Shown piece after piece: positions 1-64,000 of a DNA stretch of 64,000 nt. The position numbers were made by a program, and so were the translations under genes. The DNA is taken from the NCBI GenBank assembly GCA_905250025.1, contig CAJNOJ010000462.1:1-64000 (forward strand), read 5' to 3'. The stretch is from Adineta ricciae. Its lineage: Eukaryota; Rotifera; Eurotatoria; Adinetida; Adinetidae. How positions within the stretch are numbered: position 1 is the stretch's first letter; each line of letters begins with the position of its first letter. The notes below the pieces were generated by a model that was not told the DNA's origin, did not search any database, and saw only the letters and a program-made list of their open reading frames with translations.

Positions 1-1335
1 ATCCGCATTCTACCATCGTTATCTTCCCGTGCTGGACGGAGACATGTACCAGCCGTTGATTCCTACTCGAATATATTTGAATCAAAATTAGATGAATTAA
101 GCAAAAAGTTTGGTATATTCGAAAATAATATGGAAAAAACACAACTCAATATGGACAAACAGTTCAAAGAACTACGAACATCGTACAGTGTTTTGAGAAC
201 AGTACCACGCATCGATAATCATACTAAGCTGTTGGAATCAAGTCTACATACGTTAGACTCCACATTGACAGGTGTGAAAGCAGATGGTCAAAACATCAAA
301 GATCGCGTGAACAAATTATATGAAAAAATTGCATCGTTGGATACGGCAACTAGAAATAATAGCGACAGTCTACAAGCACGGACAACAAGTCAATTTACAG
401 AAGTTAAAACTTTAATAAGAACCATTGAAAGCAATGTAGAAAAATTGCGATTAAACACAGACAGACAATTGGCAGAACTTCAATCATCGGATTCTATGGT
501 TAAAAATGATATTGAAAAGTTAACAATGCATACGAGTTACGCTTCACCATCTGTAGGCGAAATAAGACTTTATTCTGGCAGAGAATTAACACTGCCACGC
601 AATTGGACATTCTGTCGAGGCCAAGAGCTGTCTCGCACCACTTATCACAAGTTGTTTTATGTCATCGGTACTTCCTTTTGAAATGGAAATGGATATTCAA
701 CATTCAATGTACCCGATTTACGCGGTCGTGTTGCAATAGGAAGGGACCCGTCAGTGATTCGAGCAGACTATGCCTTCGAAACAGGTACTGCTGGTGGACA
801 TGCAGTACATACGTTAACAACAGTTCAGCTACCAACACATCATCATGGATCTGGGTCGTTGAAAACTGAGATGAGTGGATCACATACACATGGCATAAAG
901 GACCCAGGGCATGCACACAGTCTGCGTTATGATGAGCGTGGCTATTTTTCTGGGAAGAAAGATTGGGTTAAAAATATCCACTATCCGCATAGCTCTGCTG
1001 TCCAGCTCCCAACTTCTACAACTTATACAGGCATTGAAGTGTATGCGGCTGGTAGTCATACACACACATTAACAGGAAATACGGAGTCAACAGGAAATGG
1101 AAGTTCATTTTCTTTACTGAATCCATATCAAATATTGGAATACATTATTTACACTGGTGATTATGTTGGTCATAACATAAAAGATGACGTCGAGCGTGTT
1201 TTTGATTTCGGTAATTACTTTTACGACCTAAATTCCTTACTCAACCGTAGAAAGCAGTTAGTTTACGATTTAATTTTCTTTCGCTCTCTTATATCTTTGT
1301 ATGTGAATATTGTAAAAGCTTTTGAGTTAGTTTAA
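1..1335 (+). pseudogene. Phage-tail-collar domain protein with coiled-coil N-terminus, 5'-partial, one in-frame TGA
   Basis: Frame 1 is open from the first base, so the gene starts outside the window. The first ~180 codons are hydrophilic, Leu/Lys/Glu-rich and heptad-like, suggesting a coiled-coil stalk. From about base 556 the protein reads as a phage tail collar domain: GEIRLYSG, then NGYSTFNVPDLRGRVAIG, HHH-rich loops, and a NPYQILEYIIYT end typical of collar proteins. The frame is broken once, by TGA at 679-681, just before the most conserved collar motif; a single G-to-T change of a glycine codon (GGA) would explain it. No intron could remove the TGA without deleting the collar core. Collar proteins are phage/bacterial structural proteins, and eukaryotic copies are usually read as horizontal transfers (established knowledge). 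Whether the gene is dead or the TGA is an assembly error cannot be told here. Downstream of the collar, ~55 residues have no clear similarity. Confidence 0.7.
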
Positions 1336-1626
1336 AACCCATATACTTTCTTTTCCAAAAAAGTCAGAAAAATATCTTTGATGAAAAGCGGTAAAACCGC
1401 ATTTCATCAAACAATATATTACAGAGTTTGTAGTTAACAACTGTTGCGAAAAAGAAGTCGAATCTCATAACAGGATACATCATATTGAACATCTTTTCTT
1501 TATCGTCGATGCTTTCTCGTATTATAGCAAAAAAAAAGACGTGAAGAATTCGCATAGAATTGTTATTGATTTCCCCATCCTTAACTGATATCCTTGAACT
1601 GAATATTTTACTAAATTTGTACAAGC

Positions 1627-1956
1627 ATGCGATATTTCTATTCAATAGGCAGTGATACACAGTCTCACACAACCGCAGACGACGGTCTTGTGGTTCTTGC
1701 CGACTCGAACAGTGAAAGTGAAGAAGCTGACACTCTTGTTTCGATCACATCAGCCAAGCCTAACAATATTCGTAAGAATAACATATTAGTAGCTTAAAAT
1801 CCACTTTGATCATACCCTCACCCTCTAGGCATGTGTGATAATTGTTATGATGGCTCAACTAACTGTTGTGACACATGCGACGATGTTATCAAAATCTACA
1901 AAAAGAATAATTGGGCTTATAACAAAAGCAAGTTGCGTCAGCGTAACACGAAATAA
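1627..1956 (+). CDS. ERGIC3/Erv46-like luminal fragment, two exons
   Basis: Two exons, 1627-1771 and 1829-1956, are joined by a 57-bp GT-AG intron (1772-1828, phase 1) and give about 90 residues. Exon 2 has the cysteine signature of ERGIC3/Erv46, the ER-Golgi cargo receptor: CDNCYDG, then CCDTCDDV, then YKKNNWAY, matching the family pattern C-x2-CYxx...CCxTCxxVxxxYxxxxWAF. The full protein is about 380 residues with two membrane segments; here only this luminal patch is present, and the frame ends 12 residues after WAY. The first exon (Ser/Glu-rich) does not resemble the family. The best reading is a partial duplicate or relic, though splicing still gives one open frame. Confidence 0.55.
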
Positions 1957-2295
1957 CAAAACGATTAATATAATCGTTCTATACTGAGTTTTTCCTAATT
2001 GCGTCACTTGTCTTGGTACTGCGAGATGGTGGATCATCAAGTAGGAAAGCATATTTCGATGCTCACCTTCAAGATGCGCTGCGTATGTTATGCTTTTTAT
2101 TCTTGTTTTTCGACATCTTAAATAAATAATTTCTTTCGGAAATAATTGAATGCATTATCAGTAACATTGAAATAATCAGATTACAAATAGCACGATAGAA
2201 TTACAAAAAAGAAGCAGTATTCGCACTTTCGCTACAGCATTATATTCATTTGAAAGAAGACGAAAGTAGAACATCTGGACGATCTGCGAAGTAAA
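1957..2295. other. Intergenic, 3' flank of ABCG gene
   Basis: No convincing ORF, RNA or repeat. An AATAAA-like run at 2119-2129 and general AT-richness are all I see. Confidence 0.5.
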
Positions 2296-5145
2296 TTAGA
2301 AGGAGCTCTCATCCATGTTGCGTATAGAAAGTTCATGCGTATTGGCTTGCTGCTTGAAAGGACGATCTCGACGTGATTCACATGTAAGAAGACTTTTCAA
2401 ATTGGGTAGAAGATTCGTCACGTAGAAGCGAGCTTTCGAACGATATTCTGATTTGCCATAGAGAAAAGCAAATGTCAATGCACGCAAAAGAAATCCAATG
2501 AAAATCATACATAAGCGCGGATATTCCCCATTATTGAAGTCGAAATTCTTATGAATACCTTCAACCGACGTTCCCCATATATGATCCTCGAATTCCGATG
2601 CTTCCAGATAAAGTTTCGATTCATGTCGAAACAATAAACTTTGCACATGTCGCGAAAATGAACAAAAAACAATAAAACCACCTTGTTTCAGTTCATCCTT
2701 TGTCGGACTAAATCCCGACAGAAGACATGATAACAGAGCGAAGATTGTTCCGGCGAGATATGCATATTCTGTTCGATCGAAAATCACCGATACTAATTGA
2801 CCAATACCCGAACAAACAAACGAACAAAGAACCATGACAAAGAAATAGAATGAGAACGAGCCACGCGGAACGATTTCGATATAGAGCATACTGAGAAATA
2901 ATAATGGATAGATGACCATTCGAAAAATATCCACTAAACTTTTCGCTAGCCAATATTGAAATGGATGGTAATAGTTGCGACTTTCACGTTCAAATGTTTG
3001 ATCGGTAATTTCGACACCGAAAAGTCGTTGACTGGATATGCAAGTCAGAATACCAAAGGAGAGAGTAATCAAAAAATAAATTGTTGTTAACTTTGTCATA
3101 TCACATGTTGCTTGGAATTTATTTTCGAATAAGAAGCCAACACACGTTCCTAGTAGAAAGTAAGCGAACATGTAAGCAGCTTCAGCAACGATGCCACGAA
3201 CATAAATTTGTCTTGTTGAGCGACATAGAACATAGAAAAACGGATACCAAAATCGTTGTAGCCACGAATAAGTTGTAAGGGATTGACTCGTCCGTTGATC
3301 AGGAATTCGATGATTTTCAACATGATCTCGCGCATTAGTTAACATCATAAAACAAGTATCGCAATCATTGTGTCGAGTTGGAGGTATTGATTGCTGATCG
3401 CGAAAGAGTTTCTGTTTCAAGTAATCTTTTGCATTCGGTCGCGGACCTTGATACGCTAAACAGCATAGCGGTGTTAAGAAGAATACTTGATCTATCTTCT
3501 GAAATAATTCGAAACTTGGTTGATGAATAACGGTTATGATAGTGACTGGTCCTGCAGCACTGAATTTGATTAGTTGCAAGAGATCGAAAAGATCATCACA
3601 AGAACTTGTGTCGAGACCCGATGTTGGTTCGTCGAGTAGTATCACCTTTGGACAAGCAACTATTTCGATTGCGACATTGACACGTTTGCGTTGACCACCT
3701 GACAGTGTTTTAGTGAAATTGTTATGCATTGATCCTAAGCCAAGTTTACTCAAAACGAAGCAGACATCATTGACTAATATCTGTTTGGATTCATTCAATC
3801 GTCGAGCACGAGCAGAGTAATAAACTGTTTCGAAAACAGTCAGATCGTTGTGCATAATGTCAGCTTGTGGGACATAGCCAATATAATCTGTTAAAATATT
3901 CGACAGTGGCTGATGATCAGCAAACGTAATCGATCCATCTTTCCTTAATTGACGTCGACCATGAATAGTTTCTAATAAACTACTTTTACCACAACCGGAT
4001 CCGCCCATCAATGCCGTGATTTTACCAGCAGCTATACGGCCAGTAAACCCTTCGTTACGCTCGGGATCAAAACGAGTCACATTCCGAAGCCGCGCTTTGT
4101 CTAAATGAATATGAAGTTCAATGTACTTTTGTGGTGAATTATCAGATTGCATTGCTTTTCGAAAATAATCGCTAACACCAGGTGGATCATTCAATTTATG
4201 CTTGCCAAACCACTGTTTTCCTAGAGTCATCCACTCATATACTTTGACACAAATGGCTAAAGCAATAATAATAACAACGACAGAGATAAGAACACTAGTA
4301 ATAACCCGTGTTCGTCGAGCTCGACCATCCAAACAAACGAATGCTGTTGGGCAAGACAGAGGTTTTGCGACTCCTGTCGGGCAAAATTCTGAACCATTTT
4401 TACAGCGAATGCTTTGCGCGGATGACGGACAATACGTTCCGTTAGGACAAAAGCCTTCGAAATACGAACCACCACATCCAAAAGCACCGTACTGTTTAGG
4501 TCGGTTTTCAGGACAATTTACTGGTGTTCGACAAGTACCGTTACTTGCAGACAATTCGCCAGGACAATAACCACCTTTCCGACATGGTATCATACAAGTT
4601 TGTCCTTCAGGACAGAAATAACCCGGACAACACGCGTAGGTTTTGCTGTCATTCGTCGAAATGAAAAAGCCTTCTTGACATCGACTTCTGTCTCGACTGC
4701 ATGCTTCGAAATTGTAGAAAGTAAAAGTCGCGTCTGTCGGTTTCATGTAGAAAGCTTGAATAATCTCCGGTGGACATACATTCGAAGCAAGAAACATTGG
4801 ATTAACACATTTTTCCCCTGCTGAACAATCCTTGTTGAATCGCCAATTTCGTTGGTCTATATTTGGTTGACATTGCAAACACGACAAACTGTCATTAAGA
4901 CGTGCCTGATTTGCTTCATAACATTCTCCTTCGATATAACAAAAATTGGCCTTGATCTCACATGTCAATACATTCGTTATACAACTTCCATTGCAATACG
5001 TAGGAGTTGAAGGCGACGATCGTACTGTTTCATTGATACTATATGACTGTACATTTGACACTAAAGTCATTAAACTAACACCGATATAAAATAACCACAA
5101 TATTCGAGGTAAATCTCGTTCTACACCCATCGTTATGAAACACAT
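2296..5145 (-). CDS. ABCG-type half-transporter with cysteine-rich ectodomain (plant ABCG24/28-like)
   Basis: An uninterrupted 949-codon frame. Residues ~1-35 form a hydrophobic signal/anchor. Residues ~50-275 are an extracellular cysteine-rich region with repeated C-x-G-x-YCP motifs. A membrane segment lies at ~278-301. The ABC domain follows: Walker A GGSGCGKSS (~378-386), signature LSGGQRKRVN (~482), Walker B VILLDEPTSGLD (~500) and the H-loop VIHQPS (~543). The rest is an ABC2-type membrane domain with about six segments. ABC domain before membrane domain is the reverse order that defines ABCG. The Cys-rich N-terminus plus pre-ABC membrane segment is the arrangement of the plant WBC/ABCG24-28 group, not of the human ABCG proteins. 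It probably works as a dimer exporting lipids or other hydrophobic compounds (inference). Two in-frame Met codons lie near the start (5145 and 5130); either is possible. Confidence 0.9.
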   Translation of the reverse strand: MCFITMGVERDLPRILWLFYIGVSLMTLVSNVQSYSINETVRSSPSTPTYCNGSCITNVLTCEIKANFCYIEGECYEANQARLNDSLSCLQCQPNIDQRNWRFNKDCSAGEKCVNPMFLASNVCPPEIIQAFYMKPTDATFTFYNFEACSRDRSRCQEGFFISTNDSKTYACCPGYFCPEGQTCMIPCRKGGYCPGELSASNGTCRTPVNCPENRPKQYGAFGCGGSYFEGFCPNGTYCPSSAQSIRCKNGSEFCPTGVAKPLSCPTAFVCLDGRARRTRVITSVLISVVVIIIALAICVKVYEWMTLGKQWFGKHKLNDPPGVSDYFRKAMQSDNSPQKYIELHIHLDKARLRNVTRFDPERNEGFTGRIAAGKITALMGGSGCGKSSLLETIHGRRQLRKDGSITFADHQPLSNILTDYIGYVPQADIMHNDLTVFETVYYSARARRLNESKQILVNDVCFVLSKLGLGSMHNNFTKTLSGGQRKRVNVAIEIVACPKVILLDEPTSGLDTSSCDDLFDLLQLIKFSAAGPVTIITVIHQPSFELFQKIDQVFFLTPLCCLAYQGPRPNAKDYLKQKLFRDQQSIPPTRHNDCDTCFMMLTNARDHVENHRIPDQRTSQSLTTYSWLQRFWYPFFYVLCRSTRQIYVRGIVAEAAYMFAYFLLGTCVGFLFENKFQATCDMTKLTTIYFLITLSFGILTCISSQRLFGVEITDQTFERESRNYYHPFQYWLAKSLVDIFRMVIYPLLFLSMLYIEIVPRGSFSFYFFVMVLCSFVCSGIGQLVSVIFDRTEYAYLAGTIFALLSCLLSGFSPTKDELKQGGFIVFCSFSRHVQSLLFRHESKLYLEASEFEDHIWGTSVEGIHKNFDFNNGEYPRLCMIFIGFLLRALTFAFLYGKSEYRSKARFYVTNLLPNLKSLLTCESRRDRPFKQQANTHELSIRNMDESSF

Positions 5146-5438
5146 ACACTCTCATAGGTTTATATGCAACCAGTGTATATAGAAGACGCCTACACGGTTG
5201 TTTGATAAGATAAAGCTGTTGCATGATTTTTGTGAACTTAACTACAACTAAATAATGACGTCAATGTGATTCATCACCGATAACAAACGAAAGAAAAGGT
5301 TTTGAATAAACTCACCGTTTGTAAATAATTTAAATAAATAGAAAAATGAATCAAATCGACATCAAAGGCAAGAAGAAAACAAATTAAATTCATATTTATT
5401 CGTACATTATAATTTATGCTTGAGAATCACTTCTATTT

Positions 5439-5458
5439 CCATATATTTAAATATATGG
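5439..5458. promoter_or_regulatory. Perfect 20-bp palindrome upstream of DEG/ENaC start
   Basis: CCATATATTTAAATATATGG is a perfect palindrome ending 29 bp before the channel's ATG and lying in the shared upstream region of two divergent genes (ABCG and DEG/ENaC). It contains TATA-like sequence and could be a core promoter or a dimer binding site. The function is inferred from position only. Confidence 0.35.
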
Positions 5459-5486
5459 TGAATATTATTTCAAAAACGCGATTATT

Positions 5487-7105
5487 ATGGTAAACGAAAC
5501 CATACAACAAATTGCAAGCACTTTTCCTATCAGTGTGGATGCAATCAGACCGGAGCGAAAACGTTCAATTATTCGCGAGTTTGGTTTAAATACATCCACT
5601 CATGCTATTCCGTCTATTGCTCGTAGTCAAAGCCTACTCAATCGAATATTTTGGTGTACTGCCTTGATAATTTTCGTTGGTATCATGTTTTATTTTATAA
5701 TAACATCTATTATTGATTACTTTGACTATCCGACGAGAACATCGGTGGATTTTGTCGTTGAATGGCCACAACCGTTTCCAGCTGTGACTATTTGTAATTA
5801 CTCACCGTTGGTCTATTCGTATTTTATTGATTCGTTTTTAAATTATACGAATAGTCGCAATTTAACAAATACAACAGATACGGCAACATTCACTCGACAG
5901 CAAGCCTCATATGTTCGTGATTTTCAACGGGATGTCCTTGTACAAGGTGAACACTTAGCTCGATATGCTTTCCCACTTGAATCCATGTTGATCAGTTGTA
6001 CGTATAACAATCTTCCGTGCTCAGCAACAAATTTTACTAGGTATGCATCGATTCGTTATGGAAATTGTTATACATTCAATGGTAAACGAAATAACAGTGT
6101 TCATTACAATTCGGAAAATGCTGCCGATGGTTTACTTCAATTAACTCTCTATCTACACCGACATCAATATGTTCCTTACGTGACAACAGGTGATTTCTTT
6201 TCCTTTTCTTAGTAAGTAAATCGATATGCTTGGTGTAGGTGTTGGTATGATGGCTATAGTACACGATAATGATGAGTTTCCTCTGATTACAGCATCAGGT
6301 TTGCAACTCATTCCGGGTAGAAGTCATACATTAGCTTATAGCAAAAGAAGCAACGTATTTTTATCCCCGCCGTACACATCTTGCACAAATAATGTTGCCC
6401 AAGCTATGCAAGCCCTATTTGACCAATATGAAGGCGTTCAGTACGGATACAAACAATACCTTTGCTATTTGATCTGTATGCAAACGTTGATGTATGTACG
6501 GCAGATTTCTCTCTCGTGTAAATATCCTTTCTTCTGATTAGTTATCAACAATGCGGATGTATTAGTCCGAATAATTGGGCAACTCGTTTTGTTGTACTCC
6601 CGGGATCAGATACAGTTATAGCTGCTCCACTTTGTAATTGGACAGATTCGTGCTCTGCGCGTGTAACGATGGATTTTGCAAATTTAGGAGCGCAGAGAGA
6701 CAAGCAATGTCCTGGCTGTGGACCAGAATGTCACAGTAATACATATCAAATCAAAGCATCTGCACTTGAAGCACCAATGACTTTTCAGTTGAACGATATA
6801 AAGAAGTTTGTCGAGTCGTCATCGATTCCAACATCGGCAAATTGGACAACAACGTGGCAAAACGAAATTCCAATGAATTATGTTTCACTCGCAGTGATGT
6901 GCGAAACAACTCAAACGGAAGTTTATACTCAAAGGCATCGATCGGGCCGGTCGACCTCATTTCCAATATTGGGGGTCAAACTGGTCTTTGGATTGGTATT
7001 AGTTTTCTTTCGTTATTAGAAATTGTTGAGATGATCTACAGACTTCTACGTTCACAATATTTTCGATGGGGAAATGCTCTGAGAGGAACGGATCAGAATA
7101 AATAA
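5487..7105 (+). CDS. DEG/ENaC (amiloride-sensitive) sodium channel subunit, three exons, one-base frameshift near the end
   Basis: Exons are 5487-6189, 6239-6485 and 6542-7105; the introns are 49 and 56 bp, and the phases match. The protein has a cytoplasmic N-terminus, TM1 (~52-75), the post-TM1 motif WPQPFPAVTICNYSP, a cysteine-rich ectodomain (LISCTYNNLPC, YGNCYTFNG, then YKQYLC..CMQTYQQCGCISPNNW made by joining exons 2 and 3) and the pre-TM2 motif DLISNIGGQTGLWIGIS with TM2. The frame changes between TEVYTQ and KASIGPVDL at the AAA run 6931-6933, where one extra A would restore a 504-residue channel. A lost A in a homopolymer is either a sequencing/assembly error or a recent inactivation. 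The subunit should form trimeric Na+ channels at the plasma membrane (family knowledge). Confidence 0.85.
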
Positions 7106-7504
7106 AGGACGATTTAGTAGAGTACTTTTATGGTTTTTCATGAACAAAATTAGATGAAGTAGGTTAAAAAATGTAGAAAGGTTGAATTATCATGTGTGGC
7201 GGCGTTGAATTCACACCAGGCAGACAAGTAATTTGAAGTGGAAATGAACCATTACCATGATTGAGAAAGACGCTGATTCAGGAAAATTACATTTCGTACC
7301 ACTTTGTTTTTCCGGACTTCCAGCGCAGATGTCCGTAAAGCGAAACTCTGAGTAAATTACCGGTATTTTTTGAAATGGATGAATGTGTCAAATGAGCACT
7401 CATCTCTACATAATTTCTTGGCAAGAGATTTTCGAACATCCTTCATAAAATCGACAAAAAAAATTCTCCGGACAGCCGGTCACGCTGTCTGATGTTCGGA
7501 ATAG
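7106..7504. other. Intergenic
   Basis: No supported gene. Short ORFs only, without codon bias or recognisable motifs. Confidence 0.5.
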
Positions 7505-8093
7505 GTGTTTATGATGTCACATATCATATGTGACATATGTTTATATGAGAGTATCGTCTATGGTGAAACCTCTCAAATCATGTCGTTAATTATCATTGAT
7601 TTTAACAATGATGAAAACTTGGATAATATTTATTTTGGCAAAGACTTGTATGATATCATGTTAATTTATGGCTTATTGGGACGGGTAATCGAAAGTTTGC
7701 AGATAATAAAAGCACTATACGCTGAACATGTAAGTGCTAATCCCAAAGCATTTTTTGTTGCAGACTTTAACGACGGCGGTCATTTGGATTTAGTTGTTTC
7801 GTATGAAAAGATGGCTTTTGTGACTATGGTTTTGGATTTTCTAATGGTACGTTTAACTTGGCAATAGAACTGGAAATTGTGAAAGAAAGAAGATTATTGT
7901 AATTAAAGAATACAACTCATCTAGTAGTTGTTTGATTGACGTCATTGATTTTAATAATGATGGTTGTAAAGACTTCTATACTTTTAAGGCATTTAGTTCT
8001 ACGCCCTATACCTTTTTTTTAAACATGGGTGAATGTGGAATTCATTACATTGACTTTGAATATATTTATGATTTAACTCTTTGCTTAAAGTAA
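7505..8093 (+). pseudogene. Decayed FG-GAP/VCBS-repeat protein
   Basis: Three separated pieces carry the FG-GAP/VCBS calcium-loop pattern: IIIDFNNDENLDNIYF (~7584-7632), VADFNDGGHLDLVVSYE (~7755-7805) and VIDFNNDGCKDFY (~7940-7980), each fitting D-F-N-x-D-x-x-x-D. They lie in different frames: the first two share one, FGFSNGTFNLAIELE (~7833) needs a shift, and the last part ends at TAA 8091 in a third. No intron boundaries repair all of these. FG-GAP repeats build integrin-like propellers in secreted or surface proteins. This looks like a relic of such a gene. A near-perfect palindrome (7516-7534, GTCACATATCATATGTGAC) sits at its left edge. Confidence 0.5.
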
Positions 8094-8539
8094 ATCGTCT
8101 TCGCTTTATAAAACAACAAGATCAGCCCGGCATCTCTCTCCGTGATCAGATCATTCTTGAACGCTCTTCTGAGTGCATTATGCGCTATTAAACGTTCGAA
8201 GGTCAATCAGTTGGGGTGTGTGTGGAACGTAAATGTCACTTCATCAATTGTACACATACTTGCATCTTCCTTTAAAAGATGGAAAGAACATAGAAGAGTT
8301 GGCAGGTACTGTTGATTAATACACAAAGTACAATGATGCAAGAGTGAGTGAAGATATAGGAATTTCATAATGATAGAAAACACCCTCACACTCTATGTAT
8401 ATCTGACACTATACTGTTCCACCTCATAGTCTTATAACGAATAAGCAAACAATGTAGATTATTCTTATCGTTAACAGTCATGTGCATAAATTATTTTCCT
8501 TGTTGAATATGAAACCCAACATCGTGACGAAGAATATTT
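8094..8539. other. Intergenic
   Basis: No coding, RNA or repeat signal that I can support. Confidence 0.45.
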
Positions 8540-8993
8540 TTGAAAATGGTAGTGAGAAACAATAATTTTGAAATACGTCAGCTCTACGCTATTCTTTCGC
8601 TATTAATACTATATCATTCGTATGCCAACGATCTTCTAATGGGACATGATAAATTTGCTAACCATTTTGAAAGTCAGTGCTATTCAAATTCATCGCTGGT
8701 TGATCCAGTGTTTGTTCAATCAATGATACTTTTTTTTGCTTAGTGCAACCAAAATGTGAACTGTCGCACAGTAAAATAGATCACAGCTGTTCGATGTATA
8801 CAGAATTCAGTTCACTTGGTCAACTTGTTTCAAATAGTGATATGATTGCCTTTACAATTCTAGGTAAATAATTACTCTTATTGAGATGTAGATAAGTCTG
8901 ATATAGTTTAGATATCATTATCATGTGACGTTACTTTTAGAGCCGTGCTACTGCACAGATGAAATTGTTGAAAAATCAAACAAACTGATTAAG
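8540..8993 (+). CDS. Possible small spliced gene for a secreted Cys-containing protein, 3' end unresolved
   Basis: Proposed exons are 8540-8672, 8744-8863 and about 8939-8993, with GT-AG introns of 71 and ~75 bp. The first exon starts with Met and contains a signal-like hydrophobic run (LYAILSLLILYHSYA). The second reads MQPKCELSHSKIDHSC...SDMIAFTIL and the third EPCYCTDEIVEKSNKLIK, with phases that fit. Further on, GLTLIDRCQWRNLTVNC (~9011-9060) looks coding but is one base out of frame. I do not recognise the family. The exon model rests only on frame logic and may be a relic. Confidence 0.3.
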
Positions 8994-9063
8994 GTGATCT
9001 CGCATTGACGGGAGGATTAACCCTGATTGATCGTTGTCAATGGCGTAATCTAACAGTTAACTG

Positions 9064-9929
9064 TGTTGGCATTGCATAGAAGTCCGGTAGCACTCCAACA
9101 TGTTGCTGGACTAAATGTACTATTAATCTTGGATACGGTTCTTACAATGGCGATTTTATATTTTATCGTTATTATTAATCTCCTTCTGTACATAGAACTT
9201 TGCTCAGTAAAGACGTAATTTGGTGAATGAGTGCTTTTCACATTATATACAAGTTTGATCGAATGATGATGTCTCATCAAATATAACGAAATCACTTCAG
9301 TCCATTTGAAAATGTTTCACTTTTGCTATCACTGAATTTTGTCTCAGCGTTATTTATGTCTTAGATAATTATTAACAAACATTTTCACAAATACTCTCAA
9401 AAACACTCGGATTTCATATAGTTTATATGTTAGATTTATGATATAATGAAAGAAAATAAATGAACGATTATTCATTCATTCATGTGAACTCATCTTTCGT
9501 TTAATTGAGTCACAACCATTCAACGTCCATGTGTGAATGTTGTTTTTAAAGAAATAAAAAGTCTTCTGACCTATTATGATCGATTGATGATTATTATGAT
9601 TCATCCGGACTTGTTCGGATGTAAACGGCTATTTTGTTTCATCAACAATTTATAGTAAAGTCATATTAAATGATGACTTTGTCGATATATCATGACTGAA
9701 AACTGTAACTTAAAGACAGAAATATCAGAGAACGTTAGTTTCGTTTTGTTTTAATCAATACAGGTGAAAAAACTTTCTCCTTCTTTTTTCCATCCTGCCA
9801 ATTTAAAAATGAATCACGACGGCCGATGTTATTTCTTATGCGTTTAATTGCTATTAGTTATTGTCATTCCACATTTGATTCCTATACATCGACAACAGCT
9901 GCTCATTACAAGTCGAAGAACTTTACAAA
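9064..9929. other. Intergenic
   Basis: AT-rich, with ATTCATTCATTCATG short repeats near 9470-9485. No supported gene. Confidence 0.45.
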
Positions 9930-10154
9930 ATGCAGAAGCCTACTGGAATGGCTACCACTACGGCTATACATTACTATAATGTCAGTGCACAAATGCACAA
10001 TTGGGTCAATCAATATAATACACAAGATCCTTATCCTATTCATGCTGGAGTGCGCTCGTTTCAAATATTATCTGCAATAGGCAATGAAAACCGTTTAGTC
10101 TATAACGGATGGAAAATACTGTTCCCAGCACGAATGGTATTTCATGGATATTAA
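9930..10154 (+). CDS. Small unnamed-family protein, copy 1 (MQKPTGM type), diverged C-terminus
   Basis: A 74-codon frame beginning MQKPTGMATTTAIHYYNVSA. It shares with three other genes in this window the start M-(Q/H)-K-P-x-G-M, the following aromatic/Val-Ala-Ala-Gln-Met segment (here NVSAQMHNWV), and the Asn-rich stretch after it. The last ~25 residues do not align with the family end (R-x-[LF]-x-[FI]-[LF]-D), so a frameshift near 10090-10100 is likely. It has no signal peptide, membrane segment or cysteine. Function unknown. Confidence 0.5.
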   Translation: MQKPTGMATTTAIHYYNVSAQMHNWVNQYNTQDPYPIHAGVRSFQILSAIGNENRLVYNGWKILFPARMVFHGY

Positions 10155-11898
10155 TAATCATGTTCAGTGATCTTTGTTATGTGTTCTTTGACTTTTCTTT
10201 GCACAGCGTGTTTTATATGAATGTAATGAACGAGCTTGAGAGTGTGACCACTTGGTATCAAAAGTGAAAAAAATAAACAATAAAATTTAGTGTTCATAGA
10301 AACGTAAGAGAACCTATTCATTGTTGGTGAGTGGAGTGTCGACTGAAAGATCTGTTTTATTAACATTTATCGAAAGGGAATATCAAATTCGAAAAGCCAT
10401 TATTTGCAAGCTATAAAAACTCAAAGTATAATTCGAACCAATTTTAGTTGGTATCGTTTGATTGAGGAAGTCAGGAGAAATTCATGCATCATCAAAACAG
10501 AATTGAAAACTATCGTATGGCGATAATATACCTTCTATTCCAATTACAGCACTGTGAATGATGCATCGTCGAGAGAAAAGTAGCCATTTTGATTATTCAA
10601 ACTACAAATCACCATCACGCGTTTGAATAATGCAATAAAATTGAATGCGTAGAAAGTATAAGGTTGAACAGAAACGTTGCTAAGGTTATAAACTATAGTA
10701 GTCATGTTTACAGTGCGGACATGTAATAAATAGCCTAGAATTAAATAGCGCACATTTGATATATTAGAGAAAGTTACACAAATAGATTACTGGATTGTGA
10801 GCAACTGTTTACCTGAACACAAATCAAAGGAACTCCACCTTGATCGCATTCAAAATCAGATTGACATGATGTGCCAGCCTGTTTTTTATTTAAATGCATT
10901 TCTCCACTCCAATACGTATGTAGTGGACATGAACATAACTTATTGTCACAAAGGAGATAGTGATTAAGATAACAAGAACTTCAAGTTTTATTATAGCGCA
11001 GGTACTAATTCCGATAAAAATCTGTTTCAACCGAATAGCGAAATGAGAGAATAAACAGACCAAAAAGCATCTTTCGAAAGAATCCACAAAAGATGAAATG
11101 CTTGAACACGACAGAATCGAAAGTGTCAGACATAAACATATGCACTCTATTGTCATTATTCACGATATGTAGTCCATTAATTTCCCTAATATTTACCGTG
11201 ATTCTATGTACTCATCTTCATATGAAATTAATTGGCATAGCGTGCCTCTTCTCTTCTACTGTCATGCAGTTAACTTCAAAATTTGTAAATAACTGTAATT
11301 ATTTTGTTAATAGTTTAGTGTATATCTTTGTTTTGATTTGCGAACAAAAGAAAGTCATTTTGATCTGTAGTTACAAAGATATCATATCAGATGATGTAAC
11401 GAATAAATTGATTTGCTATTTTCACAAATTATAGATTGTTTTCCTCGAATAATTACACAAAAAAAAAGTCCGAATAAATATTTCACAGTTACGAAATTTT
11501 CTCGTGAATGAGTCATTTGGAAGTTTCAGCATAGTAAACGGTCATGATTAAACGAATATTATACCTGTCTGTCTATTTCGGTATATTTCAACTTTACCTT
11601 TTACATTCAATCGGAGATTATTTCGTTTGTGTTAGTCATCACATATCAACAGCAAAGTCACGATTTACGAAAGTTATGAAAGAGAAAAACATAACTAAAA
11701 ACCATTTTTTTGCATGCTATCAATGTACAAAATGAGTAAGAACGACACTTATTTCCGCGTTGATTGGAAATTACACATGATCAATAGCTAAAATCATTTT
11801 TCCCCTTACTACCGCTCTTCCTATAAAATCGAGTATATTTTCCCATTAGCTTATACATTTTTCTTTCAACGATCGTTACTATTAGGAGAAATTCAAAA
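10155..11898. other. Long intergenic stretch
   Basis: About 1.7 kb with only short ORFs in several frames (longest ~113 codons, low-complexity and without motifs). I see no gene that I can defend. Upstream of 11899 there is TATA-like sequence (about 11822-11835) and a pyrimidine-rich CTATTAG acceptor-like site. Confidence 0.45.
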
Positions 11899-12162
11899 AT
11901 GCACAAGCCTACTGGTATGGGTACCTACACGGCTGGCCGATATCACGCAGTGGCTGCTCAAATGCATGATTTTGTAAGGCAAAATAATCCACAAAGTCTT
12001 CATCCTGCTCAGGGTGGAATGCATCAATTTCATGCGCCGTCTGGTATGGCCAACGGAACTCGGCCAAGCTATGGTCATCAAGCAGCACCAAATCCACGTG
12101 TATTCGGAGGTCATCCTCCTGGCTTTGGACACGCATTCATACGACACTTTATTTTTGATTGA
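11899..12162 (+). CDS. Small unnamed-family protein, copy 2 (MHKPTGM type)
   Basis: An intact 87-codon frame: MHKPTGMGTYTAGRYHAVAA at the start, AQMHDFVRQNNPQSLHPAQG next, a Gly/Pro/His-rich centre, and an end of FIRHFIFD before the stop. Aligning it with the copies at 18054 and 44991 gives the same length (87-88), start motif, central GGM-x-x-F, xANxTR and a hydrophobic C-terminal D. Shared length and both conserved ends across diverged copies argue for a real protein. No known domain is recognised. An acceptor-like TTACTATTAG lies 16 bp upstream, so a 5'-UTR intron is possible. Confidence 0.6.
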   Translation: MHKPTGMGTYTAGRYHAVAAQMHDFVRQNNPQSLHPAQGGMHQFHAPSGMANGTRPSYGHQAAPNPRVFGGHPPGFGHAFIRHFIFD

Positions 12163-13310
12163 GGGGCTAAATATGAACAAAGAATGTGTTTTTGTTTTCT
12201 TTAACGATGTCAGCAGAAAAGAAGATTGCGCTTCGTCTCTTCTTTGTGTATTTATCGCTCGAATTATGAGCATCTGAATCGTTGACAGTTTAGCTTTCTG
12301 TTTAATAAACTTTTACAAACGTTCCATTGTTTCTTTACAACACTATTTCAACCAGCAAAATAAGTGCTTGCATGAAGAATGTATTTTCGCTACCTTCAAT
12401 TTTAGTTGCACCGGTGTTTTTTTCTAACGAAAATTTTCAACCATTTGGGCAGAGATGAATGATTCATTCTCGGAAGGGAAATATATGATATTTTCTTGTT
12501 CCTTTCTTTCGTTTTGTATCTTGCTTGAAAAACTAAGGTGCAACGTGATGCATACGAAAAACATACAGTCTGTGTCTATACTCTTCCTCGTTATATTTCA
12601 TCAGATAAGAATAGTTTTAGTACAGGTTGTTTAACATAGTGTGATGAATCATCAACAAAAGTATGCTTGTCACGAAGAAAATCAAGGAACAGCGATAACA
12701 AAATGATGCGTAAAGGGAAAGCAAAAGGCTTTATGTAAAGTATGGTGATATTTTCAGTGATTCACGTGGAAAAAAACACAAATTTGGAACATCTTCCTAT
12801 AACGACATTTTCCAGAAAATATTTGATTATCACTATTGTTTCCATGCTTACAAAGGGTTTTCAATTTTAACCGTCAATTTCGCTCTCCTCTCCTCTCTCT
12901 TTCAATTGACTTTCTCTCGTTACAATCAAGACATAATTCGACCTGACCTACAACGGATTCGCGTTCTCTAAATAGGAAACTTTCTTATTTTCCGACCCTA
13001 TTACACACGATACATCTCCAAACACATCTTCTTGACGAAATTCTACCAGAATCGTTAGAGAATGTTGGTCGCCAATCACAATATTTACCACATCTTTCCA
13101 CATTGAGTATTCTCACTTCCAGTGGCCCAAAGAACGCTGATATTTATCTACAAATATTTCTTTTATCATCATCACGATATTTTCATCTTGTAATTATAAT
13201 CGCCCGCATTGCGAAGATATCACATAGAACAACCAATGAATACAGTCCAATTGAACACTTAATCACTATAGATTTCATGTCTATTTACTAATTAAATTTT
13301 CCTAAGTTCA
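12163..13310. other. Intergenic
   Basis: No supported gene. A CTCTCCTCTCCTCTCTCTTTC pyrimidine tract (about 12882-12903) is the only notable feature. Confidence 0.45.
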
Positions 13311-13665
13311 GCTTGGATCGTTTGACACATGTATCGTTCACACTCAAATACATAACGTTGAATAATATTGAAAAGATTTTTCTGAACAACTTCCTCTCCA
13401 TCGAAGTTTTACATGTTACATCGGATCAGATTTGCATGGATGCGGACAGATGGAAACAAATCGTATTATCTTATTTACCATAACTACGTGTATTTGATGT
13501 TATTTTCAGAAATGGTATTTGGTAAAACGGATAAGAAATTCTTTGAAGATCAATTCCGACTATTTCGATCTTCATTTCAGATTGAACGGCAGAAGTCATA
13601 TTGCAATACGCATGGATTTATGCTATTAGGCGCAAGCATTAACCACTACGCGAACAGTTGAATGA
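13311..13665 (+). pseudogene. F-box/LRR-family relic
   Basis: Translation from 13311 gives an LRR-like run (SLDRLTHVSFTLKYITL, then FLSIEVLHVTSDQICMDADR, then WKQIVLSYLP) that stops at TAA and resumes in the next frame with LRVFDVIF. This matches the segment DGSRWEHLLQTSLPQLNKFE of the intact F-box genes in this window. A further in-family piece (QFRLFRSSFQIERQ) follows in another frame. Stops and frameshifts mark it as dead. Confidence 0.5.
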
Positions 13666-14003
13666 AATAACTATGGCCTTTATCGAATTGGTCGTTTCGA
13701 TGACGAACATTCTGGTACTAACAGTCGACTCGATAAGCTTTTTCACGCACGACAAATTCTGTTATCGGTGTCACTCTTCAACAAAAGAAATGTGAACGAT
13801 GCCGAGTTGAAACGCTTGTCATGTTATTTCTTCATTTGCAATATCTTAACATTGATATAGAATCAAGCGTACGATTTTCTGTTCGATGGAAACGATCCGA
13901 ATATACGTAATTTGGTTTTATTATGTTTTCAATCGGCAACTGAAGATTATCTTCAACATTTGAAGCGTTTTGATCAACAAATGAGTCATGTCTTCTATCC
14001 ATA
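13666..14003 (+). pseudogene. Unidentified decayed coding fragment
   Basis: One frame carries ~110 codons with few stops and normal-looking composition: NNYGLYRIGRFDDEHSGTNS, LFHARQILLSVSLFNKRNVN, then, after a TAG, DFLFDGNDPNIRNLVLLCFQ. I do not recognise the family. It directly follows the F-box relic and may have been part of the same insertion. Confidence 0.3.
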
Positions 14004-14350
14004 AGAAGGCTTTATTTATGGTTGTAACTTTGGACGAGTGATTTCGTTCTAAGTTCGATTAATTATTAGCATATTTTTTAATATGAAGTAACAGTTTCTG
14101 GAAACTGTTGGAAACATAATAGCAAAGAATTGACGTCAATATTTCACTGTATTATCATGTTTCAGTTGATTAGGCCATAGTTTACTAAAGAGTATTGAAA
14201 TACTGTGAAAGCAGGAAATGTAAATGTTGATTAATAAGAGAACAAAGAGAGAAAATGATTCTATGTGTCGTTTTTGTTAAAAATCAATTTACTTTTGCAA
14301 GTCATTTTTCATCAACAAAACATTTTGTGATGACTGAAAATTTTTATCTT

Positions 14351-17300
14351 ATGAAATACTTCATTCTGACGATATTAAGTGGCAAAATATCGAGTAAGTT
14401 TTGAGGGAATTTTACTAAGTTGGGTAGACCGGTGGACGTTAACAGATGAAAATGATGTTTTTTGAATCTTTAGCGTTACTGATATTACCACGTGAAGCTT
14501 CTTGGGATGAAAATGGAACTACTGTCGCAGGATTGTCAAATGGTACATCTGGATTATCTCTCATTGAGCTTCATCAGCCGTTTGGAATAACTATCACAAA
14601 TGACGACGTTCTTTACATTAGTGACATAGCGAATCATCGTGTCCTTGTTGTTCACCTTGACTCTACTAGAGACAATTATGCAATCGGTGATGGGTCTGAA
14701 CCTAATCAATATGAATTTTATTTTACATACGACGTTTTTATCTTTAATAAATCTCTTTATGTTCTGGACCACGGAAACAGGAAAGTAAAAGAGATGTCAC
14801 TGAATGGTTCCAATCCGACTCTTGTGCCTTATGTGAAGGACTTAGTTACGCCAATATGCCTTTTCATAGATAATGATGGTAACATATATGTGAGTGATCA
14901 AGGTGTTCATAAAGTGTTTGTCTTTCGACCGAGTGCGGTACCTGGAGAAACAGTTGCTGGTAATGGAACTGAAGGGTTCACCGATAAACAACTCAATCAA
15001 CCGTATGGAGTATTTGTAAATGATTTTAAAGCTATCTATATTGCAGACCGCAATAATCATCGAATCATGAAATGGTTGCCTAGAGCATCGTTTGGCATCC
15101 GCGTGGCTGGTAATGGAGCACCTGGCAATAGTTTAGAACAAGTGAATTCGCCAACTGACGTTATCGTTGATCAAAATGAATATATGTATATCAGTGAATC
15201 CGGTAACTCTCGAATAACACGATGGGGTCCTCATTCGACATGTGGTATATGCATCGCTGGTTGTATAGGAAAGTCTGGAGTTCAAGCAAACCAACTCATG
15301 AGTCCTCATGCAATAGCATTTGATCGACATGGTTCACTTTACGTTAGTGACCACGGAGCTCATCGAGTACAACGATTCCAACTACTTAATTATCCTGGTA
15401 AGTGTTCAGATTATGTAGTTCCCAAGACGCTTTAATAAAAGAAGTTCTTTCAAAATTCTTCACGTGCGTTGAAAAAAATCGATTTTTTTTTAAAGTATCT
15501 AGGACGAGTGATAACAGAATAACTTTGATCTTTGTTCTCTAATGCTTTCTTGAAATGTGTTGAATATCTAAAAGTATTTACTTCATATGTAGTTCCCTAC
15601 AATCAACCGAAACTCTCGTCGGAACCCACATGGAGTGAATGCGGTATTACCCTTACCAACAAAAGTAGTTTTGATTCAGTAGCTCGCGGCCTTTTCATCG
15701 ATTCAAATGACGCCATTTATCTAGCTGATCATTCCAGAAAACGAATTATCACCTGGTCTAAACACAGTGTTCATCCAGAACGAGAATTAGCCGCGCATTT
15801 GTTTAAATATACCAGTGTATTTGTGACATGGAACGGTGATATCTATTTTGAGAATGGTACAGCACAAGGTCGCATTGATAAGTTTCCTTCAAACTCAGAA
15901 AACAGTGAATTTGTTGCAAACTTCTCATCAAATTGCTATGATATCTTTATTGACATTCAAAATACCCTCTACTGTTCGATGCATGAAGAACATAGAGTAG
16001 TGAAAGTATCTCTCTCTGATGATAATCGTTCAGTGATAACAATAGCAGGAACAGGTTCATCAGGATCACGATTACATGAATTAAAAGGACCGTGGGGAAT
16101 ATTTATTGATATTCATTTCAATTTATATGTGGCTGATGAACCAAATCATCGAATTCTACTATTTCAACGAGGACAACTGAATGGAACTATAGCAGCTGGG
16201 AGTGGCATTCCAAACGGCTTAATATTATGTTGGCCCACCTATGTCATATTAGATGGAAATGGTTTTCTGTACGTTGCAGATAATAAACATAATCGCATCA
16301 TTCAAGTGCAAAACAACGCATTTCAATGCATTGCTGGTTGCACAAAAGAATCAGGATCGGCATCGAATCAACTTCATTGGGCGTATGCTCTTCGTTTCGA
16401 TAGTTTTGGAAATTTATATGTAGCTGATGAATCTAATCACCGCATTCAAAAATTTAGTATTGGAACAAATTTGTGTAGTATGTCTTTCCGTCGTTAGGGA
16501 TTATCTCGGTTCCTATTTTAATTACATCTATCATTTATTTCTTGTAGTATCAACTTCTCTTTCGACCACTGAATCACCTACAATCTATGTATCTCAAACA
16601 TCGGAAAACAGTATATCCAGTAATTAAATTTGTTTTCAATCCAATTTACAGATAATTTGTGTTTAAGATCAATTGACAACAAAAGACAAATCACTTTTAT
16701 TGACATCAAAATATCCAAGTATAATGTTCAAAGCATAGTTTCTTTATTTATAACAATTTTTGTTTTTTAGGCAACTCAACATCGTTTTTTGTAATCACAC
16801 ATTCATGTGGTGATACAACAAATATTGGTCAGCGTTGCAATACATCTGGTACTATTTGCCATATGCAACGTCCATGTTTAAACAATGGCACATGCACTGA
16901 TCTGAACAATAATCAAAATTATCATTGTTCATGTCCACTTGGCTTCTTTGGTAAACGATGCGAAATAGATCGACGTCCTTGTAAACGAAATACCTGTCTC
17001 AACAACGGTAAATTCTCTTCTTCTTTGTCTATGTATGAAAGCAATATTTTGTTTGTAGGTATCTGTAATAAGACATCGAATACGACCTATAATTGTACAT
17101 GTTCATTTGGTTACGAAGGAACGAGATGTGGAAGAAAGATTAATTATTGTTGGACTGTGACATGTCATAACAGAGGTGTTTGTCGTCCGTTGTTAGGTGG
17201 ATATAAATGTGAATGCCTTAGTGGAACACAGGGAGAACATTGTGAAGAAATTACAACGAAACTCCGTGTACATCGAATCGTATCGAAATCTTTTGCTTTC

Positions 17301-17474
17301 ATTGCAATTTTAGCAATGATAAGTGTTGTATTGTTTGTTATTATTATGGATATTCTCAAATACTTTTTTGCTATCGATCCAACACGACGTGAGATCGAAA
17401 GAATTCGGCGGGCAAAAAAACGTCGACCGGTTATTCAACGATTCGTCTATGTCAATGCGAAACCCCTATCTTGA
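14351..17474 (+). CDS. NHL-propeller / EGF / single-pass membrane protein, six exons
   Basis: Proposed exons: 14351-14393, 14474-15397, 15593-16474, 16548-16619, 16771-17007 and 17059-17474. Every junction is GT-AG with matching phase; total 857 residues. Exon 1 encodes a short hydrophobic leader (MKYFILTILSGKIS) ending at a perfect GTAAGT donor. Exons 2 and 3 each hold about six NHL blades (pattern P-x-G-(I/V)-x-V-D..LY-(V/I)-(A/S)-D..NHRI), i.e. two propellers. Exon 4 is a short Ser/Thr linker. Exons 5-6 hold three EGF modules (CLNNGTC..CSCPLGFFGKRC; CLNNGIC..CTCSFGYEGTRC; CHNRGVC..CECLSGTQGEHC), then one membrane span (AFIAILAMISVVLFVIIMDI) and a basic tail. It is predicted to be a type I surface protein. 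The last intron is 51 bp and has no stop in frame, so retention would insert 17 residues into the second EGF module. The start exon is the least certain part. Confidence 0.8.
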
Positions 17475-18053
17475 GGGTTAGAATAGCAAACAAGTAAACA
17501 TTTTTGCTGAAAGTAATTGATCGCTTAGTGTATGTATAATTCGAGTTTTATTGAAATAAACACTATTATTCGAAAACTTCGGAGCAGAAGTATTCCGACT
17601 TTTTCGAAGGTAAATATATCGATGTTCCATCTTCACTGTCGTTTGCATAATTACGAGTACAACTTGCATCATGACATTTTATCGCATGGAAACACGGAAA
17701 ATGTGAAACGCATTTATCATACAGTCGAGGAAAACTGTTTTGCTTCATCAAAAATCATTGGTAGGGTCGTAGTCAATGATGATTTTGTTGCGACATCATG
17801 TATGACGCCTGTAAAATACGAAAAAAAAACGGCCGGAACCTGTTTATGTCACATCATCATCCACGCTCGTCGTAAACAAAACTGGAAAAATCGTAACAAC
17901 CATCATCACTTCCACGTTAATTGCAAATTACCTTTAATAAATTGATAAACATAGTAGTTTCTGTATATATTTCACTGTTGGCAATCACAGTTACTCTTTA
18001 GTTGATATTTTAACATTTCAGGGGAGGCCTACAGACGAAAGAGATTCGAAAAA
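17475..18053. other. Conserved spacer with ORFs on both strands
   Basis: A plus-strand frame (17532-17945) and an overlapping minus-strand Cys-rich frame (17566-17751, CVSHFPCFHAIKCHDASC) are both open, and both are kept in copy 2. Substitutions between the copies change residues in both frames, so neither is clearly the coding one. A pyrimidine-AG acceptor (..ACATTTCAG, ~18014-18022) precedes the small gene and suggests a 5'-UTR intron ends here. Confidence 0.3.
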
Positions 18054-18320
18054 ATGCAGAAGCCTAGTGGAATGAGTAAGTATACAGTTGAACGGTATTT
18101 CAATGTTGCTGCGCAGATGTATGCATGGATTGAAGACAACAATCCGCCAGTTCTTCGTACTGCTTACGGTGGAATGCAACTATTTCAACTGCCGCCTGCC
18201 GTAGCTAACGAAACTCGTCACGACAACGATGATCTCCCAATCGTAAATCCACATCCATTCGAACCACATGATCCACTCAGCTTCTGTTATTTTCTTTTGA
18301 GACAATTATTTCTGGATTGA
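18054..18320 (+). CDS. Small unnamed-family protein, copy 3 (MQKPSGM type)
   Basis: An 88-codon frame: MQKPSGMSKYTVERYFNVAA, then QMYAWIEDNNPPVLRTAYGG, MQLFQLPP, VANETRHDNDDLP, a Pro/His segment, and an end of FLLRQLFLD. It is almost identical to the copy at 44991; differences are few and conservative (Ser/Asn at position 5, Met/Val, Ala/Val, Ser/Thr), while the frame and length are kept. It has no signal peptide or cysteines before the C-terminal Phe-Cys, and a hydrophobic end. Function unknown. Confidence 0.65.
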   Translation: MQKPSGMSKYTVERYFNVAAQMYAWIEDNNPPVLRTAYGGMQLFQLPPAVANETRHDNDDLPIVNPHPFEPHDPLSFCYFLLRQLFLD

Positions 18321-19068
18321 AGTGTAAAAATAGAATTTGTTTTTTTTTATTGTGGAGATGTGTACGCCCCTCTACAGTAGAGGGCGCACTCGAACATTGT
18401 TTAATAGTATGCATGTAACTATTTTCGTTCTTCCCGTGTTGAATCATTGGTGTTTTATGTATGTTGAATAAAGAAGAAAACAAACAGTTTTTTTTAATGT
18501 ACATTGTACTTTCGAATAAAATCATCTTTTCTTTCATATACCACAAACTTAATCAACATTTGTGACTTTGTCAAGGAATAAATTACCTTTTAGTCAGTAT
18601 ATACAGTACAGAGATACTTTCACTGAAGATATTTGTCAGAAAAGACGTTTTGGAAATGTCTGCTTGACTAATTTAGTCACTAGTGAATGTTTTTCTAATC
18701 GAAATCAGTTATTTTATTAGACGTATCCACCAAGACGACAGTATACTCTGTATACAAAGCGTACAAAACAAACATTTTGTCTCATATCTTGATTATCATA
18801 CCACCCAATAGAATATTTTAATTGATATGTTCGCTGAAAGATTTTGAACGATAAATACAATTTAATTAATTAAAATGAATATGAAATAGTTATATGACTG
18901 AAAAGAGACGAAGATAAAAATAATTGACAATTCAACAAAACTGATCACCAATCAAATGTCGCAATATAAGAAATTCCAAATAAACGATGTTTCATTCTAA
19001 TCACATTGAGCAAAAGATTCGATTTTGCGTTATATGCATCTTGATAATAAACCTTAAATATAGGTGCA
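18321..19068. other. Intergenic (tail of duplication A)
   Basis: Holds a T-rich run, the 17-bp inverted repeat at 18368-18384, AATAAA-like sites near 18466-18474, and AT-rich sequence. No gene. Confidence 0.5.
18368..18384. repeat. Perfect short inverted repeat, kept in both copies of segment A
   Basis: CCCTCTAC-A-GTAGAGGG: 8-bp arms around one base. The same sequence is at 45306-45322, about 50 bp after the small-family gene's stop in each copy. It could form a small hairpin in the transcript's 3' UTR or be a binding site. Confidence 0.6.
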
Positions 19069-20560
19069 TTATATGCATTTTCGTAGTTTCTCGACTAGCT
19101 TCCCGATACCAATGCATAGAGGAACAAGAACAATCAGTGCATATATGGTAATTAGAAATCCAAATGCGAACTTGTATAGATTTCCTTCACAATAGTTTAC
19201 TTCATTAGGTTGATCATGTTGAACTTTCGATTTTACCGGAAATACCCAGATACCTCCCTATTGAAAAGGAAAAATGTATCCGCTGTTTTCGGCGAAAACT
19301 CTTTTCTATCGCGATTAACCATACAAAAAAGAATACCGGCAAAATTTCCATGAAGATTAGGTTAACAGCGACTCCAACAGTTGCATAAGGAGAACGCCAT
19401 TTCGATGCTATAGATCCCTATAAGTAATATAATAATTCATAAAACACTTATGTTAGTACAATTTTACCATAACCAACATGACACTAAAAGAACCTATACT
19501 AACAGCTCCGAAAATTGTCATCCATTGTGGAATCCAGGGTTCAACTGGACAATCGTATTTGTGGATTTGACCCACAATTAGAAGAGCTATCGGTAACAAA
19601 TTTACAATTATAAATAAGACCAAAAAGACTATGTCATCTCGTATTATTGAACACTTTTTTGTGGTATCTTCGCTCTTCGGCTCTGCGCGCGACGGAATAG
19701 GAATTGTTGTCTCTGCAGTTCTACTTGGTGATGGGTCTCTCACGATTCTTCTCGGCTCAACTGGCACCCCTACATAACAAAAAGATTACATGTAACTCAC
19801 AAATTGCGATACACTTGTTTTAAAGATTCATAAATGTTTCAGTACTTATATGATTAACTGGTGGCAAAGGTGGGAGTTGTTTTGAATTACTATCTAAATT
19901 CTCGTTGCATCTTTTTATTCTTAGCAGTAGCCCATAAATCATAACCGATGATCGATGCTGTGTTTTCCATTCCAATTCCTCATTTGGGATGTGAGGACAT
20001 ATTCTTGTTCCTCTCCTACGTGCGCCAACTGTTTCTGGTTGAACAAGGATTGAATCAGCCTTTTGTTTGCACTGCAATGCTACTTTTATAGTATAGAGTT
20101 TTGAATCATAAGGCGATCTAAAATCATATGTATGAGCATAGCAATCCAGTGCAGCATAACTGATCGACGGTGTTGTAAAAACATAATGTTCTCCGGGAAC
20201 GTGGCCTTCGCGTATTTCTAGTTTCTTTCCATGCATCGTAACATCAGAAGGCAACAGTAACTGTCTATGTTCGACACAGGATTTAGCACTCTCAATGCTC
20301 GTTCCATGATAACAATTGAGCCATGTTTTCCACACATCGTGATGATTGAAGAAGATTTCATCAACAGCGAAACGAGTCCATCCGCGTGGAATGACATACG
20401 TATAACCAGCGACAGCGATTGTATCGCGGCGGTCAAATGAGTAACATCGCTGACAATAACACCGATCATGAGCTGATTTACGCAACACAGAAGGCCATGC
20501 AACGTTCTCCAAAAATTCTTGTCCAACACGAAAATTCCAACATGCGTTTAACGCCATCAT
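19069..20560 (-). CDS. ADP-ribosyltransferase-like domain fused to a TMEM272-like four-span membrane domain, four exons
   Basis: Exons in transcript order: 20560-19846, 19769-19468, 19417-19337 and 19257-19069, with introns of 76, 50 and 79 bp. All are GT-AG with matching phases; total 428 residues. The N-terminal part has CYCQRCY, GYTYVIPRGWTRFAV, then YHGTS at ~84-88 and HYVFTTPSISYAALDCYA at ~125-142. This resembles the H-G-T and Y..S..YA motifs of the PARP/ART fold; the third catalytic residue cannot be assigned. A Pro-rich linker (PPLPPV) follows. Exons 2-4 encode four hydrophobic spans with CPVEPWIPQWMTIFGAVS and NYCEGNLYKFAFGFLITIY, a TMEM272-like pattern. The apparent Met at 19767 is a GTG inside exon 2, so the second part is not a separate gene. 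The ART assignment is inference; the splice model is well constrained. Confidence 0.65.
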
Positions 20561-21206
20561 ACCAAAATAAAGACAAAATGTTTGAAAAAGTAATCGCTTA
20601 AATAAAACATTAAAAAAGAAACAAAATGTTCTCTTCTTCCTCGGGAGCTTTCCAGCAAGAGAACGTGTGGATACGGTAATATAGGAGAAGTAATCAAATG
20701 ATCGAGATGCTGCTTTGCATTGAACTGAATATAGGATCGCGAAAAGTTATATTGGGTATTTGAAAAAGATTTTTCAACGTCTGATCATCGATGTACATTT
20801 TATGGTGTTCTCAGAGAAATATTCGATTTGAGTACAAAGAGACGAGAAACCTTTTAGTTGCAGATAAATTTTTGCAGAATTCTCCTCAATTCGATAAATA
20901 ATCGAATGTAAATGTGTATGACGATTATACCAAGGACATTTTGCGTAAAATTAACCGACCAAAACATTTCTTATTTCTGAATTCATTTCATTTTGATCTT
21001 TATTAATTTGTTTTCACATGGATATCACTTGTACATGTCTTCAAAATGTCTACCTGAAGCTGATAGAGAGCGCCATCTTCCTGAATCCAGAAAATATGTA
21101 CACCTGTTAGTTTTTTTCTGATTTGTTTCTGTTGGATACGTATTTATCTATTTATCGAGTTTCTTACTCATCTGAGAACATAAGAGATTGTTTCTCAACC
21201 TCAATC
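20561..21206. other. Divergent intergenic region
   Basis: Shared upstream region of the minus-strand ART-like gene and the plus-strand F-box gene. No further ORF or repeat that I can support. Confidence 0.5.
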
Positions 21207-22980
21207 ATGGACGGATTACCAGTGGAAATAATACATCGTATTTTTGATCATCTCGAAGCATCGACAATCTTGTTCTCAATACAAGTACTCTCACGATCAT
21301 TTCGATCGATGGTAAATTCATACAATCGATTTTCATTGAACTTCAAAAAACTTTCTCAACAACATTTTCGTCTTCTTTGTCGACTGCTGAGCCCACAACA
21401 GATAATTTCATTGACGTTTGCAAATGAGTTCGACGAATCAAATGAGATCTATTTGTTTCTCTCAAGTATCCTTCGTCTTCAATCTTTTACTCGACTTCAA
21501 AATTTAACTCTGGAACAAATTGATGAATATCAGTTGCAGTTTTTGTTGAAACGTCTCAATCTTGCTTCCATTAGATCATTCACTGTAAGCATTAGAAAAT
21601 ATGATAAACAACTTGTCCGTATCACGGAGAGCTTACTTACGTCGATATTTATACAACCAACACTTCGCCAGTTAAATCTCTCGTTGAAAGAACGCCACAT
21701 ATTCTACGTGAACTGCAAACTTATTTCCACAATTCGACGTTTGTTGATTTGCAATTACAACATTATCGATAATCTGCATGAAATATTTTTGTGTTGTCCT
21801 CATTTACATACCGTCGTCCTCAAGTATTGGCACCACCGAGGCCATCTTGGGAGGATATCGGGATATAAACTGCGGAGCACTTTTCAACAAATACGATCAC
21901 TAAGTATTGAAAATTTTCGCGCAACTATTGATACAATTGAATCACTTCTGTCGCTAGTACCGTCATTGAACTATCTGAAGCTTGTTGGTAGATCCGAAGA
22001 TTGCATAGTTGATGGTTCTCGTTGGGAACATCTTCTACAGACAAGTTTACCTCAATTAAACAAATTTGAGTTCTTCTTTCACCAATATTCCAACCATAAT
22101 AAAACATTAGATGAACTCAATTACATTCATGCCGCATTTCAAACACCGTTCTGGATCGACCATAAACAATGGTTTACTATATTCGGATATACTACTGCAA
22201 GCAAAACTGATATTCGTATCTACACCATACCAATTTGTACGAGTGCATTCACCTATGACCTGCAATGGACACAATTTCCTTCACCTACATTAACAGCAAT
22301 GACAATGAAAAACGATACTGTGAAAGAAATAACCGTAGAGCTACGCGAATATAATGACAGAGGTATTGAAAAGAAAGTATGTAGATTTGAATAAACTTAA
22401 TTTCAATACATGTCCTAGTTGTTCGTAGGAAACAATGAAGAACTATTTTCATTTTGACAAAGTTACTTGTTTAACACTTAATCTTTCTTCACAAGAACAT
22501 ATACTATTATTGGCATCGATTTTTGTAACTATTGATATTACAAACATCATGCAGATGACAATTAGTGGTTTTTCGATGCCACCTGATGCTCTATTGAAAT
22601 TATTGAATTTCTGCTTCGAAAAAGCACATAATCTTCGTTCTTTGGCGATTGGTGATTTTTCTTATGAATCCGACAGTGATATACCGTTTGAAGGTATATG
22701 TTCGATTCTTCCACGTCAACTACAACACTTGGATATAAATATTGTCGATATAGAACAAATCAAGATGCTTCTAGAGCGTTGTAAAAATTTATTAACGCTG
22801 AAACTTGGTGTTAGACTACATATGATTGCAGGCATCAAGCAATGGTTCGATGATAATACAATAAACTCGATGTACTCTGATGGCTATTACTTAGTATTTG
22901 TGTGGCTTGGGAAAATGAACATTGAATGTACAAAGAACGAAATGGTTAAGAAACGCATGAAAATCGATTCATCATCATAA
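21207..22980 (+). CDS. F-box / LRR-like protein, copy 1, two exons
   Basis: Exons 21207-22376 and 22429-22980 are joined by a 52-bp intron (phase 0); 573 residues. It starts at MDGLPVEIIHRIFDHLEAST because the paralogue at 42544 begins at the same place (MDALPVEVLHRVFDFLDAQT) and the frame upstream is not conserved. Residues ~4-45 are an F-box (LPVEIIHRIFDHL..LSRSFRSMVNSY), which would bind Skp1 in an SCF ubiquitin ligase. The rest is irregular LRR-like repeats (QSFTRLQNLTLEQI, PHLHTVVLKY, VPSLNYLKLVG) that would choose the substrate. The invariant QTPFWIDHKQWFTIF and IRIYTIPICT blocks recur in every relative here, so they are family hallmarks. Several relics of this family lie nearby, pointing to ongoing expansion and loss. 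Confidence 0.8.
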
Positions 22981-25900
22981 TACGTTCACATAGAATGAGG
23001 GTGAATGGGATGATTTTGAGATGATGTTAGCGTTGTATGAAAAGAATTAAGGAGTATTTTTTAGAGCTGCAAGAAAGAAAGCTTTTTTCGTCCAAAGTAC
23101 CTGGAACATTCGGTATCCTTCAAACAAGGTAGGAATCACAGTATTGTCTTTACCGATAGTAACATACTTTCGATGACGTCTTTTATGAAAGATTCAAATG
23201 AATTCCGATCATTACTTTATTCCAAGTAGTAATTCACAGTTCATGGCACTAAGATACGGTGCTTTGTTGTCCTTCCTCACATGCTGCCTTCTATATGAAA
23301 TCATACTTGTGTTTTACTTTCTCTCTTTCTGGCATCAGGTGACTCCGATTGAGGAATAATTGAGAGAAATTTTTATCTTCCCTGTTATGTTGCTTTGATA
23401 GTGCGTTGGAGTGTGATCGTTTCCTAGTCCGAGTTCCTTTTTCATGATATATATAGTCACATGTGAATGAGACTTTCTCAGGGAAAAAGCTCTTCTTCAG
23501 CACGAAAATTTAAACATTCGTTCGACATGTCATTAATAGAATAGATGAAAACTTAACCTAAACACATAACTTTACTAGTCAAAAATATAGATTATGTGAT
23601 CCTGTGGATGCCCGCAGCAACGCTTGTGCAGGATATAAGAGAGATTTTGGACGGCTGTGTTAAAGAGGTTCATTTTTAACATTTGTTGCCGACTTGTTTT
23701 CTCTAAGTTCTCTTGAAAGTCGGTGATTATAGGCAATTATGGACATAACTCATCAAACTGTTGGTACTATTAGCGAGAAAAGCCGTCATGATATCTAAAA
23801 AAGTTGGATGATTGTGTTGGTTACATAAATTACAGATATCCAATGCATCCTCACTCGTAGATGGAACCGGTCCCGGTCTACCCGTCTACTGGCTTTTCCG
23901 GTTTAAGTTTTCTATTTTTCAGCTTTCATCATAGAGACGGATTGAACGCTGTTATTGGTCCTGGTTGTAACTCTACAGAGGTTTTCTAATAAGATTTCAT
24001 TGGAACTTTATAAAAGCGAATTAAAGAGAACATTTTCAACATATTCGTTATCCTTATAAACAATTCGGGATGTGTTAATCATCAGCCCAAAGAGGAATAT
24101 TTTACCGGTAGATCAGCCGGTCCGGCCGGTCTAAAGAAGTCAGACCGGTTCCATCTATGCTCCACTCTGATCCTCAAGATAATGGCTTTAGATCAATGAT
24201 TAGTTACTTTGCTGAGGTATTTTTTATATTTGAACAAAATTATGTTGAATATATCTAGTAATAAACTTGAATAAATTTTCCGAAAAAACTTTGTCCTATT
24301 AAATCATATGGATATCACGTTCAAACCAGAATTTATTTCAATCCTATTAATTCAATTCCAAAGCCATACTCAACAATACTCCTTGAATCAATTTATTTTA
24401 CGCTGAAATCTTTGTGCATACAGTTCCTATTTGTGTAAAATGTGTTCATCTTAGCATAGAGGTGACTCAAAGTGAGTAATATTCAATAGAGCGCTTCGAT
24501 TTTTAAGATTATTCAAGACGTATAAGATGACATGAATGAAAATCTCGTTCAAATTTACGTTCATATTCCATTTCCATTTCAAGAATATATTTTCAACGGA
24601 ATTTTAAATAAATTTTTGCAATTCATCACAAATGTTATATGGTTTGATCTTGATTTTGTTTTGCAAGGTTCATTTCAATTTCTACTGTTTTCTCCGGTGT
24701 AGACATATGATTTTGAATAATATATCTCAAGTTACCTTGACTCACTCACTGACTTGTTGAAAATGAAAATACAGATTAACGGATATAAGCGTAAAAAATT
24801 ACTTCGATATGTATCATTGTATGGAATTTTGAAAGAGTTATCGTTTATATTTATTCAGTTGTTTTGTGATCGGACAAGACCAACAAAGTTTTAAGCTTTT
24901 CCGTACAGTGATTGTATACATCTGTAACTTCATCAGAAAAAGGAATAAAATGATCTCATACGTACCATGTGCCGTTCAGTATATAAGAGAGAAAAGATTG
25001 AAGTGTATGAGTTTTTTTGGTAATCATTACTGCTGTGCAAACAACGAAACGAAAAGCTTTTAAGTTATTTGCGATATGTGAAGTGAACACACATATTTTT
25101 CTTCTTGCTAGCAAGCAAATAATCATATCAATCTTACGTATTATAGATGGATTTACTAAGTCGGGGTCCAAATAAAGAAAATCTTACTTTGAGAAAATTA
25201 TGAAAATACGTACCGTGTTGTTGTGATGACTGTCGATGCAGAAGCAACGAACCAGTGCGAGAGAGACCGTGATGTTTATTGATGTAGAACCAACGAGCAA
25301 GAGAGCGAGAGAGAGATCACACACACTAGCATAAACGCTCTTTTCCCTATATATACTGCATATATGACTCAAGAATCTCAAGTCATACGCAAATGACTCA
25401 ATCATCATGAGCACATACACATGACTCATGGCAGAATGCCATGACAGTTGTGAAACGATTTTGTGCATTTTACATGTGAAGTTGATCAATTTGTAGCAGA
25501 GATAACACTCGCATACTTGTAATACGTAAGCTAACGGGTCAGAGAGGGAAATCGAGAGCGATATTACTTCATTATTATGGAATATTAGCTAGATTATTTT
25601 TTAGAGTAATTCTCTTATTTCAAGTGTGATTAAGTGAAACTGAAAGTCTAGAAACATTTTGAAGCATGAAACTGCTGAATGATATTAGTATACGCCCGTG
25701 TGAATATTTTCATACACATCTCTTTAGAGAGTAATATACGGAAACGTTAGTTCTCTAAACATAAATTGGATGTGAAAAATCTTAATTGGATTAACTTCCG
25801 CCCATAACCATATTGAATTTCTTCGAGAAAATAATCACCGAATTCGTAGGGTGATTGCTATCCTATAATTATCCATATGTTTTTCATCCAAGACAAACAA

Positions 25901-26058
25901 ACACATATATTTTGCTATTTTCACATCACTCTATCATCAGTTAAAATAATAAAGAAGACTATAAATAAAGCAAACAAAACGTATAATGCGTTTACATAAA
26001 AAAGAAAAACAAAATTACGCGAAAAAATCAAGACTCCAGCAATAGAAAAAGCTGTAGC
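22981..26058. other. 3-kb gene-poor stretch with repeats
   Basis: No gene supported. About 23130-23245 is related to about 31245-31385 (both contain ATCTTCACCGATAGTAACAT-like sequence and a TTATTCCAAGTAG block), one upstream of F-box debris and one downstream of an F-box gene. A MITE-like element is listed separately. At ~25230-25320 two diverged 35-bp GA-rich units lie in tandem, followed by CATATATACTGCATATATG and several ATGACTCA sites. Confidence 0.5.
23858..24157. mobile_element. MITE-like non-autonomous element
   Basis: Terminal inverted repeats TAGATGGAACCGGTC (23858-23872) and GACCGGTTCCATCTA (24143-24157), 15 of 15 matching, bound a ~300-bp non-coding block with extra CCGGT motifs near both ends. 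No transposase. Target-site duplications are not evident, so the class is unknown. Confidence 0.55.
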
Positions 26059-28110
26059 TTATACATTATGAATTTTAAGTATCGATTCTACGCTTTCTCT
26101 ACAAATCGGGCAAAATCTACATTCTTGCTGCATTTTAGTAGCACAGCCGTGACAAAATCCTTTGTGTCCACATGGCACAAGAGCATAATTTTTCTTAGCT
26201 CCCATACATATAACACATTCATCGTCATTGCTAGTAACGTCACCTATATTAGTTTTCTGATCTGATACTTTCGACGTGACGTTTGAAGAGGATGTTGAAT
26301 CATGAGACAACGATATCTTTTCCAGTTCACTGTTACAGACTATGCAAATCGTGAAGGATGGAAATAAAACATGCCTGAATAAGTCGGCATACATATCTGT
26401 GATACGTAATAAAGGAACTCTAGGTTTTCTTTTGAGGCAACACTTGCAAATCAATCTCCCACTAATAGGAGGAATACTGTTATAAGATGCTTCCTTTAGG
26501 CATGATTTGAAACTAATAATTTTTTCCTGTGGATTTTTTCTTAAAGCGTCCAAAAATTCAATTGTCAAGGTAATAAACTTCTCTAATTCTTTCTCGCTAA
26601 TCTGTTCGGTATCCCTGCTAATAAAGTCGCCATCCCAAGTTATTGTCGATGACATTCCGAACAGAGATGAAATCCAAGAAACGTTTTTAATTCCTTCTGA
26701 TGTGCGATGGCGTGGATGCGCACCTTTATGCTGATAGCAGTAAACAGGATTACCTGAAGCGCTAGTCCCACTGCCGGTATAAATCGCCTCACAGGGTCTA
26801 TAGGCATCTAGCATTTCCCACATCGATAGCATCTTTACTGTGCATATTTCTCGTATAACACGTTCAGATAAAATTTCCTTTCGTCGAAGTAATACGATAG
26901 CTACATTTCGAGAAAAAACTTTTAGAGCGAAATCTCTGCAAGATCGAAAGTGTTGTGCTGTATGAATAGATTCTTGTTTATATGTATAGTCGAAAAATTT
27001 TTTAGCACAGAACTGGTCATCATTATCTTCATCCATCGAATCAGTTATTTGGGAAAGTAGAGAATGTATTGAGACCGGTTCTCCGTTAGAAACACTATCT
27101 AGAACACGTTTTAATAAAAAAAGCCACTGAGCATGAGTAATTAAGCGTTTTCGATCTTCTAAAATAGCTTCTTTAATAATGTTCCTCAACTCAATAATTT
27201 GTTCCTTAAATATAGCTTCCCCATCTAGTACACCGACTCCTTTTACCTTTTGCAACTGGTCAGTATGCGGTAAGCGTATACAGTAAATTTTTGAAAAGTA
27301 CTTTTCTAAATTACCGGTCTCTCGATGATGAATACGAAAAAATTCATTAGTAACTTCTTTAACGCCGAATTTTTTGGCTAGCGAACACTTGTTTTCGATA
27401 ATAATCAAAACTGGTAAATACGGAACATTAGTAATATTCGTATTTGCACTTAGAGTGAACTCATAACAACGGTTAAGGTAATCAGCAGAAATAAGTTCTT
27501 CTTTACCTATCAGAATTACAATATTGCTCAAAACGTAAGCCAGTTTAGGAAAATATTCAGTCACAGCTTTACGTCGTTCTTTCGCATATTCTCTGCTTAA
27601 TCCAACATGCTCGGCGAAGAATCGACGTGCATGTAACATTGAAGGAAAAGATGAGCCTTTCTCGCCTTCATAATCTAGTACCAACATTTTTTCTGCCAGA
27701 TCGGTTGTTATTTCGCTTTTATAACAATTAATGTTTCCTGTCGTACTACTTTCTATTTCACTTTCATCGATAGTTTGTGGGCCATTTTCAGGATTTTCTA
27801 ACAACATTTTTGTCACAAAACTTTTACCAGCTGTTGTATTACCGAGCAAGCTAACCACAAATACATTGTTTTCGTCAGATATGTTATTGCTTTCAGTTGC
27901 ACTTTGCCATTGATTATTAAAGCCTTGACCCAACAAAAGACTCCATTTCTTAGTATCCTTATTCTTGTCAAGTGCAACTAATTCATTAATTTGTTCAATT
28001 GCAGCAGCCTCAATAACTTTTTTATCGGTAATAGGTGTCTTCAAGTTTTTATCTGTAGTTGCCTCTTCTTCTTGATCAACAGAGTCTGCTATCATTCCTG
28101 ATGTCGCCAT
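26059..28110 (-). CDS. P-loop GTPase-like protein with C-terminal RING finger
   Basis: A single 683-codon frame; an acceptor-like TTCTATCATTTAG just upstream suggests a 5'-UTR intron. Residues ~85-97 read VSLLGNTTAGKSF, a G1/Walker A loop (GNTTAGKS). VLDYEGEKGSS at ~147 fits a DxEG-type G3 as in GBP/atlastin-like large GTPases, and IIENKCS at ~238 could be a weak G4 (N-K-x-x). The middle has no clear domain apart from a Cys/His cluster (YCYQHKGAHPRHR) and CKCCLKRKP..CIVC. Residues ~630-670 form a C3HC4 RING: CVICMGAKK, PCGHKGFCHGC, CRFCPICRE, similar to the RINGs of IAP/MIB proteins, so E3 ubiquitin ligase activity is likely. A GTPase switch joined to a ligase suggests a large-GTPase sensor, possibly immune-like (inference). 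Confidence 0.75.
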   Translation of the reverse strand: MATSGMIADSVDQEEEATTDKNLKTPITDKKVIEAAAIEQINELVALDKNKDTKKWSLLLGQGFNNQWQSATESNNISDENNVFVVSLLGNTTAGKSFVTKMLLENPENGPQTIDESEIESSTTGNINCYKSEITTDLAEKMLVLDYEGEKGSSFPSMLHARRFFAEHVGLSREYAKERRKAVTEYFPKLAYVLSNIVILIGKEELISADYLNRCYEFTLSANTNITNVPYLPVLIIIENKCSLAKKFGVKEVTNEFFRIHHRETGNLEKYFSKIYCIRLPHTDQLQKVKGVGVLDGEAIFKEQIIELRNIIKEAILEDRKRLITHAQWLFLLKRVLDSVSNGEPVSIHSLLSQITDSMDEDNDDQFCAKKFFDYTYKQESIHTAQHFRSCRDFALKVFSRNVAIVLLRRKEILSERVIREICTVKMLSMWEMLDAYRPCEAIYTGSGTSASGNPVYCYQHKGAHPRHRTSEGIKNVSWISSLFGMSSTITWDGDFISRDTEQISEKELEKFITLTIEFLDALRKNPQEKIISFKSCLKEASYNSIPPISGRLICKCCLKRKPRVPLLRITDMYADLFRHVLFPSFTICIVCNSELEKISLSHDSTSSSNVTSKVSDQKTNIGDVTSNDDECVICMGAKKNYALVPCGHKGFCHGCATKMQQECRFCPICRESVESILKIHNV

Positions 28111-30350
28111 ATTTTGTATCTAAATGATAGAAAAAAATGAAATTAATAAATCATAAATATCGACGGTAAACTATTGAGAGTTAGCAACAGTATATGAAAT
28201 GTTGGAGAGAATTGAAAACAGGATGGTCCATGTTTTCATGCCTAATTGCCCCCTAAAACTAAATTTTACTCTTAGTCCGCGTGCTACACAGTAACTTTAC
28301 TTTTATAGATAAAATTTGTTGTGTAAATGTAAACTCATCGTACGCATATGAATTTTTTCATTCTTTTAAGGTATTTATTTTATCCAGAAAATCCCAAACA
28401 CAGCAGGTTCTTTTAATAAATATGAAAACCTTCTTTAGAGATGTTGAAGCTGAAATTCACTGAAAACACGAGTGGATTCTGCTCATCCTTGAACTGTAGC
28501 AAAAATTTCAGAACGATCAAATGCATCCCTCAGAAATTCTTGTCTGAACAGATGAGCTATCTTCACCAATTGCAGAAATCAGACATTTGTACACATATAC
28601 TTATCGACATCGTTGTCGTGATATGCCAGCATGCTGCAAAAAAATCTACGCGTGATTTCAAAACTCTGATGACGATTTGATTTGAGAAGAGTTTATAAAA
28701 TGTGATAAATGAAGAGATAAACAGAATTATACTTTCAGCAGCCATGATCCTTTAGAATTCTAATAAAAAAATCTGAATTCTGCAGTCCCTCAATCTTCTA
28801 AATGAAGCAATAATTATCAGTATAGAAAGTTTACCTGATGTTTTGATTAATTTTCAGCTTATTTCAAATAATTTAAATAGGCCACCAAAAACGAGTTTTC
28901 TTTCCACCAGAAGCACCGCAATCAAGTTCGAATAATTTGATAAATAATTGATTTCGATAGAAATCTGAAAACCAAAGAATATGCACATACCATCTGTTTC
29001 TTTTTGTAGGAAATCTTTTCGTTTATGGGGTTTTATCTATTACGAAGAAGCTAATAGGCTTTTACTCATATTCTTTTTATTAAACATTTACTAGAACCAA
29101 TTGTTTCATAAAAAACATGAAATAATCTAGTAGAATATTCGCTCACTTTATCGTCTTTGCAAAGAAACCGTGATAGCTCAACACGAAATCTACTTACAAA
29201 ATTTCTAGACTTTTTTCTATGTACTACGATGTTTATATAAGTGAAAGAATTAAGGTAAGAAAAATATCGATAGGCGTTTACATGGGTCTCTACCATCCCT
29301 ATATGAAGTATTTCCTATCAACGTGGTAGAAACCCGATGGAGACACTGACTGATAACGTCGTAAAAGAGAAAGAGAAAGAGAAAAGGAACGATGTGTATT
29401 TTTATGTTTGGTCGTGATAAGAAGAGCCACTTGTTATTGGTATATTACAGTGTATGTATATGTAGATAGGCGTTTAAAGCACATGTATTCTACAATACCA
29501 ACCAGGATTGATAAAAGGAAAAAGCCAACAAAATATGTGGGGAAAATGATGTAGAGATAAAGAAATCACGCGTTTTGGTAAACCGACAATTAACGAAAAA
29601 CGTTTCTATGCATCGACAAAATTTCTTATTTATAGAATAACGATTGTGGCGCCGTTGACTGTTTACAACCTGGCTTGGTAACAACTATTCTCAGTTATAC
29701 AGGAAAATATAGGACCGTGAAAACAGCAATTTTTTACGACTTCAACCAAAGTAAAGGAAGTGTATAGAATCTTTTTTTAAGAAATAGTCCATGAGTGGCT
29801 CAAGCATAATAATACTCTAAAAAATGTGACCCCATCCCTCCTTTTTTATCATTGCAAATGAAAAAGCATCATCGAAAACTACTACACCAATTTCCAGCTC
29901 ATTGGGACTTACCTTTCAAGTGTTATGAACCTCACACTGAGCAACGATTGACAACGTGAAACAAATCACGTAGGATATCCAGAACGAGTAATCCGGGATC
30001 CTTTCGGAAACCCTACTGAATCTGATGAATTCCAGCAGAAATCCGACAGGATTCCTGTTGGGAATCGCCGGAATTCTTGGTGCAGAAATCTAACCGGCAG
30101 TGGTCAGATGTCAGATCCGATAGTCCGAAAACTCCGAAACCGATAGAATCCAGTAGGTTTTTCACAGGTTTTCTTGAGGATGTGGATGTGGGTGGAATTG
30201 AAAAACTTTGTGATTAAAATCGATAGAGCTCATCGAGTTCTACTTGGACTCAGTATGGTCAGAGTTGGAACGCACTCTTGTACGAATGGGTTCCAGAAAA
30301 AGTCGAATCCTGGAGCCGAGGTACCCTACGTAACAAATAAAGATAGTTTT
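28111..30350. other. Gene-poor stretch
   Basis: About 2.2 kb without a supported gene. It contains a short GAGAAA microsatellite (~29366-29386) and, from ~29990 to 30160, sequence rich in CCGGAAT/AATCC words that resembles the hairpin region at 30600-30810 and may belong to the same repeat. Confidence 0.45.
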
Positions 30351-30353
30351 CGT

Positions 30354-30560
30354 ACGTTGTAAGAATTTATCAACGCTGAAATTTCGTGTTGGAATCTCGA
30401 TGATAAAAGAGGATAGACAGCGATTTGATGATAATACAATCAACTCAATGTGTTGATACGAATATTCTTCCATAGTCGTGTGGCTTGGGAAGATACATAT
30501 TCAACATGGAAAGAATGAAATCAAGAACAAACGCACAAAATTCCACCCATCGGCATGATC
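30354..30560 (+). pseudogene. F-box gene 3'-end fragment
   Basis: Nucleotide-level match to the last part of F-box exon 2 (about 22776-22980): GTAAGAATTTATCAACGCTG, then CGATTTGATGATAATACAAT, then GTGTGGCTTGGGAAGATACA and the Lys-rich end. It is broken by indels and a TGA. The rest of the gene is not adjacent. Confidence 0.6.
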
Positions 30561-31244
30561 TGTGTATGGAATTGAATACACTTCCCATGTCGAACGTTCC
30601 GGTATCCAGATCCCTCAGGATCCTACAGGAAAGCCCCGGAAAAAACACTGGATTCTGCAGGAAAGAACTGAAAATCGCTGGAACATGGAAACAGTATTCC
30701 GACCTGAAATTTTCGGAATTTTTCCCGTGATTTCCGGTCAGTTTTCGATCTTTTCCAACAGGAACTAACTGGAAACCATGGGGAAAAATTCCGAAAATTT
30801 CCGGTCGGAACCGGCCCGTACTCTTTGACCTGGGTTGGAATGACAGTATTTGAAACAACGAAGAGAATTCATTTTACCATATTCTGAGGTGAACTTTGCA
30901 ATAGATATTTTTAATTATATTATCCACGTTGAATTCTTCTTCTTTTCTATCATGCTGTGTCTGACAGTACTAATCAATAAGTGAAATAAATAAGCTGACA
31001 CTATGCACCAATATAGACAAGGATCTCAATGAGCTAATTCTGTGCAATGAATAGTTCAAGTGCACACTCAACGATGAGCTCAATAAATTTTGTGTCGATA
31101 TCTGGGATTCTGACGCAACTGAGATTCACTCATGTTTCTCATCTGTCTGGCATAAACAGCGAGAGTTATAAATCTTGTGAGAAGAAATACACGGCTTTAT
31201 GAGTTAAGTAGAACTTCTCATCGAGTGCATATGAAATATTTGGT
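30561..31244. other. Intergenic with repeat-like sequence
   Basis: The left part (to ~30830) is a GGAAT/TTCCG-rich repeat-like block with a hairpin (listed). The right part shows nothing recognisable. Confidence 0.45.
30699..30808. repeat. Hairpin with 28-bp inverted arms
   Basis: Left arm 30699-30726 and right arm 30781-30808 are reverse complements at 26 of 28 positions, around a 54-bp loop. Arms are built on AAATTTTCGGAATTTTTCCC-like sequence. Probably a piece of a non-autonomous element or repeat. Confidence 0.6.
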
Positions 31245-31419
31245 ATCTTTGAAACGAAGTGACAAGAGCAGCATTATCTTCACCGATAGTAACATGCTTT
31301 CGATGGCGTTTCCTGTTAATGATTGAAATAAATTCTAATCATTACTGGAATCGTATGACTTTATTCCAAGTAGCAATTCACATCTTCACTCATCCCCCCT
31401 CATCATCATCATCCCTAAT

Positions 31420-32780
31420 TCTTAAGAAAATTGATGACAGCCAGTTGGTGTTTTTGTTGAAATGTGTCAATCTGGCTTCGAAACGACGATGAGAAACATG
31501 CTAAAATGAGACAGCGATTGCTTACCTCGTTAATTACACAGCCAACACTTCGTCTTTTAGAACTTTCATTCGTGGAGCATAACATATTCCACGTGAACTG
31601 TGAACTTGTTTGCATGATTCGATACTTGTCGATTTATCATAAAATCAAGATAGACGATCTGTATTAAGTACTTCAGTACTGTCTTCATTTACATGCAGTT
31701 ACTCTTGAAGGGGAATTTGATTATGATATTTTTATGAGTTTGCCAACATTCAAATCGGGGAGAACTTTTTAACAAGTTCGGTTTCTCACTATGCAAGAAC
31801 ATAATCTGTGAAGGGATACAATTGAATTACTTCTGTCGTAGGTACCGTCATTAAATTATTTGAAACTTATTGACGACGCGCCAGATGACATGCTTCGTGA
31901 TCAATATTGGGAACAATTTATACAGACCAATTTATCTCAATTAAACAAATTTGATTTCTTTTTTCAACAGCATTTTAATGTAATGAGAACACCAGAAGAG
32001 CTCGAGTTCATCAATGCTGCATTTCAAACACCGTTTTGGATTAAACTCAAACAATGGTTTACTATATTTCAATATCACAATGAACCGACGGTAGAATTTC
32101 GCATATACACAATACCAATATGTACAAGTACGTTTCTTCACAACCCAGGATTCGCTCAACTTCCTTCTCCTGCAACATCAATGAGAACAGAACACAATAA
32201 TATTGAAGCAATAATTGTTGATAAACGCAATATCGATGATACTGCACTCGAAAGAGAAGTGTGTAAATTTGTTTGAAATTCATTTTGAGCTTCTATCTTT
32301 ATTCGTAGGATATGCGAGAGAACTATTTTCATTTTAGAAAAGTTGCTTACCTTATAGTTAATTTGTATTCATCTTGGTCAGCATTATTAGTCTCAACAAC
32401 TTTTAAGGCTATTGATATCACGAAGATAGTGCGTATAATAGCATTTTAGAACTGTATAATACCAGTCGGTGGTGCCTTGACATTCTAGGGTTCCTGTTTG
32501 GAAGAAGCACATAGTCTTCAGTCTCTGACAATTAGTAATTTTCTCTACGAAAATGGTACTCCTATACCGTTCGAAAGTATCTGTTCGATATTTCCATGTG
32601 GAGTACAACAGTTGGATATATGGATGAACAATGTGGCACAAATCAAGATAATAATACAATCGATTGAATTTATTGGGATGGATCGAAAGCAATGATCGTA
32701 TGGATTGGAAAAATAAACAATCAAAGTGCAGAGAATGAAAGCGAGAACAAACACATAAAACCCGATTCATCGTCATAATT
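31420..32780 (+). pseudogene. F-box/LRR-family pseudogene
   Basis: It aligns with the intact genes from the LRR region (KIDDSQLVFLLKCVNLAS vs QIDEYQLQFLLKRLNLAS) through the hallmark block (QTPFWIKLKQWFTIFQYHNE, IYTIPICTST) at 31860-32276, the phase-0 intron position (~32254-32310), and exon 2 down to SLTISNFLYENGTPIPFESI and the end near 32775. The F-box itself and part of the LRR are missing or shifted, and several stops and frame changes occur. Clearly dead. Confidence 0.75.
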
Positions 32781-33749
32781 AGCTTACGAATCTCAATTGT
32801 ATTTGCTAAAATACAGAATTTGAAAGAACAGAGGCTTGAGAATGTGTGATTATTATTTCCTTTCTTTTCACTTTGCATCGATACATTAGGAAAAGTAAAA
32901 GAAAATCTGAATGAAGAAAAATATCACTTGACGCTGAGAGGAGATTCACTAAAAATCAAACGGCGACATCGTAATTAAGTGTTCGTTTGGGTTCATCATT
33001 AGTTGAAATCTTCTTCCTGCGAAAAGAAATCTGATTGTTTCTCTTATTGATGAGATTCATCGAGAAACAAAAGAGATTTGTGTTTCCATTCGATCTGAAC
33101 AGTTGATCGTGAATTTTTCACATTCAATGGTGAAAGGCATCAAATTTCAAAAGATAAATATCTTAGTCTCGTCAACACATCCTCGAAACATCAAAGAAAT
33201 CAATTGAGCGTTTCTTCATTTTCTGCATATGATATCTCTCATGAAAATATCAATGAGAAAGAAATGAAATCATTTCGAAAAGCAATTTCTTTCATATGAA
33301 ACGACACAAAATCTTCATTGAACAAATCATTGGTGCCGAAATCAATAAAGAACGACGTCAAAACTTTGTTTTCCAAAAGAATAAACTGTTCATTTTTTTC
33401 GAAATATTTCAAACAAAAAATTCAATTGTGATCTCAACGAAATGTCGAACTCAATTTGGATGAAAATCTCGGATCTTCGTCCATTTGCAGATTTAACACG
33501 ATTTTTATGCGAAGGAAACTTTTTCAAATGAATTTTCAATGTTATGACAAAATCACTTTTTATCTCAAAAATACAAAGAAATTCATCGAACTGATGAAGT
33601 TCTCGCAAGAAAATTTTGATCGACTTTGCGGGAAAAATCTTCAATTTGCTTTTGTGTTTCTCGTCAAAATTTCTAAATCAATGAGAATCTTCACAAAAAC
33701 GAATCTAAAAAAATTCAAATGATTTAAAAACAAATTCATTGTCTTTTAT
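32781..33749. other. Intergenic
   Basis: AT-rich, with many AAATCTTC/GAAAATT-type words. Overlapping ORFs on both strands around 33390-33722 mirror each other and look like composition, not coding. Confidence 0.45.
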
Positions 33750-34330
33750 TTACAAATCAAACCTCAAGATTCGATCATTTTCACAATCAGAACCATAAAG
33801 ATTTTCTTCAACATCAAATGATAAACCGATGGGACTAGACAATTGATTTGATTCTTCTCCTTTTCCATTTCTACCAACAATCACTTCACCTTGTCGACTT
33901 CCTTCACTCCAACGCATTATTCGACCATTCCCACAATCTGCAACATAAATTCGGCCCCAATCATCAACAATGATTCCTGCAGGAAAACTCACTTGATTCA
34001 GTTGATTTTCTTCCCCATTTCCGCCAGCCACTAATGTTCCTTCTTTGTCCAGTTTTTCTTCTCCAATTCTCCACAGTCTCACTTCATTCTTCTCCTCAAC
34101 AGAAACATAAAGAAATGCCAATTGATTTTTCGTTTACACACAACAGTAACTATTCCAAATGATAGTTCCTTGTTGATTTTGTTCTCATGGCCATCGAATC
34201 ACTTGTCTACAATAAAAATATTTTGATTTTGATCAACCAAAATTCTTCAGGGAGAAGAGAGTTGATTTAATCTGTCTTCCTGTCCATTTTCTCCTGCGAC
34301 ACGTTGGGGGATTTGGGTCCATTTCACCCA
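33750..34330 (-). pseudogene. NHL-propeller gene relic
   Basis: 33750-34121 encodes about two and a half NHL blades: GTLVAGGNGEENQLNQVSFP, GIIVDDWGRIYVADCGNGRI, then GEVIVGRNGKGEESNQLSSP and GLSFDVEENLYGSDCENDRI. Upstream the same pattern goes on but is broken: VAGENGQEDRLNQLSSP, then a TGA, ILVDQNQNIFIVDK, then another TGA (about 34180-34320). No leader, EGF or membrane part is nearby, so it is an isolated fragment. Confidence 0.65.
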
Positions 34331-35340
34331 GATTACTCATCTAATAGCCATGACTCCTTGCTGTAGCGATTACCATCAGACTTTGCAGCATGAGCCTAGA
34401 GTTACTGGAGGATTCAAGTGGGAGGAGTGGACTGAAAATATGAACGCATTACTAGAATTGGTTCATGTCCTCCATCTATTTACACGTCAGCTCTAGAAAG
34501 GTCAATGTGATTGACGTGAAGTTGTTGATAGTCTATTAAAACATCAAAATCTAGCTGGAGTTCGAAAATGAGACCGATTAGAAGATCGATTCATGGATTA
34601 TTAAAAAAGGAACTGATATTTCTCTATGATTCGTTGTCTTCTATCTGATATACTTTCTGCAGTACGCATAATTCCCTTTTGGTAGATGGAATAACAGAAT
34701 AATTGGTCTTTGTTCGCAAAAGATGAAACGCGTCAGGAAAGTTCTGCTCACCTACTCACTTTCATCAAGGAGAAAAAAATTACAGTGATTATTTATGTAA
34801 CAAATATTTGAATATGGTTAATCTTTTTTTATCTACTTGCCTAAATAATGTTTATGACGTCAATTTAAATCTATTAAAAAATATTCTAACAAATGAACAG
34901 CACCATGCTTATCTCTAACATTCAAAATTTCTTTTTTCATATCTTACAAATATATATCTAAAAATCATCGAACCATGAGTTTTATTTTCGATTATTCTTC
35001 TCGATTTTTACAAAAGTTTTCAGGAATGACATTAGTTTTTTCGTTAACTAATAACAAATGCGTTAATATTGAAATCTCAGTGCGAAGTTAGCACCATTCG
35101 ATGCAGAATCAAATTCTGCGTCAGATGGACTTATATTCACAGACGAGAATTCATTTGAACATAAGGTTTTGTATGAATTTTTTCTGGTGCTATCTGAATG
35201 GTGGTGACTTCACATCGATTTGAAATCTGATCACTATCAAATCGGAACAAATGAGTTTAATGAATTGACGTCATAGAATAATAAAATTATTCATAAAAAT
35301 ATGCGATCCTTTCATCTGTATTGTTTCATAAAAGCCAATC
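34331..35340. other. Intergenic, then upstream part of duplicated unit B
   Basis: No gene. From ~34690 the sequence is nearly the same as that upstream of the second GPCR copy, including an inverted-repeat region (listed). Confidence 0.55.
35082..35213. promoter_or_regulatory. Inverted-repeat region upstream of GPCR copy 1, conserved in copy 2
   Basis: Arms 35082-35099 and 35196-35213 pair at 15 of 18 positions, and inside lies a perfect 7-bp-arm palindrome (GCAGAAT-CAA-ATTCTGC, 35103-35119). The block ends ~130 bp before the ATG and is kept almost unchanged upstream of copy 2 (around 48525-48660). It could be a regulatory element or an old MITE. Confidence 0.4.
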
Positions 35341-38300
35341 ATGTTTTATATAAAATATATCTTCTATTCGACTTTTCTATGCTGTGTCAAAACTCAGCTT
35401 CAAGTAAATCTTTATTTTGCCGATCAGGTTAGTGTCGACCAATTCGACGAGATAGGTATCCGATATAATTGTCTACGACTTGTTGGAACTGTGGAAAGCC
35501 GAAGAATAAATCGAGATATTGTATCATTTTGTATGAGTGAATTATCATCGAAATTCTCTGTTAAAACTGATAATTCGATGGAAAAATTTTATTTTGATGA
35601 TCTTGTGGAAAAACATATCACAAGTCAACAGTTATATGAATGGTCAGTGCCAATTGATACAATTGAACAGTATGAATATTATTTAGAATCAAATGATTCA
35701 TCTTGGCAAAAACAACCTGTTTACATTTGTACATTACCAAGATTCGGACCTGTGTGTCAGTACCAATTTTATTATGATGTTGGAGAGTATGGAATATTTT
35801 CTGATCTAGTTCATTATTATAGATCTGATAATAAATTTATTAGCGATATGACTTGTTTTACTCATTTGAAATGTAATCGCAGTTGTTTGCCAGTATGTTT
35901 AGATTGGTCAGAAATTTGTGATGGTGTAGTTCACTGTCTCGATGGAAATTTTGATGAAGAACATTGTTGGCAACTTGAATTGAATCAGTGTGAACAAAAT
36001 GAATATCAGTGTACCATGGGGCAATGTATACCGATTGAATTTGTTAATGATGGTATGAGCAGTTATGAATGTCTTGACGGCTCTGATGAAGCACGCGATC
36101 GTTATACTGTATATAATGGCTTTCTTACTGAGCTGGAGTATAGTGGCGATCTGGAAGATTTAAGATGCGCAACTACATTTTTAACAAGTAGCTGTGATTC
36201 CAATCGTACGTGGGAACTCATTGACGCTATGTTTTCAATACAAGACAGTTCTATACCGGAAGAATGCTGGTTCGCTTTTAGACACTATTTAGAAGCTAAT
36301 TACTTTGGTGATGCAAAAAGATATATACCTGCTATAAGAAAAGAATGTCCAGATGCACTGTATTTTCCCAATGTTCCAGTATTCTTTGGCCATGTTTTTA
36401 CAGCTTATAAAAAAAATGATGTGTTAAATTCAAACCAGTTCGCCGTACCTTATTTATGTTCAAATAAATCTTTTCATGATGGTTCAGTTAAACTAGCTTC
36501 AGATATGTCATTAAACAATCTAACGTGTTTTGTCTTCCCTCGACCTATAATTGATACCATGATCCACATAGTTCCGAAAGGATATACCTATTTGAAGATC
36601 ATGATGAGTATTTTCGATCAAATAAAAAACTTCAATCCAATAATATATTATTCTTCGAACCAATGTCATACATTCAATTTATATCAATGTATCAACTCGT
36701 CGAAATATATTGGATTTCGACGTGTTGGCAACAATATACACGATTGTCCATATGGTGATGATGAAAGCATATTGAACGACGCGAATTATCCGTTATTTGT
36801 TCGATTAAACGATAAGTTAAGTGATTTCTACTACATGGGCCTAAGCTTTCCACAAGAAGATCTTTTCAACAGAAAATATGGCTGTAGGTTCGATGATGAC
36901 TTTTGCGATGATACAGATCATGACAGTAATTTGACTCAAAGAATGATATCGTTCCCGATACTGTGTGATGGCTTCAAGACCTTATATCCAATAACAATCG
37001 ACGGACAAAACCATACGGATGAAACTGAATGCGAACAAGGAGAGTGTGATACTTTATATACTCATTGTGATGGAGCATGGAATTGTTGGGATGGAAGAGA
37101 TGAAATGGATTGTAATCAACCATCAACTACGCTTGATTGTTCCCCGGGAACACGAATATGTGTCACATTAGATACACTTAATGTTACATGTTTACCACTT
37201 AATAAAATTAATGATGGTCAAGTTGATTGCTTTGGTGGAACCGATGAACGAAGGATATGCCGCCGTAAAATTTTCATATATGGGTATGACGGATTTTATT
37301 GTACAAACAGCAAACCACCAGTTTGTTTGATCAGCTATAATTTCTGCAATAACGTAACGGAGTGTCCAAATGGAGAGGATGAACAATTTTGTTCACAAAA
37401 TCAATCAATCTCAGTCGTAGATGATACGTTTCAATCGAATTCTGTTTTACTGCGCCCTGATGTACAGAATTTTTTTCGACTCTTCTTCACCATAGGTCAT
37501 TATGACGTAGGAGCTCAATATTTTAGAATTCCTGGTTTCGTTAGACCAGAGCTAATCATAGAAGGGAATGCATTTACTGCAAGTTATACTGCTCGAGCTT
37601 CACTACTTGATGAACGACGTTGTCATCGTGGTCTTGATTTACGTGTTTGGCTAAATGAGTCATTGTACGGATATACAAGTACGTGTCTTTGCCTACCCGG
37701 CTATTATGGTAATCAATGTCAATATCAAAATGAACGTATAAGTTTAGTAATACGATTCAATGTTGCAACTGAATCATGGCAAATTCCATTTACGATATTA
37801 GCTTTATTGATTGATGATACAAATCAACGAGTTATTCATTCTTATGAACAATTCACTTACTTATCGGTACGAGATTGTCAAGTTAAATTTGATTTTCATT
37901 TATTTTATTCAACTCGACCAAAAGATATGAATAGAAATTATTCAATTCATATTGATATTTATGAAAAAAATTCTCTTCGTTACCGAGGAAGCTTTCTTTA
38001 TCCCGTGAAATTTTTATTTTTACCCGTTCATCGGTTAGCATTCATTATCAATGTTCCATCAGTCAGTGATTATTCTTGCTCAAATCAGCAATGTCGACAT
38101 GGAAAATGTATGAAATATGTCAATGAAGAAAAAACATTTTGTCAATGTGATGAAGGATGGTCCGGAGAGTATTGTCATGTTCAACATAATTGCACTTGTT
38201 CATCAAAAAAATCATTATGTATTGGTGTATTAGCTGATAATCGATCAATCTGTGTGTGTCAAGAGAACCGATTTGGTCCTCGTTGTTATCTTAAGAACCG

Positions 38301-40056
38301 AGTTTGCGAAAGTTTTCCATGTCTAAATAATGGTTCATGTATTCCAGGCGATGATTTTATGACTTCAGATGAAACAAAATATAGTTGTATATGTGAAAAA
38401 GGTTATAGTGGACGTCAATGCGAAGTAGATAGTAATCAAATTGATATTATATTCGATAATGACTTGCATATATCTCAATCAGTTTTTATTCATTTTATGA
38501 CGATAATTGGACCACCTAGTAACCTATTCACCGGAGCAGTAGATAAAAAAGTAGAGATATCAACAATATTACAAACGATATCTCAAGCAACGAATTCAAT
38601 CAGAGTTTATTGGTCACAACGATTTCATTTAACTTTTATTGAAACATTGGATAAGATCTTTTACGTAGGTACTCTTCAACCAAATTATATTCCTTCAACA
38701 AGAAGAACTCAACAGATTAATTCATCACATCGTTGTTCATCAATTAATGAATTGACAAATGAAACATTTGCTCAACTTCATGTTCTTCGTCGTATGAAAT
38801 ATTATCATGTAATTTGTCAACAACATTCTCCTCATTTACAATGTTTCCGTGATGATTTACACCTTTGTTTATGTTATGAGTTTTATGGAAAGCGCCTAGC
38901 AAATTGTGCTCCTTTTGACTATGAAATGAAATTTGATTGTTCTGGACAAAATGCTTGTGAAAATGGAGGTCGATGTTTTCAAGATTCACCTACATGTCCA
39001 ACACGAATTATTTGTGCTTGTCGTTCATGTTATTTTGGAACTCGTTGTCAGCATAGCACAAGTGAATTTGGTTTATCATTAGATGCTATCTTAGCATATC
39101 GTATTATTCCAAATGTTGATCTTATTGATCAAACAACAGTTGTTAAAATAAGTTTTTCATTAACAATTCTATTTTTTATCTTTGGGATAATCAATGGTAT
39201 GCTTTCGTTAATTACATTTAAAAGCAAAAATGTACGTGAAGTCGGTTGTGGAATCTATCTATTTGGTTCGTCCATAACAACAATATTAACAATGTTCATG
39301 TTTGCATCAAAATATTTTATTTATCTTTCGACACAAATGTCATCTTTATCGAATGAATCATTTCTTAAAATTCAATGTTATTTATTAGATTTTCTTCTTC
39401 GAATTTGTTTAAATATGGACCAATGGATAAATGCATGTGTTGCTTTAGAAAGAGCAGTAACTGTTATTCAAGGCGCTCAATTTAATAGAAAGAAAAGTAA
39501 AACATTAGCAAAGAAAATTATTTTTATTCTTTTAATTTTCAATATTTTAACATCAATTCACGATCCGATTTATCGTAAATTGACAGTAGAAGAAAATGAA
39601 AATAATGAACATAAAAGAATTTGGTGTGTTGTTAGTTATTCTTCAAATTTACAAATTTATAACCGCATTATAAACACACTTCATTTTTTTATTCCATTTC
39701 TAATTAACTTTATTTCATCGATTATTTTAATCACAAAAAAATCTCGTCAACAGTCTAATTTACATGAAAATCAACCCTATTCAGATGAATTGCGTAAACA
39801 ACTTCGAGAGCATCGACGTTTATTAATTGCGCCTGTTGTTTTATTTCTTCTTGCATTACCACGTTTGATTCTCTCTTATGTATCACAATGTATGAATTCA
39901 GCCCGAGATTCATCAATATTTATTAGTGGATACTTTATTTCATTTATTCCACCAATGATTACTTTTACGATTTTTGTTATTCCTTCAGAATTCTATAGAA
40001 AGGAATATCAAAATTCAATAGCACAATATCAACAACGTATTCGACGAATCCTATAG
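35341..40056 (+). CDS. LDLa/EGF-repeat adhesion-style GPCR, copy 1, intronless
   Basis: A 1,571-codon frame with no intron. A signal peptide (MFYIKYIFYSTFLCCV) opens it. LDLa-like modules lie at ~170-255 (CLDWSEICDGVVHCLDGNFD..C, then CTMGQCIPIEF..CLDGSDE), ~441-480, ~569-645 (CDGAWNCWDGRDEMDC) and ~653-683 (CNNVTECPNGEDEQFC). EGF modules are at ~781, ~913-948 (CRHGKC..CQCDEGWSGEYC), ~951-1030 and ~1199-1240 (CENGGRC..CYFGTRC). From ~1267 there are seven hydrophobic spans with rhodopsin-like traits: ACVALERAVTV at the end of TM3 in place of DRY, and a basic third loop. No GPS autoproteolysis motif is seen. It is predicted to be a surface receptor with a large ligand-binding ectodomain; ligand unknown. 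Such LDLa/EGF rhodopsin-type receptors are common in rotifers (family knowledge). Confidence 0.85.
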   Translation: MFYIKYIFYSTFLCCVKTQLQVNLYFADQVSVDQFDEIGIRYNCLRLVGTVESRRINRDIVSFCMSELSSKFSVKTDNSMEKFYFDDLVEKHITSQQLYEWSVPIDTIEQYEYYLESNDSSWQKQPVYICTLPRFGPVCQYQFYYDVGEYGIFSDLVHYYRSDNKFISDMTCFTHLKCNRSCLPVCLDWSEICDGVVHCLDGNFDEEHCWQLELNQCEQNEYQCTMGQCIPIEFVNDGMSSYECLDGSDEARDRYTVYNGFLTELEYSGDLEDLRCATTFLTSSCDSNRTWELIDAMFSIQDSSIPEECWFAFRHYLEANYFGDAKRYIPAIRKECPDALYFPNVPVFFGHVFTAYKKNDVLNSNQFAVPYLCSNKSFHDGSVKLASDMSLNNLTCFVFPRPIIDTMIHIVPKGYTYLKIMMSIFDQIKNFNPIIYYSSNQCHTFNLYQCINSSKYIGFRRVGNNIHDCPYGDDESILNDANYPLFVRLNDKLSDFYYMGLSFPQEDLFNRKYGCRFDDDFCDDTDHDSNLTQRMISFPILCDGFKTLYPITIDGQNHTDETECEQGECDTLYTHCDGAWNCWDGRDEMDCNQPSTTLDCSPGTRICVTLDTLNVTCLPLNKINDGQVDCFGGTDERRICRRKIFIYGYDGFYCTNSKPPVCLISYNFCNNVTECPNGEDEQFCSQNQSISVVDDTFQSNSVLLRPDVQNFFRLFFTIGHYDVGAQYFRIPGFVRPELIIEGNAFTASYTARASLLDERRCHRGLDLRVWLNESLYGYTSTCLCLPGYYGNQCQYQNERISLVIRFNVATESWQIPFTILALLIDDTNQRVIHSYEQFTYLSVRDCQVKFDFHLFYSTRPKDMNRNYSIHIDIYEKNSLRYRGSFLYPVKFLFLPVHRLAFIINVPSVSDYSCSNQQCRHGKCMKYVNEEKTFCQCDEGWSGEYCHVQHNCTCSSKKSLCIGVLADNRSICVCQENRFGPRCYLKNRVCESFPCLNNGSCIPGDDFMTSDETKYSCICEKGYSGRQCEVDSNQIDIIFDNDLHISQSVFIHFMTIIGPPSNLFTGAVDKKVEISTILQTISQATNSIRVYWSQRFHLTFIETLDKIFYVGTLQPNYIPSTRRTQQINSSHRCSSINELTNETFAQLHVLRRMKYYHVICQQHSPHLQCFRDDLHLCLCYEFYGKRLANCAPFDYEMKFDCSGQNACENGGRCFQDSPTCPTRIICACRSCYFGTRCQHSTSEFGLSLDAILAYRIIPNVDLIDQTTVVKISFSLTILFFIFGIINGMLSLITFKSKNVREVGCGIYLFGSSITTILTMFMFASKYFIYLSTQMSSLSNESFLKIQCYLLDFLLRICLNMDQWINACVALERAVTVIQGAQFNRKKSKTLAKKIIFILLIFNILTSIHDPIYRKLTVEENENNEHKRIWCVVSYSSNLQIYNRIINTLHFFIPFLINFISSIILITKKSRQQSNLHENQPYSDELRKQLREHRRLLIAPVVLFLLALPRLILSYVSQCMNSARDSSIFISGYFISFIPPMITFTIFVIPSEFYRKEYQNSIAQYQQRIRRIL

Positions 40057-40572
40057 CTGTCTAAAAATGGCGAAATACATTGAACTTCTTCTGAAATCGG
40101 CTGGGATAAATCGTTTTTTCGCTTTGCTTTTGAATGCGCCTCATGTTTTTGCAAATTGATTTTATGCTTCTGCATTGAGAATATATTAAAGGTGACGGTA
40201 TGAGTGACATATCCATCGTTCCTATCCTCATCTTTAGAAAGTTGTGAGTATGAATACTAATGAGAAGATGTGGTTTTAACTGTTCACAAGATCTTCTCTT
40301 ATAACCAAATTGTGTCAGTGATGTGCCAACACAAATGTCATATCTTTTCAGCTGAAAATATCTTCAACAACTGTGTACTGTTCAGAACTTTTCTCTTCGA
40401 GAATTTCGGTTCCAATTTCATTTAATGTTGAACTGATCATCAACTAGATATAGTGAATAAATCGAAGTGCATTTGGAATGAATGAGGTTTCACACATTGT
40501 AAAAGAACTTCTTCATGAGAAAATCCTCAGTGTGACATCATCATAAAGAGTACTGCAGAGCTCATCGGTCGT
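40057..40572. other. 3' flank of GPCR copy 1
   Basis: No ORF. Includes the block missing from copy 2, flanked by AGAACTT words. Confidence 0.5.
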
Positions 40573-40868
40573 TCGAAAGGGCACATAGTCTTCGTTGGGT
40601 GAAAATATTTTCTATACTCGGCGAAAACGGCATTTATATACCGTTTGAAAATGTCTGTTCAATACTTCCACGTCAATTACGAATGTTGGAAATAGGCATC
40701 CGCAACGTTGAACAAATCGGAACACTTCTACACAATTGTCAGACACGATGCGGCAAAAAAGAGTCAAACAATCGGTTCGATTTATTGAGACGGAGCGGAA
40801 GAATGAATGTTCAATGTGCAGAGAGTGAAAACGAGATCAAACGCATGAAAGCTGACTCGCCATCATGA
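40573..40868 (+). pseudogene. F-box gene C-terminal relic (unit B, copy 1)
   Basis: Reads FENVCSILPRQLRMLEIGIR, NVEQIGTLLHNCQ, then SGRMNVQCAESENEIKRMKA, matching the last part of F-box exon 2 (FEGICSILPRQLQHLDINIV...VKKRMKIDSSS). About 35 residues in the middle are deleted, and the rest of the gene is absent. It retains an 89-codon frame from 40599 but has no F-box. Confidence 0.6.
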
Positions 40869-41040
40869 TCTGCTTACAAAACGCAATGAGATTTTTAATA
40901 GACATCAATAGTAACATGACTTTGATGTGTTTGTCTTTCTTGTCAAGTATGAAATCTTTCGTCCTATGATCAACTCATAGAAGAAGCTTTAACAACGTCA
41001 TTTTAACATTCTCAAGAATGAACAGCTAGATTTCGGTCAA

Positions 41041-41657
41041 TTAAAATAGTGATTTAGGTCGATTCTTGAGATATTCGGCAATTCGAGGATGTTTTTCCAC
41101 TTCTGTACGATTTTGCTTTAGCCATGGATGATTGTTCAATATGTGTTCGTCTACTCCGAGAAGAGTTTCGCCAAATGTGTGAAAGAATAGATCGGCCCAG
41201 GTCAGCTGATTGTTCACAAAGTATTCACCACTATGTCCATATAATTTACCAAGAATTTCAAGATTTTGTAAATGTTTTGGTAATTGTTCCACAAAGAAGT
41301 TTTTTGTCAATTCTTGTTTTTTCGATTCGTCTTGCTCCTGCGAAATGGGTGAATATGCTTTCATGATATCATAGATTGTATCTACGACAGCATCGGCTTC
41401 TGCTTGTTCGAAATCGTCTTTGCCAGCGAGATGAAATTTTTTAGCAAGAAAACGACCAATTGCTGCTGATTGTGGTAGTTGAACGCCATCGACTTCAAGA
41501 ACAGGCATTTGACCTAAAGGCATCTGACTCTTGTGAGTTGGCCATTCATCGCGTTCAAAACGAATATCTTCATACTTTTGGTCAGCAGCAAGAAAATCAA
41601 GCGCGATACTTCAGCAACACCACGTACATTAAAATAGTAAAGCTTGTAAGTCGACAT
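41041..41657 (-). pseudogene. Sigma-class glutathione S-transferase, copy 1, frameshifted
   Basis: It aligns end to end with the intact 205-residue copy at 54375-54992, but a run of four A (41593-41596) stands where copy 2 has five (54927-54931). That loses one base in codon ~23 and splits the frame: the N-terminal 22 residues (from the ATG at 41657) and residues ~46-205 (from an internal Met at 41523). The remaining residues are otherwise well kept, so the lesion is recent or a sequencing error. Without the thioredoxin-fold N-terminus (catalytic Tyr near position 8) the shorter frame could not bind glutathione. Confidence 0.75.
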
Positions 41658-41933
41658 ATTTGAAAACTAGTCAAGATAAGAATAACACAGACACGTGCTG
41701 TGTGAGTACAGGTATTTATATGCGAGGAAAAAAGAACGATAACATACATCTTTTTGCCTCGTCGTTATTATCCAATAGCAGTTAGTCACATGCGTTTGTC
41801 CGTATATGACGTGGTGCAACAGAATAAAAGAAAATAATGATATGATTTGTAGTTTCAGCTAAATTTTGTCTGATGAAAAATTCCTTCTAATGCTAGGATA
41901 ATATTATTTACGTAAAACACAATTTCCTATAGG

Positions 41934-42217
41934 TTACATATATTCTCAATAATCGTCATGTATCGTATTATTCCATTTGGACAGTTAGGGATTATTTGAA
42001 TAATGAAGGAGAATTTTATGTTGCACCGTTGTTGAGTAATGAAAGATTAAAATATGATTCAATAAATAGCATGTGCTTTATGGTTTCTCATATGAGCGAC
42101 GGAACAAAGCGTCATCATGCAATCGTTTCACTAACCGTGTTGCTAGTCTGTACAACTTGTGCAGTTAAATTATTTGAAACTAAACAGACTGTTATCGTTC
42201 TACAGTGTATAGAATGA
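41934..42217 (+). pseudogene. Unidentified coding-like fragment (possible nucleotidyltransferase relic)
   Basis: An open frame begins without a Met (VTYILNNRHVSYYSIW), followed by TVRDYLNNEGEFYVAPLLSN and ERLKYDSINSMCFMVSHM. The D-Y-L-N-x-E-G-E-F-Y-V-A-P stretch recalls the end of sugar-phosphate nucleotidyltransferase domains, but this is a weak memory match. It starts just after the duplication boundary. Confidence 0.25.
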
Positions 42218-42543
42218 AAATAAACACTTGAAAATAGCATTCATTGACAAAAATAATTCATAAAAGCTGTATTCTTTGCGCACACTTCTTTCAATTTAAG
42301 AGAAACTTAACATTGTGTGACCTATTTGATACAATTTCGCGCAGCATTGCTGTTTATAAAGAATAATTTCTACCTCATAAGTTCGTAGTTGACGAGAATT
42401 TAAATTGAGATAATGAGCCAGCGACATCTCATATTAGTCAAAGTAGTTAAACAGCTCTTTTCAATTGGATAACTATTTACTAACTGCCTTACTCATCGAA
42501 TGAAAGATAAACTGTTCCTCACACATTCTCTTTTTTCCTAGTT
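42218..42543. other. Upstream region of F-box copy 2
   Basis: No ORF or repeat. A pyrimidine-rich CATTCTCTTTTTTCCTAG, ending 2 bp before the ATG codon's flank, is acceptor-like, so a 5'-UTR intron may end here. Confidence 0.4.
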
Positions 42544-44191
42544 ATGGATGCATTGCCAGTAGAGGTACTACATCGTGTTTTTGATTTTCTCGATGCACAA
42601 ACAGTCCTACTCTCAGTACGAGTGCTGTCGCGATCCTTTCGGTCAATGGTCAACTCATACAATCGATACTCAGTGAACTTCACAGCTCTTTCGCAACAAC
42701 ATTTTCGTCTTCTCTGTCGACTGATAAATCCACAACAGGTCATCTCATTAACGCTTACGAATGAGTACGATGGATTAAATGAAATTGATTTATTTCTATC
42801 AAATGTTCGGCATCTTCAATCGTTCACTCGACTTCAAAATTTAGTGCTTGAGAATATCAATGAAAATCAATTCGATTCTTTGCTGAAATATGCCAATCTG
42901 ACTTTCATTACATCGTTCAGCATGAGTATCAAACATCCAGGAAGACGAATTGCCCAGGTCACGGAAAAATTACTTACATCAATCATCACACAACCAGGAC
43001 TTCGTCAATTACGTCTTTCATTGTCGTATCTCAACGTATTACGAACTGGCTATGGTACTGTTTCCATGGTTCGATACTTATTTGTTCGTCACTGGAACAA
43101 GATAAACGATCTATATGAAATATTTCAGTCTTGCCCTCATTTACATACAGTTGTTCTCCAAGAAGATCTCGGTCGACTTGATTTCAATGGTGTGCGAGAA
43201 TTCAAACCACGGAGTGCTTTTCATCAAATACGATCTCTAACTCTTGAGGAGTTTATGGAAGATATCGAAATACTTGAATTAGTTCTAGCAATGGTTCCTT
43301 CATTGAATCACTTGACTATTATTGGTCCTTACTCAAATTTGAACCTTGATGGTCACCGTTGGCAGCATCTCCTGGAAATAAATCTACCTCAATTAAAGAG
43401 ATTTGAGTTCTTTCTCCGGCCCATCTGCATTGATAAAAGAACGTTAGACGAACTCGAGACGTTCAATACTACATTTCAAACACCATTTTGGATCGAACAG
43501 AAACAATGGTTCATTATAGTTGAATATCGAACTAAATCCTTATCTAACATTCGCATTTACACCATACCATTATGTACACGTGAACTCGTTTGCGACCTAG
43601 AATTCACTCAACTGCCTTCACTGGCAACAACAATGAGAACAGAACACAATAATGTTAAGAGAATAAGTGTAGAACTAGACGAATCTATTGATGTTAGTGC
43701 TGAGAGACAAGTATGTAGATTTGATTGTAACTCGCTTCGATCTTACGTCATTATTCTTAGGAAATATTTAATAACTATCGTTTTAGCAAAATTACTGATC
43801 TAACACTTGTTTTTTATTCATCATGGTCTGGATCATTATTGCCATTAACCTTGATGGCTATTGATATTACAAATATGGTGTATATGACATTAGCTTACCA
43901 TTGTAAAAAGTCAGTTAGTGAAGATGTCTTGAAATTAGTATGTTCTTGGTTGGAACAAGCACAAAATCTTCGCTGTTTGGAAATCTATGGAGAATTTTTG
44001 GAGTTCGTAACAAGTTCGCAGCTTGAAAGTATTCTTTCGATACTTCAACATCGACTGCAATGTTTAGAAATAAGGATTAAGCATTTAGATCAGATGAAAA
44101 TATTTCTTGAACGTTGTGACAATTTGTCAAGACTAAAGTTTCATTTCGACAAAAATATCAGTAAAGAAATCAAGCAATGGTTTAATGATAA
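42544..44191 (+). CDS. F-box / LRR-like protein, copy 2, truncated at an assembly N
   Basis: Exon 1 is 42544-43710, the intron 43711-43760 (50 bp, phase 0, same place as in copy 1), and exon 2 runs from 43761 to the N at 44192. F-box LPVEVLHRVFDFLDAQT..LSRSFRSMVNSY lies at residues ~4-45, then LRR-like repeats with the family blocks QTPFWIEQKQWFIIV and IRIYTIPLCT. It is perhaps half identical to copy 1 by eye. The last ~35 residues (after KQWFND) are missing because the sequence switches at the N to unrelated EGF-gene sequence. The truncation is therefore probably an assembly join rather than biology. Expected role: substrate receptor of an SCF ubiquitin ligase. Confidence 0.75.
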
Positions 44192-44192
44192 N
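44192..44192. other. Single undetermined base at a sequence junction
   Basis: The N splits two exons that do not belong together: F-box exon 2 on the left, the last exon of an NHL-EGF gene copy on the right. Confidence 0.85.
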
Positions 44193-44413
44193 CAACGAAA
44201 CTCCGTGTACATCGAATCGTATCGAAATCTTTTGCTTTCATTGCAATTTTAGCAATGATAAGTGTTGTATTGTTTGTTATTATTATGGATATTCTCAAAT
44301 ACTTTTTTGCTATTGATCCAACACGACGTGGGATCGAAAGAATTCGGCGGGCAAAAAAACATCGACCGGATATTCAACGATTCGTCTATATCAATGTCAA
44401 ACCCCAATCTTGA
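44193..44413 (+). pseudogene. 3' fragment of an NHL-EGF membrane gene
   Basis: Encodes only the membrane span and basic tail (KLRVHRIVSKSFAFIAILAM...FVYINVKPQS, stop at 44411) of a paralogue of the gene at 14351-17474. Substitutions such as RREIERI to RRGIERI are mild. The propellers and EGF modules are absent because of the N junction, so the full gene may exist elsewhere in the genome. Confidence 0.7.
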
Positions 44414-44990
44414 GGGTGTGAATGCAAACAGGTAAACATTTTTGCTGAAAGTAATTGACCGCTTAGTGTATGTATAATTCAAGTTTTACTGAAATAAACA
44501 CTATTATTCGAAAACTTTGGAGCAGAAGTATTCCGACTTTTTCGAAGGTAAATATATCGATGTTCCATCTTCACTGTCGTTTGCATCATCACAAGCACAA
44601 CTTGCATCATAACATTTTATCGCATGGAAACACGGAAAATGTGAAACGCATCTGTCATACGGTCGAGGAAAACTGTTTTGCTTCATCAAAAATCACTGGT
44701 AGAGTCGTAGTCAATGATGATTTTGTTGCGACATCATGTATGACGCCTGTAAAATACGAAAAAAACTGCCGGAACCTGTTTATGTCACATCATCATCCGC
44801 GCTTGTCGTAAACAAAACTGGAAAAAATCGCAACAGCCATCATCACTTCCACGTTAATTGCAAATTACTTTTGATAAATTGATAAACATAGTAGTTTCTG
44901 TATATATTTTACTGTTGGCAATCATAGTTACTCTTTAGTTGGAATTTTAACATTTCAGAGGAGGCCTAAAGACGAAAGAGATTTGAAAAA
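44414..44990. other. Spacer, copy of 17475-18053
   Basis: Same two-strand ORF ambiguity as in copy 1. An acceptor-like AACATTTCAG precedes the small gene. Confidence 0.3.
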
Positions 44991-45257
44991 ATGCAGAAGC
45001 CTAATGGAATGAGTAAGTATACAGTTGAACGTTATTTCAATGTCGCTGCGCAGATGTATGCATGGATTGAAGACAACAATCCGCCAGTTCTTCGTACCGC
45101 TTACGGCGGAGTGCAACTGTTTCAACTGCCGCCTGTCGTGGCTAACGAAACTCGCCACGACAACGATGATCTCCCAATTGTAAATCCACATCCATTCGAA
45201 CCACATGATCCGCTCACCTTCTGTTATTTTCTTTTGAGACAATTATTTCTGGATTGA
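44991..45257 (+). CDS. Small unnamed-family protein, copy 4 (MQKPNGM type)
   Basis: An 88-codon frame, near-identical to the one at 18054: MQKPNGMSKYTVERYFNVAA, QMYAWIEDNNPPVLRTAYGG, VQLFQLPPVVANETRHDNDD, and an end of FLLRQLFLD. Most nucleotide differences from copy 3 are silent or conservative (for example GTT/GTC, GCT/GCC, CGT/CGC at third positions), which supports coding. Confidence 0.65.
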   Translation: MQKPNGMSKYTVERYFNVAAQMYAWIEDNNPPVLRTAYGGVQLFQLPPVVANETRHDNDDLPIVNPHPFEPHDPLTFCYFLLRQLFLD

Positions 45258-46094
45258 AGTGTAAAAATAGAATTTGTTTTTTTTTAATTGTGGAGATGTT
45301 TACGCCCCTCTACAGTAGAGGGCGCACTCGAACATTGTTTAATAGTATGCATGTAACTATTTTCGTTCTTCCCATGTTGAGTCATTGGTGTTTTATGTAC
45401 GTTGAATAAAGAAGAAAACAAACAGTTTTTTAATGTACATTTCACTTTCGAATAAAATCATCTTTTTTTCATACACTACAAACTTAATCAACATTTGCGA
45501 CTTTGTCAAGGGGTAAAATTGCCTTTTAGTCAGTATGTACAGCACAGAGATACTTTTACTGAAGATATTTGTCAGAAAAGACGTTTTGAAAATGCCCGCT
45601 TGGGTAATTTAGTCACTAGCGCCTGCATTTCTAATCAAGGTCAGTTATTTTATTAGATGTATTCACCAAGACGACCATGTATACTCTGTATACAAGTGAT
45701 GCAAAACAAATATTTTGTCTCTTATCTTGATTATCATACCACCCAATAAAACATTTTAATCGATTAAAATGAATATGAAATAGTTATATGACTGAAAAGG
45801 GACGAAGATAAAAATAATTGGCAATTCAACAAAACTGATCACCGCAATCAAATGTCAATATAAGAAATTCCAAATGAACGAGGGGTGAAGGTGTGATGTA
45901 TAGGCTTTCTGATCACTAAGAACTTGTTTAAACTTTGATCATCTTACAGGCTTTCTCTTGACATAAGATTCATTGTATATTCTATTAGAGATAGAATTAT
46001 TTACGAGATTATGTATTGCTGTATATTTCGTTTTAAATAAATTCTTTCTTGCTTATAGATATTCAATAAAAGAGAAAATGATGTTTTTGTTTTC
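45258..46094. other. Intergenic (end of duplication A, then NMT 3' flank)
   Basis: Holds the second copy of the CCCTCTAC-A-GTAGAGGG inverted repeat (45306-45322). After 45880 it is unique and AT-rich, with an AATAAA-type signal for the minus-strand NMT gene (about 46036 and 46068, read as TTTATT on this strand). Confidence 0.5.
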
Positions 46095-47879
46095 TTATAA
46101 GAGTAGTAATCCGATCTAAAATGAAAATTCGATACATAAGTAAGAAATACAAAATTCGATTTAATAAGAAAACCTTTTCTGAATTTATCCTTGGACATTG
46201 CCAATTGTAAATGTAATAATTAAGAATTCCATCCCCCTCACCAAATTTGAGCTGTCGGAAAAATTTTCTATTGTCCATGACATCAAGTGCGTTGAATACA
46301 TCACAATCACTCTTGAAAGTAGAGAACTTTGAAGCTATATCTGTGGTTTTTTCATTTACCTTATGCGCTTCTACAAGGCAATCATTAATAAGATCAGAAA
46401 GTGATGTACGGCTTGCAGCATAATAATAGAGATAGCATATATTTAATGTTTTATGTTGCTGGTGATTGAGAACTGTTGTTAACAGATGATAGTACGAAAC
46501 AAAATCTGTTATTTCACCATTTTCTTGCTTAAAAGAAAACAAAAGAATGAATTTAATTTAAGTACAATATTCTGTTCTGGATATACTTCAACAACAAACG
46601 ACCTGACAATGTTTGGACGATTTTGGCAAAGATATTGGAATTCTTCTTGAGTGAGCACCGGCGACAGATCAAATGTTTTTAAATACTTTAATAAAAGAAG
46701 AGAAGAATTATCTTGCACAAGTCTAACGATGTATTTTATTTACTTGAGTGAGTAGAGTAAGTGCTTTCGGTATATCAGATTCACGCATTTCACGAAAGCC
46801 TCTTACTCGTGTTGTCTAAATTTAGTGATATTTATTCAATTAAATTCAAAAATAGAAATCTACTTTGGGTAATTGATACATTTCTTTCATCATCTGTAAT
46901 GTCATCCGTCTACCCAACTGAGTAAATCCGACAGACAATAATTTTTCGACGTTAATTAATCGATGCCAATATCTGTGCTTATAAGAAATCGTTTCCATCA
47001 AACCGAAGTTTTATAAATGACTAATATACATACAAACATTTGCCAACAACACCAGGTAAAAGAACACCAGCTGTATTAACACCTTGAAAAATTCCACTTA
47101 AATTAACCCGTCGATATAGTTCAGCGATTAACTTCGGCGTCAAACGTCTTAGACGGAAATTTTTGTGAACACACAAAAAATTCGATTCAATCATCGGCAA
47201 TTCTCTATGAAGGAGATCAAAATCAAACGAATTATTTTTCTCTCGTTGTATATTTTACTTGTCATATACTTTTATTTTAATAGGCGCAGCACTATAAAAT
47301 CCTGCTATTTCACGACTTTCTGTATGACGTATAACCACATGCCATTTTGGAGTCCATCCTGGCGAACACAAAGCCCTACAAATAATCACAACAATGAATT
47401 TCTTTCTTAGAATTCTTAATGCTTTACCATTGTAAAAGTGGCATTGAATAATCAAAGCGAAACATATTATCATTATCTTCTACATAGTTTTCATTCAGGA
47501 ATGTATACAATTCTTTTAATTGTTCATCATGAGAAACATTAATTTCACTCCATGAAAATCCATCTGGTAATTCATATGGTTCTTGTTTTAATTGTTCAAT
47601 ATGTTTATTTTCTTCGATAGGTCCATTTTTTCCCTTAGCTACTTTTATTCCAAGAGGCGTTACTGGTTGTGTACGCCAAAATTTCCATTCTTGTTCTGAC
47701 GCTGCTGCTGCTTCTTCATCAGAATCTGATGCAGCATCATCAACATTGATTTCAGCTATTTGTTCAGCTAAAACAAATTGTAATTGATATAGTTGTTTCC
47801 GTAGATCCGTTTTTAAAAGTATACTTATTGATTTGATTTTATTAGTGTCATCAAATTGAGTTTGCTCTCGATCGGCCAT
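46095..47879 (-). CDS. NMT: Glycylpeptide N-tetradecanoyltransferase (N-myristoyltransferase), eight exons
   Basis: Exons in transcript order: 47879-47428, 47375-47259, 47204-47034, 46972-46864, 46815-46744, 46685-46587, 46527-46174 and 46115-46095. All introns are 50-61 bp, GT-AG, with matching phases; 464 residues. It transfers myristate from myristoyl-CoA to N-terminal glycines in the cytosol and on membranes. Family landmarks in order: [85 protein letters not shown] (joined across intron 3), [13 protein letters not shown] (across intron 5), [12 protein letters not shown] (across intron 6) and [18 protein letters not shown]. The last exon is only 21 bp and gives IGLLLL plus stop, matching the usual (V/I)GLVLQ end. 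The C-terminal carboxylate is catalytic in this enzyme, so this tiny exon matters; reading through intron 7 instead adds a foreign tail. Confidence 0.93.
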
Positions 47880-48783
47880 TGTTACCTGCCTTCAGTAGAA
47901 TTACAGTTTAGTCGCACCGTCTTGTTCGATCGTAACAGAACCGATAAAAAACGATTCGCATTTCATTTCAACCTATAAGACGAGGAATTAGAAATACATT
48001 ACAAATAGATGTCATTGAAACACAAGACAAATTTAGTATCAGTATAATATTTCCATTCGATGTTATTATAACATGCGAAGTTGTCTACTATTCAACAACT
48101 CAAGATCCTGGAATAAGAGAATAATTGTTCTTTGTTCGCAAAAGATAAAATGCGTCAGGAAAGTTCTGCTCACCTACCCACTTTCGTCAAGGAGAAAAAA
48201 AAATTTCAAATGGTTATTTATGTAGCAAATATTAGAATATGATTAATTTTTTTTATCTATTTGCATAAATAATGTTTATTACGTCGATTGCTTCATTTGA
48301 CGTCAATTTAAATCCATTAAAAAATATTCTAACAAATGAACAGCACTATGCTTATCTCTAACATTCAAAATTTCTTTTTTCATCTCTTACAAATAGATAT
48401 CTGAAAATCATCGAACCATGAGTTTTATTTTCGATTATTCTTCTCGATTTTTACAAAGGTTTCCAGGAATGAAATTAGTTTTTTCGTTAACTAATAACAA
48501 ATGCATTAATATTGAAATCTCAGTGCGGAGTTAGCACCATTCGATGCAGAATCAAATTCTGCGTCAGATGGACTTATATTCACAGACGAGAATTCATTTG
48601 AACATAAGGTTTTGTATGAATTTTTTCTGGTGCTATCTGAATGGTGGCGACTTCACATCGATTTGAAATCTGATTACTATCAAATCGGAACAAATGAGTT
48701 TAATGAATTGACGTCATAGAATAATAAAATTATTCATATAAATATGCGATCCTTTCATCTGTATTCTTTCGTAGAAGCCAATC
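47880..48783. other. Divergent upstream region (NMT and GPCR copy 2)
   Basis: No gene. From ~48112 it is the upstream part of duplicated unit B and includes the same inverted-repeat region (around 48525-48660). Confidence 0.55.
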
Positions 48784-51700
48784 ATGTTTTATATAAAATA
48801 TATCTTCTATTCGACTTTTCTATGCTGTGTCACAACTCAGCTTCAATTAAATCTTTATTTTGCCGATCAGATAAGTTTCGACCAATTCGACGAGATAGGT
48901 ATCCGATATAATTGCCTACGACTTGTTGAAACTATGGAAAGGCGAAATATAGATCGAGATATTATATCATTCTGTATGAGTGAATTATCATCGAAATTCT
49001 CTGTTAAAACTGATAACTCAGTGGAAATATTTTATTTTGATGATCTTGTTAAGAAAAATATCACAAGCCAACAGTTATATGAATGGTCAGTACCAATTGA
49101 TACAATTGAACAGTATGAATATTATTTAGAATCAAATGATTCATCTTGGCAAAAACAACCTGTGTACATTTGTACATTACCAAGATTCGGACCTATGTGT
49201 CAGTACCAATTATATTATGATCTTGGAGAATATGGAACATTTTCTAAACTAGTTAGTTATTATAGATATGATAATGATTTTATTAGCGATACGACTTGTT
49301 TTACTCATTTGAAATGTAATCGCAGTCCTTTGCCAATATGTTTAGATTGGTCAGAAATTTGTGATGGTGTAGTTAACTGTCTCGATGGAAATCTTGATGA
49401 AGAACATTGTTGGCAACTTGAATTGAATCAGTGTGAACAAAATGAATATCAGTGTACCATGGGGCAATGTATACCGATTGAATTTGTTGATGATCATCTA
49501 AGGAGTCATGACTGTCTTGACGGTTCTGATGAAGCACACGATCGTTTTACTGTACATAATGGCTTTCTTAGTAAGGCGGAGACTTATGTCCGACTGGACG
49601 ATTTAAGATGCGCAGCTACATTTTTAACAAGCAGCTGTGATTACTATCGTACGTGGGAACTCATTGACGCTATGTTTTCAATACAAGACAGTTCTATACC
49701 GAAAAAATGCTGGTTCGCTTTTAGAGACTATTTAGAAAGTAATGTCTTTGGTAATGCAAACAGATATATACCTGCTATAACAAAAGAATGTCCAGATGCG
49801 CTGTATTTTCCCAATGTTCCAGTATTCTTTGGCCATGTTTTTACAGCTTATAAAAAGAATGATGTGTTAAATTCAAACCAGTTCGCCGTACCTTATTTAT
49901 GTTCAAATAAATCTTTTCATGATGGCTCACTTAAACTAGCTTCAGATATATCATTAAACAATCTAACGTGTTTTGTTTTCCCTCGACCTATAATTGATAC
50001 TATAACCTACCTAAATTTGAAAGGATATACTTATTTGAAGACCATGACGACTATTTTCGATCAAATAAGAAACTTCAATCCAATAATAAGTTATTCTTCG
50101 AACCAATGTCATACATTCAATTTATATCAATGTACCAATTCGTCGAAATGTATTGGATTTCGACGTGTTGGCAACAATATACGCGATTGTCCATATGGTG
50201 ACGATGAAAACATATTGAAGGAGGAGAATTATCCGTCATTTACTCGATTTATAGAAAATACATATGATTCCACCTACATGGAGCGAATATATCCAATAGA
50301 CGGTTATACCGACAAAAAACATTACTGTAGTTTCGATGATGACTTTTGCGAAGTTACAGGACGTGGCAGTAATTTGACTCAAAGAATGATATCGTTCCTG
50401 ACACTGTGTGACGGCTTCAAGGTATTATATCCAATAACAATCGACGGACAAAATCATACAGATGAAACTGAATGCGAACAATGGGAGTGTGATAATTTAT
50501 ATACTCATTGCGATGATAGATGGAATTGTTGGGACGGAAGGGATGAAATGGATTGTAATCGACTACCAATTACGCTTAATTGTTCCTCAGAAACACGAAT
50601 ATGTGTCGCATTAGACACGCTTAATGTGACATGTTTACCACTTAATAAAATTAATGATGGTCAAGTTGATTGCTTTGGTGGAACCGATGAACGAAGGATA
50701 TGCCGTCGTAAAAATTTCGTGGGTTGGATTGACGGATTTTATTGTGCGAACAGCAAACCACCAATTTGTTTGTCCTCCATTAATTTCTGCAATGACGTAA
50801 AGGAGTGTCCAAATGGAGAGGATGAACAATTTTGTCCAGAAGGTCAATCAATGTCAGTCGTTGATGATACATTTCAATTGAATTCTGTTTTACACCGCCC
50901 TATTGTACAGAATTTTTTTCGACTCTTCGTAAGCAATTTTCCTTTTTATCCAACAGGAAATCAATATTTTAGAATTCCTGGGTTCGATAGATCAGAGGTA
51001 CGCATGGTAGAGAATACATTTAATCCAAGTTATACTGCTCGGACTTCACTACTTGATGAACGACGTTGTCATCGTGGTCTTGATTTACGTGTTTGGCTAA
51101 ATGAGTCATTGTACGGATATACAAGTACGTGTCTTTGCCCACCCGGCTATTATGGTAATCAATGTCAATATCAAAATGAACGTATAAGTTTAGTAATACA
51201 ATTCAGTGTGTCAACTGAATCATGGCAAATTCCATTGACGATATTGGCTTTATTGATTGATGATACAAATCGACGAATAATTCATTCTTATGAACAATTC
51301 ACTTATTTATCGGCACGAGATTGCGACGTTAAATTTAATTTTCATTTATTTTATTCAACTCGACCAAAAGATATGAATAGAAATTATTCAATTCATATTG
51401 ATATTTATGAAAAGAATTCTCTTCGTTACCGAGGAAGCTTTCTTTATCCCCTGAAATTTTTATTTTTACCCGTTCATCGGTTAGCATTCATTATCAATAT
51501 TCCATCAGTCAGTGATTATTCTTGCTCAAATCAGCAATGTCAGCATGGAAAATGTATGAAATATGTCAATGATGAAAAAACATTTTGTCAATGTGATGAA
51601 GGATGGTCCGGAGAGTATTGTCATGTTCAACATAATTGCACTTGTTCATCAAAAAAATCATTATGTATTGGTGTGTTAGCTGATAATCGATCAATCTGTG

Positions 51701-53508
51701 TATGTCAAGGGAACCGATTTGGTCCTCGTTGTTATCTTAAGAACCGAGTTTGCGAAAGTTTTCCATGTCTACATAATGGTTTATGTATCCCAGGCGATGA
51801 TTTTATGACGACAAATGAAACAAAATATAGTTGTATATGTGAAAAAGGTTTTAGTGGACGTCAATGTGAAGTAGATAGTAATCAAATTAATATTATATTC
51901 GATAATGACTTGCATATATCTCAATCAGTTTTTATTCATTTTATCACGATGCGTATGCCAGGTGAAATCATCAACAACTACAACCCAAAATTAGGTAAAA
52001 CATTAGAAAGATCAACAACATTACAAACGATATCTCAAGCAACAAATTCAATCAGATTTTATTGGTCACAACAATTTCATTTAATTTTTATTGAAACATT
52101 GGATAAGATCTTTTACTTAGCTTTTCTTCAACCAAATTATATTCCTTCAACAAAAAGAACTCTACAGATTAGTTCATCACATCGTTGTCCATCAATTAAT
52201 GAATTGACAAATGAAACATTTGCTCAACTTCATGTTCTTCGTCGTATGAAATATTATCATGTAATTTGTCGACAACATTCTCCTCATTTACAATGTTTTC
52301 ATGATGATTTAAATCTTTGTTTATGTTATGAGTTTAATGGGAAGCGCTTAGCAAATTGTGCTGATTTTGACCATGAAATGAAGTTCGATTGTTCTGGGAA
52401 AAGTGCTTGTGAAAATGGAGGTCGATGTTTTCAAGATTCACCAACATGTCCAAAACAAATTATTTGTGCTTGTCATTCATGTTATTTTGGAGCTCGTTGT
52501 CAGCATAGCACAAGTGAATTTGGTTTATCATTAGATGCTATCTTAGCATATCATATTATTCCAGATGTTGAATTTATTGGTCAAGCAACAGTTGTTAAAA
52601 TAAGTTTTGCATTAACAACTCTATTTTTTATCTTTGGGATAATTAATGGTATACTTTCGTTAATGACATTTCAAAGCCAAAATGTACGTGAAGTCGGTTG
52701 TGGAATTTATCTATTTGGTTCGTCCGTAACAACAATATTAACAATGCTCATGTTTGCATCAAAATATTTTATTTATCTTTCGACACAAATGTCATCTTTA
52801 TCGAATGAATCATTTCTTAAAATTCAATGTCATTTATTAGATTTCCTTCTTCGAATTTGTTTAAATATGGACCAATGGCTAAATGCATGTGTTGCTTTAG
52901 AAAGATCAGTAACTGTTATTCAAGGCGCTCAATTTAATAGAAAGAAAAGTAAAACATTAGCAAAGAAAATTACTCTTCTTCTCGTAACTTTCAATGTTTT
53001 GACATCAATTCACGATCCGATTTATCGTAAATTGACAGAAGAAGAAACTGAAAATAATGAACATAAAAGAATTTGGTGTGTTGTTAGTTATTCTTCAAAT
53101 TTACAAATTTATAACCGCATTATAAACACATTTCATTTTTTCATTCCATTTCTAATTAACTTTATTTCATCGATTATTTTAATAACAAAAAAATCTCGTC
53201 AACAGTCTAATTTACATGAAAATCAACCCTATTCAGATGAATTGCGTAAACACCTTCGAGAGCATCGACATTTATTAATTGGGCCTATTGTTTTATTTCT
53301 TCTTGCATTACCCCGTTTGATTCTCTCTTATGTATCACAATGTATGAATTCAGCACGAGATTCATCAATATTTCTTGGTGGATACTTTATTTCATTTATT
53401 CCACCAATGATTACTTTTATTATTTTTGTTATTCCTTCAGAATTCTATAGAAAGGAATGTCGAAATTCAATAGCACAATTTCAGCAACGTATTCGAAGAA
53501 TCATATAG
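48784..53508 (+). CDS. LDLa/EGF-repeat adhesion-style GPCR, copy 2, intronless
   Basis: A 1,574-codon frame with the same architecture as the gene at 35341: signal peptide, LDLa modules (CLDWSEICDGVVNCLDGNLD; CDDRWNCWDGRDEMDC; CNDVKECPNGEDEQFC), EGF modules (CQHGKC..CQCDEGWSGEYC; CLHNGLC..CICEKGFSGRQC; CENGGRC..CYFGARC) and seven spans with ACVALERSVTV after TM3. Both copies are full length and open, so both are probably expressed. Differences are not even: the seven-span part is almost the same, while four ectodomain patches (about 49490-49605, 50239-50370, 50925-51030 and 51943-52015) are heavily changed, although framework cysteines are mostly kept. Ligand unknown. Confidence 0.85.
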   Translation: MFYIKYIFYSTFLCCVTTQLQLNLYFADQISFDQFDEIGIRYNCLRLVETMERRNIDRDIISFCMSELSSKFSVKTDNSVEIFYFDDLVKKNITSQQLYEWSVPIDTIEQYEYYLESNDSSWQKQPVYICTLPRFGPMCQYQLYYDLGEYGTFSKLVSYYRYDNDFISDTTCFTHLKCNRSPLPICLDWSEICDGVVNCLDGNLDEEHCWQLELNQCEQNEYQCTMGQCIPIEFVDDHLRSHDCLDGSDEAHDRFTVHNGFLSKAETYVRLDDLRCAATFLTSSCDYYRTWELIDAMFSIQDSSIPKKCWFAFRDYLESNVFGNANRYIPAITKECPDALYFPNVPVFFGHVFTAYKKNDVLNSNQFAVPYLCSNKSFHDGSLKLASDISLNNLTCFVFPRPIIDTITYLNLKGYTYLKTMTTIFDQIRNFNPIISYSSNQCHTFNLYQCTNSSKCIGFRRVGNNIRDCPYGDDENILKEENYPSFTRFIENTYDSTYMERIYPIDGYTDKKHYCSFDDDFCEVTGRGSNLTQRMISFLTLCDGFKVLYPITIDGQNHTDETECEQWECDNLYTHCDDRWNCWDGRDEMDCNRLPITLNCSSETRICVALDTLNVTCLPLNKINDGQVDCFGGTDERRICRRKNFVGWIDGFYCANSKPPICLSSINFCNDVKECPNGEDEQFCPEGQSMSVVDDTFQLNSVLHRPIVQNFFRLFVSNFPFYPTGNQYFRIPGFDRSEVRMVENTFNPSYTARTSLLDERRCHRGLDLRVWLNESLYGYTSTCLCPPGYYGNQCQYQNERISLVIQFSVSTESWQIPLTILALLIDDTNRRIIHSYEQFTYLSARDCDVKFNFHLFYSTRPKDMNRNYSIHIDIYEKNSLRYRGSFLYPLKFLFLPVHRLAFIINIPSVSDYSCSNQQCQHGKCMKYVNDEKTFCQCDEGWSGEYCHVQHNCTCSSKKSLCIGVLADNRSICVCQGNRFGPRCYLKNRVCESFPCLHNGLCIPGDDFMTTNETKYSCICEKGFSGRQCEVDSNQINIIFDNDLHISQSVFIHFITMRMPGEIINNYNPKLGKTLERSTTLQTISQATNSIRFYWSQQFHLIFIETLDKIFYLAFLQPNYIPSTKRTLQISSSHRCPSINELTNETFAQLHVLRRMKYYHVICRQHSPHLQCFHDDLNLCLCYEFNGKRLANCADFDHEMKFDCSGKSACENGGRCFQDSPTCPKQIICACHSCYFGARCQHSTSEFGLSLDAILAYHIIPDVEFIGQATVVKISFALTTLFFIFGIINGILSLMTFQSQNVREVGCGIYLFGSSVTTILTMLMFASKYFIYLSTQMSSLSNESFLKIQCHLLDFLLRICLNMDQWLNACVALERSVTVIQGAQFNRKKSKTLAKKITLLLVTFNVLTSIHDPIYRKLTEEETENNEHKRIWCVVSYSSNLQIYNRIINTFHFFIPFLINFISSIILITKKSRQQSNLHENQPYSDELRKHLREHRHLLIGPIVLFLLALPRLILSYVSQCMNSARDSSIFLGGYFISFIPPMITFIIFVIPSEFYRKECRNSIAQFQQRIRRII

Positions 53509-53906
53509 CTGTCTAAAAATGGCGAAATACATTGAACTTCTTCTGAAATCTGGTTGGATAAATCATTTATTCGCTTTGCTGTTGAATGCGTCTCATGTTT
53601 TTGCAAATTGCTTTTATGCTTCTGCGTTGAGAATATATTAAAGGTGACGATATGAGTGACATATCCATCGTTCCTACCCTCATGTTCAGAAAGTTGCGAG
53701 TATGAATACTAATGAGAGGATGTGGTTTTAACTGTTCAGAAGATCTTTTCTCTTATAATCAAATTGTGTCAGTGATGTGCCAACACAAATGTGATATCTT
53801 TTCAGCTGAAAATAACTTCAACAACTGTGTACTGTTCAGAACTTCTTCATGAGAAAATTCTCAGTGTGACATCATCATAAACAATGCTGCAGAGCTCATC
53901 TGTGGT
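53509..53906. other. 3' flank of GPCR copy 2
   Basis: No ORF. Carries the deletion relative to copy 1 (junction near 53845). Confidence 0.5.
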
Positions 53907-54202
53907 TCGAAAGGGTACATAGCCTTCATTGGCTGAAAATGTTTCCTATACTCGGCGAAAACGGCATTTACATACCGTTTGAAAATGTGTGTTCAATGCT
54001 TCCATGTCAACTACGAATGTTGGAAATAGGCATTCGCAACGTCGAACAAATCGGAACATTTCTACACAGTTGCCAGACACGATGCGGCAAAAAAGAGTCA
54101 AACAATCGGTTCGATTTATTGAGACGGAGTGGAAGAATGAATGTTCAACGTGCAGAGAGTGAAAGCGAAATCAAACGCATGAAAGTTGACTCGTCAACAT
54201 GA
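53907..54202 (+). pseudogene. F-box gene C-terminal relic (unit B, copy 2)
   Basis: Same relic as at 40573: FENVCSMLPCQLRMLEIGIR, then SGRMNVQRAESESEIKRMKV. It was already a relic before the duplication, because both copies share the internal deletion. Confidence 0.6.
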
Positions 54203-54374
54203 TCTGCTTAGAAAACGCAATGAGATTTTCAATAGACATCAACAGTAACATGACTTTGATGTGTTCGTCTTTCTTGTCAAGCATGAAATATTTCGTCCTA
54301 TGATCAACTCATAGAAGAAACTTTAACAACGTCATTTTAACATTCTCAAGAATGAAAGTCTAGATTTCGGTCAA

Positions 54375-54992
54375 TTAAAACGGTGATTTGGATCGATTCT
54401 TGAGATATTCGGCAATCCGAGGATGTTTTTCCACTTCTGTACGATTTTGCTTTAGCCATGGATGATTGTTCAATATGTGTTCGTCTATTCCGAGAAGAGT
54501 TTCGCCAAATGTGTGAAAGAATAGATCAGCCCATGTAAGGTGATTGTCCACAAAGTATACACCACCATTTCCGTATAATTTACCGAGAATTTCAAGATTT
54601 TGTAAATGTTTTGGTAATTGTTCCGCAAAGAACTTTTTTGTCAATTCTTGCTTTTTCGATTGATCTGGTTCCTGTGAAACGGGTGAATATGCTTTTATGA
54701 TATCATAGATTGTATCTACGACAGCATCAGCTTCTGCTTGTTCAAAATCGTCTTTGCCAGCGAGATGAAATTTTTTAGCAAGAAAACGACCAATTGCTGC
54801 TGATTGTGGTAGTTGGACGCCATCGACTTCAAGGACAGGCAGTTGACCTAAAGGCATCTGACTCTTGTGAGCTGGCCATTGATCGCGCTCAAAACGAATA
54901 TCTTCATACTTTTGGTCGGCAGCAACAAAAATCAAGCGCGATACTTCAGCAACACCACGTACATTAAAATAGTAAAGCTTGTAAGTCGACAT
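54375..54992 (-). CDS. Sigma-class glutathione S-transferase, copy 2 (intact)
   Basis: A 205-codon frame, the normal length for a cytosolic GST. N-terminal thioredoxin-like domain: MSTYKLYYFNVRGVAEVSRL with the likely catalytic Tyr at 7 or 8, then MPLGQLPVLEVDGVQLPQSA, containing the cis-Pro (QLPVLEVDG) and the glutathione gamma-glutamyl site QSAAI. The helical C-terminal domain has LTWADLFFHTFGETLLG (N-capping/hydrophobic staple region) and ends with HPRIAEYLKNR. It conjugates glutathione to electrophiles or peroxides in the cytosol; sigma members can also act as prostaglandin synthases (family knowledge). It lies ~1.2 kb after GPCR copy 2 on the opposite strand, as in copy 1. This is the only intact GST here. 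Confidence 0.9.
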   Translation of the reverse strand: MSTYKLYYFNVRGVAEVSRLIFVAADQKYEDIRFERDQWPAHKSQMPLGQLPVLEVDGVQLPQSAAIGRFLAKKFHLAGKDDFEQAEADAVVDTIYDIIKAYSPVSQEPDQSKKQELTKKFFAEQLPKHLQNLEILGKLYGNGGVYFVDNHLTWADLFFHTFGETLLGIDEHILNNHPWLKQNRTEVEKHPRIAEYLKNRSKSPF

Positions 54993-55352
54993 ATTTGAAA
55001 ACTATAGTCAAGATAAGAATAACGCCGACACGTGCTGAGTGAATGCAGGTATTTATATGCGAGGAAAGAAAACGATGACATACATCGTTTTGCCTCGTCG
55101 TTATTATCAAATAGCAGTTAGTCAGATGCGTTTGTCCGTATATGACGTGGTGCAACAGAATGAAAGAAAATAATGATATGATTTGTAGTTTCAGCTAAAT
55201 TTTGTCTGATGAAAAATTCCTTCTAATGCTAGGAGAACACTATTTAAAGACGACTTTTTTTCAGTTCATATATGATCCGTATCCCAAGAATGCTGGTTGT
55301 CGTATTGATCAGCAAGAATTTCTGAATACCCGGGAAACAAATTTTTCGATCA

Positions 55353-55480
55353 AAACCGCGGTAGATCACGGTGCGAGAGGGGGTTGCTGTCGGTGGTTTA
55401 ATTGAACCGCGAAAGTCAGACCTTTTATTAGGTTCTCTCACACCGGCCGAAACCGCGGTTTGATAATACCGCGGTTATTA
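55353..55480. repeat. Cluster of AACCGCGG(TT) palindromes
   Basis: AAAACCGCGGTAG (55353-55365), GAACCGCG (55404-55411), the perfect palindrome AAACCGCGGTTT (55450-55461) and TACCGCGGTTA (55468-55478) lie within 130 bp of otherwise AT-rich DNA. This looks like the end of a repeat or mobile element, cut by the assembly junction at 55565. Confidence 0.4.
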
Positions 55481-55564
55481 ATGGTTTTTCGAAAAAAAAG
55501 TAATTCGCCATCATGGTGGTATATCATCACTGCTATCTATCTCATTATCATCTACTATCTTCAC

Positions 55565-55565
55565 N
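55565..55565. other. Single undetermined base at a probable sequence junction
   Basis: Left: CCGCGG repeat-like sequence. Right: the interior of a coding exon. Like the N at 44192, it probably marks a join of two sequence pieces. Confidence 0.7.
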
Positions 55566-58500
55566 TGAGGAAGTGAAACGAGCACTAGTGTGTTACATAC
55601 GAAAACGCAAAGGAGTTTGGGGTTTTGTTCTGAGAATATTAGGAATACTCGCTAAACCAATATGTCGTGTAATTAATCGCACTTGCATCAGTCGAGCAAA
55701 GAGAACACGCATAATCACCGAAGACAATCTCGCTCATGCCTATCAACGTCTTCAAACTCTGCAAGAGAAATTTGTGAACAAACAAGCAAAATTAGGGACT
55801 GCTAAAGTGCGATTGAATGCTACAAATGCTCGACTACAAACAACTGCATCGACCCTGAACGAACAACGGGAACAGCAGAAATTAATGGCTTCTTTAATAA
55901 GTCAGATTAAAGGTGTTGAAGTTCATCTAGTTCATGTATTCAGTTCATCAAAAGTACTACAAGATGCATTAGTTAATATGATGGATTTCGAACTTGTTCT
56001 TGAACCGTTGAAGAGTGTGTCCAGTGCAATGGCCAAATTACATGCTATAGAATGGCTTGACTGGAATATATCGACTGAAAACTACCATCAGGTCAATCTA
56101 ACTCTGACAAGATTAGCCGAAATCCTGACTAAAATGCCATTGAAAGTGATGTTTTCGAACGAAACAGGTAGATATTATAATTTCAATCTGATAAACTATA
56201 TTTTTGGTTGATATTTAAGTGGCTAATTGTAGTCTATCTTCCAATGTACCATTGCAGAACGTTTCTCATACAGAGGTAAAAGTAAAACGATCTATGGCTG
56301 ATGTAGAGAGCGAGCAAATCAACTATCCATTGGGCGTCTTCGTAGATACAGATAAAACGGTGTACATTGCTGATCAGTTCCAAGACAGTATTGTATTGTG
56401 GAAGACAAGTGGGAAAACGGGTCAAATAGTAGCGGGTGGTCATGGAAGAGGAAATGCATTGAATCAATTCAGTATGCCAACAGATGTTCTGATCGACAAG
56501 AGAACGAATAGTTTTATCATTTGTGATGCCGGCAATAGACGAATCATCAAATGGCGTCGCAAACGAGATACTACAAGCGGTATAATAGTAATCCATAATA
56601 TCAGCTGTTTTGGCATAGCTCAAGATCGACAGGAATATCTCTACGTGAGTGTTATAGATAATAATGAGATTCGACGATTTTCTAGAGACAATAATTACAC
56701 GAGAGGAAGGATTGTTGCTGGCGGCAACGGAAAAGGCGATGGCCTAAACCAATTCGATTTTCCTGGCCATCTCTTTGTTGACACAGAACAGTCAATCTAT
56801 GTCTCCGATTGGAATAATAGGCGTATGATGAAATGGATCAGAGGTGCCTACCAAGGAATAATTTTTAGTAATCGTATAGGTAGGAGTTATGAAGAATCTG
56901 TATGATTAGTTTGTTATTTCTATTTTCAAGTTCCTCCAATGAATGCTCATTGGGAGTATCGTAATAGGATTATTTTACATGGTCCTGAAAGAAATGCAAC
57001 AAAAGGTCAACCTCTTAACATTAGAAATTTCTATATGGATAAAGATCAGACATTATTTGGTGTTGACTCTAAGAATCATCGTATATTAGAATGGAAGGCA
57101 GGAGCAACACTAGGTCGAGTCGTGATTGGTGGCCATGGACCAGGAAATGGCTTACATCAATTGAATGATCCCAGAGATGTAATTGTAGACGAAAATAGCA
57201 TGTTTATATGCGATTACGGAAACCGACGAGTTATGTTTTGGCCTAACCGAAACGGTGAAAAGGGCGAACTGTTTATTGACGATATTCTATGTTGGAAATT
57301 GGCAATAGATGACCAAGGCTCGCTTTATGTGACACATCTGTGGGGAGGAGAAGTGAAACGCTATCGCGTTGGTGAAAATGTAACCGTGGTGGCAGGTGGC
57401 AATAGCATAGGAGGTGGTCTCAATCAGCTCAGCACTCCTCTTTCCATTTTTGTCGACCAAGATTATTCAGTTTATGTGTTAGACGCAAGAGTTACGGTAA
57501 ATTTTACTCGACATACGATATTGCACATGCTTACTTTCCGTATTTGTAGTTTGGATGGAATCATGTGGAATATTGGCGTGTGGTAAAGTGGGCCAAAGAT
57601 GCCGAAGAAGGAATACTTATTGGTGAGGGTCATAATCCGCAGAGCATTTCAATAGGATCCGTGCATTCATATGGAATGTTCGTTGATTCATTAGGCACCG
57701 TGTATGCGGTGGATCCGATATACGGTCGAGTAATGCGTTGGCTTAAACATGCAACACAAGGCATCGCCATTGTCACACAAGGCTGTCCGTTGCCTGGAAA
57801 ACATGATACTACTCGTCGATTTATAGCATTTGATCGTCATGGAGATCTATATGCTTCAGACATTGATGGTCCTATCCTACAGAGATTCTCGCTTGTTAGG
57901 CAGTTGAATAAGCCTAAAGAGACTACGGCGTCATCAGGATTCCATTTTTCGTGTTCAGCTGCCAAACCAAATATTACAGAAACTAGTAGATGGGCACAGC
58001 GGGGTACCGAATTAACCAAGGTAACTGACCATGGCGTAAGAACTTATGATCCCACTGAACCTTTCGGTCTTTGTGTAAGCCAGGAGGGTGACACTATATT
58101 GGTAACTAAGGAGGTATATCATCGCGTTGAACAATGGAGATTAGATGTTCCTAACAAGTATAAAATGCAAGTTGTTGCTGGTGATGATTATCCAGGTTCA
58201 GAAAATAATGAGCTGTACTATCCGCAGCAGGTTATCGTCGATCAAGAAAGTTTGATAATATGTGATCAGCTGAATAAGAGGATTGTGCGCTGGCCTTATG
58301 AAAACGGCACAGCTGGTGAAATTATTCTAGGAAATATTTCTTGTGCTGGGATCGCATTAGATAATCAACGATCTCTCTATGTTGTTCATCCGTGGAAAGA
58401 TGAAGTTCGACGTTATCGATTCGGAGAAACAAACGGAACGCTGGTAGCAGGCGGATATGGCAAAGGCAAAGGTCTCAATCAATTTGAAGATCCTACCCAT

Positions 58501-58884
58501 ATCTTTGTCGATCAAGACTATTCTGTCTACGTGTCTGACACTGAGAATCATCGTGTGATGAAATGGTTAAAAGGCGCCAAAGAAGGTGTCATTGTTGCTG
58601 GTGGTCACGGTAAAGGCAATAGTGTGACACAATTGAGCTACCCAAAAGGAGTGTTCGTCGATTCACTCGGAGCAGTTTACGTGGCAGATCGTGCCAATCA
58701 TCGAATAATGCGTTGGGTCAAGGGAGCAACAGAAGGAACTGTCGTTATTGATGGAAATGTTGATGTTGAATGCGAATACTATCGATTCAAATCGCCTGAA
58801 GCTTTAGTATTCGATCAGTATGGTAATATGTATGTTAGTGAGCCTTCTAACCATAGAGTTCAACGATTTAATATCCTTTCTTGA
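55566..58884 (+). CDS. Coiled-coil plus NHL-propeller protein, 5' end unknown, four exons
   Basis: Exons: 55566-56167 (starts at the N), 56220 to 56873 or 56879 (two phase-1 donors), 56931-57496 and 57550-58884. Introns are 50-57 bp and phases match. The first exon has a basic/hydrophobic stretch (FVLRILGILAKPICRVINRT) and a long coiled coil (~RIITEDNLAHAYQRLQTLQE onwards), then NVTLT-type glycosylation sites. Exons 2-4 carry ~18-20 NHL blades (e.g. YVSDTENHRVMKWLKGAKEG, VAGGHGKGNSVTQLSYPKGV), enough for three or four propellers. The intron 1 join gives SNETVANCSL, consistent with an extracellular linker. It is predicted to be membrane-anchored with stacked propellers outside the cell. The Met at 55513 lies left of the N, in unrelated sequence, and should not be trusted as the start. 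Confidence 0.75.
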
Positions 58885-59403
58885 TTTTTATTCGAGAGTA
58901 CACTTGTATGCACGCGTACGTGAGAGACTATTGTTCGTACGTATGTAATAAATAATTAATACATCATAAGAGAAGAAAATGAACAGCATAGATAATATTT
59001 ATATTGTTGGTTACTACACCTTCGTATTTACTCGGATATGTTTGCTCCGTGAACCTTTCAATTCAAGATGATCATAAGACATGGCTATGACCATAGAATT
59101 CATTCTTGTGCCATATTATCCTCGGACGATGTATCGTTAATAAACTGACGATAATCGAAGCTAAAACTATACCACAGTCGTTTATCCATCTTTCATAACA
59201 AACGAACGGTACATATTATTATAAGACCGATGATTATTAAAACATGTGATGCATTGAGTGCTGTCTATTTATATGATTTGAGAGAGTTTTCTTTTTTTAT
59301 TTGTTTCGATTAAATATAGGAAGAAAGAGAAAAGTATTTAAATTACAAAACTTCAAATGTCAATCATAGTTAATATTTATTAAAAGTAGAGGATAGAGTC
59401 AAT
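58885..59403. other. Convergent intergenic region
   Basis: 3' flanks of two convergent NHL genes. AATAAATAATTAAT near 58947-58960 can serve as the poly(A) signal for the plus-strand gene. No other feature. Confidence 0.5.
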
Positions 59404-61814
59404 CTACAGTAATTTATGTTTCATCACTTTGCCAGTACTTAAGTATGTATACAGATTCATGTTGGAATCAAATGCAAGATCGACAGGATTATCGCTAGTG
59501 GTCATAACTACAATGCCATTCGTAGAATTGACGCAGTACATGACGATTCGATTATTCTTCTGATCTGCAACATATAAATTACCTAGAGGATCGAGTTTCA
59601 GTCCTCTTGGATTATTAAGATTTCCATTACCAGTGATAACGTTAGTATATGTTACTCGGGGAGTTGAAGAATTGAATGGCCACAGAAAAACTTTCGCACC
59701 ACCTTCGTCACTCATGTAAATTTCACTTGATGAACCATGCGGAAGTAAAAGCGCGGACATCTTACTCAAGACACTACCAGTGTTGATGACATTAAACAAA
59801 CTTGTTCCACTGGGAGTCAACATGTACACACTGTCAGCCTTTTGGTCGCCAATATAAAGATTTAGATTATTGTCTACCGCAACTCCTACAGGATAGGTGA
59901 GATTACCAGTAACAGACGATCCAGATCCAGCAATAATGCTGCCAGTTGAAGCGCCTGGTGGAAAACGTCGAACTCGGTAGCCGTTGTGGTCGTTCGTGTA
60001 CATAAATCCATTTTTATCAAACGTAATGTAATCAATATGATCCGTTTCAGCCGTTGTTCCATTTCTACTTACACAATTTGTCGAACACCTATCAACATAT
60101 CCAAGCTTATGACCGGAAAGATAAATTGTATCGTATGAATCTATATTAATGCCGCGAGGATCTGCAATGTTACTAGAGCTAGTTTCAGCCACTACTGCTC
60201 CAATTGTATTCCAACAATAGTTAGAACCTACGAATTCGTAAAAATGATCAGTAGATACAGACACGACAGCGCAAAAGACTTACAGCTGGTACATCCGGTG
60301 GTCGTTGTTGTTGTTGTGCTAGTGCTGGTGGTAGTTGCTGATGTTGTTGTTGTGCTTGATGTGCTTGATGTACTTGACGTACTTGTTGTGGCTGATGTAG
60401 ACGACGTCGATGATGTGGATGACGAAGTTGAACTTGACGATGATGTTGAACTAGTTGATGATGTAGATGATGTAGACGAAGTTGATGATGTTGAACTGGT
60501 GGATGATGTTGATGATGTTGATGATGTAGATGATGTAGATGATGTAGATGATGTAGACGAAGTTGATGATGTTGAACTGGTGGATGATGTTGATGATGTT
60601 GATGATGTAGATGATGTAGACGAAGTTGATGATGTTGAACTGGTGGAGGATGTTGATGATGTTGATGATGACGTTGAGCTAGTTGATGATGTGGACGAAG
60701 TTGATGATGTTGAGCTGGTTGAGGATGTTGATGACGTGGATGAAGTTGAAGAGGTAGACGAAGTGGAAGAAGTGGTCGATGTCGACGATGTCGAGGAAGT
60801 CGATGAAGTTGAAGAGGTTGATGATGAGGAAGAGGTACTTGATGTTGACGATGTTGAAGAAGTGGATGAAGTGGACGATGTCGTCGTTGTTGCAGTAGTC
60901 GTTGTTGTCGTTGTTGCTGTGGTGCTCGTAGCTTTAATAAGAAAAATCAATATTTTCGAAGCTTACTAAATCTCTCTTAATATGTGTCACTCACTCGTTG
61001 TTGTTGTCGTAGTAACTTTCGATTGCATAACTATCAAATCAGGAAGCAAATCATCTTCATATCATACATCGACCTCACAAATACTCACGAAGCCAAATGA
61101 TTGCTGTAACCAAAGCTGCAAGTAAGATCACGGCGATCGTCGCAGCAATCAAAGCCCAGCAACAGCATCTTGTTATATGGAATGAAGCACCCCTTTATCA
61201 AACAATAAACATATGATCGTATGAGAGGCTCGTTGAAAGCTACCTTCTTCGCCTATTTCTTCGATTTTCGTCATCATCCTTATCATTCCATGCTCCTATC
61301 TAAATTGCATAATATAGTGAATATCATAATTGACATTGTAATATACAAGTACCTTCAATGGTGAAATCGAGTTTGTACTACCAGGAGATGATAACCGTGA
61401 AAATAATCCTGGCAAATAACTTTTCTCTGTCTAAAGTAACAAGGTAAGCATTTAACAATAGTTCAGTGCCTCATCAAGTCGATTAGCTTACATCACTTGG
61501 TGTAACCTGATGTGAGATGGAACTATTTGCATTTTGCGCATTGATGGAGGAATCTCGCGTTGAACCACTAGTCCTGCTAACATTGATTTGTGATGGACTT
61601 ATTCTCTCTGTATGAACAGATGAAACGTTGGACTTTCTTGGTTGACTCTGTGTAGCAGCCGACAATTCATTTGTACTTTGCGTACTAGTAATTGACGGAT
61701 TTGCCTAGAAGAAATTAATCCCGATATCCAGTAGACTAACGTGGCAAAATAACTCACTGTTGATGCACTCTTCTTGATACGAATAACTGTTGGTTTAACT
61801 CGGCGTGTAGGCAT
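59404..61814 (-). CDS. Membrane protein with Thr/Ser-rich stalk and NHL propeller, eight exons
   Basis: Exons in transcript order: 61814-61758, 61704-61492, 61430-61353, 61299-61244, 61192-61089, 61030-60995, 60931-60284 and 60227-59404. All seven introns are 51-63 bp GT-AG with matching phases; 671 residues. The start MPTRRVKPTVIRIKKSAST opens a hydrophilic Ser-rich cytoplasmic part. Exon 5 encodes CCCW and a membrane span (ALIAATIAVILLAALVTAII). Exon 6 and the long exon 7 encode a ~215-residue Thr/Ser stalk (TSS repeats), likely heavily O-glycosylated. CTSCSNYCWNTIG joins it to the last exon, a six-blade NHL propeller (DPRGINIDSYDTIYLSG, YPVGVAVDNNLNLYIGDQ, NPRGLKLDPLGNLYVADQ). With no signal peptide and one internal span it should be type II, propeller outside. 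Parts in several frames look like separate ORFs but form one gene. Confidence 0.85.
60330..60895. repeat. Minisatellite encoding the Thr/Ser stalk
   Basis: Trinucleotide-based (GATGTTGAT/GATGTAGAT) array with higher-order units of about 60-80 bp that recur around GACGAAGTTGATGATGTTGA followed by a CTGGTGG/CTGGTTG variant. The array keeps the minus-strand TSS frame and also an acidic DDV frame on the plus strand. Length is likely polymorphic. Confidence 0.9.
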
Positions 61815-62527
61815 TAGAGTATAATATGAAACAATGAATAGAGTTTGGCATTTTTCTCTTTTTCTTAAATATGTACTCTCAATGTATAAGATTTTGCATG
61901 TATGAAAATAATTTTCTTGTGATAACATAAAAGATCAGTCTTAGAAGCCTTCACATATTTCAGTTGAAACAATTGTTATTCAAAGTAATTAGTTTATCAT
62001 TGTTACTTTCTGATCGCATTTCTGTTTTTTTTTCATCAAGAACGATCCAATCATGAAGCTCACTACATACATTTGTTATTCATTTGTTCTTGTTTAATAT
62101 AAATCTCATGTTACAAATAAATGCAAAAATGAAATGAAAACTCTTCATCGGATTCTTTTTCAAAATAATGAACCCACCTAAATTTTCTAAAATAATATAA
62201 AAAGAAGACTTGAAATTGTCCGCAAAAAAATTATTTAATTATCGAATACATTTGTTCATATCACTACTAAGATAAAAACCAACATGAATATGTCTGATGA
62301 TAAAGCAAAATTTTGAATAGCGAACGAATGTTTTCGTCGTTAAATATTGTTATCTATGTCGGGGTGATTTATCAAACACAGAGATACGAAATGAAAACGA
62401 AAAAAAAAAACATTTTTATTACAACAATTCAAATTCTAGAAGTGTTTCTCTGTGAGCGACATATTATATATTCATATTAAACATGTGGAATAAGGAATAT
62501 TAAAAAAATCCTGTCTGATTTTTAGAG
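61815..62527. other. Intergenic
   Basis: AT-rich; A- and T-runs. A pyrimidine-rich acceptor-like TCTGATTTTTAG ends at 62525, just before the next ORF. Confidence 0.45.
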
Positions 62528-62770
62528 ATGTCGAATAAATTTACTCGACGATCGCAAAGTACAACAGTCAATGAATGTAGCCGACAAGTAGAAAAATGTC
62601 CTACAAATTTCTCGAAGACATCTATGAAGAATATTGTGGTTGATTGCGAATTTTGTCGTGAATTTGGAAAAACTCACGCAGATAATTTGTCCAGCTTACA
62701 AAGAGACAGTCAAATGAACTATTGGTGTACTTATTGCAAAACATATTGTTGTATACGAAACGCAAAGTAA
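62528..62770 (+). CDS. Small zinc-ribbon-like ORF (possible PiggyBac-type transposase C-terminus)
   Basis: 80 codons with CEFCREFGKTHADN, then a spacer, then YWCTYCKTYCC: a C-x2-C...W-x-C-x2-C arrangement like the cysteine-rich end of PiggyBac-type transposases (which usually ends x3-LC...CFxxYH). Directly after the stop, in another frame, NFQLSISI may continue that motif. An acceptor-like TTTTTAG just upstream suggests it is a last exon. No catalytic DDD domain is present in the window, so at best this is a fragment. Confidence 0.3.
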   Translation: MSNKFTRRSQSTTVNECSRQVEKCPTNFSKTSMKNIVVDCEFCREFGKTHADNLSSLQRDSQMNYWCTYCKTYCCIRNAK

Positions 62771-63298
62771 CTTTCAGCTATCGATTTCCATCATATTAAA
62801 AAACTACATGAAATTCAACTTCACATCTTCAGCTACCCATCGATGCCGTCTATAAAGAAAACCAAGCCTCTATGTTACGTTCTTTTCAATAAATATTTTC
62901 CTTATAACTATATTTACCTAAATGTCTTTTCTGAGTAAATAAGTCGTACTCTAGTGAGAGTTTATGGATAATTGAGAGGACACCTTCGGTAATCAACTTC
63001 GCAATAGTAGTTGAAACCATCATTGATGGATTTTTGGAACACAACAAGCACCTGCTAACATCTGTGAAAACATTTGAGATCAGTGTGAATCACCGAGGTA
63101 TATAGAAAAAAACAAGTATTATATTGTTTGTTTCTCATAGGAACTCATTGTTGATATTAATACTTTGAACTTGAACCAAAAGTGATCTGTTATTCGCGAG
63201 CTCATTCAAAAAAACAATTAATGATCAAAGAAATGTGTCTATAATTGGTATCAATCAAATGTGTAAAGCACTTGTCCTTCTTTTTATATAACTAGATG
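62771..63298. other. Intergenic
   Basis: No supported feature. An AATAAA-like site (about 62889) and an intron-end-like CTTTTTATATAACTAG before 63296. Confidence 0.4.
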
Positions 63299-63612
63299 AG
63301 TGGAGTCCATTGGATGAGATTAGTTTTCGTGCTGCTCCTACGAATTTTTTTCTTTCAGAATGGAAGTTACAATGCACGGGATTATGTGGTTCATCAATGA
63401 TGCCAACATTTTCAAGTATAACCGAACGCATAGCAGTGACTGGAGATTATAAGTTATTCTTATCACAATGTTGTGAAATACGACTATTAATCGTTTCAAA
63501 GAACTTGCAATCTTCACAGGTAACTATAACGCAGCTGATACGGTTGCGCTCGTTGAAACAGGTATTTCTGGAGTATGTAGAAAAGGATGAGAATGACTGT
63601 AAGGATAATTAA
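63299..63612 (+). CDS. Unidentified exon-like ORF
   Basis: Open from an acceptor-like AACTAG: DEWSPLDEISFRAAPTNFFL, SEWKLQCTGLCGSSMMPTFS, then SQCCEIRLLIVSKNLQSSQ and a possible donor GTAACT at 63520. Composition looks coding, but I recognise no domain and no other exons were found. It may be part of a gene that continues to the right. Confidence 0.3.
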
Positions 63613-64000
63613 TATGATGAATAATGATAAAGCATAATTGATCTATACAATGAAATCAATTTCCTGCCTTTTATCTTATCATAATACAAAAGATATTCGC
63701 AGGAGAATCGATTGTATGACGTTTCGTAACCGAAATTCTTCTTCTACCATTATATTTCGACTATTTATGATAGTTACGTACGTATATCTTCACGTTTGAT
63801 TCATTTTGTTGAAAAACATCCAAAAAAGTAAGATCATATATCATTTGATAAACATCTGAATGAAATATGATACAGAGACAAACATTGTCAAACGTATTCT
63901 TGATCGAACGGTTGAAAAAAAAAGAGTCATTTATTACAGATTGTTCTTATCAGTATTGTGTGGTGCATATCGTTGAAAAAGAACGCGCAAGATCGAAGAT
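63613..64000. other. Intergenic to window end
   Basis: Nothing recognisable. Confidence 0.4.

Follow-up and report, generated by a model that had tools for sequence, protein, structure and literature searches.

A family of small single-exon proteins with a common N-terminal signature in a rotifer genome

Four related genes in the window

The window, i.e., the whole analysed stretch of 64,000 nucleotides, contains four ATG-to-stop frames at 9930, 11899, 18054, and 44991, where the initial annotation had placed them. The genes and their surroundings are as follows.

9930..10154, forward strand: member 1, 74 aa, without the C-terminal helix; its branch is the longest among the window's four
11899..12162, forward strand: member 2, 87 aa, complete length
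17254..18987, forward strand: recurring segment with member 3; its second copy is 44193-45881
17964..17971, forward strand: TATA-like site upstream of member 3 (-90/-88), scored without a chance control
18054..18320, forward strand: member 3, 88 aa
44193..45881, forward strand: second copy of that segment, with member 4, starting directly 3' of a lone N at 44192
44991..45257, forward strand: member 4, 88 aa, near-duplicate of member 3

All four proteins begin with M-(Q/H)-K-P-(T/S/N)-G-M, as had been described. The other features described as shared, i.e., A-A-Q-M, GG(M/V)xxF, ANxTR, and a hydrophobic end at a length of about 87 residues, were found in three of the four copies. Member 1 carries SAQM, AGVRSF, and GNENR instead, and stops early at 74 aa. 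No signal peptide or membrane segment was evident on inspection of the proteins, which agrees with the initial annotation.

The two copies of the segment showed 93.5% identity over 1579 b and 92.1% over another 139 b. Members 3 and 4 differ by nine synonymous and four nonsynonymous changes (dS 0.181, dN 0.019); the earlier claim was of mostly silent or conservative differences. The strong divergence noted between members 2 and 3 was also borne out, with 62.5% identity in coding DNA. When the genome was searched with copy 3, copy 4 was found at E 1.2e-56, copy 2 at E 9.3e-13, and copy 1 at E 7.7e-7, i.e., all with a similarity that exceeds chance. The Rfam scan of 8000-46500 gave nothing at the gathering score.

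Family membership and selection

The family is larger than the four members first proposed. At least 21 members exist in the 130 Mb genome containing the window, i.e., 21 intact single-exon genes on 10 contigs, coding for proteins of 74-92 aa. Seventeen of them lie on nine other contigs, and thus homologues occur beyond the duplicated segments. The members were grouped into 12 lineages, of which the window's four represent three.

Every one of the 21 proteins starts with M-x-x-P-[T/S/N]-G-M, and M1, P4, G6, and M7 are invariant (21/21). A genome search with this start pattern gave 18 matches against none for the reversed control, and 17 of the 18 were members. The remaining match, C21:339712, fits the pattern but belongs to a 47 aa frame with a sequence unlike the family. 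Allowing one mismatch gave 14 matches, four of them members (the C269 pair and members 3 and 4), and the reversed control of this search, counting up to one mismatch, gave eight. Ten one-mismatch matches were set aside, six of them untranslated; the other four kept a start-like pattern, and their translations (12, 7, 39, and 117 aa) did not resemble the family. By protein query, 12 matches were obtained with copy 3 and 20 in another search. The majority-consensus query returned 21 matches, all of them members (21/21), with a worst E-value of 8.5e-6.

Known families were searched with all 21 members in Pfam, NCBIfam, PHROGs, and PADLOC, and no family match was obtained at a meaningful E-value. 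The best was the Pfam CEP152 coiled coil (E 0.014, one of 21 members), followed by PADLOC MTase_II (E 0.021, two of 21); the rest were at E 0.09 or worse, each in one or two members. The top PDB profile match was the designed coiled coil sc-apCC-4 (PDB 8a3k, E 0.012), which resembles the family in an alternating hydrophobic helix pattern at profile positions of about 10-41. It is artificial and had no individually significant stretch, and was rejected as chance or pattern. The earlier statement that no known family is recognisable therefore holds for Pfam, NCBIfam, PHROGs, PADLOC, and PDB, which gave no convincing match. Single-protein scans, which reach close relatives only, found no relative in viral_contigs (two members) or genome_contigs (one member). 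Judged by sequence, the genes form a multigene family of small single-exon proteins with no relative found outside their own genome.

Selection was estimated from nine recent pairs. When these were pooled, 61.5 of 497.7 synonymous and 53.5 of 1824.3 nonsynonymous sites were changed. The initial annotation had named a dN/dS near 1 as evidence against the family; the ratio was 0.11 for copies 3 and 4 and 0.24 for the pooled pairs (95% bootstrap over pairs, 0.14-0.36), which indicates constrained proteins. The synonymous excess in the pooled pairs had p from 9e-14 (kappa 1) to 2e-8 (kappa 6). A single pair had a dN/dS of 0.69. Third codon positions held 63 of 110 changes in the eight ungapped pairs. 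The ratio was lowest over the N-terminal 30 codons, i.e., 0.14 against 0.28 and 0.31. Because the codons of the motif P, T, and G differ synonymously between members, the constraint acts on the protein. These sequence comparisons show purifying selection in the pooled pairs.

The same data bear on two other explanations. The frames are short and single-exon, and such frames might be non-coding or arise by chance, with fortuitous similarity. This extremely improbable reading is already contradicted by the pattern control (18 against 0), the search E-values, and the pooled dN/dS of the nine pairs. The numerous dispersed copies could also stem from a virus or a mobile element; the flanking similarity covers 500 b only, and the downstream alignment is heavily gapped in the C180 and C269 pairs. 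However, the 500 b flanks on either side showed 83-96% identity where aligned in the nine recent pairs, against 92-98% for the genes. As the flank identity is close to the gene identity, the gene was copied together with its surroundings. In addition, the neighbours across lineages are unrelated host-type genes: seven neighbouring frames were scanned, and Pfam GH3, SSF, 7TM, Kelch, and LRR-kinase were found in five and no family in two. Together with the two viral_contigs scans, which gave no relative, this makes a mobile origin very improbable.

Predicted structure and composition

Two AlphaFold models were obtained, with mean pLDDT of 52.2 and 54.8 and pTM of 0.27 and 0.25. In the low-confidence model of member 3, a helix was placed at 9-29, pLDDT was below 50 at 35-68, and a second helix was placed at 74-86. 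Since confidence was low in both models, even the helices are tentative. The prediction is an N-terminal helix at residues of about 9-29, followed by a flexible His/Asn/Gln/Ala-rich linker in which an HQFxP/GGMxxF patch is semi-conserved; most lineages would also have a short C-terminal helix of the FxRxFxRNLF type. In several lineages the C-terminus is absent or changed.

Within the predicted N-terminal helix, positions 15, 18, 22, and 26 are hydrophobic in 12/12 lineage representatives when A is taken as hydrophobic. Polar positions beside this stripe are Q21 (10/12), N27 (9/12), and N17 (6/12). The N-terminal hydrophobic moment was at least 2 SD above the protein's own shuffles in only 7/21 members. 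On inspection, the 21 N-termini start with M-x-x-P-[TSN]-G-M and show no hydrophobic run, i.e., no signal sequence as expected of a secreted or antimicrobial peptide. The members are probably intracellular.

The members are poor in lysine and cysteine and rich in histidine. The 12 lineage representatives contain 15 Lys, one Cys, and 88 His in 1025 residues; seven other window proteins, taken for comparison, have 4.8% Lys, 3.8% Cys, and 2.6% His. Rotifers possess an intracellular skin layer, and histidine-rich structural or metal-binding proteins, for example of this layer, were considered. Histidine averages 9% over the 21 members and reaches 13-18% in six (the C147 pair, C266_123, C266_91, C266_130, and C755_5), which fits such a function. 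However, almost no cysteine is present, and histidine is merely 2-5.4% in C30, the C269 pair, the C266_126/C755_1 pair, and three of the four window members. Histidine is therefore not a core property of the family, and this function is improbable.

LEA proteins and hydrophilins are small, cysteine-poor, low-complexity, desiccation-induced, and disordered, with possible amphipathic helices. The family is likewise small, cysteine-poor, and of low complexity, and is predicted to be mostly unfolded with possible amphipathic helices. It differs in being lysine-poor and in its fixed N-terminal motif, which no LEA group is known to have. None of the six families recorded at E<=1 in the scan of the 21 members was an LEA-type Pfam model. 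Hydrophilins are defined by a mean hydrophilicity index above 1 (GRAVY below about -1) and Gly above 6%. GRAVY averaged -0.69 over the 21 members (range -0.29 to -1.17) and was below -1 in two, the C147 pair, so that most members are insufficiently hydrophilic for LEA proteins or hydrophilins. FoldIndex was about zero and positive in 8/21 members, and strong disorder is therefore not established.

Upstream element and possible roles

A composite element, ATGCTTNANTGC-N5-ATNACTCA, was found 97-143 bp upstream of the ATG in 14 of the 21 members, which belong to seven of the 12 lineages. With the element excluded, the upstream DNA of these lineages was no more similar than shuffles. In C9 and C540, the leave-one-out score of the element was only slightly above that of the runner-up site in the locus (10.5 against 9.7 and 4.9 against 3.7, respectively). 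The element came from one-strand motif searches. Two-strand searches with 8 and 12 columns gave pyrimidine runs; with 18 columns, some lineages yielded a partial element, which scored 63.9 against 51.0-58.6 in eight shuffles. The window's four members, the C269 pair, and C30 had no clear match to it in their upstream DNA. As these make up five of the 12 lineages, co-regulation of the entire family is not established.

We tentatively propose that the members may be induced intracellular proteins, mostly unfolded alone, which contact partners or membranes via two short helices and a flexible linker. Element-bearing members would be induced together. The N-terminal motif and helix would dock onto a common partner, either protein or membrane, and the linker and C-terminal helix, variable and in several lineages lost, would determine a second contact. 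As a two-helix tether, each protein would stabilise or scaffold clients in the manner of small, inducible, disordered protectants or adaptors. The scarcity of Lys and Cys would fit selection for escape from ubiquitination, glycation, and thiol oxidation, which is plausible in dormant cells but speculative, as is a stress role in general.

Nearly as probable as this proposal is a function as adaptor or regulatory microproteins, in which M-x-x-PTGM and the helix would dock onto one specific protein and the variable rest recruits differing partners, with no protection involved. The strongest constraint in the first 30 codons and the absent or altered C-termini speak for it, and the conserved Q21, N27, and N17 exceed the needs of a generic membrane helix. 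Described docking domains, however, gave no match.

A wider form of the tether proposal is distinctly unlikely. Here, rotifer-specific, Lys/Cys-avoiding two-helix proteins, with a private promoter element switching the group on, would be a class of effectors not seen before in animal dormancy or stress, and the window clade would have left the shared control and acquired another role.

The family is apparently undescribed. No recognisable account was found in the literature at the level of titles and abstract openings, and passages of PMC2861651 and PMC12220480 contain no mention of it. Together with the constraint and the homologues on other contigs, this supports the initial annotation, which had proposed an undescribed rotifer gene family. 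In Adineta vaga, bdelloid-specific genes of unknown function are overexpressed after desiccation or radiation and belong to the shared response to both, according to the abstract and passages of PMC10809525, in which no such family is named. These genes are likewise unannotated and bdelloid, and orthologues of the small proteins could be among them. The present family is concrete: its simple signature, candidate promoter element, and evident constraint allow it to be looked up readily in existing rotifer RNA-seq data and genomes. A link to stress would extend the proteins of animal dormancy by another class; without such a link, the family would still be a clean case of duplication-driven gene-family divergence in an apparent bdelloid genome.

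Two minor features accompany member 2 in the window. A TATA-like CCTATAAAAT lies at -77, such sites being scored without a chance control, and a poly(A)-type signal is present 142 b 3' of the stop.

Family members and their distribution

All four frames that the initial annotation had placed in the window were real, as follows.

Family members in the window (forward-strand coordinates)
Copy 1: 9930-10154, ATG-to-stop frame of 74 aa
Copy 2: 11899-12162, frame of 87 aa
Copy 3: 18054-18320, frame of 88 aa
Copy 4: 44991-45257, frame of 88 aa

The common length and hydrophobic end ascribed to them held for three of the four. Copy 1 has the start and N-terminal helix region of the others and ends ahead of the C-terminal segment. 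Four members was an undercount. In the searched genome (130 Mb, 1033 contigs), where match counts are lower bounds, copy 3 found at least 12 matches, and single members from contigs C9, C266, and C147 found at least 20, 19, and 18, respectively. The majority-consensus query found at least 21, all members, every E < 1e-5. A DNA pattern for M-x-x-P-T-G-M-x-x-x-T had 18 exact matches, 17 of them members, vs 0 for the reversed pattern; a match on C21 was rejected as a 47-aa chance frame. At least 21 intact single-exon members were thus encoded, i.e., four each on the window contig C462 and C266, two each on C755, C180, C269, C540, and C147, and one each on C9, C15, and C30. Homologues beyond the window's duplicated segments therefore exist on nine other contigs.

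Eighteen members form nine recent pairs, six within one contig and three across contigs, which with three singletons make 12 lineages. Coding DNA of the pairs diverges by 2-9%, similar to the homologous divergence within the A. ricciae genome (median 4.6%; PMC5916493). In some cases a pair may thus reflect two homologous copies and not a duplication. A second local cluster holds four members in 40 kb (C266:91089-131157), two of them matched by the C755 pair. TGTGGG arrays of at least 5 units occur at 6 places in the genome; the published identification of this hexamer as telomeric also finds it frequent in a monogonont.

In the tree, the window members formed one group on long branches, at moderate support (93/91, unstarred), and are probably a local, fast-diverging clade. 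The neighbours of non-window members are unrelated, which speaks against a mobile element and against a partner gene moving with the family: five of seven scanned frames gave a Pfam family (GH3, SSF, 7TM, Kelch, LRR-kinase), and the other two gave none.

The view that the proteins belong to no known family was upheld in the family and structure databases searched. Across the 21 members, the best Pfam E was 0.014, in one member (CEP152 coiled coil), and NCBIfam, PHROGs, and PADLOC gave weak matches only, in one or two members. A PDB profile search gave two matches up to E 10, the best being a designed coiled coil (0.012). No relative was found in a prokaryote scan with one member or viral scans with two.

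Coding constraint and predicted structure

Nei-Gojobori counts, pooled for all nine pairs, gave changes at 61.5 of 497.7 synonymous sites and at 53.5 of 1824.3 nonsynonymous sites. The ratio, 0.24, is not near 1, the dN/dS value named initially as a refutation. Single pairs ranged from 0.02 to 0.69; the highest, C266_123/C266_91, alone would not show constraint. With the gapped C147 pair cut to its first 65 codons, the bootstrap over pairs gave 0.14-0.36, and p for the synonymous excess ran from 9e-14 to 2e-8 as the transition weight was varied from 1 to 6. Changes at codon positions 1, 2, and 3 numbered 21, 26, and 63 in the eight ungapped pairs. These sequence comparisons show the family to be coding and constrained proteins.

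Constraint was strongest in the first 30 codons (0.14 vs 0.28 and 0.31). M1, P4, G6, and M7 are invariant in 21/21 members, T5 and T11 almost so, and codons of the conserved N-terminal residues vary synonymously. In all 12 lineage representatives, positions 15, 18, 22, and 26 are hydrophobic and positions 14, 21, and 27 polar, mainly H, Q, and N. AlphaFold placed helices at 9-29 and 74-86 in copy 3 (pLDDT <50 at 35-68; mean 52) and at 9-28 and 77-89 in the C9 member (mean 55), both with low confidence. The predicted architecture is helix, flexible linker, helix.

The C-terminal helix is missing in copy 1, the C266_126/C755_1 pair, and the C540 pair, and altered in the C147 pair. In C266:126831 and C755:1547 (both 1501-1737 of their extracted loci, L018 and L016), a TGA follows 78 codons and a recognisable family C-terminus lies beyond it; family-like sequence goes on past one TGA in the former and two in the latter. 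Loss of the helix is the preferred reading, and read-through is less likely.

The 12 representatives (1025 residues) contain 15 Lys, 1 Cys, and 88 His; seven other window proteins have 4.8% Lys, 3.8% Cys, and 2.6% His, the Cys contrast being inflated by these few controls, which include cysteine-rich, extracellular-type proteins. By inspection, members have no signal sequence.

Upstream element and possible function

A one-strand motif search of the 12 representatives (-200 to -20) found the loose motif ATGCTTGATTGC. Its log-likelihood was 51.4, and 50.2 in the lowest of four runs; 60 shuffles gave 35.4 +/- 2.6, and none exceeded 42.1. With 26 columns (-220 to -1), the value was 110.2 (lowest of eight runs 101.9), vs 74.6 +/- 3.5, none above 86.1. 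More runs were made on the real data than on any one shuffle; even so, the lowest real run exceeded every shuffle. The long form, TATGCTTCACTGCTTNTCATNACTCA, lies clearly at -97 to -143 in 7/12 lineages (14/21 members). No clear upstream copy was seen for C30, the C269 pair, or any of the four members in the window. The best window match (28237-28262, score 11.2, next 6.2) has no member nearby. By raw count, a candidate TATA-like site lies between element and ATG (-58 to -89) in five of the seven lineages, only at -15 in C180, and not in C540. The halves of the element may resemble C/EBP and AP-1 type sites.

With a matrix from the other six lineages, the left-out site outscored every other on either strand of its ~3.2 kb locus in 7/7, though narrowly in C9 and C540; the seven had been chosen after the motif was seen. 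A degenerate pattern (up to 2 mismatches), drawn from the family sites themselves, matched 37 places genome-wide vs 24 for the reversed control. Ten of the 37 are upstream of members, as are 7 of 10 one-mismatch matches; outside the family the element is near background (27 vs 24). In the seven lineages its mean ungapped identity is 63%, whereas the rest of the upstream DNA is no closer than shuffled sequence, at 45.7% to -500 (shuffles 44.8%) and 48.5% between element and ATG (shuffles 51.7%). That the element persists beside DNA too diverged to align points to a function, although a retained ancestral sequence would look identical.

A fixed N-terminus in a constrained family, with a shared upstream element in 7/12 lineages, is shown at the sequence level. 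Members would be induced intracellular proteins whose N-terminal motif and helix dock, the linker or C-terminal helix giving a second contact. Tentatively, the family might act by protection, LEA-like in action but not in membership; a role as adaptor proteins is about as likely. Sequence alone cannot tell these two apart. PMC10809525 describes bdelloid-specific unknown genes in the desiccation/radiation response, and a CCAAT/enhancer-type factor with very high expression, which fits induced proteins and is no test of the idea.

Duplicated segments of the window

A 1.6 kb segment occurs both at 17254-18826, where it carries copy 3, and at 44193-45764, where it carries copy 4 (93.5% identical); a further 139-base piece is also repeated (full extents 17254-18987 and 44193-45881). 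The second copy starts directly after a single N at 44192, so an assembly join is possible there; the N sits at the end of a gene that looks F-box-like by eye. A 7 kb block is doubled in the same orientation (34687-41910 and 48109-55246, about 92-93% identity), with a 1571/1574-aa frame of LDLa/EGF/7TM look (by eye) and a GST-like gene. Together these repeats suggest that a large stretch was duplicated in tandem or that homologous copies were joined.

The 3' flanks of copies 3 and 4 (18368-18387 and 45306-45325) share a conserved palindrome, CCCTCTAC-A-GTAGAGGG, then CGC, which may resemble a CTCF-type core. At 60244-60969, a long low-complexity frame of V/D/E repeats lies on a simple DNA repeat and is probably not an ordinary protein gene.
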